44,783 bases of DNA from Gammaproteobacteria bacterium (lineage in GTDB: Bacteria; Pseudomonadota; Gammaproteobacteria; Xanthomonadales; Marinicellaceae): NCBI GenBank assembly GCA_024280395.1, contig JAJRQG010000066.1, positions 1 to 44,783 on the forward strand, in the 5' to 3' direction. The notes beneath the pieces are model-generated. The model ran no database searches. It worked only from the letters and a program-made list of their open reading frames with translations, and was not told the origin of the DNA. A program made the translations under genes and the position numbers. Below are positions 1 through 44,783 of this stretch, one piece after another (the stretch's first letter is position 1; each line of letters begins with the position of its first letter).

Positions 1-1
1 A

Positions 2-1849
2 AATGTCATCCGAATCGCTGGTATCTACTCAGTTGTGGCTTGGATATTGATGCAAGTAGCAGGTACGCTTGAAGAATCATTGAAATTACCAGAATGGTTC
101 GACAGCGTTGTCACAGCAGGTTTAATGATAGGCTTCCCTATTGCTCTATTATTGGCATGGGCATTTGAAATGACACCAGAGGGCGTTAAACGCACTGAAG
201 AACTAGCAGATGGTGAAACGGTTGCCAGCAGCAAAATGGATGGATTGATTTTAGTTGGAATTACAGTAGTTATTGGATTGGGTGTTTGGCAGCAATTTGG
301 AGCTAAAGACATGGATTCCGGCCTTCGCGAGAATCAAGACACAACCACTCCCGTCACTCCAAATAAAAATTCCGTCATTCCCGCGAAAGCGGGAATCCAA
401 TCAACCGAAGAAACCATAAAACCCAACTCCATCGCAGTCCTCCCGTTCGCCGATCTTTCTCCAAACAAAGACCAAGAGTATTTCTCTGATGGTATGGCTG
501 AGGAAATTCTTAATGTATTGGTGCAAGTTAATGGGCTTAAAGTAGCTTCAAGAACTTCGGCCTTTGGTTTTAAAGGCCAAGAATCTTTGGGTATTCCAAA
601 CATAGCAAAGAAACTTAAAGTCTGGCATATTTTAGAAGGATCTGTACGTAAATCAGGAAATAATATTCGAATTACCGCACAATTAATTGATGCAAAAAAT
701 GACAAGCATTTGTGGTCACAGACCTATGACAGAACATTAACCACAGAAAATATTTTTGCCATTCAAGATGAAATTGCAAAAGTCATTGTTGAGAAACTTG
801 GCATAGCTTTGGATATTAAAAATAGTTTTTTAAGCCAGCCCAATACCCGTATCGACACTCAAAATATAGCCGCCTATGAACTGTACCTAAAAGCCCGCGC
901 TCTTTTTCAAGCACGAATTGAATTAGATAAGGCAGAAGAATATATAATCAATGCCTTAAAAAAAGATGACAGTTTTGCCAAAGGCTGGGGACTGAGAGCT
1001 GCCTTGCAAATGGTCATAAAAGATTATGGCTTTTCCAATATGTCCTATCAAACCATGTTAGATAACACTGAAAAATATGCCAATAGAGCCATTGAAATCA
1101 ATCCAAACAGCGCTTTGGCATTGGCAGCCCTTGCTAATGCTCGTGAAAATTTTGCATGGACACAAAAGGCCCCTCAAGATTATCAAAAAATCATAAACGA
1201 TCTAAAAAAATCAATAGCCATCGCCCCCAATCAAACCTCACCACATAATTGGCTGGGATTAGCTTATCTCAGTATTGGTGAACAAGAAAAAGCTTTAAGG
1301 ATATTTAGAAAATGTGTTGTTATTGACCCTTTGTTTGCTCCTTGTGTTGAAAATGAATACGATGTATTAACAGCGCTTGGGCGATACGATGAGGCATGGG
1401 AAGTATTTGTCAGTTCCCAAGCACAAGGCATAACTACCGGTTATTGGACTAATTTTATATTATTGGCACAACGCAATGAAAAAACCGCTTTTATCTTGTT
1501 GGCAAACACGCCGACTAGATTATTGGGTTGGAGTAGACAGGATGAAGTCTATCAAGCTTATAAGAATATAAATGGTGATCACAGCGCTCTAATCAATGAT
1601 ATTATGCAATTCCTAGAAATAAATCACCGGGAAATTTCCATAGAGTTGGGTTCGTTTCTATTACCAATGGGAGCTTATCAACTTACATCAGCTTCGTTTT
1701 CAACCTGGGGCAAAGGTTTCCCAAAATACCGACAATCCAAGTATTTCAAACAACAAATCACGGGATCAGGTGTTTTCAACTACTGGCAAAAACACGGCTA
1801 CCCACCCCAATGTCACGCACTAGGAGAAGATGATTTTGAATGTGATTGA
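2..1849 (+). CDS. TM / TolB-like / TPR regulator-type protein, 5' end missing
   Basis: The frame is open from base 2 with no start before the window edge; residues reading NVIRIAGIYSVVAW precede the GTG at 35, so the gene begins outside the window. The visible protein has two hydrophobic segments at the left with an FEMTPEGVKRT linker, a third TM near residues 72-88, then a TolB/FlgO-like domain (IAVLPFADLSPNKDQEYFSDG, LEGSVRK, LWSQTYDR). TPR-like helices follow, and the C-terminus ends WQKHGYPPQCHALGEDDFECD-like. This architecture is typical of membrane proteins found behind CadC-type winged-helix or adenylate-cyclase output domains, so the missing N-terminus may carry such a domain. The codons around 371-398 come from an inserted REP-like hairpin that adds SVIPAKAGIQ to the linker. 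The gene lies upstream of the DUF6090 array; a functional link is only inferred. Confidence 0.8.
   Translation, partial: NVIRIAGIYSVVAWILMQVAGTLEESLKLPEWFDSVVTAGLMIGFPIALLLAWAFEMTPEGVKRTEELADGETVASSKMDGLILVGITVVIGLGVWQQFGAKDMDSGLRENQDTTTPVTPNKNSVIPAKAGIQSTEETIKPNSIAVLPFADLSPNKDQEYFSDGMAEEILNVLVQVNGLKVASRTSAFGFKGQESLGIPNIAKKLKVWHILEGSVRKSGNNIRITAQLIDAKNDKHLWSQTYDRTLTTENIFAIQDEIAKVIVEKLGIALDIKNSFLSQPNTRIDTQNIAAYELYLKARALFQARIELDKAEEYIINALKKDDSFAKGWGLRAALQMVIKDYGFSNMSYQTMLDNTEKYANRAIEINPNSALALAALANARENFAWTQKAPQDYQKIINDLKKSIAIAPNQTSPHNWLGLAYLSIGEQEKALRIFRKCVVIDPLFAPCVENEYDVLTALGRYDEAWEVFVSSQAQGITTGYWTNFILLAQRNEKTAFILLANTPTRLLGWSRQDEVYQAYKNINGDHSALINDIMQFLEINHREISIELGSFLLPMGAYQLTSASFSTWGKGFPKYRQSKYFKQQITGSGVFNYWQKHGYPPQCHALGEDDFECD
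371..398 (+). repeat. REP/dRS3-like hairpin inside a coding region
   Basis: An 8-bp arm attcccgc, the loop gaaa and the arm gcgggaat (377-396) are preceded by cgtc. It is read in frame as SVIPAKAGIQ, a peptide commonly seen where this widespread repeat family falls inside genes. A related hairpin with the same layout lies at 40146-40169. Confidence 0.85.
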
Positions 1850-1867
1850 ATTCAATACCAAAGCCCC

Positions 1868-1958
1868 CGTCATTGCGAGGGAGGAACGACCACGGCAATC
1901 TGTTGGGATTACGGCATATTCAGGAGGCTGCCACAGTCGTACCTCCTTCGCAATGACG
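1868..1958. repeat. Intergenic palindromic repeat, copy 1 (about 91 bp)
   Basis: It begins cgtcattgcgagg and ends cttcgcaatgacg, which are inverted ends. The interior is almost identical to the copy at 6515-6604 (caatctg, ggattacggca, attcaggagg, tgccacagtcgtacc). It fills most of the gap between the regulator gene and the first DUF6090 gene. Confidence 0.85.
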
Positions 1959-1986
1959 GAGTATTAAAATATATGAGTGTAAACCA

Positions 1987-2763
1987 ATGATTAAATTCTT
2001 CAGAAAAATTCGCCAAAACCTTCTCAAAGAAGGAAAAACTGCCCGTTATTTTAAATATGCCATTGGTGAAATCATTTTAGTTGTGATTGGTATATTAATA
2101 GCTTTACAGATCAATAATTGGAATTCACAAAGACATGAGAAAAATCAAGAACTCCTCATATTAACATCATTAAAGGCCAATTTTATTGAAAACTTGGAGA
2201 CACTAAGCAAAGCTAAATCTGATATAACGGAAGTATATACAGCAAGCTTAAAGTTGTTGACACTTATTCATCCAACAGAAATTAACTATACAAATGAAGT
2301 AGTAGATAATTTAATAGGCCAGATTTTAAATTATTATACTTGGGATCCAACCACAGGTGCAATCGACCAGGTTATTAACTCTGATCAGTTTAATTTAATT
2401 CAAAATAAAGCAATTAAAATTAAAATTTCAAATTGGTCAAGATTAATAACGGATTCTGCAAAAGACTTCACCATTTCTAATGACCATTTGTTTAAGACTA
2501 TGGTTATATATCTAGAAAAGCATGCCAATATTAAAAACATGCCCACCCCTGATGCTGTCTATTTTAGGACTAAACTATCAGTAATACCGCCATCAAATTT
2601 TGACAGTGATTATAAAAAAATGATGTCTTCTAAGGAGTTTGAAAATTTAATCGATTGGCAAGCCATCAACCATGCATATATCATCAATGAATATGAAAAA
2701 TTTCAAAGTTTCTTAGAAACGACACTTAAATTAGTAAATGCTGAAATTAAAAACCATGATTAA
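1987..2763 (+). CDS. DUF6090 family membrane-anchored protein, paralogue 1
   Basis: A 258-residue protein. It starts MIKFFRKIRQNLLKEGKTAR, a basic amphipathic segment, followed by one TM helix at about residues 22-43 that contains a conserved Glu (AIGEIILVVIGILIALQ) and the motif INNWN. The remaining ~210 residues look helical and soluble, probably periplasmic, with no catalytic motif that I recognise. The N-terminal ~45 residues match the DUF6090 family, which I know mainly from Bacteroidota; the function is unknown. The ATG is fixed by the family N-terminus. It is the first of five paralogues in the same direction. Its stop overlaps the start of a relic reading frame at 2756. Confidence 0.85.
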   Translation: MIKFFRKIRQNLLKEGKTARYFKYAIGEIILVVIGILIALQINNWNSQRHEKNQELLILTSLKANFIENLETLSKAKSDITEVYTASLKLLTLIHPTEINYTNEVVDNLIGQILNYYTWDPTTGAIDQVINSDQFNLIQNKAIKIKISNWSRLITDSAKDFTISNDHLFKTMVIYLEKHANIKNMPTPDAVYFRTKLSVIPPSNFDSDYKKMMSSKEFENLIDWQAINHAYIINEYEKFQSFLETTLKLVNAEIKNHD

Positions 2764-2983
2764 AGTCTTCCAAAAAATCCAAATAAGAATCGCCGTCATT
2801 GCGAGGGAGGAACGACCGCGGCACCAAACGGCAGGATCGCCGTTTTGCCACGCAAAACGACCCGAAGGGCTTGGAGCAGGCGCGGAAAGACAATCTCTAA
2901 AATCAGACGAAAACCCAAGCAGATTGCTGCGTCGCAAGCTCCTCGCAATGACGGAGTTTTATCATATCGAGATACAACCATGA
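2756..2983 (+). other. Relic DUF6090 start running through a repeat (75 codons)
   Basis: The ATG lies inside the stop region of paralogue 1 (…catgattaa). The first residues MIKVFQKIQI are a degenerate copy of the conserved MIKFFRKIRQ start. After about 12 codons the frame runs into the palindromic repeat and stays open to a TGA that overlaps the next gene's start as ATGA (2980-2983). It is more likely a scar than a functional gene, but the open frame could keep translation coupled between paralogues 1 and 2. Confidence 0.5.
2794..2953. repeat. Intergenic palindromic repeat, copy 2 (about 160 bp, longer interior)
   Basis: It has the same ends as the 1868-1958 copy (cgtcattgcgagggaggaacgacc at the left, ctcctcgcaatgacgg at the right). 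The interior is different and longer, with a smaller hairpin around ggatcgccgttttgcc. It lies between paralogues 1 and 2. Confidence 0.75.
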
Positions 2984-3717
2984 TTAGTTTCTTCAGAAAA
3001 ATACGCAAAAACCTTCTCAAAGAAGGAAAAACAGTCCGTTATTTTAAATATGCACTGGGAGAAATAATCCTTGTGGTTATTGGTATTTTGATAGCATTAC
3101 AAATAAACAATTGGAATGAAGAAAAAAAGAACGTTAGAAAGGGTTATGAAATTCTTGTTGATGTCAGAGAAAATGCAGAATCTAATATCATTCAATTTCA
3201 ACAAGATATTGAAGTCAATAGAAAGGTTATTAATTCTATTGATATTGTCTTAAACAATATAACCATCACCAAAGTTTATAATAAGTCACTAGATAAGCAT
3301 TTACGTTTTGTCACATGGTGGGCATCCTCAAGATGGAAATCTACAGGATATGAATCACTGGTTTCTCAAGGTGTTGAAATTGTTAAGTCAAGAGTATTGC
3401 GTGAATCTATCATAGACTTATATGAAACAACCTATCCTTTGATCATTGAGAACACGCGTCTAGAAGAAGGAAATTGGCATGCTGTGTTGCCTTATTGGCT
3501 TGAACTTATTTACCGGGAACCCAGTGGCTTCAATACTGCTGATGCACACAAAGCAACGCCTTTTGATTATCAAAAACTTGTTCAATCCAATATGTTTAAA
3601 AGCATTTTGTCCTTTAAACGTTCACAAAGATTGGTTGATATTAAATTAAGAAATAGGGCCATAGAAAAGAATAATAATCTTATCGTGTTAATTGATAAAG
3701 AACTTGGAATAAAATAA
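2980..3717 (+). CDS. DUF6090 family membrane-anchored protein, paralogue 2
   Basis: A 245-residue protein starting MISFFRKIRKNLLKEGKTVR, with the conserved single TM (ALGEIILVVIGILIALQINN) and a divergent, helix-rich, probably periplasmic body. A longer frame is open upstream to 2845, but that part is translated repeat DNA. The family N-terminus and the ATGA overlap both favour 2980 as the start. The body contains FVTWWASSRWKSTGYESL and a Trp-rich stretch NWHAVLPYWLELIYREP that the other copies lack. Function unknown. Confidence 0.85.
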   Translation: MISFFRKIRKNLLKEGKTVRYFKYALGEIILVVIGILIALQINNWNEEKKNVRKGYEILVDVRENAESNIIQFQQDIEVNRKVINSIDIVLNNITITKVYNKSLDKHLRFVTWWASSRWKSTGYESLVSQGVEIVKSRVLRESIIDLYETTYPLIIENTRLEEGNWHAVLPYWLELIYREPSGFNTADAHKATPFDYQKLVQSNMFKSILSFKRSQRLVDIKLRNRAIEKNNNLIVLIDKELGIK

Positions 3718-3731
3718 CTAAAGCCACAACC

Positions 3732-4502
3732 ATGATAAAATTCTTCAGAAAAATTAGACAAAAGATGATTAAAGAAAACAAATTCAGTAAATACCTAATC
3801 TATGCCATTGGCGAAATAGCCTTGGTGGTAATTGGTATTTTGATCGCATTACAAATCAACAATAACAACGATATACGCAAAGAGAGACAAAAGGAATTGC
3901 GTTACTTAGAAAACATCAAATCCGATTTAGTGGTGAATATTGATGAGATGAACAGTTATATTAAAACAAGAATAGATCAGATTGAAGCAGCGAAAAGAAT
4001 CCTAGAGTATTTTGAAGGCAAACCATTAACCGATTTAGAGGCTTTTAATGCCGATGGCCTAAGTCTTTACAGTTGGCAACGGTTTTATCAAAACAACAAT
4101 ACCTTCAATGAATTGGTCAATTCAGGAAACTTGGCCTTACTCACCAACGAAGGAATCAAAAAACGATTGTTGGATATAGAATTGCTAAATAAAAAATACA
4201 AAGCCGAAGAAGACCATTTTCGCTTTGATACCGAAAACAATCTATATAAACCCATCTATGCAACAATGGATTTAAATCCCATGATAAACAATGGAGAGTA
4301 TTATTTTAGCAAAGGAAAGTCAGGAAGCCACAAGCCTTTTGTGGATGATATCTTTGTTGATTTTTTAAAAAATACAAATATAAAAAACGGATTTGTACTC
4401 GCCGTGCTAGAATTCACTACTCTTAATGGGAAAATGCAAAACATGATAGAAGAGTCTAAACATTTGATAAAAGCCATTGATGATGAGTTGAGGAAGCCAT
4501 GA
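3732..4502 (+). CDS. DUF6090 family membrane-anchored protein, paralogue 3
   Basis: A 256-residue protein and the most divergent of the five at the N-terminus (MIKFFRKIRQKMIKENKFSK). It keeps the TM core (AIGEIALVVIGILIALQINN). The body is helical with a strongly charged, coiled-coil-like start (RKERQKELRYLENIKSD). A conserved-looking element NTFNELVNSGNLALLTNEGIKKRLLD resembles FNNLINNDISIISNNKLKK in paralogue 5 and INSDQFNLIQNKAIKIKI in paralogue 1, so the bodies are homologous though far diverged. It starts 14 bases after paralogue 2. Its TGA overlaps a relic ATG at 4499 as ATGA. Confidence 0.85.
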   Translation: MIKFFRKIRQKMIKENKFSKYLIYAIGEIALVVIGILIALQINNNNDIRKERQKELRYLENIKSDLVVNIDEMNSYIKTRIDQIEAAKRILEYFEGKPLTDLEAFNADGLSLYSWQRFYQNNNTFNELVNSGNLALLTNEGIKKRLLDIELLNKKYKAEEDHFRFDTENNLYKPIYATMDLNPMINNGEYYFSKGKSGSHKPFVDDIFVDFLKNTNIKNGFVLAVLEFTTLNGKMQNMIEESKHLIKAIDDELRKP

Positions 4503-4564
4503 TTGAATTCTTGTTGAAAATCGACCAGTCGGGCCTAATTCATAATAATATTGTGTTACAATAG
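4499..4564 (+). other. Second relic of a DUF6090 start (21 codons)
   Basis: The ATG overlaps the stop of paralogue 3 (ATGA). The residues MIEFLLKIDQSG resemble MIKFFRKIRQNL for about eight positions, then the similarity ends and the frame stops at TAG. It sits at the junction with the ATPase gene and looks like the left-over start of a lost or replaced array member. Confidence 0.4.
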
Positions 4565-4606
4565 CAAATTATACATAAATGTTGCTATTAGACCGATAAA
4601 TTAATT

Positions 4607-5731
4607 ATGATTGAAAGAACCATCATCCAACAAATAACAACAAACTTAAATGACAAAAAGATCATTGTGCTTATTGGACCACGACAAGTTGGCAAAACAA
4701 CACTTTTGAAAAATCATTTTGTCAATGATGAAACCCTGCTACTCAATGGCGATGATTCTGATGTGAGATTGCAATTATCCAATCCTTCCAGCACCTACCT
4801 CAAACAAATCATAGGCAAAAACAAAAGACTTATCATTGATGAAGCCCAACGTATCGAAAATATTGGACTTACTCTGAAAATTTTACACGATGAACTGCCA
4901 GAAGTAAAAATAATTGCCACAGGCTCATCGGCTTTTGAATTATCCAATAAAATTAACGAACCGCTAACAGGAAGAAAGTGGGAGTTTAAAATGTGGCCAA
5001 TTTCCGTACAAGAAATGATTGAACACAATTCATTGCTCGAAGAATCAAGATTGTTAGAACACCGTCTGGTTTATGGCTGGTATCCTGATGTGATAAATAA
5101 TCCAGGAGAAGAAATTGATATTTTAAAACAACTTTCAGACAGTTACTTGTACAAAGATTTACTGACATGGGAAGACATCAAGAAACCACAAAAACTAGAA
5201 ACACTGGTGCAAGCACTGGCTTTTCAAATCGGGCAGCAAGTTTCGTATCATGAGTTGGGACAAACCGTCGGTTTGAACAATGAAACTGTATTGCGATATA
5301 TTGGTTTATTGGAAAAAGCTTTTATTGTATTCAGGTTACCATCATTCAGCAGAAATTTACGCAATGAATTAAAGAAAAGTCGTAAGATCTATTTTTATGA
5401 TGTAGGCATCCGCAATGCCGTTATCAAAAACTGGAACCCCGTGTCACTGCGTCAAGACATAGGTGCTTTATGGGAAAACTTCTTGATAGTCGAACGATTA
5501 AAGTACAAATCCTATCATGAGCTTTATAGTAATGATTATTTTTGGCGCAACCAAGCCCAACAGGAAATTGATTTTATCGAAGATTATGCAGGTATTATTC
5601 ACGCCTATGAATTTAAATGGAATCCAAAAAGCAAAGCAAAATTCAGCAAATCCTTTACCCGTGCCTATGAAAACCATCAACTAATGACTGTTAACAAAAG
5701 CAACTACTTAGATTTCATCCAAAAGGAATAA
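4607..5731 (+). CDS. AAA family ATPase with C-terminal DUF4143 domain
   Basis: A 374-residue protein. Walker A is GPRQVGKTT (about residues 24-32), Walker B is RLIIDEAQRI, and a sensor-like IIATGSSAFEL follows; this is the AAA_14 pattern. The C-terminal half has DLLTWEDIKKP, a winged-helix-like SYHELGQTVGLNNETVLRYIGLLEKA, and the nuclease-like DUF4143 core (KIYFYDVGIRNAV, LWENFLIVERLK, FWRNQAQQEIDFI). Proteins of this family are cytosolic, widespread in bacteria and archaea, and poorly characterised. It splits the DUF6090 array: the relic start lies before it and paralogue 4 starts 3 bases after it. It may therefore be an insertion, or a partner acquired with the array. The length is usual for the family. 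Confidence 0.9.
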   Translation: MIERTIIQQITTNLNDKKIIVLIGPRQVGKTTLLKNHFVNDETLLLNGDDSDVRLQLSNPSSTYLKQIIGKNKRLIIDEAQRIENIGLTLKILHDELPEVKIIATGSSAFELSNKINEPLTGRKWEFKMWPISVQEMIEHNSLLEESRLLEHRLVYGWYPDVINNPGEEIDILKQLSDSYLYKDLLTWEDIKKPQKLETLVQALAFQIGQQVSYHELGQTVGLNNETVLRYIGLLEKAFIVFRLPSFSRNLRNELKKSRKIYFYDVGIRNAVIKNWNPVSLRQDIGALWENFLIVERLKYKSYHELYSNDYFWRNQAQQEIDFIEDYAGIIHAYEFKWNPKSKAKFSKSFTRAYENHQLMTVNKSNYLDFIQKE

Positions 5732-5734
5732 ACA

Positions 5735-6484
5735 ATGATTAAATTCTTCCGAAAAATCCGTCAAAACCTCCTGAATGAAGGAAAAACAGCCCGTTATTTT
5801 AAATATGCCATTGGTGAAATTGTACTTGTTGTGATTGGTATACTCATTGCTTTTCAGGTCAATGACTGGAACAAACAGAGAATAGAAAAAAATACAGAAA
5901 CTCTGTATCTAAAAGCGATAGTATCTGAAATTAAAAGTAATATACAAGTAAATCAAGAACTGATTTGGTCACGTATAGACAAAAAGCTATCGGGTTTATA
6001 CACAGCAAAAGCCTATGCTGAAGAAAGCTTGGATGTAGATGATCCCGTTAAGTTTATTATGGCAGTATCCTATGCAGCTGTATTTTCAGGTGGATATGAT
6101 ATGGGGGATGCCTATGTTTATGAAGAAATGGTGAATACTGGATTTATGAAATCATTGTCAGATAATAAGTTGAAAAAAGATATTATTGATTATTATGCCA
6201 TACAGATAACTATTCAACAAAGGCTTCTTGTATATGCCAGTGCCTATTTAAGTTTCACTAACCATCTCAGACCTTATGATACACAAAACCGAAGTGAATT
6301 GTCAGAATATGATCAAGCGGAAGCCTTGCAAGCATTTAAAACAACAGAGTTTAGAAAAATTGTCGATGCGGAATTGTCTTATACATACAAATTAAGAGAT
6401 TACTTAACTAACCAGAAAAGAAGAGGCCTTGATTTGATTGATTTGATAGAAACAAAGTTAAATCAAGGAAATAACTCGCAATGA
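5735..6484 (+). CDS. DUF6090 family membrane-anchored protein, paralogue 4
   Basis: A 249-residue protein starting MIKFFRKIRQNLLNEGKTAR, with the TM AIGEIVLVVIGILIAFQVND and a variable body. The body includes SGGYDMGDAYVYEEMVNTGFMKSLSDNKLKKDI, which again resembles the 'NTG/NSG…NKLKK' element of the other paralogues. It begins 3 bases after the ATPase stop, so it is probably cotranscribed with it. Its TGA overlaps an ATG at 6481 that opens a 45-codon frame through the next repeat. Function unknown. Confidence 0.85.
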   Translation: MIKFFRKIRQNLLNEGKTARYFKYAIGEIVLVVIGILIAFQVNDWNKQRIEKNTETLYLKAIVSEIKSNIQVNQELIWSRIDKKLSGLYTAKAYAEESLDVDDPVKFIMAVSYAAVFSGGYDMGDAYVYEEMVNTGFMKSLSDNKLKKDIIDYYAIQITIQQRLLVYASAYLSFTNHLRPYDTQNRSELSEYDQAEALQAFKTTEFRKIVDAELSYTYKLRDYLTNQKRRGLDLIDLIETKLNQGNNSQ

Positions 6485-6618
6485 ATGTGGCAAATCGTGA
6501 TATTCAACAACGCACGTCATTGCGAGGAGGAACAACGCGGCAATCTGTTTGGGATTACGGCAAATTCAGGAGGTTGCCACAGTCGTACCTCCTTCGCAAT
6601 GACGTACTTTTTAATTAA
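6481..6618 (+). other. Short open frame through repeat copy 3 (45 codons)
   Basis: The ATG overlaps the stop of paralogue 4 as ATGA. The frame (MNVANRDIQQRTSLRGG…) passes through the whole 6515-6604 repeat to a TAA 13 bases before the next start. No similarity is recognised. It may be chance or may allow translational coupling; it is probably not a functional protein. Confidence 0.2.
6515..6604. repeat. Intergenic palindromic repeat, copy 3 (about 90 bp)
   Basis: It is nearly identical in sequence and length to the copy at 1868-1958, with inverted ends cgtcattgcgagg and cttcgcaatgacg. It lies between DUF6090 paralogues 4 and 5. Confidence 0.85.
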
Positions 6619-6631
6619 ACAGAGATAAACC

Positions 6632-7423
6632 ATGATTAAATTCTTCAGAAAAACCCGCCAAAACCTTTTGAATGAAGGCAAAACAACCCGCTATTTTAAA
6701 TATGCCGTTGGTGAAATTGTGCTTGTGGTTATAGGTATCTTGATTGCTTTGCAAATCAATAATATGAATGAAGCAAGAAAAGCAACCATCCAAGAAATCA
6801 CCCTGCTAAAAAATATACAACAAGACATTGAACTGGATAAACTGGACATCAACTTCAATATCAAACACCACAAACAAATGTTAAAAGCCGAGATTGAATT
6901 GTTGGCATTTTTGCAAAGTAATTTAATCGAACCAAAAACCCCCATAGACTATTTAAATGCACTGGGTTTTCCTTTGATTTCAGCCATACAAAAATCTACT
7001 TTCAACAATCTGATTAATAATGACATCAGCATTATCTCTAATAATAAACTAAAAAAAACCATCACACGCTTTTATGATTACTTTGTAACAGCCGTAGTAT
7101 TAATGGAAAATGAGGCACCTGAATACAATACTTATAATGTAAAAAAACCTTTTTTCTTAAAATATTTCAAACTAGACAATAAATCAAAATTAATGAAGTT
7201 AAGCACTGAAAACAATGAATATCAATACAATCCAGATTTAGAAAAACAAAGCTTAATATTGAAAGATAAAAAAGGAGCGAAGCAAGACGAGGCATTTAAG
7301 GTAGAATTGAATGAAAGCCAGTTTTTTAGAAATGCAAAAATCAGTAATTATAGTAATTTGCTCAAAGAAATTGATGAACTCAATGCCGCTCTCAACAAAG
7401 AATTGAATAAGCTAGAACAATGA
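6632..7423 (+). CDS. DUF6090 family membrane-anchored protein, paralogue 5
   Basis: A 263-residue protein starting MIKFFRKTRQNLLNEGKTTR, with the TM AVGEIVLVVIGILIALQINN. The body differs from the others: it is Lys-rich, has the element FNNLINNDISIISNNKLKKTI, and carries a low-complexity charged stretch (LEKQSLILKDKKGAKQDE). It is the last member of the array; 157 bases without a gene follow. Function unknown. Confidence 0.85.
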   Translation: MIKFFRKTRQNLLNEGKTTRYFKYAVGEIVLVVIGILIALQINNMNEARKATIQEITLLKNIQQDIELDKLDINFNIKHHKQMLKAEIELLAFLQSNLIEPKTPIDYLNALGFPLISAIQKSTFNNLINNDISIISNNKLKKTITRFYDYFVTAVVLMENEAPEYNTYNVKKPFFLKYFKLDNKSKLMKLSTENNEYQYNPDLEKQSLILKDKKGAKQDEAFKVELNESQFFRNAKISNYSNLLKEIDELNAALNKELNKLEQ

Positions 7424-7580
7424 TGAATTGTATACATAAAATTACAATAAATAAAAAATTGAATCACATAGTATGAGGATTAATTATTCTAATCTTTTGC
7501 TTCATTGGTTAATTACAAATAATAAATTATTAGCGAACAAACGAAAAATCTGATAAAACCCCTTAAAAGAAAACAAAACA

Positions 7581-8114
7581 ATGAATATTCATATAGAAAC
7601 CGAACGATTAATTTTTAGAGACATAGAAGACAGCGACGTTAATGGCATATTTGCACTGGATTCAGACAGTGAAGTGCACCGGTATTTAGGTGGAAAGCCA
7701 ATAAAAAATATTGATGAAGCCAAGGGAGCAATCAATTATATTCGCCAGCAGTATGTTGCAAATGGCATTGGTCGTTGGGCCATTGTTGATAAAGAAAGTG
7801 GTGGTTTTATGGGTTGGGGAGGGTTGAAATTAGAGGATGTTGTTAGAGATTTTAATTATATTGATCTAGGTTATCGACTAAGGCGAGAATATTGGGGCAA
7901 GGGTATTGGCACCCAAATCGCTAAGGAATCTTTAAAGTATGGATTTAACACTCTTAATTACGATGAAATTTGTGCAGCAGCCGATATCAATAATATTGGT
8001 TCAAATAAAATTCTAAGTCGATCAGGAATGAAACACACTGAAACCTTTGATTTAGATGAAATTAAACACAATTGGTATAGAATCAATAAATTAGAATGGT
8101 TGGAAGTAGAGTGA
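7581..8114 (+). CDS. GNAT family N-acetyltransferase (RimJ/RimL type)
   Basis: A 177-residue protein. It starts IETERLIFRDIEDSDVNGIFALDSD and contains LGYRLRREYWGKGIGTQIAKESLKYGF, the acetyl-CoA-binding motif A (R/Q-x-x-G-x-G/A), then ICAAADINNIGSNKILSRSGM. This is the usual plan of acetyltransferase_3 proteins that acetylate the N-terminus of a protein or a small amine; the substrate is not predictable. The ATG has a purine-rich leader (aaaagaaaacaaaacaatg). The 3' end overlaps the phosphodiesterase gene. Confidence 0.9.
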   Translation: MNIHIETERLIFRDIEDSDVNGIFALDSDSEVHRYLGGKPIKNIDEAKGAINYIRQQYVANGIGRWAIVDKESGGFMGWGGLKLEDVVRDFNYIDLGYRLRREYWGKGIGTQIAKESLKYGFNTLNYDEICAAADINNIGSNKILSRSGMKHTETFDLDEIKHNWYRINKLEWLEVE

Positions 8115-9388
8115 ATAATACAAAAATAATTATTGGGTTGATTGTAACCATAATAATATCGTCATGTAGCACTAGGATTGGTTTACACAATTCACAACTT
8201 AAGGTGAACTCTAAATCAGCTATGAATGAACCTTATCTCATATTGATTTCTCTTGATGGTTTTCGATGGGATTATGTAGATCGATTTAAACCGCCACATT
8301 TATCGCAATTCATTAAAAATGGTGTTAACTCGGAGTCGCTGATTCCTTCTTTTCCTTCAAAAACCTTTCCCAATCATTACACAATAGCCACAGGCATGTA
8401 TCCGGATAAAAATGGCATTGTAGGCAATTCATTTTATGACTATAAAACGGGTTTAACTTATAGCATTAATAATCGCGAACGCGTAGAAGATGGCCGTTTT
8501 TATGCAGGCACCCCTGTTTGGGTCCAAGCCGCAAAATCTGGCATGGTAACCGCCAGTTATTTTTTCGTAGGCACTGAGGCTAAAATACAAGGTTATAGAC
8601 CCACAAGCTATTATAACTTTGATGGTAATGTCAGTCACCAAACAAGAGTTGATCAAACACTTGATTGGTTGTCTCTACCTAAAAAAACAAGACCACATTT
8701 AATCACTTTGTATTTTGCGGATATGGATAAAACGGGCCATAAATTTGGCCCCAACAATGATGCCAAGCTTAAAAATGCTCTATTTAAACTAGACCAATCC
8801 TTGGGGACATTGTTTCAAGGCGTCAAAGACAGAAAACTGCCTGTTAATATTATCATCGTCTCAGATCATGGCATGATGGAAGTGCCTGTTGATCAATATA
8901 TTTCATTTGAAAGTATCCAAGACAGCGACAGTTATTTGGCTGTTGATAATGGCGCAATAATTAATATCCACCCAAAAGATCAATCGCAAACCAATGCTAT
9001 TTTCTATAATCTCAAGGAAAAAGCAAAGAACCAACCTTTCAAGGTCTATAAAACAGAAAATACTCCGGGGCTTGAATATACCCCAAAAAATGAAAACTGG
9101 GGAGCCATACAAATCGTTGCGGATAAAGGCTATTATTTTCTCAAAGAAGAGAAAATAAAACTAAAACAAGAGTCTGTAAATACTGCTAATGGTGCCCATG
9201 GTTATGATACCGCGAACAAAGAAATGCACGGCATTTTTTATGCCAATGGACCCGCTTTCAAAACAGGGTTGACTGTTCCTTCACTTAAAAACATCCATAT
9301 TTATCCCATCATGTGTAAAATATTGGGCTTAGATATCCCTGATGATATAGATGGAAAATCTGAGGTCCTGGAGAGTATTCTTAAATAA
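8111..9388 (+). CDS. Lipoprotein nucleotide pyrophosphatase/phosphodiesterase (NPP-like)
   Basis: About 425 residues. It belongs to the type-I phosphodiesterase branch of the alkaline phosphatase superfamily: the first metal site is in SLDGFRWDY, the nucleophile Thr in FPSKTFPNHYTIATG, then DMDKTGHKFGP, VSDHGMMEV and HGYDTANKEMHGIF supply further metal ligands. It should hydrolyse phosphodiester or pyrophosphate bonds outside the cytoplasm. The N-terminus is a lipoprotein signal, with a hydrophobic stretch ending in SSC (lipobox ISSC). I prefer the GTG at 8111, which overlaps the preceding stop by 4 bases and has ggaag a few bases upstream. An in-frame ATG at 8096 is the alternative and would add five residues. 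Confidence 0.88.
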   Translation: MNNTKIIIGLIVTIIISSCSTRIGLHNSQLKVNSKSAMNEPYLILISLDGFRWDYVDRFKPPHLSQFIKNGVNSESLIPSFPSKTFPNHYTIATGMYPDKNGIVGNSFYDYKTGLTYSINNRERVEDGRFYAGTPVWVQAAKSGMVTASYFFVGTEAKIQGYRPTSYYNFDGNVSHQTRVDQTLDWLSLPKKTRPHLITLYFADMDKTGHKFGPNNDAKLKNALFKLDQSLGTLFQGVKDRKLPVNIIIVSDHGMMEVPVDQYISFESIQDSDSYLAVDNGAIINIHPKDQSQTNAIFYNLKEKAKNQPFKVYKTENTPGLEYTPKNENWGAIQIVADKGYYFLKEEKIKLKQESVNTANGAHGYDTANKEMHGIFYANGPAFKTGLTVPSLKNIHIYPIMCKILGLDIPDDIDGKSEVLESILK

Positions 9389-9458
9389 ATTCCAGTAGAT
9401 ATCCGCAGCAACATAATATTTTGAGGGTATGACGAATGTTTATTTGAATATCTTTAAA

Positions 9459-10334
9459 TCACCTTATCAATAAAAAATTACAATCGCTTTGTTGGATCAT
9501 TTTGGTGGTAAAGCTACCAAAGAAAAACCCGTGGACTTTTCCATGACTAAATGCTCCCATGGCAGTGATGTCGATTTGGTTTTCTTTTTGGTATAGAGTT
9601 AATTGCTCAATAGTATCGCCTTTTAATGCTTGGGTTGTGATGGTGTTATTAGAATCTACAAAAGCAGACTTGGCTTCTTGAAGCAGTTCTTCAGATAATT
9701 TTTCATCGTTATTCACACTGACCAAATGCATTTCTAGTGGCCCTTGGTAAATGGTGTCTTGGCTTATCATTGCCAGTGCCCGTTTTGATGTGGGGCTACC
9801 ATTGTAGGCAAACATGACTTTTTTGGGTTCTACATAGGATTTTTGTGCAATAAACACAGGCGTGTCTGTAGCGCGGATTGATTCTTCAAGGTGAAAACCC
9901 AGTCCTTTGTCATCTCCTTGATGGCTTTTGCCTTTTGAGCCCAACATGATGAAGGCTGTTTCTAATTTTAGGTCATCAATGGCTTCAGGTAACGTTCCGT
10001 GTCTGAGTTTAGCCACAACATTGTCAAGCCCTGCGTCCAACACTCTTTGTTTGGCAGTATTGATTAATTCTTTTCCTTTGGCTATGAGGCCTTTGTTTTC
10101 TTGGCGTTCTTCTTCGGAGAGCTCTTTTAGCAATTCGCGGCGAATATTGGGAGTTAAATTGCCCTCGTGATGTGCGTTTTCTGTGTGGTGTGAGTGTTCG
10201 ATGGTGTGTAGCAGTTTAATGATGATGCCATTGCTTTTCGATAACCAAATAGCATAATCAATTAATGAATTACCAATAGCAGAACCATCTATGCCCACCA
10301 AAATATAATTGTTCTTGTTCGTATTCTCACTCAT
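9459..10334 (-). CDS. Tandem-domain universal stress protein
   Basis: About 291 residues with two UspA domains. Domain 1 starts YILVGIDGSAIGNSLIDYA and ends IMLGSKGKSHQGDDKG…PVFIAQ. Domain 2 starts KKVMFAYNGSPTSKRALAMI and ends AMGAFSHGKVHGFFFGS…FLLIR. The ATP-binding G-x-x-G pattern is only partly kept, so nucleotide binding is uncertain. A GTG at 10346 is in frame, but the ATG at 10334 lies just past the SulP stop and is preferred. It is almost contiguous with the SulP gene, so the two are probably one operon. A Usp protein beside SulP suggests regulation of, or stress response linked to, anion or bicarbonate uptake; this is inference. Confidence 0.9.
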   Translation of the reverse strand: MSENTNKNNYILVGIDGSAIGNSLIDYAIWLSKSNGIIIKLLHTIEHSHHTENAHHEGNLTPNIRRELLKELSEEERQENKGLIAKGKELINTAKQRVLDAGLDNVVAKLRHGTLPEAIDDLKLETAFIMLGSKGKSHQGDDKGLGFHLEESIRATDTPVFIAQKSYVEPKKVMFAYNGSPTSKRALAMISQDTIYQGPLEMHLVSVNNDEKLSEELLQEAKSAFVDSNNTITTQALKGDTIEQLTLYQKENQIDITAMGAFSHGKVHGFFFGSFTTKMIQQSDCNFLLIR

Positions 10335-10335
10335 A

Positions 10336-11838
10336 TTAATGTCCACTCATGAATTTTTCAATTTCTTCTGGATTGTCGTGTATGGCAAACTTGTCTAACA
10401 TGGTTTGACTGGCACTGTTTAACCCAATAATTTTCACATCTGCACCTTCACGGCGTAATTTTATCACCACTTTATCCAAAGCTGTGACAGATGTTACATC
10501 ATAAAAATGCGCCCGTTTGACATTGATAACGATATTGTCAACGGCTTCTTTAAAGTCAAAATAACCAATAAACTTATCTGATGAATTAAAAAATATTTGC
10601 CCAACCACATGGTAAGTTCTGGTGTCGGTAGCTTCGTCGTATTCTGATTTGACAAACATAAATTGGCTGAGTCGTTGTGCCAAGAACAATGAACCAATCA
10701 AAATACCTGTAAATACGCCATAGGCCAGATTGTGTGTCCAAACCACTACAATGACCGTTGCTATCGTCACTATTGATGCACTTTTGGGGTTGGTTTTTAA
10801 TTCTTTAATCGATGCCCAGCTAAAAGTACCAATGGACACCATTATCATGACTGCAACCAAGGCTGCCATTGGCACGATTTTTAAAATATCACTTAAAAAC
10901 ACTACTAAGATTAATAAAAACACACCTGCGACCAAAGTGGATAATCGACCACGGCCACCTGATTTAACATTAATGATAGATTGACCAATCATAGCACAAC
11001 CTGCCATTCCGCCAATTAGTCCAGAACCAATATTGGCAATGCCTTGGCCTTTACACTCACGTTTTTTATCACTGTCGGTATCGGTTAATTCATCTATTAC
11101 ATTGGCGGTCATCAAAGACTCTAGCAAACCAACAATGGCAATAGAAACTGAATAGGGGAAAACAATCTTTAATGTTTCAAAGGTTAATGGCACATCAGGC
11201 CACAAAAATATGGGCAATGTATCGGGCAACTCACCCATATCGTTAATGGTGCGCACATCGGTTAATCCCAAATAATAGGCAATAGCGGTTAGTGTGATTA
11301 TATTGACCAAGGGTGATGGCAATATTTTGCCAACATAAGGAACATAGGGAAATAAGTAAATAATGCCTAGCCCTAAAGCCACTAAAGCATAAACCTCCCA
11401 AGTGACGTTCATTAACTCTGGTAATTGTGCCATAAAGATAAGAATAGCCAAGGCATTTAAAAAGCCTGTCATTACTGATTTTGACACAAAGCTCATGAAT
11501 TTGTGCAAGTTAAAATAACCTGCAATAATTTGTAAAATCCCTGCAACTACTGTAGCAGCCAATAAAAATTGAAGGCCATGATCTTTAACTAGGGTTACCA
11601 TCAATAAGGCAGTAGCGGCAGTAGCGGCCGAAATCATGCCAGCGCGACCACCCACAAAAGCAATCATAACTGCAATAGCAAAGGATGCGTATAACCCAAC
11701 TTTTGGGTCCACCCCAGCAATGACAGAAAATGCGATTGCTTCAGGAATCAAAGCCAAAGCAACAACTATTCCAGCTAAAACGTCGCCTTTTATGTTGCCA
11801 AACCAGTCATTTTTCGGTGAAAATATCATGAATACCAT
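10336..11838 (-). CDS. SulP family inorganic anion transporter with STAS domain
   Basis: A 500-residue inner-membrane protein. The N-terminus shows the SulP signature ([36 protein letters not shown]). About 10-12 TM segments follow, with [25 protein letters not shown] in the core. The C-terminal ~100 residues form a STAS domain ([33 protein letters not shown]). Family members carry sulfate, bicarbonate or related anions in symport with Na+ or H+; the substrate cannot be assigned from sequence. A second ATG lies three codons in. A partial copy of the intergenic repeat seen at 20480 sits about 30 bases upstream of the start. Confidence 0.93.
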
Positions 11839-11866
11839 CTACAATATAATAAGGGCGCGATTTATA

Positions 11867-11917
11867 CCATAAGGAAACTCTGATAAGTAGAAAAATCTCA
11901 GGTTTTATGCGATTTTC
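11867..11917 (+). repeat. Partial copy of the 20480-20780 element (left end)
   Basis: About 42 of 51 positions match 20480-20530, including ccataaggaa, tctgataa, tagaa, ctcagg and gcgatttt. Only this end is seen here; no matching right end was found nearby. The remainder of the 11839-12018 gap shows nothing else recognisable. Confidence 0.7.
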
Positions 11918-12018
11918 TAATTATCATAACTTCATAATGGGAGTCTATAGAGTACAGTCAATGAGGAGTTTGTAAAGAGAATAGCTCGTCCTTGAGCTTG
12001 AAAAATTAAAAATTGATA

Positions 12019-13395
12019 TTATTTAAGGATTTTATTGATGGTTAAAATGTCTTCTTCGGACAAGTTGCCAGCGGCTCTTTTGATACCAAGATATTGAATA
12101 AAATAATCATATTTTGCTTTTGAATAATCTCTTTGAGATTGATAAAAACTGCGTTGAGAAAGCAACACATCGACGATGGTTCTGGTGCCAACTTCATAAC
12201 CTGCTTCTGTAGCTTCTAGGCCACTTTGTGCGGAAATCATGGCTTGCTTGCGAGCTTCAACACTGCTTTTTGCTGCCAAAGTTCCGTGATAGGCATTTCT
12301 AACATTTCTAATCACACTGCGGCGCGTTTGTTCATATCTATCCATAGCTGCTTTGTGGTTATGAATAGCTTGTTTAACTTGAGATTGGGTGCGTCCACCA
12401 GAATAAATGGGAACACTAACACTGATTGATGCAGTATTGGATTCAGAAGTTTGGTCTGTTTCAACAAACGTGGTGATTTCAGTTGTTTGTCCGGGATTGT
12501 TTGGATCAGGTACTGATTGGGTAATCGGAAATGTTGCATTGGGATTCAAAGAATGCCTTCTAGATAAGTTCAAAGACAATGTAGGATAGTGGCCAGCACG
12601 CCTTACGCTGATTTGTTTTTCAGCAATGTCGGCCCCCATTTGAGAAGAAGCCAAATTGGGGTTTTTGTTGATAGCCAAGTCTTGGTAGTAATCAATTGGG
12701 TTTAAATTAAAAGTTTCAAAGCTGATGTCATCAGGAACAGGCAAGAGCTCATCATAGTAACGTTGAGAAATCTCAAATAAAGCTTCATTATTGTCTTCTA
12801 GTAGATTATTGGCAATAATCACTGAAGCTCTGGCCCCATCATATCGGGCACGTGCCTCGTGAACATCGGTTATGGCAGCTAAGCCCACTTCAAATCGTTG
12901 TTCGGCTTGATCTAATTGTCTTTGTATTGCTTTTTCTTCTGCTTTTGAAAAAACCAATGAATCTTTGGCCCCCAATACATTAAAATAGTTTTGCGCTACG
13001 CGTAAAACAAAATCTTGATAAGCAATGTCATAATCAGCGATAGCTTGTAAAACTTGGATTTTAGATATCTTATAGTTTTCATAGTTTGTATGATCGTACA
13101 AGGACTGACTGATCCCAATATTCCATCCTTCGGTATTGATATCGAATGTTTGTAGTGGGATAATACTGCCACCACTTTCGTTGTCACCCTTGGTTTTGTT
13201 CCAGCCACCGGTAATTTGTGGTAAGAAAGCAGAGAAGGCCTGTTTTTTGCTTTCAGAGCTGGCATTTAATGTGTTTTTTGCCGCTGATAATTGAGGGTCA
13301 TGTGTTTGGCTTTGAGTAAATACTTCTGATAAATCTGCACTCATGGCAGAAAAGCTCATTGATAAGCAAGTCAAGGTTAAGGTTGTTTTTTTCAT
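12019..13395 (-). CDS. tolC: TolC family outer-membrane efflux channel protein
   Basis: 458 residues from the ATG at 13395, which is followed by a signal peptide (MKKTTLTLTCLSMSFSAMSA, then DLSEVF) and preceded by the RBS-like agaagaa. Two repeated OEP domains are visible, as expected for the trimeric channel: the N-terminal half has DPQLSAAKNTLNA and AEQRFEVGLAAITDVHEARA. The second half has PIYSGGRTQSQVKQA and LEATEAGYEVGTRTIVDVL. It exports drugs or proteins together with an inner-membrane pump that is not in this window. A longer frame up to 13491 overlaps the upstream methyltransferase and is rejected as the start. It begins 10 bases after that gene's stop, so the two form an operon. Confidence 0.92.
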   Translation of the reverse strand: MKKTTLTLTCLSMSFSAMSADLSEVFTQSQTHDPQLSAAKNTLNASSESKKQAFSAFLPQITGGWNKTKGDNESGGSIIPLQTFDINTEGWNIGISQSLYDHTNYENYKISKIQVLQAIADYDIAYQDFVLRVAQNYFNVLGAKDSLVFSKAEEKAIQRQLDQAEQRFEVGLAAITDVHEARARYDGARASVIIANNLLEDNNEALFEISQRYYDELLPVPDDISFETFNLNPIDYYQDLAINKNPNLASSQMGADIAEKQISVRRAGHYPTLSLNLSRRHSLNPNATFPITQSVPDPNNPGQTTEITTFVETDQTSESNTASISVSVPIYSGGRTQSQVKQAIHNHKAAMDRYEQTRRSVIRNVRNAYHGTLAAKSSVEARKQAMISAQSGLEATEAGYEVGTRTIVDVLLSQRSFYQSQRDYSKAKYDYFIQYLGIKRAAGNLSEEDILTINKILK

Positions 13396-13405
13396 AATAT
13401 TCTTC

Positions 13406-14056
13406 TTATAATTCAAAAATTGATTTTTCATCTGTGGTTTGTAGGGGTTTGACAATTGTCTCGAATAAAGTTTCAATCGATATTTCTCCATCGCTATTTT
13501 TTGTGATAATACTGGCTGTCATGATTGGATCGTGGCCGATTATTGCAAAAATTTTACCATCGTGTTTTATATTGTCCAATAAAAATTTTGGTGTTTCTTC
13601 GACAGAACCCGTAAGAACAATGCAATCAAATTTGTAAGTTGAGTTGTATTGGTAGATATCTTGGTTGATGCAAGTAACGTTATTTATTTTAGCTTCTAAC
13701 AGCTTCTCAATGGCAGAATCGGTAAAATCTTGGTGAATGTCTATTGATGTGACGTGCTTTGCTGATAGCGCCAGTAGAGCTGTTAAATAGCCGCTACCAG
13801 TACCAACTTCTAGTATTTTTTCATTTCCTGTCAGCTCTAATAATTGTAAAATTCTGCCTTCTAAAATAGGCTTCATCATTTTCTCGTCATGTGCCATTGG
13901 GACCTCAAAATCACTGAAAGCCAGTTTGCGGTGCTCTACAGGAACAAATTCTTCGCGCTGAAGTTTGCGCATAAGGTCAATGTTTTCTGGGCTGAAAAAA
14001 TCCCAAGTACGCACTTGGTTGAGTAACATGTTTTCTCTTGCGGTATTAAAATTCAT
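13406..14056 (-). CDS. Protein-L-isoaspartate O-methyltransferase family protein
   Basis: A 216-residue protein. The SAM-binding motif is ILEVGTGSGYLTALLALSA (motif I), with HVTSIDIHQDF after it and FDCIVLTGSVEETPKFLL as the later motif. The N-terminus (MNFNTARENMLLNQVRTWDF) and the segment FVPVEHRKLAFSDFEVPM match the PCMT-like proteins often found directly upstream of tolC in gammaproteobacteria. The family methylates isoaspartyl residues in damaged proteins, but the tolC-linked subgroup may have a different substrate, so I do not assign pcm. It is divergent from rsmG, with a 133-base gap. Confidence 0.85.
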   Translation of the reverse strand: MNFNTARENMLLNQVRTWDFFSPENIDLMRKLQREEFVPVEHRKLAFSDFEVPMAHDEKMMKPILEGRILQLLELTGNEKILEVGTGSGYLTALLALSAKHVTSIDIHQDFTDSAIEKLLEAKINNVTCINQDIYQYNSTYKFDCIVLTGSVEETPKFLLDNIKHDGKIFAIIGHDPIMTASIITKNSDGEISIETLFETIVKPLQTTDEKSIFEL

Positions 14057-14189
14057 AATATTTTGCCTTTTTATTCTGTTCTTTTGCCAAACAATTACTA
14101 TAATTGCTCGTCGATATTATTTATAACGTAGTTAGGGTGCATAAGTTACCTTATTTCTTTTCATAACACAATGGGTTAAAAGTCACATA

Positions 14190-14816
14190 ATGAAAGACAA
14201 TCACCTTATTCAGTTGTTAACAACTGCATTAACTAGACTCAACATTTCAACTGATGTCTCTAAGCAATTAATGGATTTCGTCTATCTCTTAGAAAAATGG
14301 AACAAAACCTACAATATTACTGCTATTCGCGACCTCGAAAAAATGGTTATTTTACACGTTGTCGATAGCGCGTCAGTTTACCGTTATTTGTCAGGAAACT
14401 CAATCATAGATGTAGGAACAGGCGGTGGAATTCCCGGAATTATCTTTGCTATGCTCAATCCTCAATTAAAAGTGACTTTGCTGGACAGCAATCAAAAGAA
14501 AACTCGCTTCTTAAGATTTGCTCAAAGACAATTAAATATCGACAATATTACAGTTGTTTGCGATAGAGTTGAACAATATCAACCAAAAACACTATACGAT
14601 GTGGTAATATCTCGAGCCTTTACAGAGGTTGGCAATTTTTTGAAACTTGCAGGACATCTGTGTAAAGAAAAAGGGCAGGTCTTAGCGATGAAAGGTCCTC
14701 GAGTTGAATCGGAAGAAGACGTACAAGAAATTGGCTTTGAATTGTCTCAAGATATTGACATTCAGGTTCCCTTTTTGGATGCGAGAAGACGGTTGTTAGT
14801 ATTTAATAGAATATGA
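14190..14816 (+). CDS. rsmG: 16S rRNA (guanine-527-N7)-methyltransferase RsmG
   Basis: A 208-residue cytosolic SAM-dependent enzyme. Signatures: FVYLLEKWNKTYNITAIRD near the N-terminus, the SAM motif IIDVGTGGGIPGIIFAML, and LLDSNQKKTRFLRFAQRQL. These are the classic GidB/RsmG motifs, and the length is usual. It methylates G527 of 16S rRNA; loss in other species gives low-level streptomycin resistance. The stop overlaps the parA start as ATGA, and the order rsmG-parA-parB is the usual one near chromosome origins, although no mnmE/mnmG or dnaA is present here. Confidence 0.95.
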   Translation: MKDNHLIQLLTTALTRLNISTDVSKQLMDFVYLLEKWNKTYNITAIRDLEKMVILHVVDSASVYRYLSGNSIIDVGTGGGIPGIIFAMLNPQLKVTLLDSNQKKTRFLRFAQRQLNIDNITVVCDRVEQYQPKTLYDVVISRAFTEVGNFLKLAGHLCKEKGQVLAMKGPRVESEEDVQEIGFELSQDIDIQVPFLDARRRLLVFNRI

Positions 14817-15586
14817 ATAAAAAAACAAAAATTATAGCAGTAGCCAATCAAAAGGGAGGTGTGGGAAAAACCACAACTAGTGTTAATTTGGCTGCGGGCT
14901 TGGCACAATTCAAAAAATCAGTGTTGTTGATTGATTTAGACCCACAAGGCAATGCCACCATGGGTTGTGGAATTAATTCACGAGAAGTCCAACCCAATGC
15001 CTGTGATATGTTGTTACAAGAAGAAAACATCAATAATCTAATTTTGCGAGCTGAATCAGCAGACATGGATGTGATCGGTTCTAACACAGATTTAACTGCC
15101 GCCGAGCTGGAGTTAATGGCTCAAAATACTCCTGAAACAGTTTTGGAAAAACAATTGGCTCGATTAGAAAAAGAGTATGACTACATCATCATTGATTGTC
15201 CTCCTTCATTGAATATATTGACCATCAATGCTTTGGTGGCTGCGGATGGAGTGATGATTCCTATGCAGTGCGAATACTATGCCTTGGAAGGCTTAGCATC
15301 ACTGTTGGAAACAATAGAAAGAGTTCAAACTACTGCCAATCCTGATTTGGAAATTGAAGGCATTATACGTACAATGTTTGATGGCAGAAATAATTTAGCC
15401 AATGATGTGTCTGCACAATTATTAAAACACTTTGGTTCAAAAGTTTATATCACCGTTATTCCCCGCAATGTACGAGTAGCCGAGGCACCTTCACATGGAA
15501 TGTCAGTAATAGAATATGACAAATCTTCGCGTGGAGCAATCGCATATGTGGGTTTGGCAGGCGAAGTAATTAGAGGAAATAACTGA
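14813..15586 (+). CDS. parA: Chromosome partitioning ATPase ParA (Soj)
   Basis: A 257-residue protein. The deviant Walker A is KGGVGKTTTSVNLAAGLA (about residues 14-31), Walker A' is VLLIDLDPQGNATMG and Walker B is YDYIIIDCPPSLNILTINAL. It is a cytosolic ATPase that moves ParB-parS complexes during chromosome segregation. It overlaps rsmG by 4 bases and shares its last base with the parB start (TGATG), so translation is coupled. Confidence 0.95.
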   Translation: MNKKTKIIAVANQKGGVGKTTTSVNLAAGLAQFKKSVLLIDLDPQGNATMGCGINSREVQPNACDMLLQEENINNLILRAESADMDVIGSNTDLTAAELELMAQNTPETVLEKQLARLEKEYDYIIIDCPPSLNILTINALVAADGVMIPMQCEYYALEGLASLLETIERVQTTANPDLEIEGIIRTMFDGRNNLANDVSAQLLKHFGSKVYITVIPRNVRVAEAPSHGMSVIEYDKSSRGAIAYVGLAGEVIRGNN

Positions 15587-16446
15587 TGACAGTCAAGAAA
15601 AGAGGTTTAGGAAGAGGGTTAGATGCATTGTTGGGAACTAAACCCAAAGATGTGATGAATAATAATCATAAGGATGCCAATCTAACCGAGTTGGATGTGG
15701 ATTTAATCAAGCCTGGAAAATTCCAACCACGAACAAAAATGGACATGATGAAATTAAGAGAATTGGCGGACTCAATTAAAGCACAAGGCATGGTACAGCC
15801 GGTTATTGTTCGCAGTATTGGTAAAAATGCTTACGAAATTATTGCCGGAGAGCGTCGCTGGCGCGCAGCACAGATTGCCGAATTGAGTAAAATTCCTGTT
15901 GTGGTTCGCGAAGTGGATGACAGACAAACCATCGCAATGGCCTTGATCGAAAATATTCAACGTGAAGACCTAAGTCCTTTGGAAGAGGGCATTGCCTTAC
16001 AGCGTCTAATTGATGAGTTTGAATTAACTCACCAACAAGCAGGAGAGGCAGTTGGCCGTTCCCGTGCGGCTGTTAGTAATTTATTAAGATTGTTAGATTT
16101 ACACAGAGATGTAAAGAAATTGCTTGATGATGGACAGCTTGAAATGGGTCATGCTCGTGCTTTATTGGCTTTAGATAAGAGCATGCAATTAAAGGCCGCA
16201 AAAGAAATCATAAAGAAGGCCATGAGCGTAAGACTTACAGAAAAGTTTTTGAAATCCTTTGGTGAAGAAGCCAAAACCATTGAAAAACCAGCTGTGGATA
16301 AAGATATTCAAAGGCTGGAAACAGAATTAACAGAAAAATTGTGTTCAGAAGTAAAAATCCAACACAGCAAGAAGGGCAAAGGTAAATTGATTATCAACTA
16401 CCACTCGGTGGATGAGTTAGACGGAATCCTTGCTAGAATTAAATAA
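15586..16446 (+). CDS. parB: Chromosome partitioning protein ParB (Spo0J)
   Basis: A 286-residue protein. It starts KKRGLGRGLDALLG, as most chromosomal ParB proteins do. The CTPase/ParB-N motifs follow: LIKPGKFQPRTKMD, GMVQPVIVR, YEIIAGERRWRAAQIA, then ALIENIQREDLSPLEEG. The parS-binding HTH is in LTHQQAGEAVGRSRAAVSNLLRLL, and a C-terminal dimerisation domain completes the protein. I could not find a consensus parS 16-mer in the window by eye. No terminator was seen after it. Confidence 0.95.
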   Translation: MTVKKRGLGRGLDALLGTKPKDVMNNNHKDANLTELDVDLIKPGKFQPRTKMDMMKLRELADSIKAQGMVQPVIVRSIGKNAYEIIAGERRWRAAQIAELSKIPVVVREVDDRQTIAMALIENIQREDLSPLEEGIALQRLIDEFELTHQQAGEAVGRSRAAVSNLLRLLDLHRDVKKLLDDGQLEMGHARALLALDKSMQLKAAKEIIKKAMSVRLTEKFLKSFGEEAKTIEKPAVDKDIQRLETELTEKLCSEVKIQHSKKGKGKLIINYHSVDELDGILARIK

Positions 16447-16475
16447 CAACATTTAAATTACAAAAAAACACTATC

Positions 16476-18221
16476 ATGTCAACAACATTACTATCATTAG
16501 AAAATTGGGTAAAGAAAGTCGCGCAACACACACAAGCAAAACATATTGTTTGGTGCACAGGATCAGAAGATGAGAAACAACAGCTAGATGAGCTGTTACT
16601 CTCAACAGGTGATTATAAAAAATTGAACGAAGAAAGCCACCCGAATTGCTTTTTACACATATCTGACCCACAGGATGTGGCTCGAGTTGAGCATTTGACC
16701 TTTATTTGTACTGAAGAAAAGGAAGAGGCTGGGCCGAATAATAATTGGATGGATCCACAAAAAGCCCATGCCAAGATGGATGAATTATTTGAAAAGTGTA
16801 TGGAAAATCGTACAATGTACGTGATTCCTTACTGCATGGGCCCCATAGATTCTCCACTTTCTCGTTGTGGTGTAGAAATCACCGACAGCGCTTATGTGGT
16901 ACAAAACATGCGTTTAATGACGCGTATGGGAACTGCCGCTCTACAGCGAATTGAAGTTGAAGGCACTTTTGTTAAGGGTTTACATTCAACGGGTGAACTT
17001 GATCCCGATAGGCGCTACATCATGCACTTCCCAAAAGATTTGAGCATTAAAAGTTATGGTTCTGGTTATGGCGGAAACGCTTTACTGGGCAAGAAGTGTC
17101 ACGCATTAAGAATAGGCAGTTACCAAGCCAAAACCGAAGGTTGGTTGGCGGAACATATGTTGATTTTGGGATTGGAAAACCCGCAAGGAGAAACCCATTA
17201 TATTGCAGCAGCTTTTCCATCGGCATGTGGCAAGACCAATTTGGCCATGTTGATTCCGCCAGAAGGTTACATTCAAGATGGTTGGAAAATCACCACCATA
17301 GGCGATGATATTTGTTGGATGCGACCTGGTGTTGACGGCCGTTTGTGGGCAATTAATCCTGAGGCAGGTTTTTTTGGAGTGGCTCCAGGAACAGCAAAGG
17401 ACACTAATCCGAATGCATTGGCCATGTTGTACAAAGATACTATTTTCACCAATGTAGCCACCACTGCTGACAATCAGCCTTGGTGGGAAGGACTAGATGA
17501 CAGGGTTCCTGCTATTGATTGGAAAGGCAATACTTATGATTCGGCCAATGGGCCAGCTGCTCATCCTAACTCAAGGTTTACTGTGTCAGCAAGTCGCTGT
17601 CCGAGTTATTCTGAGCAAGCAGAAGCCGCGCAAGGTGTGCCAATTTCAGCTATAGTTTTTGGTGGAAGGCGCGCCAGTTTGGTTCCTCTTGTGACCCAAG
17701 CAAGAAATTGGGCTCATGGTGTATTGATGGGGGCAACCGTTGCCTCTGAAACCACAGCCGCCGCAACAGGTGCAGTGGGCGTTGTTCGCCGTGATCCGAT
17801 GGCTATGAAGCCCTTTTGTGGTTATCATTTTGCTGATTATTGGGCACATTGGTTGTCATTTGAAGACAAGGCCAATAATTTACCTGAGGTATTTACCGTA
17901 AACTGGTTCAGAAAAGACAAGAACAACAAATTTATGTGGCCTGGTTTTGGTGACAATATGCGTGTTCTAGAATGGATTGTTAAGCGAGTTTCAGGAAAAG
18001 CAGAAGCGCAATCTACAGCAATCGGCGACATGCCAAAGCTTGAAGATTTTAATTTTGAAGGTATGGATTTTAATCAAGATGACTTGTCAGAGCTACTGGC
18101 GGTTGATGTTGAAGCTTGGAATCTTGAATTAGAAGATGTTAGAAAGCATTTAGACAGTTTTGGTGATAGAGTGCCTCAGTCGTTATATGCTGAACTGAAG
18201 GTTACGTCTAGATCTCTTTAA
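16476..18221 (+). CDS. pckG: Phosphoenolpyruvate carboxykinase (GTP)
   Basis: A 581-residue cytosolic enzyme converting oxaloacetate plus GTP to PEP, GDP and CO2. Visible motifs: the substrate loop GTAALQRI, SYGSGYGGNALLGKKCHALR, the P-loop FPSACGKTNLAML with the hyperreactive Cys, the metal-binding region GDDICWMRPGVDGRLWAINP, FGVAPGT and FGGRRASLVPLV. The length and motif order fit the GTP-dependent family rather than the ATP-dependent PckA type. It sits alone between parB and the oxygenase/sulfotransferase region, with 29 bases before it and 21 after. Confidence 0.95.
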   Translation: MSTTLLSLENWVKKVAQHTQAKHIVWCTGSEDEKQQLDELLLSTGDYKKLNEESHPNCFLHISDPQDVARVEHLTFICTEEKEEAGPNNNWMDPQKAHAKMDELFEKCMENRTMYVIPYCMGPIDSPLSRCGVEITDSAYVVQNMRLMTRMGTAALQRIEVEGTFVKGLHSTGELDPDRRYIMHFPKDLSIKSYGSGYGGNALLGKKCHALRIGSYQAKTEGWLAEHMLILGLENPQGETHYIAAAFPSACGKTNLAMLIPPEGYIQDGWKITTIGDDICWMRPGVDGRLWAINPEAGFFGVAPGTAKDTNPNALAMLYKDTIFTNVATTADNQPWWEGLDDRVPAIDWKGNTYDSANGPAAHPNSRFTVSASRCPSYSEQAEAAQGVPISAIVFGGRRASLVPLVTQARNWAHGVLMGATVASETTAAATGAVGVVRRDPMAMKPFCGYHFADYWAHWLSFEDKANNLPEVFTVNWFRKDKNNKFMWPGFGDNMRVLEWIVKRVSGKAEAQSTAIGDMPKLEDFNFEGMDFNQDDLSELLAVDVEAWNLELEDVRKHLDSFGDRVPQSLYAELKVTSRSL

Positions 18222-18242
18222 AAAATAGCAAAATATAGACTT

Positions 18243-18824
18243 ATGCAAAGCACTTTAGATCAAATAATTGTGGTAGATAATTTCTTTGATGATCCTGATC
18301 AAATGCGTGAGCTTGCTTTTTTAAAAACCTATTCAGCACCTCCTGTCGGCACTCCCCGTTTGGCAAGAACCGCTAGGTGTGCTGTACAAGAAGCACAAAA
18401 TGTTGTTGCCAGAATTATTCCTCATGTGCCTTATATCAGCGATGAGGAAGATTATGTGTTTAATGTTTTATTTAGATATACATTGGCAGACGCACAAAAG
18501 AAGACATTCTGTCATGTTGATAAGTCTACTTATGCAGGGATTGTATATTTGACTAGGCCTGAACATTGTGCAGGTGGAACCAGTATTTTTCGACACAAGC
18601 CAACAGGTGATGAAATCTACAAAGTTTCCAATGCACATCTATATAATTATAACGATCCCAGTCATTGGGAGCTGATCCAAGAAGTAGAGATGGTTCATAA
18701 CCGTTTGGTGGTTTATCCTGGGAAATTTTTTCACTCAATAACACCTGTTTTTTTTGGAGACAATATTGAGAATGCTAGATTAACACAGAATATTTTTATT
18801 TACCGTTCGGGTGACGGCATTTAG
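18243..18824 (+). CDS. DUF6445 family, putative 2OG/Fe(II) oxygenase
   Basis: A 193-residue protein. A possible iron-binding triad is visible as H91-x-D93 (FCHVDKSTYAGIVYLT) and H164 (YPGKFFHS), with a distal R179 (ARLTQNIFI) suited to binding 2-oxoglutarate. This is the double-stranded beta-helix pattern of prolyl-hydroxylase-like enzymes, and the start IIVVDNFFDDPDQMRELAF is typical of DUF6445. The substrate is unknown. It starts 21 bases after pckG. Its 3' end overlaps the convergent sulfotransferase gene by 29 bases, so both ends are coding on opposite strands. Confidence 0.8.
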   Translation: MQSTLDQIIVVDNFFDDPDQMRELAFLKTYSAPPVGTPRLARTARCAVQEAQNVVARIIPHVPYISDEEDYVFNVLFRYTLADAQKKTFCHVDKSTYAGIVYLTRPEHCAGGTSIFRHKPTGDEIYKVSNAHLYNYNDPSHWELIQEVEMVHNRLVVYPGKFFHSITPVFFGDNIENARLTQNIFIYRSGDGI

Positions 18825-19755
18825 AATCTACAAAATTTTTAATATTTTGGTATTGTTCTTGCATATCTGATATTAATGGAGAGATTTGTTCTTGATGTCT
18901 TTTCCACTTATCTTTGGCAGGAGTGGTGGAGGTGGTTTTGGAAAGAGCCAATTGTTGGTAGTCAGATTGATTGGCGGTAGCTCCAATAGAAAATATTTTG
19001 ATTAAATTAGATATTTCAGAATACGGGTTTTTTATAAAATCAGCATAATCAAGGGCAGTCCAACGGTTCTTCGGTAGTGATTCAAGGTTTTGCATTATTT
19101 GTTGATTGCTTTCTTTCCATTGAAAATATGCTATTTCAGCTAGCGATTTCCCATTCATTTTCCGCCAACCTTTGGGCAACAAAAAACACCAGTTTTTCCT
19201 ATCCCAGCCCTGGAGATTGGAAAAAGTAACAAACTGACCTGTTTTCTCTCCGATTTTCCACGCCTCAATTATGCTGGCAACATTCTGTTTGGGTTCCCGA
19301 TACAGATAAATAAATTTTGCATTGGGAAAGATTTCCAACAAGAATGGGATGTTAAGGGCATTTCTTGGTGTTTTTTCTAAGAACAAATCTTGCTTGTGAT
19401 GAGATAAGTCGAGGTTTACTAGCGGTTGATTGCAGTTATTCCTTAGCATGCTGAATGTTGCTAACTTAAAAAGCAAGGAAGTTTGTGGGTCTGCATGGTT
19501 TTTTGATAAACAAGCCGAGTCATATTGGAGGTTTTCAAATCTCAAATGAGGAAATTCTCGAAATATTACATGGCTTTCGCCGCCAATTGACCAAACATTG
19601 TCCAGTTGTATCATTTGTTCAAATAACAAAGTGCTGCCCGATCGTGGAGTAGATACTATGAAAACAGGATTAGAAACCATAAAGGAACTAAATATCTCTG
19701 GCGACTTTGGAGAAAGCTGGTTGTATAGATTAATTAAATTACGGTTAAACTGCAT
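18796..19755 (-). CDS. Sulfotransferase family protein
   Basis: A 319-residue protein. The PAPS 5'-phosphosulfate loop is STPRSGSTLLFEQ (residues 35-47). FLEKTPRNALNIPFLLEIFP and the 3'-phosphate motif FIYLYREPKQNVASIIEAW (about 149-166) follow. This is the Sulfotransfer_3 type, which moves sulfate from PAPS to tyrosine, sugars or small molecules; the acceptor is not predictable. No signal peptide or TM is evident, so it is probably cytosolic. Its start overlaps the AspH-type gene by 11 bases: the two are translationally linked on the minus strand, which suggests hydroxylation and sulfation of a common substrate (inference). Confidence 0.9.
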   Translation of the reverse strand: MQFNRNLINLYNQLSPKSPEIFSSFMVSNPVFIVSTPRSGSTLLFEQMIQLDNVWSIGGESHVIFREFPHLRFENLQYDSACLSKNHADPQTSLLFKLATFSMLRNNCNQPLVNLDLSHHKQDLFLEKTPRNALNIPFLLEIFPNAKFIYLYREPKQNVASIIEAWKIGEKTGQFVTFSNLQGWDRKNWCFLLPKGWRKMNGKSLAEIAYFQWKESNQQIMQNLESLPKNRWTALDYADFIKNPYSEISNLIKIFSIGATANQSDYQQLALSKTTSTTPAKDKWKRHQEQISPLISDMQEQYQNIKNFVDSKCRHPNGK

Positions 19756-20425
19756 CTACTAAGCAAGTACAAACATTGGGAGCATTGTCGAAATTATAAC
19801 AATTATGTGGACTACATTGGGTATTGGGGTGTGCTCTTTTTCCACAACAACACATTTCTCCTGGGATGACGTAATCCAAAATAATATGAGTCCGAATATT
19901 GTCGCCATCGTTGCTTACGCAATGAAAATGTTTGTTGTTTATTTCCATTAACTCTCCTTCTTGGATATTAATGGTTTCGGTATCAACGGTGAACAGAACT
20001 CTGTCATTGGTAAAAATCGGCAAGTGAATTCTGTGTGCATGAGACAAAGAAAAGTTTTTATCTAGATGGAAAGGTATGTCACCGCCAGGGAGCAGTCTGA
20101 CTAGATTGGTTCTAATTAAATAGCCACCACCATACTTTTGAATGAGGTTTTGTTGTTCTTGTGAAACATAGTAAGAGGATAAAAGTTTAATAACAGGTTG
20201 TAAGGCTTGTTCAAACTTTTCAAACATAGGATGCTTGGTTGGCATATTGTGTCTAAAGTCTTTATCAAAAATCAAACTAATGGTTTGGGTATACTTGTGT
20301 GCTCTGAACTGTTTTTGTCTCCAATTATCACTGTCCCAATCTTCTTCACTTAGGTTTGATACAATTTCTTGAAGTTCCTTAATATCAATATCGCCCAGTT
20401 TATTGAAGTTGCCATTAAAGTTCAT
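19745..20425 (-). CDS. Aspartyl/asparaginyl beta-hydroxylase-type dioxygenase with Cys-rich tail
   Basis: About 226 residues from the ATG at 20425; a TTG at 20437 is in frame but less likely. The fold signature is NLVRLLPGGDIPFHLDKNF (H120, D122), AHRIHLPIFTNDRVLF, and HFHCVSNDGDNIRTHIILDYV, with a distal His at 166 or 168 and R178 for 2-oxoglutarate. This matches the Asp/Asn hydroxylase family PF05118. The last 35 residues are unusual: seven cysteines, including CCC at 192-194 and a CTC near the end, with His residues between. That could be a metal-binding site. It is cotranscribed with the downstream sulfotransferase. A mobile-looking element lies just upstream. Confidence 0.85.
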   Translation of the reverse strand: MNFNGNFNKLGDIDIKELQEIVSNLSEEDWDSDNWRQKQFRAHKYTQTISLIFDKDFRHNMPTKHPMFEKFEQALQPVIKLLSSYYVSQEQQNLIQKYGGGYLIRTNLVRLLPGGDIPFHLDKNFSLSHAHRIHLPIFTNDRVLFTVDTETINIQEGELMEINNKHFHCVSNDGDNIRTHIILDYVIPGEMCCCGKRAHPNTQCSPHNCYNFDNAPNVCTCLVDAV

Positions 20426-20479
20426 GATAATACTCAAGTAAGATACAAAATTTTATTATAACTGGAACGCCATAGTTTT

Positions 20480-20780
20480 CCATAAGGAAGTTCTGATAAA
20501 TAGAATTTTCTCAGGCTTTCAGCGATTTTCAATATCAAAAAAGATTATTGCAGAGATAGTCATTCCACCTTAAAATAATCTGATGCAGAGATTGGAAATC
20601 GCTGGAAGCCCCGAAGGGATTGACTTTAAGCATGCATCTACTTCGTAAAATTTTAAAAAGATATGAATAACTGGGTGAATTCGTTTTTTTGATTTCACCT
20701 TATCCATTTCAAAATTTTACAAAGCATCTACACACTTAAAGGCAAGCTGAGAGTTTTCTATTTATCAGAGCTTTCATAAG
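20480..20780. repeat. MITE-like element of about 300 bp with imperfect inverted ends
   Basis: The left end (ccataaggaagttctgataa…) and the right end read on the opposite strand (cttatgaaagctctgataa…) are inverted over about 36 bases with an identical core tctgataaatagaa. An inner pair, gtaaaatttt near 20646 and aaaattttac at 20711-20720, forms a second stem. No coding frame is recognised. It fills the 20426-20785 gap, and the left end recurs at 11867-11917. Confidence 0.7.
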
Positions 20781-20785
20781 TAATA

Positions 20786-22765
20786 CTAATTAATTTTGTA
20801 GTTCAAGAATGCTATCCATTTGTCTATGTTAGATAAATGTTTAGGAAAGAAAGGCAGGTAGTTAAGGTATCGATTAATTGAAGTCTGATAAATAGGCTCG
20901 TTGACTTGAGCGTAACTGGGGGTGTTTACCATTCTTTTGTTGCCCGTTGTGGTGCTTAACTCAGAAGTATCCAGTCCAATAAAGTTAAGAAGATTTTGTA
21001 TTTCAGCTTGTTTGTTGTTGATTAAGTTTTCATAATAACAAGTCGTCAAGTCAAGATTGATATGGTCTTTTGCTAGCTTCCAAATAGATAAAACAGAATC
21101 GTAGGTGGAAAAAACTTCATCCATATTATATAAGTGAATGTCCTTTTGGAAAAAATTGCTCAAGCAAACATCGTAACAATGCCTAGCTGAAAATATTATT
21201 TTGGCTTGTGGAAACAAACGAGAAATCAAATCTATGTAAACCGTATTCATGGGCATTTTATCGATTATAAAACCTTTTTCATTCCATTGAATATATTGTT
21301 TGATGCGTTTGTAATAGGCTTTTGCGTAACCGTTGAAGTCTTCTGAACCCATGCTTTGAATTTTACGGGAATAGTTTTGTGGGTTGTTATTACAAAGGTG
21401 GTTAAAAACATTGGCTATTTCCTTGGTTTCCTCTAGTACTTGAATTTTTTGGTGCTTATCAAGAGATGTTTCTAGTAGAGTGGTTCCAGAACGAGGGAAC
21501 CCAATCATAAAAATCAAATTGGCACCATTGGTTTGTGTGTTCTGGTTGTAGTTGTTTATTTTTTTCGAATACAATTCAGTCAATTGTTGAAGAATTACCT
21601 TGTTGTTGTGTGTAAATCCGTCGAACAACTCCTGATTGTTGGTTTTTTGTGATAACAACGTATTAGCTTGTGTGTAATGTTCCCATGCTTGTGGGTATTG
21701 GCTCAATTTGTCATGTATGTTGCCCAGTAAAAATTCCCCATCAATGGCAACGTTGGAGTTGCAAGCTAACAGGATGGAATTAAGTTGTTCCAAGGCTTGT
21801 TTGTATTTTTTCTCTCTAAAGCTTATGTTGGCAGACATCAATTGTATTTCTTCTGTGGCCTGGCCAGATTGACTCAAGAGTTTTTTTGCTTGTTCTATAT
21901 CGTTATTTTTTTCCAATAAATTAATTAAAAAAGCATCAATGTGTGGCTTGTTTTCACTGTCACTCAGCAGTGACTGGATTAAATCCTTTTTCTTCTCGGC
22001 ATCATCGATATGGAAATAGGCGGTTAATAGTTGAAACTGGTCTTCTAGTGGAAAATCGGTGCTGTTTATTAAAGGTTCAAGCGTTTGAATGGCTTTTTTG
22101 TAGTGTTTGAGTTTTAACAAAATTCTCGCATACAGAGATGTTATTTCTGGGTGACCAGGAAAACGATTTAGGCTCTGGAGGCACAGTTCATAAGCGGACT
22201 GTGTCAAATGCATTTCCAGTAAACAATATATGGTATGAATAGTATCTTCAGCAACGGGGCTTGGAGAATTAATCAGGTTGATATAATACTTATAAGCTTG
22301 GGTGTATTGTTTGTCATTGAACAGAGCGTCAGCTAAACTTCGGTAGTAATTGATGTTTTGTGGTTCAATACTTAGGGCGTTTTGAAAGGAAACAACCGCT
22401 CGACTGTATGATTGTAATTCGATTTGACAAATTCCTAAATTGTTCCAAGCAGGCGCAAAATCTTTTTTCATGGCCAAGCACTTATCATATTGTGCGGTTG
22501 CAGATTGAAAGTCATTGGCATTTTGGAGAACTAGTCCATAGTTAAACAGTACGTGATAGTTGCTTTTTCCTGAGACGGAAATAGAACCAAATATTCGCTT
22601 AGAGTCTACAAGGTTTCCTTCTTCGGCATGAGCAATAGCAAGAGTCAGTTGTATTTGTGTGTTGTTAGGACTTTGTTTTAGAAGTTGATTACATTCAAAT
22701 ATAGCTTTTTTAGTCTCACCTGATTTGATATAATTCATCACTTGGTGAATTTTTTGATTTATCAT
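20786..22765 (-). CDS. TPR-repeat sulfotransferase
   Basis: A 659-residue protein. Residues about 1-400 are TPR repeats (for example CLAMKKDFAPAWNNLGICQI, YSRAVVSFQNALSIEPQNIN, YPQAWEHYTQANTL). The C-terminal third is a sulfotransferase: the PAPS loop is FMIGFPRSGTTLLE (419-432), then LEETKEIANVF, IIDKMPMNTVYIDLI, and the 3'-phosphate motif KIIFSARHCYDVCLSNFF. TPR-sulfotransferase fusions are common in marine proteobacteria; the TPR part should recruit a protein or peptide acceptor. No signal peptide is seen. It is on the same strand as the AspH-sulfotransferase pair, separated from it by the MITE-like element, and is divergent from the CRTAC1-type gene. Confidence 0.92.
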   Translation of the reverse strand: MINQKIHQVMNYIKSGETKKAIFECNQLLKQSPNNTQIQLTLAIAHAEEGNLVDSKRIFGSISVSGKSNYHVLFNYGLVLQNANDFQSATAQYDKCLAMKKDFAPAWNNLGICQIELQSYSRAVVSFQNALSIEPQNINYYRSLADALFNDKQYTQAYKYYINLINSPSPVAEDTIHTIYCLLEMHLTQSAYELCLQSLNRFPGHPEITSLYARILLKLKHYKKAIQTLEPLINSTDFPLEDQFQLLTAYFHIDDAEKKKDLIQSLLSDSENKPHIDAFLINLLEKNNDIEQAKKLLSQSGQATEEIQLMSANISFREKKYKQALEQLNSILLACNSNVAIDGEFLLGNIHDKLSQYPQAWEHYTQANTLLSQKTNNQELFDGFTHNNKVILQQLTELYSKKINNYNQNTQTNGANLIFMIGFPRSGTTLLETSLDKHQKIQVLEETKEIANVFNHLCNNNPQNYSRKIQSMGSEDFNGYAKAYYKRIKQYIQWNEKGFIIDKMPMNTVYIDLISRLFPQAKIIFSARHCYDVCLSNFFQKDIHLYNMDEVFSTYDSVLSIWKLAKDHINLDLTTCYYENLINNKQAEIQNLLNFIGLDTSELSTTTGNKRMVNTPSYAQVNEPIYQTSINRYLNYLPFFPKHLSNIDKWIAFLNYKIN

Positions 22766-22863
22766 TGCGTATGTCTATAAGGTAATTAATACTTGTGTTG
22801 ATTGAATTATAGACGATAGAAACAGTCAAACAGGCACATAAATTCAAAAAAACAAATTTTAAA

Positions 22864-24516
22864 ATGAAAATTAAAAGATTATTTACTTTAAGCTTGATGG
22901 TGGCATTGTCATCACAAGCCCAATTTGCTGACAAAACCAAGCAATCTGGCATTGATTTTGTTCACCACAACGGCATGACAGGCCAGTTTCATATGATAGA
23001 AGTCATTGGCAGTGGAGCAGCATTTTTTGATTATGATAACGATGGAGACATGGATTTGTATTTGGTGCAAAGTGGCGACTTGCCTGTTTCAAAATCATCA
23101 GAAAACAAATATTTTGACAGGCTTTATCGAAATGATACCGTCAAAAAAGATACGCCAGTCTTTGTAGATGTAACTAAGAAAGCCAACATCAATGCTAGGG
23201 CTTATGGAATGGGTGTAGCAACAGGCGATTTAAACAATGATGGCAATGTGGATATTTTTCTTGCCAACTATGGACCGAACCAAATTTTGATGAATAGTGG
23301 CGATGGAACTTTTAAAAAACCGATGAATGTTGTCAAAGAAGCAGGCAATAACTGGAGTGTAAGCGCCTCGATAGTTGACCAGAACTCGGACGGCTATTTA
23401 GATATTTACGTTGCAAATTATGTCGAATATCCCTTGAATAAATTCATTAAAAGGTGCAAAGCTTATGATGGTTCTTTAGATTATTGTTCTCCTCAAGCTT
23501 TTCAATATCAATCAGATGAATTTTATAACAATAATAAAAATGGAACGTTTACCAATATCAGCTCAAAAGCAGGATTGACTAGTGCCAATGCACCTGGACT
23601 GGGTGTGGTTTCAGCAGATTTTAACAATGATTTGCGCCCTAATTTTTATGTGGCTAATGATGGTGTTGAGAATCATTTTTGGATCAACAAAGGAAATGAT
23701 GAGTATGTAGAGTTTGCACTTGCAAGTGGGGTTGCTGTTAACATGAATGGAGAGCCTGAGGCCAGTATGGGCGTTGATGCTGCAGATTTTGACAATGATG
23801 GAGACATTGATTTGTTTATGACCCACCTGAATCGTCAAACCAATACATTGTATGTAAACAATGGAAAAGGTTGGTTTTCTGATTTGACCGTTAGAATGAA
23901 GCTGGGCTCTAGTAGTTTTTCTTATACAGGCTTTGGAACACTTTGGTTCGATTATGACAATGATGGTTTGCTCGACCTGTTTAGTGCCAATGGGGCCATT
24001 GCAAAAATGGAAGAACAAATGCGCAACAAAGATCCATTCCCATTTAAACAAAGTAATCAAATATGGAAAAATTTGGGAAAAGGACAATACAAAGAGACCA
24101 CCAAAGAGCAAGACGTCAGTTTTCATACAAAGGCTGTTTCTAGAGGTGCAGCTTTTGCCGATATTGACAATGATGGCGATTTGGATGTAATAGTGACCAA
24201 TAACAATGGCATTCCACAATTGTTAATCAATCAAATGGCAAAGAGCAGTTGGATAGGGTTGAGAATAATAAACCCTGAGAACAACAGAACAGAGGCAGGG
24301 GCGCTAGTTACGTTAATTCAACATGACAAGAAATACTATAAAAAAATCAAAACAGATGGCAGTTTCGAGTCCTCACATGATGATAGGGTTATTTTTGGTT
24401 TGGGTAACAACAAGTCAGAAATCAAAATTAAAATACAATGGGTTGATGGCACGATAACCCAACACAACAAATTAGCCGTCAATAAATACCACACAATTAG
24501 AAAGCCTAAAAAATGA
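22864..24516 (+). CDS. CRTAC1/ASPIC-type secreted protein with FG-GAP (VCBS) repeats
   Basis: A 550-residue protein with a signal peptide (about MKIKRLFTLSLMVALSSQA). Seven Ca2+-binding-like DxDxDG loops follow: FDYDNDGDMDLYL, GDLNNDGNVDIFL, DQNSDGYLDIYV, DFNNDLRPNFYV, DFDNDGDIDLFM, FDYDNDGLLDLF and DIDNDGDLDVIV. This pattern builds an integrin-like beta-propeller. The C-terminus (WIGLRIINPENNRTEAGALV, FGLGNNKSEIKIKIQWVDG) is the ASPIC/UnbV domain. It is exported and probably binds surface or extracellular ligands; the family is often encoded with TonB receptors. The stop overlaps the following signal-peptide frame as ATGA. Confidence 0.92.
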   Translation: MKIKRLFTLSLMVALSSQAQFADKTKQSGIDFVHHNGMTGQFHMIEVIGSGAAFFDYDNDGDMDLYLVQSGDLPVSKSSENKYFDRLYRNDTVKKDTPVFVDVTKKANINARAYGMGVATGDLNNDGNVDIFLANYGPNQILMNSGDGTFKKPMNVVKEAGNNWSVSASIVDQNSDGYLDIYVANYVEYPLNKFIKRCKAYDGSLDYCSPQAFQYQSDEFYNNNKNGTFTNISSKAGLTSANAPGLGVVSADFNNDLRPNFYVANDGVENHFWINKGNDEYVEFALASGVAVNMNGEPEASMGVDAADFDNDGDIDLFMTHLNRQTNTLYVNNGKGWFSDLTVRMKLGSSSFSYTGFGTLWFDYDNDGLLDLFSANGAIAKMEEQMRNKDPFPFKQSNQIWKNLGKGQYKETTKEQDVSFHTKAVSRGAAFADIDNDGDLDVIVTNNNGIPQLLINQMAKSSWIGLRIINPENNRTEAGALVTLIQHDKKYYKKIKTDGSFESSHDDRVIFGLGNNKSEIKIKIQWVDGTITQHNKLAVNKYHTIRKPKK

Positions 24517-24578
24517 AAAAAATACTGATATTGTTAATAGCCATTAGTTTTAACTCGTATTCTTCTATAAATATATAA
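24513..24578 (+). other. Detached signal-peptide start of the next TPR gene
   Basis: The ATG overlaps the CRTAC1 stop (ATGA) and encodes MKKILILLIAISFNSYSSINI, a clear export signal, then TAA at 24576-24578. The same frame continues without another stop (YPDLSSSKPTIKSRHTELLEKLGEAKK…) into the ATG at 24705. The two parts look like one gene broken by a single nonsense codon. Confidence 0.75.
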
Positions 24579-24704
24579 TACCCAGATTTATCGTCATCAA
24601 AGCCAACAATTAAAAGCAGACATACTGAACTCCTAGAAAAACTTGGCGAGGCAAAAAAGAGCGAAACCGGCTATAAATTAGCGGAAGTATATGGCAAGTT
24701 AGGT

Positions 24705-26096
24705 ATGTTTTATCAGGCCCATGAGTATTTTAAACCAGCTGAACAAGCCTATCTGAATTCCATAGAATTGGCCAAAAGCAATGCAAAATGGCATTATTTG
24801 CTTGGCGTGTTGTATAAAGGCGAAGGCGAATTTGAAAAAGCTCAAGAAAGCTTCTTTAATTCATGGGAATACAATAAAAGTTATGTTCCCGCTATGGTTT
24901 ATTTGGCCGAAATGCTGTATTTGCAGGGAGATTTCATAAAAGCTCAAGAGTATTTTGAACAGGTTTTAAAGCTCAATGAAAAAAATGCAAGGGCTCTCGT
25001 GGGTATAGGAAAAATACAACAACAAGAAGGAGATTTTGTTTCAGCAATTGAGCTCTATAAAAATGCCATAGCGCTTCAGCCTCAGGCGAATCAAATAAAT
25101 TTTTTACTTGCTCAAGCTTATGCTGCTACAGGCAATCAAGAAATGGCAAAAAAATACAATTTGGTCAAGGGTAGAATCCAGGCACAAATCTATGATCCGT
25201 TGATTCTAAAGATGTTAGATGAGTCGCGCAGCTCTACTTTTTATAACGATAAAGCCATAAGGTCTTTTCAAGCAAAAGACTATAAAAATGCAGAAATATT
25301 TGCAAAAAAAGCCATTGGCTTAGATAGCGAAACGGTCTACCCATTTGTTACTTTGGCCAACATTTATGTATCTACAGGAAGGGCACAAGAGGCCTCTGAG
25401 TTATTAGAAAAAGTTATTAAAGTTAATCAGGAAGATGTTAATTTATTATATAGCTTGGGGGTTATAGAAGAGATTTTGACTCACGATGACAAGTCAATTT
25501 ACTGGTATGAAAAAGTATTATCCAATGATCCTGAACACAAAAAAGCCAGCATCACCTTGGCATCAGCATATATGAGAAAAGGCCAATTTGACAAAGCATT
25601 GTCGGAATTAAGTAGAGCAAGAAGGCTTAATCCCAGCAATCCATATTTGTTAACAAGACAGGCCGTTATCTATGCTCATAAAGGGCAGTGCGTTCAAGCT
25701 CAAGATAAAATATATACGGCAGTAAAAGAACTACCAAAGAATTTTTCGTTTCTGGAAGTGTTTATAAAAATTGCAATACAATGTGATGTTGACAAACAAA
25801 TGGAAGCCGATGCATTGAATGCGGCAAGAAACATTTACAACATAGCCCCGAATGATGCTATTGTTGAGTTGCTAGCAGTGATTGAATCCAAATCAGGAAA
25901 TCAAGACAATGCAATTGATTACCAGGCTCAGGCTATTTTCAAGGTGTTGTCTGATAACAACAATAATAATAAAGAAAAAATAAAACAGTTAAAGGCAAAC
26001 CTAGAATTGTATAAAAAAGGAGATTATCCGAAAAAACAATTCAAAATTGGGGATCAGAATCTTTATCCCGGCAGCTTTACAAGGGTAAAAACTTAA
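24705..26096 (+). CDS. TPR-repeat protein, separated from its signal peptide by an in-frame TAA
   Basis: A 463-residue open frame made almost wholly of TPR repeats (for example AYLNSIELAKSNAKWHYLLG, AQEYFEQVLKLNEKNARALV, AIELYKNAIALQPQANQINF, LSRARRLNPSNPYLLTRQAV). The homologous frame clearly begins upstream at 24513 with a signal peptide, but a TAA at 24576 interrupts it. If translation restarts at 24705 the product lacks an export signal and would stay in the cytosol. With readthrough or in a corrected sequence it would be a ~527-residue periplasmic TPR protein. It lies between the CRTAC1-type protein and the TonB receptor, and probably assists one of them (inference). Confidence 0.85.
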   Translation: MFYQAHEYFKPAEQAYLNSIELAKSNAKWHYLLGVLYKGEGEFEKAQESFFNSWEYNKSYVPAMVYLAEMLYLQGDFIKAQEYFEQVLKLNEKNARALVGIGKIQQQEGDFVSAIELYKNAIALQPQANQINFLLAQAYAATGNQEMAKKYNLVKGRIQAQIYDPLILKMLDESRSSTFYNDKAIRSFQAKDYKNAEIFAKKAIGLDSETVYPFVTLANIYVSTGRAQEASELLEKVIKVNQEDVNLLYSLGVIEEILTHDDKSIYWYEKVLSNDPEHKKASITLASAYMRKGQFDKALSELSRARRLNPSNPYLLTRQAVIYAHKGQCVQAQDKIYTAVKELPKNFSFLEVFIKIAIQCDVDKQMEADALNAARNIYNIAPNDAIVELLAVIESKSGNQDNAIDYQAQAIFKVLSDNNNNNKEKIKQLKANLELYKKGDYPKKQFKIGDQNLYPGSFTRVKT

Positions 26097-26366
26097 GCAA
26101 AACTAAATTAGTCTATAGTCAGTTTAGTAGGTCAGATACTCTAGACACATAACAGCGTCGTTGCAATAAAGACAAGCATTGTTTTTAAATATGCACCAAC
26201 AAATATTCCAAATTCTTCCTTAATATATAAAAAAACATAAAAATAAGTTAAAATTTCGTTGTTTTCTTGTTACTATTGGTCTGTGTGGAAGGGATTCCCG
26301 TCCGTAAACGTATGGAAATAACAAATAATAAATCTTTTGCCTTAAATGGCTTGGAGAATAATGTAG

Positions 26367-29240
26367 ATGAAAAATAAACGTAATCCAATGTACTTTGCTA
26401 TTAAAGCTGCACTGACGACAGGAGCCTTAATTGCTTCAAACTCGGTTTTTGCACAAGAAGATGGTGAAGACAAAGACTCAGTTTCTTTGGACCGTGTAGT
26501 AACAATTGGTACTCACATTAAAGCAACTGACCTAGAAACTGCAGCGCCAGTTTTCTCAATTGATAGAGAAGATATTGCAAGAACTGGTTTAACTAACGTG
26601 GGTGATTTGTTAAGACAGATTCCTTCAGCTGGAGCTTCATTAAACTTAACAAACAATAACGGTGGTGATGGTTCTATTCGAGTTGACTTAAGAAACTTAG
26701 GTTCTAACAGAGTATTAGTACTATTAAACGGCCGTAGATGGGCGACTACCATTGGTGGTGCTGCCGATTTAACTACTATCCCTATTTCAGTAATTGAAAG
26801 AATTGACGTTCTTAAAGATGGCGCTTCAGCTGTTTATGGTTCTGATGCAATTGCTGGTGTAATCAACATTGTAACTCGTAGCGATTTTGAAGGCGTAGAA
26901 GTTAAAGCTTACTACGGTGTAAGTGGCGAAAATGACGGTGCTGCACAACAATTTAATGTATCTATGGGTACTGCAAGTGATCGTGGAAGTATTTTCTTTG
27001 ATGCATCTTATACAAAGACTGAGCCTGTATGGGCTGGAGATCGTACGATTTCTCAATTGCCTACTTTTGGTACAGGTAACACTCAAGGAAGTTCAGGAAC
27101 ACCTCAGGGCCGTTTCATTACTTTCTTACCAGCAGTAAATGGTTGGCAGAATGTTTCAACAACTCCTGGTTCAAATGGATACAATACACCGAATGATCCA
27201 GATTTGATTCCATTCAATACTGATGCACGATTTAACTATGCACCAGATAATTTCCTTGTAACTCCACAAGAAAGAACATCTATCTTTGTACAAGGTAAAT
27301 ACCAGATTTCAGACAATGTATCTGTAAACTCAGAAGCAATGTTTAATCGCAGAGAGTCTGCTTCTTTCCTAGCTCCTACACCTTTGTTTATTGGAGCTTG
27401 GGGTGGTGATGGTATTGGTATTGGTGCACAAAATCCATTCAACCCATTTGGTATTGCATTACCTGCGGCCGATCCTTATGATCCATCTTTACCTGATGAA
27501 GGTTTGGTGTTCTTGGGTCGTAGAATGGTTGAGCAAGGTAACCGTAAATTCCGTACAAGAGTAGACACATACCACTATGGTTTAGGTCTTGAAGGTTATA
27601 TTGATGCAGGAACAGGTTGGGATTGGGCAGTTAACTACTCTTTCACTCAACTAGATCAAACTGATACTACAGAAGGTTTGTTAAACATGAACCGCGTTGA
27701 AAGAGCATTAAGTGATGCTTGTTTGACTGACACATCTTGTGTGCCATTCAACTTGTTTGGTGGTGAAGGTACGATTACTCAAGATATGCTTGATTACATT
27801 ACGTTTGTTGCACAAAGCACAAGAAGAACTAAAATGTTGACTTATGATGCAGTAATTAGTTCTGAGTTGATGGAATTACCAGCAGGAGCCTTAGGTTTTG
27901 CTGCAGGTTATGAGCACAGAAGACAGTCTGGTTTTGATCAGCCTGATGCATTAATCGTATCTGGTGCTACCAGTGGTAATGCGCGTTTAGCAACTTCTGG
28001 TGCGTATATCGTAAATGAATTTTTTACTGAAGTAAATGTTCCTTTATTATCTGGCGTAGCTGGTGCTGAAGTTCTAGAGTTGGGTATGGCTGCTCGTTAT
28101 TCTGATTATGATAACTTTGGTAGTACAACTACTGGTAAAATTGGTTTACGTTGGAAGCCATTTGAAGACTTATTGATTCGTGCGACTTACTCTGAAGGTT
28201 TTAGAGCGCCAAATATTTCTGAGTTATTCCAAGCTTCTGCTGATTCATTCCCTACGCTTACCGATCCATGTAATGGTGGTGAAGCTGGCAATCCAAATTT
28301 ACCTGGCTGTGCTGGTATTCCTTCTACATATAACCAAAGTAACCCTCAAATTAGGATTACTGTTGGTGGTAACCCAGACTTGATTCCAGAGCAATCACAA
28401 TCGTTTACAGTTGGTGCAGTTTTTGAGCCAAGTTTTGTAGATAATTTAGTATTTACTTTAGATTACTATGATGTAAAAATTGATGATGTAATTACGTCAA
28501 TTGGTGCAGGTACAATTTTAAGATCTTGTGCACAAACTGGTACAGTATTGTGTGACAGAATGGACCGTGCTGGTTCTGGTGTTGTAACAGACATTAGATC
28601 AAATGGCATTAATGCAAGTAAATTACAAGTTAAGGGTGTTGATTTTATAGTTACATACGGTTTTGATACAGATTATGGTTTATTCAACGTTAACTGGGAT
28701 ACATCTTATACAGATGAGTTCACAACTTCTGTACGTGACTATGTAAATGGCGGATTTATCGATATTAATTCATTCGATGAAGGTGTGGTTGGTGATGCGT
28801 TGTACCGCTTCAAGTCTAATGTTACTGCAAACTGGTCTTATGGTGATTGGTCTGTTAACTATCAATTGCGTCACATTGCAGGATATGAGCAATCTTGTCC
28901 TACAAGCTTGAATGATTCTGTTAGACCAAATGATGATCCAAATGCCTTAGGTGGTGTTGTACCTTCAGATTTCTTATGGTGTACTTATGCCAGTGAAAAT
29001 ATTGATGGTTCAAACCCTGATGGTGATTTAGATCGCAGAAGTATTGGTGGTGTAACTTACCATGATATTAATGCTACATATCACTTAGCTGAATACGATA
29101 CTAGCTTCACATTGGGTATCGAAAACATGTTTGATAAGAAACCACCTCTATCTGCAAATGCTTTTGCAAATAGTTTTGACCCATTTACATATGATGGTGT
29201 TGGTCGTTACTTCTACATGTCAGTTGTAAAACGTTTTTAA
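26367..29240 (+). CDS. TonB-dependent outer-membrane receptor
   Basis: A 957-residue protein with a signal peptide (AALTTGALIASNSVFAQ), a likely TonB box near residues 43-48 (DRVVTIG), and a plug domain (FSIDREDIARTGLTNVGDLL, RVLVLLNGRRW, IPISVIERIDVLKDGASAVY, AIAGVINIVTR). The 22-strand-type barrel includes IRATYSEGFRAPNISELFQ and ends in the terminal strand YFYMSVVKRF. It imports a large substrate, energised by TonB/ExbBD; the ligand is not evident. Codon choice is visibly biased (GGT, GTT, GCT, CGT) compared with neighbours, which suggests high expression. A terminator hairpin follows it. A 270-base leader without a gene precedes it. Confidence 0.95.
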   Translation: MKNKRNPMYFAIKAALTTGALIASNSVFAQEDGEDKDSVSLDRVVTIGTHIKATDLETAAPVFSIDREDIARTGLTNVGDLLRQIPSAGASLNLTNNNGGDGSIRVDLRNLGSNRVLVLLNGRRWATTIGGAADLTTIPISVIERIDVLKDGASAVYGSDAIAGVINIVTRSDFEGVEVKAYYGVSGENDGAAQQFNVSMGTASDRGSIFFDASYTKTEPVWAGDRTISQLPTFGTGNTQGSSGTPQGRFITFLPAVNGWQNVSTTPGSNGYNTPNDPDLIPFNTDARFNYAPDNFLVTPQERTSIFVQGKYQISDNVSVNSEAMFNRRESASFLAPTPLFIGAWGGDGIGIGAQNPFNPFGIALPAADPYDPSLPDEGLVFLGRRMVEQGNRKFRTRVDTYHYGLGLEGYIDAGTGWDWAVNYSFTQLDQTDTTEGLLNMNRVERALSDACLTDTSCVPFNLFGGEGTITQDMLDYITFVAQSTRRTKMLTYDAVISSELMELPAGALGFAAGYEHRRQSGFDQPDALIVSGATSGNARLATSGAYIVNEFFTEVNVPLLSGVAGAEVLELGMAARYSDYDNFGSTTTGKIGLRWKPFEDLLIRATYSEGFRAPNISELFQASADSFPTLTDPCNGGEAGNPNLPGCAGIPSTYNQSNPQIRITVGGNPDLIPEQSQSFTVGAVFEPSFVDNLVFTLDYYDVKIDDVITSIGAGTILRSCAQTGTVLCDRMDRAGSGVVTDIRSNGINASKLQVKGVDFIVTYGFDTDYGLFNVNWDTSYTDEFTTSVRDYVNGGFIDINSFDEGVVGDALYRFKSNVTANWSYGDWSVNYQLRHIAGYEQSCPTSLNDSVRPNDDPNALGGVVPSDFLWCTYASENIDGSNPDGDLDRRSIGGVTYHDINATYHLAEYDTSFTLGIENMFDKKPPLSANAFANSFDPFTYDGVGRYFYMSVVKRF

Positions 29241-29278
29241 ATTTAACATTTAAAAAAGTTTCAAAATTGAAGTATAAT

Positions 29279-29307
29279 AAAGCCCGTCTAGTACGGGCTT
29301 TATTTTT
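29279..29307 (+). terminator. Rho-independent terminator of the TonB receptor gene
   Basis: The stem aaagcccgt / acgggcttt is a 9-bp perfect stem (29279-29287 with 29293-29301) around the loop ctagt, followed by atttttat. The last bases run directly into the ATG of the next gene. Confidence 0.85.
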
Positions 29308-30003
29308 ATGTATATTAATCAAAACAATTTAGAAAAAAATAGTAGTTTTCTACTAACGAACAATCATTTAAGGATAAGTAATTTTTTAAATGATGAATTT
29401 GCAAAAAGAATATCTTTTTGTTTAGAAAAAGAAGTCGATTGGGGACTGGCCTGTAGAATTGATGGGAGCCCCAAAACCTTTCAAAATACCAACGATTTAA
29501 ATCAGTTAGATTCATTTGATTTGGATAAGTTGAAATCACAACTCGGTGTCGAGTTTCAGTTTATCTATAATACTTATATGATGGTGACTGCTTATATTGA
29601 GAAAAGAGATCCTAATTTATATTTAAATAGAGTTTTAGAATGGTTGAATACACCCGTTGTAATTAATTACTTTAAACTCCTTATAAGTGATAGCTCTTTA
29701 AAAAAAATAAACGCTCAAGCAACACGATATTTGCCGGGGCATTACCTAACCCAGCACAATGATGAGAACCTAGAAGAAGGACGTTTGTATGCTTATGTAA
29801 TGGGTTTTTCAAAGAATTGGAACCCTGATTGGGGTGGGTTATTGCATATTTTGGATGAAAATAAAAACATTGTAAAAACTCTTGTACCTGAATATAACTC
29901 ATTGTCAATTTTTAAAGTCCCACAAAATCACTTTGTTTCTTTGGTATCTCCATTTGCAAAGAATGAAAGACTAGCAATAACAGGTTGGCTACTGTCGAAA
30001 TAA
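29308..30003 (+). CDS. 2OG/Fe(II) oxygenase, prolyl 4-hydroxylase-like
   Basis: A 231-residue protein. The iron and 2-oxoglutarate ligands fit H150-x-D152 (YLPGHYLTQHNDE), H208 (FKVPQNHFVSLV) and R221 (NERLAITGWLL), with the family's WGGLLHIL strand. The closest type is the P4Hc/Ofd1-like group, which hydroxylates prolyl or other residues in proteins; the substrate is unknown. The ATG lies immediately after the terminator's T-run and no ribosome binding site is visible. No other ATG is available until about residue 91, so the start is accepted, but its expression is odd. It comes just before a TPR-oxygenase gene. Confidence 0.85.
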   Translation: MYINQNNLEKNSSFLLTNNHLRISNFLNDEFAKRISFCLEKEVDWGLACRIDGSPKTFQNTNDLNQLDSFDLDKLKSQLGVEFQFIYNTYMMVTAYIEKRDPNLYLNRVLEWLNTPVVINYFKLLISDSSLKKINAQATRYLPGHYLTQHNDENLEEGRLYAYVMGFSKNWNPDWGGLLHILDENKNIVKTLVPEYNSLSIFKVPQNHFVSLVSPFAKNERLAITGWLLSK

Positions 30004-30004
30004 T

Positions 30005-30073
30005 ATGTTTGATGATATATTAATTTATTATAGAAACAATCAATTCGATAAAGTCATTAGGCATGTTGATTAA
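30005..30073 (+). other. Detached N-terminal fragment of the next TPR-oxygenase gene
   Basis: The ATG, one base after the previous stop, opens a frame MFDDILIYYRNNQFDKVIRHVD, which looks like a TPR helix, then TAA at 30071-30073. The same frame resumes with DEKNIQLLELKGLSALK and reaches the ATG at 30125 without another stop. It is a second case of an apparently broken TPR gene start. Confidence 0.7.
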
Positions 30074-30124
30074 GATGAAAAAAATATTCAGCTATTAGAA
30101 TTAAAAGGATTATCAGCATTAAAA

Positions 30125-31792
30125 ATGGCTGAGTATAGTTGTGCAAGTGAAGTATTTGAAAAGCTTATTAAACAAGATTCCAAACCAGCCAACCATTACC
30201 ATAATGCATTGGCGAACATGAGCTTGGGGAATTATAAAAAAGCATTAATGCACTTTGAAATAAGCAAACTAGATGTTCAATTAAATATCCCATCAAGAAT
30301 AAACCTTGCAGTTTGTTTAATAGAAGTGGGTGAAGAAGACAAAGCTTTAGTTTCACTGAAAGAAATAAGTGATGAAATACCAGAAATAAACGAAGCTTGG
30401 TTTCTGCTACTTAAGCTATATAGAAGGAGAAAGGATATTGATCAAATTAAACGAATATTAGAAGCTTCTAAAGCATATATAGAGACAAGCGAAGATTGGA
30501 AAAAAAGTGAAATTTACTTATTGTATTATTTAAAGCAATATTCTAAAGCAATAGAGAAAATCAATTCATACTACACTGATAAAACAAAAGAAATTTTATC
30601 TTTGTTGGCGAAGTGCTATACAAAGGTATCAAAATTTGAAAAGGCCATAGAAATTTACTTAAAGGTTCTTGAAGAAGAGAAAAACTCAATTAATTTTTAT
30701 AATATTGCCGCAGCATATTCTAACTTAACAAATGATACAGACTTGTTAAGAGGAATAGAATATGCGAATTCAAGTTTAGAAATGGACGGTAACTGCCACC
30801 AGTCATATTACTGTAAGGCTTTAATTGTTCATAAAATGGGAAGTATTAACGAAGCTTTGGAGTTTGTAAATATAGCGTTGAATATTGATACAGGTAACAG
30901 TGAATATTTGTATAAAAAAGCTGAGTTATTGAACTTATCTAAGCAACATACAAAGAGTATGAGAATACTCAATGAAATCCTTCAAAAGGACCAATACAAT
31001 AATTTGGCACTGAGATTAAAAGGAATAATACTATTGCAAACAAACGAACTTGTTAATTCAGAGGCGATTTTAGGCAAGGCACTAAGTATAGAAGATACCG
31101 ATCAAAGAACATTGGCCTATTTTGCAATTAGCAAGTTAGCACAAAAGAAACAGAATGAAGTGTTAGAGTTTCTAGGAGTAGGTGATTTGGTTAAAGAATA
31201 CCAATTGGATCTGGTTCCAGATTTTGAAAATTTGGAGCAATTCAACAATGATTTAGAAATGGATATAAAAAATCACAGTTTATTAAGAAAAGAACCAAAT
31301 GGGTTGGCAGCTAGAAACGGGTATTTAACAGACAATTTATTTGTTGATAAGACAAAATCGATTGTTGTTTTTAAAAAATTATTATTACAAAAAATTAAAC
31401 AATATATCAATAGTCTTCCAACAAGTATGCAGCATCACATGTTGAAACATAAGACACATGATTTTGAGATAAACTCATGGGCTACATGGGTGAAAGGTGA
31501 TGGATTTATTGACAAACATATTCATGAGGAGTCTTGGATAAGTGGAGCGTATTATTGTAGAGTTCCAGAAATAACAGAACAAACAACAACTAAAAAAGGT
31601 TATTTTGAATATGGGTGTATTCCGAATGACATAGAAATTACTATTGAAAAAGAGAGAGGATATATAAAACCTGTGGAAGGAAAGCTTATTATATTTCCTT
31701 CTTACCTATACCACCAAACAATACCTCATGAAAGTCAAGAAGATAGAATAAGTATCGCATTTGACCTAACACCGATTTCATGGAAGAAATAG
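30125..31792 (+). CDS. TPR protein with C-terminal 2OG/Fe(II) oxygenase domain
   Basis: A 555-residue open frame. The N-terminal two thirds are TPR repeats (VFEKLIKQDSKPANHYHNAL, ALMHFEISKLDVQLNIPSRI, KAIEIYLKVLEEEKNSINFY). The C-terminal domain is a PF13759-like putative oxygenase: H465-x-H467 (DKHIHEESWISGAYY), H530 (FPSYLYHQTIPH, with a second His at 535) and R541 (EDRISIAFDL). The true gene probably begins at 30005, but a TAA at 30071 intervenes. Restart at 30125 would lose one or two TPR helices and leave the oxygenase intact. The TPR part is likely to bind the substrate, in parallel with the TPR-sulfotransferase of this region. Confidence 0.88.
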   Translation: MAEYSCASEVFEKLIKQDSKPANHYHNALANMSLGNYKKALMHFEISKLDVQLNIPSRINLAVCLIEVGEEDKALVSLKEISDEIPEINEAWFLLLKLYRRRKDIDQIKRILEASKAYIETSEDWKKSEIYLLYYLKQYSKAIEKINSYYTDKTKEILSLLAKCYTKVSKFEKAIEIYLKVLEEEKNSINFYNIAAAYSNLTNDTDLLRGIEYANSSLEMDGNCHQSYYCKALIVHKMGSINEALEFVNIALNIDTGNSEYLYKKAELLNLSKQHTKSMRILNEILQKDQYNNLALRLKGIILLQTNELVNSEAILGKALSIEDTDQRTLAYFAISKLAQKKQNEVLEFLGVGDLVKEYQLDLVPDFENLEQFNNDLEMDIKNHSLLRKEPNGLAARNGYLTDNLFVDKTKSIVVFKKLLLQKIKQYINSLPTSMQHHMLKHKTHDFEINSWATWVKGDGFIDKHIHEESWISGAYYCRVPEITEQTTTKKGYFEYGCIPNDIEITIEKERGYIKPVEGKLIIFPSYLYHQTIPHESQEDRISIAFDLTPISWKK

Positions 31793-31815
31793 AACCATTT
31801 AAATTAATTAAAAAT

Positions 31816-32469
31816 TTAAAAAATAAAATCCATTCCAGGTTTGTTCGGGAGAACATCAAAAGCTATGATGGCTCGCGTGTCTTCTTTTTTGAATGGATGT
31901 ACATAATGTTGATACCATGGTGGAAATAAAACCAGCATACCTTCTTTTGGCTCAACTCTTCTGTTGTAAGGAAAACCGTGGTGCCAAGATTCTAGGTTGG
32001 GTGTGATAAATTCAATACAACCTTCAGGATTTTTTAAACCTTTGGGCATTTTCACGTAATAACAGCCACTGGCAATGGTACCAGGTGAAGGGTGTGCATG
32101 AGGTGCTTGCCAATCTCCTTTATGTAAAATATTCGCCCATGCATTGGGGTATGGTGAAACTTGTTCGGCGGCTTCTTTAAAATGGTGTTGTAAATAAGTT
32201 TCAATGGCTGGCATAACAATGTTATTTCTAAAGGATTGGATGTGTTTGTTATCGAGATCTAGAAAATTAATTTTTGTGGGTGTTTGATAACCCCCCATGG
32301 TGGTGATGGTTTGTGACTTAACCTCGTTTTGATCGGTATCTTTATAACGACTCTCCAAATCAGCTATAATATTTAATAGGTGTCTATTAAGCTCATCTGT
32401 ATCTTCGTGTTGCCTTTGCATAACGGTTGTAGGTACATGAACTTCTATATCGTCTTTAAAATTGTGCAT
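31816..32469 (-). CDS. PF13759-like putative 2OG/Fe(II) oxygenase
   Basis: 217 residues from the ATG at 32469. Visible ligands are H124-x-H126 (QAPHAHPSPGTIASGCYYV), H188/H191 (FPPWYQHYVHPF) and R199 (DTRAIIAFDV). It resembles the C-terminal domain of the TPR-oxygenase at 30125 (TIGR02466 type). A longer frame up to 32511 exists, but a TATAAT -10 box lies at 32498-32503 on this strand, so the protein should start at 32475 or 32469. The gene is convergent with the TPR-oxygenase. The substrate is unknown. Confidence 0.85.
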   Translation of the reverse strand: MHNFKDDIEVHVPTTVMQRQHEDTDELNRHLLNIIADLESRYKDTDQNEVKSQTITTMGGYQTPTKINFLDLDNKHIQSFRNNIVMPAIETYLQHHFKEAAEQVSPYPNAWANILHKGDWQAPHAHPSPGTIASGCYYVKMPKGLKNPEGCIEFITPNLESWHHGFPYNRRVEPKEGMLVLFPPWYQHYVHPFKKEDTRAIIAFDVLPNKPGMDFIF

Positions 32470-32497
32470 AATCATTACTAGAAAAGTTAGAACACAT

Positions 32498-32503
32498 ATT
32501 ATA
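32498..32503 (-). promoter_or_regulatory. Likely -10 box for the oxygenase gene
   Basis: A perfect TATAAT on the minus strand, 28 bases upstream of the preferred ATG. The matching -35 is weak. It supports the shorter start. Confidence 0.5.
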
Positions 32504-32645
32504 GCGAACAAATAAGGATTTAATAAAATTAGTTAAAGATTAACAAGCAAAACTTGATGCATGACAAATTGTTATTTAGAAATCTCATGAAAATATTTGA
32601 GGAACCATGATACAATAGTATCTTTAATAATAAGGTGAGATGGTC

Positions 32646-33068
32646 ATGGCTTTTGTATTTGTAACCAGTTTATTGCTGATTGGCGTAATAGCAGCATCGA
32701 ACTTTGTAGAAAATAAAATCCCACAAAGTAAAGTAGGCTTGAGTTTTATCAAACCCTATGGAAAATGGATTGGATTATCAGCAATGGTGTTTGGGTTATA
32801 TTTGATAATCAAAGTAATAATTCACTTAGGTGCCTTTTTAAAGTATGTTCCTATTGCATTGGTGATAATTAAGGTGGTTTCATATTTAATTTTGATTGTG
32901 TTGGGTTTTTTATTGGCGCAAAGTTTGTTGGCGCAGTTTTCAGGTAAAAATGAAAAGATCGACGAAATGCTCAAGGCCGGAGTTGATAAATTTGGCCCAT
33001 TAAAAGAAAAATTGGGATTGGCGGCCATTGGTGCTGGATTGTTGAACTTATTACTTTATATTACCTAG
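32646..33068 (+). CDS. Small membrane protein of unknown function
   Basis: 140 residues with three to four hydrophobic segments: AFVFVTSLLLIGVIAASNFV at the start, WIGLSAMVFGLYLIIKVI, VPIALVIIKVVSYLILIVLGFLLAQSLLA, and LGLAAIGAGLLNLLLYIT at the end. An amphipathic charged loop (SGKNEKIDEMLKAGVDKFG) sits between the last two. I do not recognise the family. The ATG at 32646 is preferred to the one at 32640 because the RBS aaggtgag (32632-32639) is correctly spaced for it. It appears to stand alone and ends at a shared bidirectional terminator. Confidence 0.75.
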   Translation: MAFVFVTSLLLIGVIAASNFVENKIPQSKVGLSFIKPYGKWIGLSAMVFGLYLIIKVIIHLGAFLKYVPIALVIIKVVSYLILIVLGFLLAQSLLAQFSGKNEKIDEMLKAGVDKFGPLKEKLGLAAIGAGLLNLLLYIT

Positions 33069-33180
33069 TACCCAAATTGCGATATAGAAAATACGATGAT
33101 AGCACAAGTCCTTGATGCACCAATAAAACCCAGAAAAAACTTTATCACCAAGTAATAAAGGTTCGCGGATTAAAAATAAC

Positions 33181-33199
33181 AGGGCGTGTTTTACGCCCT
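33181..33199. terminator. Bidirectional terminator between convergent genes
   Basis: The stem agggcgt / acgccct encloses the loop gtttt. It has ttgtttatt on the right and, read on the other strand, gttattttt. It serves both the small membrane protein gene and the E2 gene ending at 33204. Confidence 0.75.
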
Positions 33200-33203
33200 T
33201 TGT

Positions 33204-34403
33204 TTATTCCGTCCAATTTTCTAAAGTTTCAACAAACGCACTTAAAAACTGATTGCATTGTTGAGCATCTAAAACACGATGATCAATGGTTAAGCTGACA
33301 TAGCACATGGGTTTAATGACCATAACATCTTCGCCATCAAATTCTTTAACCATTACTCTTTTTTCCATTTTCCCTATGCCCAATATAGCAGATTGTGGTT
33401 GATTAATGATGATGGGTGTGGCAATTAAGGAGCCACTAACACCGTGATTGGAAACAGTAAAAGTTCCACCTTGTACATCACTTGGTTTTAATTTGTTACT
33501 GCGGGCTTTATTGGTCAGCAAAGTCAATTCCTTGGCAATTGAAAACAAGTCTCTATTTTGGCAATTTTTAAGAACAGGTACAATAAGCCCATCGTCATTT
33601 AATGCCGTACCAATGCCAATATTCATCTGGTTAAATACTTCAACAGTATCCTTATGTAATTGTGAATTAATCATCGGTTGTTGCTTTATGGCTTCTACAC
33701 AGGCAGCAATAAAATAGCTGGTGAAAGTCAAACCTGCACCTTGTTGTTTGAAGGGTTCTTTGTGTTGCTTGCGGTGTTTAATAATAGCAGTTAAGTCCAA
33801 GTTAAAAACCGAAGTCACATGTGGGGCAGTATGTAATAAACTTTCGACCATGTGTTTGGCAATACTTCTTCGCATATTGCTAATGGGCAAGTGCTGACTG
33901 GAACTTTCAATATTGTTCTTGGGATTTTTTAAATAGTTCTCAATGTCCCGACTGGTGATTCTGTGGTTTTTACCTGTGCCAGTTAATTGATTAATGTTGA
34001 TGTTGTGCTGTTGTAATAATCGGCGTACTGCGGGGCTGATTAATTGGTTAGATAATAAATTAGAGCCTGAGAAATTGTCGTTATTATTGTTTTCTGGTTG
34101 TTTAAGAGTTTTGTCTTTAGTTTGTTGAGAAGAGGTTTTTTGTGGTTGGTTTAGTGATACTGCTGAGTCATCAATCACACCAATAGCAATCGAATGGGTG
34201 ACTTCATTACCCGATTTTAGAAATTGTTTGGACAAAATGCCAGAAACAGGAGCGACGATTTCCATCATCACTTTATCGGTTTCTAATTCTAGTATCGGTT
34301 GGTTTATTTCAACCCTTGACCCCTCATCAAATAACCATTGGCTAAGTACCGCTTGCGTGCCTTCGGTTTGATCTTCATTCAAAATAATGTCTATCAATGC
34401 CAT
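33204..34403 (-). CDS. 2-oxoacid dehydrogenase E2 (lipoyl acyltransferase), branched-chain type
   Basis: A 399-residue protein. The lipoyl domain has the lysine in LELETDKVMMEIVAP (about residues 39-53). After a linker, the E3-binding domain is ISPAVRRLLQQHNININQLTGTG and RITSRDIENYL. The catalytic domain runs from MRRSIAKHMVESLLHTAPHV to TIDHRVLDAQQ, where His and Asp of the HxxxD motif are present but the usual following Gly is Ala. It transfers the acyl group from E1 to CoA in the multienzyme complex. The start overlaps the E1 stop (TAATG). Its E1 partner and regulator suggest branched-chain oxoacids rather than pyruvate. No E3 gene is in the window. Confidence 0.9.
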   Translation of the reverse strand: MALIDIILNEDQTEGTQAVLSQWLFDEGSRVEINQPILELETDKVMMEIVAPVSGILSKQFLKSGNEVTHSIAIGVIDDSAVSLNQPQKTSSQQTKDKTLKQPENNNNDNFSGSNLLSNQLISPAVRRLLQQHNININQLTGTGKNHRITSRDIENYLKNPKNNIESSSQHLPISNMRRSIAKHMVESLLHTAPHVTSVFNLDLTAIIKHRKQHKEPFKQQGAGLTFTSYFIAACVEAIKQQPMINSQLHKDTVEVFNQMNIGIGTALNDDGLIVPVLKNCQNRDLFSIAKELTLLTNKARSNKLKPSDVQGGTFTVSNHGVSGSLIATPIIINQPQSAILGIGKMEKRVMVKEFDGEDVMVIKPMCYVSLTIDHRVLDAQQCNQFLSAFVETLENWTE

Positions 34404-36493
34404 TAGTTTTTGTCCAATTGTTGAATAGAAGATAAAATCTTCTCAACAGTGGGTACTACCGAATTCATGAGGTTGGGCTCATGTGGGGTGCCAATATCCG
34501 GCATTGCAAGGCGTTCAATGGGTGCATCCAAATAATAAAAGGCATCTTTAGCTAAAACAGCGGCAATTTCAGCACCAAAACCAGCCGAAATATTGTCTTC
34601 ATGCACAATCAAACAACGGTTGGTTTTCTTCACAGATTCAATAACCATCTCCTTATCCCAAGGACGAATGGTGCGCAAATCAATTAAATCAATGTCCAAT
34701 CCAGATTGTTCAACAGCTTTAGCACAACGGTGAACCATTCCACCCCAAGTAACAATTGTCAATCTATCGCCTTGGGTAATTTTTTTGCCTTTTCCAAAAG
34801 GAATGACGTATTGATCACCAGGGTATTCACGTCGCGCCCAAATATGATCAAGCATTCGGCGGTGCTCAAAGAAAATAGTGGGGTTATTGTCTCGCAAAGC
34901 GAAACGCAATAAACCAACAGCATCTTCGGCATTAGAAGGCATGGCTACTTGCCAGCCAATCGCGTGAACCCATTTAACCTCGGCAGTTTGCGAATGCCAA
35001 GGATCGCCACAACCAAAATAACCGCCCGCCATGCGAACCACCATGGGCGCTGCAAAACGATTGTTGGTACGCCAACGCATGGAGCCAATGTCATTGAGTT
35101 GCTCTTCTGCTGGGTCTGCATATTTTCTAAATTGTATTTCAGGGACGGGCAATAATCCAGCTAAGCTCATGCCCAAAGAACGACCGATAATGCCTTCTTC
35201 AGATAGACTGGTATTGAATACACGATTGCTGCCATATTTTTCTTGGAGCCCTAATGTAACTGCGTGAACACCTCCTTTAGCACCGACGTCTTCTCCAAAA
35301 ACCGCCATTTTTTTGTTGGTTTGTAGTTCAAAATCAAGGGTTTTACGAATTGCAGTAACCATATTGATTCGTCCAGGATGTGAAATGACTTCTTGTGAGG
35401 CTGGCGGAAAGGTCGGTTTTGATAGGTGAATACCGCCTTGTTGTTGTAGTTGCATACGGCCTTTTTCATCGAATTCACAAAAGGTATTGGTGGTGATAGT
35501 TTCTGGATTGGCAAAGGGTTTGTTGTCGGCTTTAATTAGAGCTTGATTAACAATTTTTTTAGCTTCTTTTTTTAAGTTTTGCCATTTTTCTTGGGTAATA
35601 AATTTGTTGTTGAGTAAATATTTTTTTAGTTTTGGCAAGGGATCATGTTGTTGTTCAAAAGCTATGCGTTGTTCAGACTTATAGGCTTGAGTGTCTTGTG
35701 CTGAATGTCCATTTAATCTAGGTACAGTTAGCCTCAATAAAACAGGTTTGCGTTCGACTCGAACAACTTGGTGGGCTTTGGCGACTAAATCTGCTGTTTG
35801 TTGCGGATTGGTGCCGTCACCACTGAAAATAGTTAAGCCTTTAAAGTTGGCTAGATTTTTAGAAATATCTCCACCAGGAGTTTGGAATTCTGAAGGAACA
35901 GAAATGCCATACCCGTTGTCCTCGATGTAAAACAATTGAGGCAATTTTTGTGTAGTGGCAATCGTAATAGCAGACCAAAATCCATTGGTTGCAACAGAGC
36001 CATCACCACCCAACACAAGACCGATAGCATCTTTCCATTTGTGGTTGTTTAAAACTTTAGCGTGGTATTTTGCCGCTTGAGCCCACCCGGAAACAGGTGT
36101 ATATTGTGCGCCGACGCCACCTGACATGGGCAAGATGCAAGCACCATCGTGTTTTGGGTTATTGAATACTACGCCAATATCTCGGCCATCGGAAAATCCA
36201 CCTTCTTTCATCATGGATGCTTCTAAAGCCAGTTGTGGAGGTAAGCCCAGAGCCAACAACAAAGGGCGAGAACGGTAATAACCAGAAACAGCATCTTTCT
36301 GCCCAATTAAACATTGTCCCAAAATTATCTGAGCCATATCGTGACCACGGGCAGAAAATTGATACAGGACTTTTTTATTTTTGACCAAAGTAAATTCTTC
36401 TAAATCATCAAGCTCACGAGAAACAAGTAATTTGGATGCAATTTCATGCCAATCAAAGGAAAATTGGGTTTCTAAATGTTCAGCAGTATTCAT
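34403..36493 (-). CDS. Fused E1 alpha/beta 2-oxoacid dehydrogenase (2-oxoisovalerate type)
   Basis: A 696-residue protein joining both E1 subunits. The alpha part (to about residue 350) has the thiamine-pyrophosphate motif LGGDGSVATNGFWSAI … IEDNGYGISVPS and RLNGHSAQDTQAYK. The beta part has VFGEDVGAKGGVHAVTLGLQ, FNTSLSEEGIIGRSLGM, IQFRKYADPAEEQL and DLRTIRPWDKEMV. It decarboxylates a 2-oxoacid and loads the product on E2 lipoate. Fusion of the two chains is known in several proteobacteria and Bacteroidota. It is transcribed with E2 and is divergent from an Lrp/AsnC regulator, the usual arrangement for branched-chain oxoacid dehydrogenase control. Confidence 0.92.
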   Translation of the reverse strand: MNTAEHLETQFSFDWHEIASKLLVSRELDDLEEFTLVKNKKVLYQFSARGHDMAQIILGQCLIGQKDAVSGYYRSRPLLLALGLPPQLALEASMMKEGGFSDGRDIGVVFNNPKHDGACILPMSGGVGAQYTPVSGWAQAAKYHAKVLNNHKWKDAIGLVLGGDGSVATNGFWSAITIATTQKLPQLFYIEDNGYGISVPSEFQTPGGDISKNLANFKGLTIFSGDGTNPQQTADLVAKAHQVVRVERKPVLLRLTVPRLNGHSAQDTQAYKSEQRIAFEQQHDPLPKLKKYLLNNKFITQEKWQNLKKEAKKIVNQALIKADNKPFANPETITTNTFCEFDEKGRMQLQQQGGIHLSKPTFPPASQEVISHPGRINMVTAIRKTLDFELQTNKKMAVFGEDVGAKGGVHAVTLGLQEKYGSNRVFNTSLSEEGIIGRSLGMSLAGLLPVPEIQFRKYADPAEEQLNDIGSMRWRTNNRFAAPMVVRMAGGYFGCGDPWHSQTAEVKWVHAIGWQVAMPSNAEDAVGLLRFALRDNNPTIFFEHRRMLDHIWARREYPGDQYVIPFGKGKKITQGDRLTIVTWGGMVHRCAKAVEQSGLDIDLIDLRTIRPWDKEMVIESVKKTNRCLIVHEDNISAGFGAEIAAVLAKDAFYYLDAPIERLAMPDIGTPHEPNLMNSVVPTVEKILSSIQQLDKN

Positions 36494-36632
36494 AAGGATA
36501 TTGTTGTTAAATAAGGAATGTAATTATATATCCAATAAAATGGAATGTGCTTGCTAAATATATCTATAGATTTCATATATAAGCAACTTAAATGATATAT
36601 AATTGATATTTAAGAAATAAAAATATAAAAAA
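36494..36632. promoter_or_regulatory. Divergent AT-rich control region between E1 and the Lrp-type regulator
   Basis: A very AT-rich gap of 139 bases with a perfect 10-bp palindrome atctatagat (36562-36571) and repeated atatat/gatatat blocks. This is suited to an Lrp-family regulator that binds degenerate AT-rich palindromes. The exact promoters cannot be fixed by eye. Confidence 0.4.
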
Positions 36633-37097
36633 ATGGATAAATACGATATAAAAATTTTGGAAATTATTCAGAAAAATGGTCGAGTAACCAACAAAGAATT
36701 GGCAGAAATGGTAAATCTATCTCCGGCTCCTTGCTGGCGGAGAATGCAGGGGCTCGAACAAAAGGGCTATATTAAAAGCTATACTGCATTATTGGATCAT
36801 GAGCAAATAGGTCTAAGTATTATTGCCTTCGCCCATGTCAGTTTGGATGATCACCACGAGAAGACGGTTCGTTCCTTCGATAAGGCCATGACAGAATGGT
36901 CTGAAGTTCAAGAGTGTCATGCGACATCTGGAGGGTATGATTATTTGCTAAAAATTATTGCTGTAGACATGAAGTCATACAACCATTTCATGTATGAGAA
37001 ATTATTAAAGCTAAAAGCCATTCGGTCGGTGAATACCAGTTTTTCGATGATGCAAAAAAAGGTATCAACACAGTTGCCCCTATCGCATTTAAAATAA
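36633..37097 (+). CDS. Lrp/AsnC family transcriptional regulator
   Basis: A 154-residue protein. The N-terminal helix-turn-helix is DIKILEIIQKNGRVTNKELAEMVNLSPAPCWRRMQGLEQKGYI. The C-terminal RAM ligand-binding domain follows (LDHEQIGLSIIAFAHVSL, ECHATSGGYDYLLKIIAVDM, SVNTSFSMMQKKV). Members sense amino acids; the divergent position beside the E1/E2 genes suggests a BkdR-like activator responding to branched-chain amino acids (inference). The length is standard. Confidence 0.93.
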   Translation: MDKYDIKILEIIQKNGRVTNKELAEMVNLSPAPCWRRMQGLEQKGYIKSYTALLDHEQIGLSIIAFAHVSLDDHHEKTVRSFDKAMTEWSEVQECHATSGGYDYLLKIIAVDMKSYNHFMYEKLLKLKAIRSVNTSFSMMQKKVSTQLPLSHLK

Positions 37098-37141
37098 CAT
37101 TCTGCTATTATAAAACATTCAGAACAACCCAGATAATTAGC

Positions 37142-38590
37142 ATGAATGAACAAATGAATTTGCAAGATATTCAATTTAGGATGCAAAATGCTGTCATTGG
37201 CACCCAAGAATTTTCACAGGCTCTAGAACAATTAAACAAATTGATCAATCAAGGTAATATTGAGGCGGGTTTATATTTATCTTGGGTTTACACACAACGT
37301 GGTGGAATCATAGATACCAATAAAAAAGCCTACGAGCTGTGTGAAAGAATTGTAGCAGCCACAGACCATCCTGCTGCCTTAGAAAGGATGGCTGATTTAC
37401 TGTTGTGGGGAGTTGGCCTAGAAAAAGACGAAGCCAAGAGTTTTGGAATTTATAAGAAACTGGTTGATCAAGGGCTGATGCCTTTTACTACTTTGGCCTA
37501 TTTGTATTCACAAGGAATAGGCACCATTGCCGATGAATGCGAAGCTTCAACTTTAATTTTAAAGGCCGCAGCCCAAGGAGATACTTTGGCTTTTATGTTA
37601 CTCAGTTTTCGCTATGAAGTGGGTTTAGGCGTTCCTATCAATGGTAAATTAGCCAGAGCCTATGCAACTTTAGCAGTGAAAAGAGAGTTTCCAGGAGCTC
37701 AGCAACGGTTAGACAAGTTGAATTTAAGGTTTTCCTCAATAGCCTCAGAGCAGGTTGATGCAAGTGTTGAAATATTGATTAAAAATATTGAACACATGTA
37801 TGATAAGGTGGCTAAATTAAATCAGTCAGTTGGCCCAAATAACCCAGAGTTCGCAGCTAAGTACATGCAATTATTGTCTAACAACTTTTCTGAACTTAAT
37901 ATATCTGATTTATCAATCATTCCTGAAGTTAGAGGGTTTGAAATAAAGCAGAGAGCGAAACACGAATTAGATTGTAAAATCATAAGTGACAGCCCCTTGA
38001 TTATGAGTATTGATTGCTTTGCTAGTTTTGAAGAATGCCAATATCTCATTCAACAAGCAATACCCATGTTGGAATCCACAAAACAACAAGCCAAGAAAGT
38101 AACCAATACAGAGATAGATGCTTTTTCTGGAGACAGTGCTATATTCACTAGCCGGCAAACATCTCCGGTTGATAGGACTATTCAACAAAGGTTCTCTGAA
38201 ATAGAAAATGTTCCAGTGAGTTATTTTGAGCCCATTTCACTGTTGAAATATTCTGTTGGTCATGATTATAGTACCCACACTGATGCTTTCGATGCAGAGA
38301 GGATACGTAGGCACGAACTCAAAGGAGATTTTGGAGGGCAGAGAATGACGACAAACCTAATTTACCTTTTACCAGCAATTGAAGGTGGAATTACCCGTTA
38401 TGATAAAATTGATCTTAATATTTCAGGAGAGATGGGGATGTCTGTAATCCATCACAATGCAAGAGCTGATTTTAATCCTGATCCTCAATCATTGCATACC
38501 GGAATGGAAATACTACAAGGAGAGAAGTGGCTGTTAAGAACAGCCACAAGACAAAATCCACTGTATGGAACCAATAAAACGGTAGTTTAG
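37142..38590 (+). CDS. Sel1-repeat protein fused to prolyl 4-hydroxylase-like oxygenase
   Basis: A 482-residue protein. The N-terminal ~190 residues are Sel1-like helical repeats (AALERMADLLLWGVGLEKDE, TTLAYLYSQGIGTIADECEA, LLSFRYEVGLGVPINGKLAR). The C-terminal domain is a P4Hc dioxygenase with H379-x-D381 (YSVGHDYSTHTDAF), NLIYLLPAIEGGITRYDKI, H452 (SLHTGMEILQGEKW) and K462 for 2-oxoglutarate, the classical prolyl-hydroxylase ligand set. No signal peptide is seen. Like the TPR-oxygenase and TPR-sulfotransferase nearby, it couples a protein-binding repeat to a modifying enzyme. It converges on the DUF481 gene with a 4-base overlap. Confidence 0.9.
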   Translation: MNEQMNLQDIQFRMQNAVIGTQEFSQALEQLNKLINQGNIEAGLYLSWVYTQRGGIIDTNKKAYELCERIVAATDHPAALERMADLLLWGVGLEKDEAKSFGIYKKLVDQGLMPFTTLAYLYSQGIGTIADECEASTLILKAAAQGDTLAFMLLSFRYEVGLGVPINGKLARAYATLAVKREFPGAQQRLDKLNLRFSSIASEQVDASVEILIKNIEHMYDKVAKLNQSVGPNNPEFAAKYMQLLSNNFSELNISDLSIIPEVRGFEIKQRAKHELDCKIISDSPLIMSIDCFASFEECQYLIQQAIPMLESTKQQAKKVTNTEIDAFSGDSAIFTSRQTSPVDRTIQQRFSEIENVPVSYFEPISLLKYSVGHDYSTHTDAFDAERIRRHELKGDFGGQRMTTNLIYLLPAIEGGITRYDKIDLNISGEMGMSVIHHNARADFNPDPQSLHTGMEILQGEKWLLRTATRQNPLYGTNKTVV

Positions 38591-39306
38591 AAAGTATAAC
38601 CCAGATTAATAGCAAACAAAGTATCGGTATTGTCAAATCCAGCAGGCACATCGGTGTTGTGCTTAACTTGATGAACAAAATTAACATTCACCTTGTCACT
38701 AACTGTTAAAGACAAGCCTGCATCATTTTGTAAAAAGGTATTATCACTGGTGGATTCTACAATTAATACGTCGATAAATTTCATGGTGTCAGTTATTTGA
38801 CGCATATAATCAAGCTTGCCTGTGAAAGCAAGTCCAGCATCTTCACTGCGATCAATATCATAAGCAACAGTTTTATAGCCTATGCCGACTTCAGTAATTA
38901 GCTTTTTGGATTCCTCATCGTAAAACTTATGACCCCAACCTATTCCAGAAGTTAATGTATAATCAAAAGCAGTAAACTTATCTTTTTCATAACGAGAGCC
39001 ATAGAACAGATAATCTTTTTCATTTAATTTATAGCCTGTTTTTGAGGCCAAAACATATCGTTCGGCAGTGTCTAAACTGTTAGATGAAGCTCGAAGGATA
39101 TCTAGCCCCATTTCGCTAATCAATTTGCCTGTTTCATATTTAACTTTCAAGCCAGCAGTTAAACTTTCTGTATCACTATTCCCCGCTGTAGTAGAAAGCC
39201 CTAAATATCCAGTTGATCCTGCCCATGCACTTTTTGGTTCGTCATCAGCGATTGCTGAATTAACGCCACCCAACAACAATCCAGTTATCAATAGTGTCTT
39301 TTTCAT
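38587..39306 (-). CDS. DUF481 family outer-membrane beta-barrel (YdiY-like)
   Basis: 239 residues from the ATG at 39306, with a signal peptide (MKKTLLITGLLLGGVNSAIA). The rest is alternating beta strands (STGYLGLSTTAGNSDTESL, YLFYGSRYEKDKFTAFDYTLTSG, VNVNFVHQVKHNTDVPAGF) ending in the aromatic terminal strand FAINLGYTF. DUF481 proteins are salt-induced outer-membrane proteins of unclear function. An in-frame ATG at 39318 is the alternative start; I prefer 39306 because the signal peptide begins there. Confidence 0.9.
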   Translation of the reverse strand: MKKTLLITGLLLGGVNSAIADDEPKSAWAGSTGYLGLSTTAGNSDTESLTAGLKVKYETGKLISEMGLDILRASSNSLDTAERYVLASKTGYKLNEKDYLFYGSRYEKDKFTAFDYTLTSGIGWGHKFYDEESKKLITEVGIGYKTVAYDIDRSEDAGLAFTGKLDYMRQITDTMKFIDVLIVESTSDNTFLQNDAGLSLTVSDKVNVNFVHQVKHNTDVPAGFDNTDTLFAINLGYTF

Positions 39307-39403
39307 AATATTTCTCATGATTAATTAGAACCCGCATAATAGTGTTAAATTGTACATATTTCAAGTTTAGCCTTGTCTATAAATAGGGGTTATGTGTTAA
39401 TTT

Positions 39404-39433
39404 TTGTGTATTTAACGGAATATTAAGTATAAT
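39404..39433 (+). promoter_or_regulatory. Likely sigma-70 promoter of the rhodanese gene
   Basis: The -35 ttgtgt (39404-39409) and a perfect -10 tataat (39428-39433) are 18 bases apart, and the -10 is 29 bases before the ATG. Confidence 0.6.
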
Positions 39434-39462
39434 GCGAACAAATAACATCTTTTATATCCGCC

Positions 39463-39873
39463 ATGAAAATATTGAAATACCCAGTTCTATTATTGTTAAC
39501 ATTACTAACTTTTAGTTCCAAAAGTGAGGTTCTAAATCTAACCCCAAGTGATTTGGCTGAAGCACAGCTTAAAGGTGCTGTGGTCATTGATATACGCACA
39601 CCAGAAGAATGGACAGAAACAGGTACAATAAAAAATGCAGCTAAAATTATGTTTTTTGACCAACAACGAAAACCAAGGGTTTCAGAATTTATGTCAGAGT
39701 TTGAAAAACTTGTTACATCAAAAGATCAGCGTTTTATCTTGGTATGTCGATCAGGTTCCAGAACCAAGGCAGTTACCAATTTTTTAGATAAAAAGTTGGG
39801 ATACACCAACGCAGCGCATCTGGCAAAAGGAATGAAACAATGGATTGCTGAAAAGCGAGAAGTTGAGAAGTAA
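39463..39873 (+). CDS. Exported rhodanese-like domain protein
   Basis: A 136-residue protein. It has a signal peptide (KYPVLLLLTLLTFSSKS) and then a single rhodanese domain: AVVIDIRTPEEWTETGTIKNA, the active-site loop FILVCRSGSRT with the catalytic Cys, and AHLAKGMKQWI. It probably acts in the periplasm as a sulfur carrier or transferase; the partner is unknown. It is preceded by a good promoter and followed by a 316-base gap with repeat elements. Confidence 0.9.
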   Translation: MKILKYPVLLLLTLLTFSSKSEVLNLTPSDLAEAQLKGAVVIDIRTPEEWTETGTIKNAAKIMFFDQQRKPRVSEFMSEFEKLVTSKDQRFILVCRSGSRTKAVTNFLDKKLGYTNAAHLAKGMKQWIAEKREVEK

Positions 39874-39970
39874 TTTAATTACGCTTGCTCACACATTCGG
39901 GGTTAACGTGGAAATATGTTCCAGGCATGTTTTCCCTACCTTTGAAGTATGACGTTTTTTAGAAATGGCA

Positions 39971-40056
39971 ATGAGTCCTAAAAAGACTCATATCGGGTAG
40001 TTGGCTTTAGTCAACCTCTTGAAAGTGTTGACTAAAGCCAACTACCCGATATGAGT
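39971..40056. repeat. Perfect 30-bp inverted repeat with a competing hairpin
   Basis: The arms 39986-40015 and 40027-40056 are exact reverse complements over 30 bases, with an 11-base loop. A second stem (atgagtc at 39971-39977 with gactcat at 39985-39991) shares the left arm's first bases, so the two stems exclude each other. It lies between the rhodanese gene and the end of valS. It may be a strong terminator or a transposon-derived element. The rest of the 39874-40189 gap holds the repeat ends listed next. Confidence 0.85.
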
Positions 40057-40084
40057 TATAAAAGAATAAAGAGTTAAACTATTA

Positions 40085-40113
40085 AAAACTCTGTGGACCT
40101 CTGTGTTCCTTAA
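40085..40113 (-). repeat. Orphan end of the GxxExxY-associated repeat
   Basis: Read on the minus strand it begins ttaaggaacacagaggtcc, closely like the ends of the 42963-43432 element (ttaaggaacgcagagattc). Only one end is present here. Confidence 0.6.
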
Positions 40114-40145
40114 TAGTTTTAAATAAAACCGCTATTCTCAATGAG

Positions 40146-40169
40146 ATACCTGCCTTCGCAGGTATGACG
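40146..40169 (-). repeat. REP/dRS3-like hairpin
   Basis: The minus strand reads cgtc, then atacctgc, loop gaag, gcaggtat. It has the same architecture as the hairpin inside the gene at 371-398: cgtc, 8-nt arm, 4-nt loop, 8-nt arm. Confidence 0.8.
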
Positions 40170-40189
40170 GTGTTGAGGATCCAAAGGTT

Positions 40190-42955
40190 CTACATATTCT
40201 CCAACTTAACCAACTGCCCTTTTAGTTCTTCTAACTTATGTTCATTGGTAGCCAAAGTATCTTTTTCTTTGTTAACTACCGCTTCTGGTGCGGAACTTAC
40301 AAAGCGTTCGTTGTTCAGTTTTCCTGCACTGCGGGAGATTTCTTTGTTGGCGGTTTCAATCAGTTTATTGACGCGTTCAATTTCTGCATCAACATCAATT
40401 AAACCAGCCAATGGAATATTGACTTTCATTTCACCGATTAGTGCCACAGCTGATTCAGGTGCTTGTTCGCCCTCTTTTAAAACGGTGATGTTTTCCAGTT
40501 GTGCCATGGTTTTGAGCAAGGCTTCATTACTTGCCAAAACACTCAAATCATTTTTAGATGTGTTTTCTAATAAAATTGACAATGGTTTGCGTGGTGAGAT
40601 ATTCATTTCGCCACGAATCTGGCGAACACCCAATACCGCTGCTTGCAACCATTGCATGTCTTTGAATGATTTTTCATCGACTAAGTTCGCATTGTACTCA
40701 GGAAATTGAGCAATCATTATACTATCGCTTGTGAGATTTAATTTCACTTTTAGTTCTTGCCAAATTTCTTCGGTGATAAATGGCATGATTGGGTGCAATA
40801 AGCGCAAGGCTTCATCTAAAACATAGAGTAAAGTGTGTTGCACATTGTATTTAGTGTCTTCATCTTGCTTGAGCAAAGGTTTGGCGAGTTCTACAAACCA
40901 ATCGCAATAGTTGTTCCAAATAAAGTCATAAATGCATTGTGAAGCCAAATCTAAACGGAAGTTATCTAGGTGCTTGCGGTAGTCGGCAATGCTATTTTGC
41001 AGTTGCGATAAGATCCACAATTCGGCTGTTGAATTGGGGTTCCATTTTTCTGCATCCAGTTTAAAATCTTCGGTATTCATCAACACAAAGCGTGAAGCAT
41101 TGAATATTTTGTTACAGAAATTGCGGTGGCTTTCTAAGCGTTTCATATCAAAACGCAGGTGTCTGCCGTTGGTAGCAAGAGCTGCAAAGGTGAATCTTAA
41201 CGCATCACAACCATTGGAGTTGATGCCATCAGGAAATTCCTTGCGTGTGGCTTTTTCAATTTTAGCAGCCATCTTGGGTTGCATTAATCCACTGGTGCGT
41301 TTTGTGACTAAATCTTCTAATTCTATTCCATCAATGATATCAATGGGGTCAAGTACATTGCCCTTGGACTTAGACATTTTCTGTCCTTGAGAATCATTGA
41401 TTAATCCGTGAATGTAGACTGTTTCAAAGGGAATCTGCCCCATAAACTTACAACCAGCCATAATCATGCGAGCCACCCAGAAGAAAATAATATCAAACCC
41501 TGTGACTAAAACTTGGGTTGGGTAAAATTCTTGCAAACGGGCGGTATCTTCAGGCCAGCCAAGAGTAGAAAAAGGCCATAAGTTGGATGAAAACCAAGTA
41601 TCAAATACATCTTCATCTTGAGTCAGTTTGAAATAAGCATCCAGTTTGTATTTTTCACGAACTGCTTGTTCATTTTCAGCAACATAAATCTTACCATTTT
41701 CGTCATACCAAGCAGGAACGCGGTGTCCCCACCACAATTGGCGAGAGATACACCAATCTTCGATGTTTTCCATCCATTGATAATACGTCTTATCCCAGTT
41801 TTCTGGCACAAATTTAACTTCGCCATCTTTAACTACATCTAGTGCTTTTTTTGCCATGGTATCGACTTTGACATACCATTGGTCGGTGCGATATGGTTCG
41901 ACAATAGAGTGTGAACGATCGCCACGAGGCACCATTAATTTATGCGGTTCAATTTTTTCAAGCAAGCCCAGTTCTTCAAAATCTTTAACAATTTGTTTGC
42001 GCGCATCAAACCTGTCCATGCCGCGGTATTTTTCAGGCATGTTGTCATTGATACTGGCATCATCATTGAGAATATTGATATTGTCTAAATTATGGCGTTT
42101 GCCCATTTCGGCATCATTAAAATCATGTGCTGGTGTGATTTTCACACAGCCTGTTCCAAATTCCATATCCACATAATCATCGGCAATGACAATAATTTTA
42201 CGCCCAGTTAGAGGCAAATCAATCGTTTTACCCACTAAATCTTTGTAGCGCTCATCATCTGGATTAACTGCAATGGCAGAATCACCCAACATGGTTTCAG
42301 GGCGTGTTGTGGCAACAGTGACATAACCTTTGCCATCGGTGCGGGGATATTTGAGGTGCCACAAAAACCCATCTTCTTCAACCGATTCAACTTCCAGTTC
42401 TGAAAGGGCTGTTTGTAATACTGGGTCCCAGTTAACCAATCGTTTACCACGATAAATTAAACCTTCATCATAAAGAGTAATAAATTGTTTTTGTACGGCT
42501 TCGGACAACCCTTCGTCCATGGTAAAACGTTCGGTTTTCCAATCAACTGAAGCCCCAAGACGACGGATTTGTGATTGAATGTGGCCTGCAGATTTTTCTT
42601 TCCACTCCCAGACTTTTTCTAAGAATTTTTCACGTCCCAATTCGGTGCGTTTAATGCCATCGGCAAGCAATTGGCGCTCAACCACCATTTGCGTTGCAAT
42701 CCCAGCGTGGTCAGTACCACATTGCCACAAGGTTTTTTTGCCTTGCATTCGATTGTAACGAATCAGCACATCCATAATCGTGTCTTGGAACGCATGACCC
42801 ATGTGCAATGAACCGGTAACATTGGGAGGTGGTAACATAATGCAAAAAGTCTCATCACTTTTGACACCTTCATCACTGGGCGAGAAATATCCCGCATCTT
42901 CCCATTGTTTGTACCAACGGCCTTCTATGTCTTTTGGATTGTATTTTTCTATCAT
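40190..42955 (-). CDS. valS: Valyl-tRNA synthetase
   Basis: A 921-residue class I aminoacyl-tRNA synthetase. HIGH-type motif: PPPNVTGSLHMGHAF (residues about 42-56). The editing domain CP1 is in TVATTRPETMLGDSAIAV, and KMSKS is in GQKMSKSKGNVLDPIDIIDG. WVARMIMAGCKFMG and the anticodon-binding and C-terminal coiled-coil arm (AEIERVNKLIETANKEI … LEELKGQLVKLENM) complete it. It charges tRNA-Val and clears mischarged Thr. The length is close to other gammaproteobacterial ValRS proteins. It starts directly next to the left inverted repeat of the GxxExxY element. Confidence 0.97.
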   Translation of the reverse strand: MIEKYNPKDIEGRWYKQWEDAGYFSPSDEGVKSDETFCIMLPPPNVTGSLHMGHAFQDTIMDVLIRYNRMQGKKTLWQCGTDHAGIATQMVVERQLLADGIKRTELGREKFLEKVWEWKEKSAGHIQSQIRRLGASVDWKTERFTMDEGLSEAVQKQFITLYDEGLIYRGKRLVNWDPVLQTALSELEVESVEEDGFLWHLKYPRTDGKGYVTVATTRPETMLGDSAIAVNPDDERYKDLVGKTIDLPLTGRKIIVIADDYVDMEFGTGCVKITPAHDFNDAEMGKRHNLDNINILNDDASINDNMPEKYRGMDRFDARKQIVKDFEELGLLEKIEPHKLMVPRGDRSHSIVEPYRTDQWYVKVDTMAKKALDVVKDGEVKFVPENWDKTYYQWMENIEDWCISRQLWWGHRVPAWYDENGKIYVAENEQAVREKYKLDAYFKLTQDEDVFDTWFSSNLWPFSTLGWPEDTARLQEFYPTQVLVTGFDIIFFWVARMIMAGCKFMGQIPFETVYIHGLINDSQGQKMSKSKGNVLDPIDIIDGIELEDLVTKRTSGLMQPKMAAKIEKATRKEFPDGINSNGCDALRFTFAALATNGRHLRFDMKRLESHRNFCNKIFNASRFVLMNTEDFKLDAEKWNPNSTAELWILSQLQNSIADYRKHLDNFRLDLASQCIYDFIWNNYCDWFVELAKPLLKQDEDTKYNVQHTLLYVLDEALRLLHPIMPFITEEIWQELKVKLNLTSDSIMIAQFPEYNANLVDEKSFKDMQWLQAAVLGVRQIRGEMNISPRKPLSILLENTSKNDLSVLASNEALLKTMAQLENITVLKEGEQAPESAVALIGEMKVNIPLAGLIDVDAEIERVNKLIETANKEISRSAGKLNNERFVSSAPEAVVNKEKDTLATNEHKLEELKGQLVKLENM

Positions 42956-42962
42956 TTTTTGT

Positions 42963-43432
42963 AAGGAACGCAGAGATTCACGGAGGAATCGCAGAGTTAC
43001 GCAGAGTTTCTTTCATTAATAATTCTTGTTATTCCTTGTTTTAATATTTTCACATTAAAGTTTAATAACAAGCCGAGTTTAAATTCACCCAATTTTAAAT
43101 AGGTTAAAAGTTGGGATTTATGAATATCTGTAATCTTATCAACAGCTTTTAGTTCTAATACAATTGAATTTTCAACCAATATATCTATTCTAAAACCTCT
43201 ATCAAGTTTTAAACTTTTATACATTAAGGTATAAAAACTTCTTTTTGAACATTGAGATTAATTTGCTGGAGTTCATAAATCAAACAGTCTTGATAAGTGG
43301 ATTCTAATAACCCTGGTCCAAGTTGTCTATGAACTTCAATGGCAGAACCAATAATTTTACTTGTTATTGTATTTTTATCCATAAAAACCTCTGTGTACCT
43401 TTGCGTATCCTCTGCGAATCTCTGCGTTCCTT
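42963..43432. mobile_element. GxxExxY gene cassette bounded by inverted repeats
   Basis: aaggaacgcagagattc at 42963-42979 is the exact reverse complement of 43416-43432 (17 bp). Further imperfect cgcagag/cgcagag repeats continue inward on both sides. The interior is the GxxExxY gene. An orphan end is at 40085-40113. No transposase is present, so it would have to move in trans, if it moves at all. Confidence 0.6.
42997..43382 (-). pseudogene. GxxExxY family protein, frameshifted
   Basis: The first part (ATG at 43382, 52 residues: MDKNTITSKIIGSAIEVHRQ, LGPGLLESTYQDCLIYEL, VQKEVFIP) ends at TAA 43224-43226. The second part, starting at the overlapping ATG 43224 (MYKSLKLDRGFRIDILVENS, VLELKAVDKITDIHKSQLLT, FKLGLLLNFNVKILKQGITR, IINE), continues the family sequence in another frame. 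Adding one T before the stop would give VFIP-L-MYK and restore a normal ~127-residue GxxExxY protein (PD-(D/E)XK-like fold). The overlap is TAATG, so coupled translation of two pieces is possible, but a simple indel is more likely. Confidence 0.8.
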
Positions 43433-43566
43433 AATATTCTTAATTTAGAACTTTCATTAATTTAATCTCGTGGCATTATCCAATATTTGAAATGGCTTTT
43501 GTACTTTTTTAAAGCGATTGTGAGTAAATAGTGGGTCAGTTTCCTAATCTCGATAGAGGAAGTGGA

Positions 43567-44736
43567 TTAATCGACCAATTTTGCTGCCATCAATGATGTA
43601 AGTAAGCTGACAAATAAAACAACACTTGCAATGACTATAACCAGGGAATAATTATCATTAGCTAGCAAAATACCTGCCACAGCAGGTCCAGTGGCCAAAC
43701 CAAGTTTAGATGCTACACTGCCCATGGCTGCAACTTGACCATTGTCATCGAGTCGGGCGCAGATTGAAAATAAATAAGGGTTAACAAAAGCCCAAGTAAT
43801 GCCAACGCCAATATTGGCAATAATCCAGATGAGTTTTATGTCACTGTAAAGTAAGATGATTGTTCCTATGACCGTAAAAAAAATACCGATAGCCAGTGGC
43901 TTGATTAAACCAAAACGTGTCGACATCCAAATCACCAATAGCGGCCCGAGTATTGCAATCCATGCTGCCCAAGCCAAAGAAATACTAAGAAATTCTATAG
44001 ATAAGCCATAATGTTTTCCTAGGCCAAATATAAAAGCATACAAGCCCATATTGGCTGCTTGAAAAAGAAAAATTGAAGCCAGAGTAAATTGCAGGGGTTT
44101 TTGAGACAGTAATTTCCAACTAGAAGAACTGAGTTTTTTGACGTCTTTGCCCAATTTATAATTAGAAATAAAGGGCAACATCAGTAATGTTACGGTGCTG
44201 AAAGCCACTAAACTTAAATAAAGAACGGCAATACCAAATTGTGGAACCAATTGTGGGATATACATCATTCCTAAGCCACCTAAACCAAATTGAACCACCA
44301 ACAATACACCAAAGGTCTTGTCAGAGTTCTTGGTGCGAGCAGTCACAGCAAAACCAATGCCAACTAAGCTGCCACCAACACAGCCATGAAAAAAACGCAC
44401 TATGGCTAAGGTCTTAGGGTCAACGATTGCAATGCAACTTAAATCAATGGCGATTAATGCCAATAAAAGTAGGGCTACTGTGACGCGCCAATTGATTTTT
44501 TGGATGTAAAATATAACACCAAAAGCACCAATAGCGGTACCGTAGGCATTAACCGAACTGATAAAACCAGCTTGTTGATTGCTAAAATGTAAGGCTTGTT
44601 TAAAACCATCAATCAGTGCGGGCATGATATTGACATAAAACAATCCTGCCGTGGTTAAAAAAGCGATTAAAACCCGAACTAACATACTGTCCATTTTGGC
44701 TTTTGGGAAGGTGGTGTTGGATTGGGTTGTTGTCAT
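43567..44736 (-). CDS. Major facilitator superfamily transporter
   Basis: A 389-residue inner-membrane protein with about 12 TM helices. The first is LIAFLTTAGLFYVNIMPALI; the loop and helix SNQQAGFISSVNAYGTAIGAFG follow, as in MFS carriers. A central loop near residues 190-205 (NYKLGKDVKKLSSSSWKLL) separates the halves. The second half has ITWAFVNPYLFSICARLDDNGQVAAMGSVASKLGLATGPAVAGILL. The substrate is not predictable. The start is at the right edge region and the 47 bases after it hold nothing recognisable; the 43433-43566 gap on the other side is also empty. Confidence 0.88.
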   Translation of the reverse strand: MTTTQSNTTFPKAKMDSMLVRVLIAFLTTAGLFYVNIMPALIDGFKQALHFSNQQAGFISSVNAYGTAIGAFGVIFYIQKINWRVTVALLLLALIAIDLSCIAIVDPKTLAIVRFFHGCVGGSLVGIGFAVTARTKNSDKTFGVLLVVQFGLGGLGMMYIPQLVPQFGIAVLYLSLVAFSTVTLLMLPFISNYKLGKDVKKLSSSSWKLLSQKPLQFTLASIFLFQAANMGLYAFIFGLGKHYGLSIEFLSISLAWAAWIAILGPLLVIWMSTRFGLIKPLAIGIFFTVIGTIILLYSDIKLIWIIANIGVGITWAFVNPYLFSICARLDDNGQVAAMGSVASKLGLATGPAVAGILLANDNYSLVIVIASVVLFVSLLTSLMAAKLVD

Positions 44737-44783
44737 GTTAATTGTCCTGGCACAGCGGAAATTGTTTGTTGAGTGTTTTGACC

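Follow-up and report, generated by a model that had tools for sequence, protein, structure and literature searches.

Oxygenase and sulfotransferase gene sets beside related TonB-dependent receptors in many bacteria suggest an undescribed modification of the receptors or their cargo

Why should a TonB-dependent receptor (TBDR) be encoded among oxygenases and sulfotransferases, and on what do these enzymes act? In the CciT/CciO, PiuA/PiuC and Fiu/YbiX pairs, a TBDR adjoins a cytoplasmic 2OG/Fe(II) oxygenase, an arrangement conserved in Proteobacteria in which the transporter needs the oxygenase; PMC12004947 describes this connection as undefined before that study, which itself does not settle how the two are linked at the molecular level. 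We analyzed a window of 44,783 nucleotides, the whole stretch of DNA under study, from a Gammaproteobacteria bacterium (Xanthomonadales; Marinicellaceae; GCA_024280395.1, contig JAJRQG010000066.1, positions 1 to 44,783, forward strand), with a gene cluster at 18243-38590. The original prediction read this cluster as a hydroxylation and sulfation pathway for one peptide or surface protein, and every open reading frame that it named is present where it had been placed (Table 1). Related receptors in many bacteria have similar enzyme sets next to them, and this suggests that the receptors or their cargo undergo a modification not yet described. We tentatively propose, at somewhat less than an even chance, that the region is a TBDR-linked module for protein hydroxylation and sulfonation, which probably acts on the neighbouring TBDR in its precursor form.

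Table 1. Genes of the cluster and their domain assignments
Feature	Position	Strand	Assignment and remarks
DUF6445 gene, 193 aa	18243..18824	+	Pfam; peripheral partner
Sulfotransferase (ST), 319 aa	18796..19755	-	Pfam
AspH-type 2OG oxygenase (AspH), 230 aa	19745..20437	-	Pfam; upstream of ST
TPR-sulfotransferase (TPR-ST), 659 aa	20786..22765	-	Pfam TPR + Sulfotransfer_3
CRTAC1/UnbV-type FG-GAP protein (CRTAC)	22864..24516	+	Pfam FG-GAP + UnbV_ASPIC
TPR protein	24513..26096 (ORF caller start 24705)	+	Pfam TPR
TBDR, 957 aa	26367..29240	+	Pfam Plug + TonB barrel; common partner of enzyme sets
2OG-FeII_Oxy_4 oxygenase (OG4), 231 aa, Ofd1/Tpa1/OGFOD1-like	29308..30003	+	Pfam
TPR + 2OG-FeII_Oxy_5 fusion (TPR-Oxy_5)	30005..31792 (ORF caller start 30125)	+	Pfam, TIGR02466
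2OG-FeII_Oxy_5 oxygenase (OG5), 231 aa	31816..32511	-	Pfam
Sel1-repeat + 2OG oxygenase, 482 aa	37142..38590	+	Pfam Sel1; outlying in window

Domains were assigned with Pfam (scores are given as bits/cut-off) in the 20 proteins encoded at 14-39 kb. Two sulfotransferases and four 2OG oxygenases score above cut-off, besides the DUF6445 protein and the Sel1 fusion, and the expected CRTAC1-type protein, TPR protein and large TonB receptor are all found, as are the three enzymes fused to TPR or Sel1 repeats (TPR-ST, TPR-Oxy_5 and the Sel1-oxygenase). A gap of 67 bases separates the TBDR gene from OG4 behind it, so that an oxygenase is adjacent to the receptor as in CciO, PiuC and YbiX. The ST and AspH genes do share the 11 bases noted earlier, and the DUF6445 and ST genes share 29 bases, tail to tail. 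CRTAC has an N-terminus that, judged by eye, resembles a signal peptide, and the frame of the TPR gene begins at 24513 with a signal-peptide-like stretch. Two genes of the window copy carry in-frame stops, which counts against a modification module: the conserved frame of the TPR gene has a TAA near its 5' end (24576-24578) and is open onward to 26096, and that of TPR-Oxy_5, running from 30005, has a TAA at 30071-30073 and is open onward to 31792, with the ORF caller starts lying 3' of these codons.

Six oxygenases with HxD/HxH...H...R/K patterns had been predicted; four of them pass the Pfam cut-off, the DUF6445 protein (16.3/27) and the Sel1 gene (17.6/27) fall below it, and the Oxy_5 pair is of the HxH rather than the HxD type. 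The ligands of the core enzymes are conserved, where their loss within families would have spoken against the prediction. AspH (Asp_Arg_Hydrox PF05118, 42.4/22.6) has H124, H138, H172 and R182 invariant in a 24-row alignment; score and residues place it in the aspartyl/asparaginyl beta-hydroxylase family, with predicted hydroxylation of protein Asp/Asn, and PF05118 includes lipid hydroxylases as well. OG4 (2OG-FeII_Oxy_4, 78/27) retains HxD...H...R in an Ofd1-like fold (H150, D152 and R221 at 1.00 and H208 at 0.99 in 107 rows). The top-ranked folds for its model are the Ofd1 C-terminal domain, Tpa1 and OGFOD1, with OGFOD1 also the closest in sequence, and the modeled enzyme thus resembles protein prolyl hydroxylases; the small-molecule enzymes PasI (rank 22) and PolD (rank 31) are also among its fold matches and count against a protein substrate. 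Ofd1, Tpa1 and OGFOD1 have a second, oxygenase-like domain, whereas OG4 is a single domain of 231 residues beside a TBDR. TPR-Oxy_5 (2OG-FeII_Oxy_5, 77/27; ligands HxH at 465 and 467, H530 and R541, numbered from 30125) exceeds the NCBIfam cut-off of TIGR02466 (64.6/62.5), and OG5 (66/27; HxH at 138 and 140, H202 and R213) lies under it (55.1/62.5); HxH...H...R is invariant in 50 rows.

The two sulfotransferases were correctly predicted, with Sulfotransfer_3 scores of 80/27 for ST and 98/27 for TPR-ST. TPR-ST consists of a TPR superhelix (about 1-375) and a TPST-like domain (about 411-659), and its PAPS-site motif, PRSGTT, aligns with TPST, as do the catalytic Arg, Glu and Lys. These are R425, E446 and K503, conserved at 0.97, 0.95 and 0.97, respectively, in 118 rows and equivalent to R78, E99 and K158 of TPST2; R528 belongs to the same domain. 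The closest solved sequences to the catalytic domain are TPST1/2 (E 6e-7 to 1e-6), and the model contains the TPST fold (TPST1: Z 21.5, rmsd 3.1, 244 aligned; CurM ST: Z 18.8, rmsd 3.7, 228 aligned) together with an arm that matches the TPR of O-GlcNAc transferase (1w3b: Z 23.7, rmsd 6.2, 351 aligned). The modeled protein hence looks like a tyrosylprotein sulfotransferase to which the TPR superhelix of O-GlcNAc transferase has been attached, an architecture that suits the docking of a polypeptide, as had been foreseen for the TPR parts. A signal-peptide-like N-terminus was not seen in TPR-ST. Among the loci compared, ST is closest to the C-terminal half of AspH-ST fusion proteins, which are colinear with the overlapping AspH and ST genes; this pair is the split form of the fusion. 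The ST half of the fusion has stand-alone relatives as well, and the closest PDB sequence to ST is CurM ST, a polyketide-pathway enzyme, both of which count against a protein-modifying pair.

TPR-ST genes lie near TBDRs above chance. A TBDR is nearby in 32 of 60 loci chosen by TPR-ST, whereas only 2 of the 20 controls have one (p = 0.0006, Fisher test), and a gene of any 2OG type in 24/60 against 0/20 (p = 0.0004); a stricter set, from which seven loci were dropped because a neighbour was known before they were chosen, gives 27/53 (p = 0.0013) and 18/53 (p = 0.0017). Within 4 closed genomes, 7 of 14 TPR-ST clusters lie no more than 10 kb from a TBDR (1.68 expected by rotation test, p = 0.0013), as do 8 of 20 when all Sulfotransfer_3 clusters are counted (2.36 expected, p = 0.0017). 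Named loci of Alpha- and Gammaproteobacteria chosen by OG4 hold a TBDR in 37/80, another enzyme in 35/80 and either in 52/80. Taken down the list of similarity to the window TBDR, 11 of 20 loci hold at least one enzyme; the other 9 window-like TBDRs have none in the stretch examined, some of these stretches being short. Where the nearest enzyme is within 700 bp (89 TBDRs considered), it is downstream in 29 cases on the same strand and 6 on the opposite strand, and upstream in 7 and 4, respectively. Several observations, besides those nine receptors, weigh against a dedicated module: surroundings are free of TBDRs in 28/60 TPR-ST loci and 7/14 closed-genome clusters; in the window's own genome, contigs without a TBDR match carry one TPR-ST (L059, on contig C152) and two AspH genes (C79, C132); and no residue clearly divides enzyme-linked from unlinked TBDRs in a small, phylogenetically confounded sample.

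The order CRTAC, TPR, TBDR, OG4, TPR-Oxy_5 is repeated in another family (L023/L140), and because this core order recurs and TPR-ST linkage exceeds chance, the cluster is no local accident. Co-conservation, which the prediction had called for, is thus borne out for the core, whereas the DUF6445 gene is seldom linked and the CRTAC-TPR pair mostly occurs without a TBDR (TBDR in 5/39 CRTAC loci). A block of TBDR, Oxy_5, convergent TPR-ST and a gene labelled OG4 is found in four genera (L207, L210, L211, L213, L215), and another locus (L184) runs SapC, TPR-AspH, OG4, TPR-ST, OG4, TPR-Oxy_5, TBDR, TPR-ST. That the enzyme set varies between loci counts against a single module.

We infer from these architectures and linkages a sequence of events in which cytoplasmic 2OG/Fe(II) hydroxylases (OGFOD1-like OG4, AspH-like, Oxy_5 and Sel1 types) would modify a polypeptide and PAPS-dependent sulfotransferases would act on the same chain, with TPR or Sel1 arms holding it extended, in much the way that O-GlcNAc transferase uses its TPR superhelix. 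The adjacent TBDR precursor would be modified ahead of Sec export and folding, yielding a receptor with hydroxylated and sulfonated residues and perhaps altered transport; in the AspH-ST pair, the hydroxylase may supply a hydroxyl for the sulfotransferase to sulfonate. An APS kinase encoded in the window's genome also counts in favour. That bacteria widely possess a system which first hydroxylates and afterwards O-sulfonates TBDR side chains in the cytoplasm before export, the AspH-ST fusion installing and sulfonating a hydroxyl within one protein, we consider unlikely. We know of no report of such a modification on an outer-membrane protein. On that reading, action of the enzyme upon the receptor rather than its ligand would also account for the dependence of CciT and similar receptors on a cytoplasmic oxygenase.

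It is somewhat unlikely, in our view, that the enzymes instead make or process a small ligand imported by the TBDR, siderophore-like or otherwise hydroxylated and sulfonated, as proposed for CciO, PiuC and YbiX. CciT function strictly needs cytoplasmic CciO, for which the authors' models are ligand making, inhibitor removal or ligand oxidation (PMC12004947), and some methanobactin operons (MbnT, MbnS) combine a TBDR and post-translational chemistry with a sulfotransferase thought to sulfonate threonine (PMC3621798); the similarity of ST to CurM ST points the same way. However, the 20 proteins scanned include no NRPS, PKS or named inner-membrane transporter match in Pfam, nor an MbnB-like or MbnA precursor match, and a Fur-box-like site with three or fewer mismatches is absent from the window. 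The 88 small ORFs between cluster genes, from 20 sources, gave no cross-locus match, which sets the cluster apart from methanobactin operons and speaks against both such a ligand and the cluster-made peptide of the original prediction. TPR and Sel1 arms are also difficult to account for with a small molecule. The window oxygenases match no PKHD-type hydroxylase model in profile comparison (control: E. coli YbiX, 520 bits), the best BLASTP E of YbiX against the six being 0.012.

Modification might instead be aimed at an exported protein other than the TBDR, be it CRTAC, the TPR protein or a further surface protein, the TBDR being a mere partner or neighbour. In the window and in L001, L022 and L023, CRTAC and TPR genes immediately precede the TBDR gene, and two AspH-ST fusion loci (L035, L039) have CRTAC-TPR genes and no TBDR detected. 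Both points favour this decidedly unlikely alternative, but CRTAC is rare in enzyme loci (4/60 for TPR-ST, 3/80 for OG4) and its own loci seldom hold a TBDR. Alternatively, the linkage may come from mobile genes or from shared regulation, paralogues with no common pathway accumulating at a hot spot next to TBDRs. This would explain the turnover of enzyme sets, the numerous unlinked paralogues and the GC of OG4 and TPR-Oxy_5 (0.31, against 0.37 for the window); we regard it as quite unlikely, given the block common to four genera, the core order maintained across families, the bias to the same-strand downstream side of TBDRs and the existence of AspH-ST fusions.

The nearest tested precedent for the proposed module is CciT/CciO, a TBDR requiring a cytoplasmic 2OG oxygenase (PMC12004947). 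The claim that no described system has this gene set hence needs a qualifier, since this pair and the TBDR-sulfotransferase methanobactin operons (PMC3621798) were already described. CciT/CciO, PiuA/PiuC and Fiu/YbiX have one PKHD-type oxygenase per TBDR, whereas the window has several of other types, with sulfotransferases and TPR arms as well; the similarity of its TBDR to Fiu is only distant (24% over 129 residues, E 5e-4). TPR-ST differs from TPST1/2 in being bacterial and fused to a TPR superhelix, and from O-GlcNAc transferase and SPINDLY, where the superhelix likewise leads into a C-terminal, protein-acting transferase domain, in having Sulfotransfer_3 rather than a glycosyltransferase. 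RaxST/RaxX shares bacterial tyrosine sulfation, but is devoted to one secreted peptide and has raxSTAB genes of its own, and the abstracts consulted mention no TBDR, TPR or oxygenase partners. In both cultured and uncultured Alpha- and Gammaproteobacteria, the partners of TBDRs now also include TPST-like TPR-sulfotransferases, AspH-ST fusions and TPR-AspH proteins, which makes protein modification an answer worth testing to the question of why TBDRs so often stand with 2OG oxygenases. If this holds, sulfation and protein hydroxylation would become part of how the outer membrane is built, and nutrient uptake, phage adsorption and metal acquisition might all be affected.

At the margins of the cluster, the DUF6445 protein matches its own family (65/24), to which Pfam assigns no function, and has an oxygenase-like motif (HxD at 91-93, H164 and R179, in an alignment of n = 3 only); at least four other cases beside TPR-ST were read by eye among the matches listed (G021, G082, G112, G124). 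The protein at 32640 has no Pfam match, and 33204-37097, a 2-oxoacid dehydrogenase E1/E2 pair with an AsnC-type regulator by Pfam, was excluded from the module set. The Sel1-oxygenase passes the cut-off for Sel1 repeats; its H379, D381 and H452 do not vary in those rows of a 15-row alignment that have a residue at these positions, a homologue of the same architecture (L147:8324-9655) scores 56 bits, and the gene lies inside the cluster in L140.

The ORF list and Pfam scans of the window match the gene list of the original prediction, including the 11-base overlap between the gene for an AspH-type (Asp_Arg_Hydrox) oxygenase and that for a sulfotransferase. The cluster also holds a TonB-dependent receptor (TBDR), a TPR-sulfotransferase fusion (TPR-ST), a 2OG-FeII_Oxy_4 protein (OG4) and two proteins with a 2OG-FeII_Oxy_5 domain (Oxy_5).

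Genes of the cluster as assigned by the ORF list and Pfam
Feature	Position	Strand	Basis
DUF6445 gene, cluster flank	18243-18824		Pfam
Sulfotransferase	18796-19755	minus	Pfam
AspH-type oxygenase	19745-20437	minus	Pfam
TPR-sulfotransferase (TPR-ST)	20786-22765	minus	Pfam
CRTAC1/UnbV FG-GAP protein (CRTAC)	22864-24516	plus	Pfam
TPR protein	conserved frame from 24513	plus	Pfam
TonB-dependent receptor (TBDR)	26367-29240	plus	Pfam
OG4, 2OG-FeII_Oxy_4	29308-30003	plus	Pfam
TPR-Oxy_5 fusion	conserved frame 30005-31792	plus	Pfam
Second Oxy_5 gene, cluster flank	31816-32511	minus	Pfam
Sel1-2OG gene	37142-38590		Pfam

PEPCK, ParB, ParA and GidB genes lie left of position 18243, and the cluster is therefore set in a housekeeping neighbourhood. 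A 2-oxoacid dehydrogenase E1/E2 pair and an AsnC-type regulator (33204-37097), which we dropped as members of the set on their Pfam identity, separate the Sel1-2OG gene from the rest. The expectation that the oxygenase ligands are conserved within their families was borne out by alignments of homologues, with gapped rows left out of the fraction at each position: H150, D152 and R221 1.00 and H208 0.99 in OG4 (107 rows), the HxH, H and R of Oxy_5 all 1.00 (50 rows), and H124, H138, H172 and R182 of AspH all 1.00 (24 rows), with three rows only for DUF6445. The TPR-ST residues are likewise conserved (R425 0.97, E446 0.95, K503 0.97 and R528 1.00; 118 rows), and APS kinase, required for PAPS, was found in the window's genome. 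Two frames carry an in-frame TAA near the 5' end, at 24576-24578 in the TPR gene, which has a signal-peptide-like start at 24513, and at 30071-30073 in the TPR-Oxy_5 frame; in both genes homologous sequence runs on from the TAA to the start chosen by the ORF caller, and either recent nonsense mutation or faulty assembly may explain the two codons. The GC content of OG4 and the TPR-oxygenase (29308-31792) is 0.31 against 0.37 for the window, which hints at a different history. Between the TBDR and OG4 (29279-29307) the sequence, read by eye, shows a hairpin and T run resembling a terminator, so OG4 may be a separate transcript.

To assess the linkage of these enzymes to receptors, we compared 60 TPR-ST loci with 20 control stretches taken at round coordinates from 10 genomes. 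A TBDR is present in 32 of the 60 loci and in 2 of the 20 controls (Fisher P = 0.0006), and a 2OG-type gene in 24 and none, respectively (P = 0.0004); TBDRs were detected with an HMM that started from the window receptor and was extended over the loci fetched, and hence others may be missed, in TPR-ST loci and controls alike. Most of the 60 were picked by descending score among the matches listed, with several per genome and nine shorter than 12 kb. Across the loci of the whole analysis there is some duplicated DNA (L121 is the same as L001/L002, L122 as L073 and L161 as L061, and L140 overlaps L023). The choice was not blind, since seven loci (L061, L064, L073, L077, L085, L090 and L094) had an OG4 or TBDR neighbour already visible; without these, the counts are 27/53 for TBDR (P = 0.0013) and 18/53 for 2OG-type genes (P = 0.0017). 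In rotation tests on four closed genomes, where TPR-ST was defined without a TPR criterion as Sulfotransfer_3 in an open frame of at least 500 aa, 7 of 14 TPR-ST clusters had a TBDR Plug domain no further than 10 kb away where 1.68 were expected (P = 0.0013), and 5 had one at 5 kb for an expectation of 0.90 (P = 0.002). When all Sulfotransfer_3 clusters in these genomes are considered, the number at 10 kb is 8 of 20 with 2.36 expected (P = 0.0017), and that at 5 kb is 5 of 20 with 1.27 expected (P = 0.009).

The association is also seen from the side of the receptor. Among 20 loci taken down the similarity list of the window TBDR, following the closest seven and with genome G121 left out, TPR-ST occurs in 7, Oxy_5 in 8 and at least one enzyme in 11; five of these loci, from four genera, share a block of TBDR, Oxy_5, convergent TPR-ST and an OG4-labelled gene of about 200 aa, the last being a 407-aa ORF in L211. 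A tally of TBDR neighbours, which left out L002, L121, L122, L140, L161 and the control loci, gave TBDRs near TPR-ST in 7/20 against 8/86 (P = 0.0075), with slightly different distances and the 8/86 counted by hand. Of 80 named loci chosen by OG4, 37 have a TBDR, 35 another enzyme, 52 either and 28 neither, and they span Lysobacter, Arenimonas, Shewanella, Halieaceae, Brevundimonas, Caulobacter, Sphingomonas and others. TPR-AspH fusions in loci chosen by TPR-ST or OG4 have a TBDR in the locus in 14 of 16 cases, the remaining two being on contigs shorter than 10 kb. The strongest examples of linkage are two loci from MAGs. In L184 (Halieaceae) there is a consecutive run of SapC, TPR-AspH, OG4, TPR-ST, OG4, TPR-Oxy_5, TBDR and TPR-ST, while L147 (Natronospirales) contains Sel1-2OG, OG4, TPR-AspH, an AspH-ST fusion, TPR-ST, a 2OG-FeII_Oxy_3 gene and Oxy_5, with two interspersed genes without a Pfam match and, where the locus ends, a fragment of a TBDR. 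The SapC gene that opens the run in L184 is at 5166-5963. Cultured strains are also among the carriers: Arenimonas composti DSM 18010 (L158, with TBDR, TPR-ST, OG4 and TPR-AspH), Pseudomarimonas arenosa CAU 1598 (L163) and Brevundimonas basaltis DSM 25335 (L178).

Relatives carry the same core. In the same genus, G009 (L001/L002) has it together with another CRTAC-TPR pair and two additional TPR-STs, and in G004 it is seen on two contigs (L006 and L073). G063, from another family (L023 and L140), retains the order CRTAC, TPR, TBDR, OG4, TPR-Oxy_5, Sel1-2OG, with two minus-strand ORFs inserted between TBDR and OG4; its Sel1-2OG copy in L140 matches that of the window at E = 1.7e-86, and its place inside this gene order brings the outlying Sel1 gene of the window back into the set. 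Sel1-2OG was twice found near a 2-oxoacid dehydrogenase E1 gene (window 34403-38590; L147 5230-9655), possibly by coincidence. Eight loci (L126, L156, L158, L163, L207, L211, L213 and L215) have in common small ORFs that match one another and lie antisense to a single neighbouring gene, and the module may thus occupy one ancestral site. On contig C25 of the window's own genome (L020, 7546-11538), a second TBDR is directly followed by a TPR-ST.

The two genes that overlap in the window are fused elsewhere, a classical indication that their functions are coupled. Among the loci, the sulfotransferase at 18796 is most closely related to the C-terminal half of AspH-ST fusion proteins (E from 4e-54 to 1e-38; next best 4e-7). 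The N-terminal part of the fusion is 26% identical to the window AspH and its C-terminal part 34% identical to the window sulfotransferase, in the order of the two overlapping genes. Of 369 genomes of the class, five carry such fusions, namely G337 (the L147 genome), G430, G542, G552 (with one internal TGA) and G033 (in two pieces within one 662-aa frame); L035 and L039 have them too, and stand-alone relatives of the sulfotransferase half occur in the same genome list.

The linkage has exceptions. In the closed genomes, half of the TPR-ST clusters have no TBDR close by, and in the window's own genome the contigs with a TPR-ST (C152) and AspH genes (C79 and C132) gave no TBDR match. CRTAC-TPR was dropped as a core member everywhere, with a TBDR in only 5 of 39 CRTAC loci (L059, fetched for its TPR-ST, left out); these pairs (L021-L058 and L060) are common across the order, often several per locus, and mostly without TBDR or modifying enzymes. 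DUF6445, present in 107 of 299 genomes, was dropped as well, being seldom beside TPR-ST among the matches listed, as read by eye. The module is real and recurrent and has statistical support; its catalytic anatomy is good, and its substrate is at most a candidate. Enzyme classes, architecture, linkage and the fusion are shown, and the idea of a hydroxylation and sulfation pathway for one peptide or surface protein was right in outline.

Structural models bear on what the enzymes may act upon. In the TPR-ST model (mean pLDDT 85.6), the arm matches the TPR superhelix of O-GlcNAc transferase (Z = 23.7, rmsd 6.2, 351 aligned), with consensus TPR proteins also among the matches. For the catalytic part, human TPST1 in its structure with PAP and peptide is a better match (Z = 21.5, rmsd 3.1, 244 aligned) than the sulfotransferases of CurM and olefin synthase, each of which has Z = 18.8. 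The sequence ranking, with TPST1/2 at E = 6e-7 to 1e-6 and the olefin-synthase sulfotransferase (4gox) at 8e-5, agrees with that of the folds. The fold comparison of the OG4 model (pLDDT 95.6) puts at the top the C-terminal domain of Ofd1, Tpa1 (whose title names it a proline hydroxylase of Rps23) and OGFOD1. Next come an uncharacterised Burkholderia oxygenase, an EF-Tu-binding Pseudomonas prolyl hydroxylase and PHD enzymes, and two enzymes acting on small molecules stand lower, PasI at rank 22 and PolD at rank 31. In these model comparisons protein hydroxylases lead, and a small molecule is a possible substrate too.

A peptide encoded within the cluster was ruled against by comparing small ORFs across 20 sources, the window plus 19 cluster loci. 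A first pass gave cross-locus matches for 436 of 1,314, and the most widely shared (the best 25 of 436) look by eye like the antisense strand of a neighbouring gene that the loci have in common; a stricter pass over the 88 near cluster genes and avoiding longer ORFs, from the same 20 sources, gave none at E = 1e-3, a setting that a short or diverged precursor could escape. The commonest recurring non-enzyme in linked loci is the TBDR, and a signal-peptide-like N-terminus, judged without a predictor, was not seen on the hydroxylases and sulfotransferases. We propose that the TPR arms would hold an extended polypeptide, on which the hydroxylases and sulfotransferases would act in the cytoplasm, and that this polypeptide may be the TBDR precursor, the best candidate for the target, as yet unproven. 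If the receptor is modified, the outcome could be tuned ligand binding, or protection from phages or proteases. A few TBDR columns differ between groups (22 linked against 7 unlinked receptors, three rows having been dropped on the unlinked side; 15 with against 14 without TPR-ST), for example Y547 (0.87 against 0.21), and these were rejected as evidence of modified residues because the sample is small and follows phylogeny; the TBDR tree has 85 receptors, most chosen for linkage, of which 74 have a relevant gene nearby (CRTAC and halogenase included) and 11 do not. A C-terminal motif, NxFDKxPP...FANSFD, is typical of many TBDRs of the clade, also of receptors without enzymes in the stretch fetched.

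The nearest tested precedent is a TBDR that depends on a dioxygenase. The Caulobacter TBDR CciT requires the cytoplasmic 2OG dioxygenase CciO, a pair syntenic across Proteobacteria with PiuA/PiuC and Fiu/YbiX, and in the portion of the paper available the authors' three models all concern ligand or inhibitor and no word begins with 'hydroxylat' (PMC12004947). Unlike CciO and YbiX, the window oxygenases fall outside the PKHD-type family: E. coli YbiX scores 520 bits on the NCBIfam PKHD-type model, none of the window oxygenases matches the PKHD-type models, and BLASTP of YbiX against the six gave nothing better than E = 0.012, which indicates that they are not CciO/YbiX members. They may still answer the same question as the pairing of CciO/YbiX with TBDRs. 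In methanobactin operons (PMC3621798) a TBDR, joined in some cases by a sulfotransferase, accompanies a ribosomal peptide, whereas no precursor or MbnB-like gene was found at the window cluster. Iron control was rejected, with no Fur-box-like match in the window when up to 3 mismatches were allowed. Among open-licence PMC papers we found none on DUF6445, TPR-sulfotransferases, or TBDRs with sulfation and hydroxylation, and the available portions of two halogenase papers (PMC8269204 and PMC5945002) contain no word beginning with 'TonB' or 'SapC'. Tryptophan-halogenase genes occur in TPR-ST/TBDR loci, at 11647-13266 in L018 (Pfam) and at 15292 and 16779 in L072 (local HMM), which suggests that halogenation is part of the same theme.
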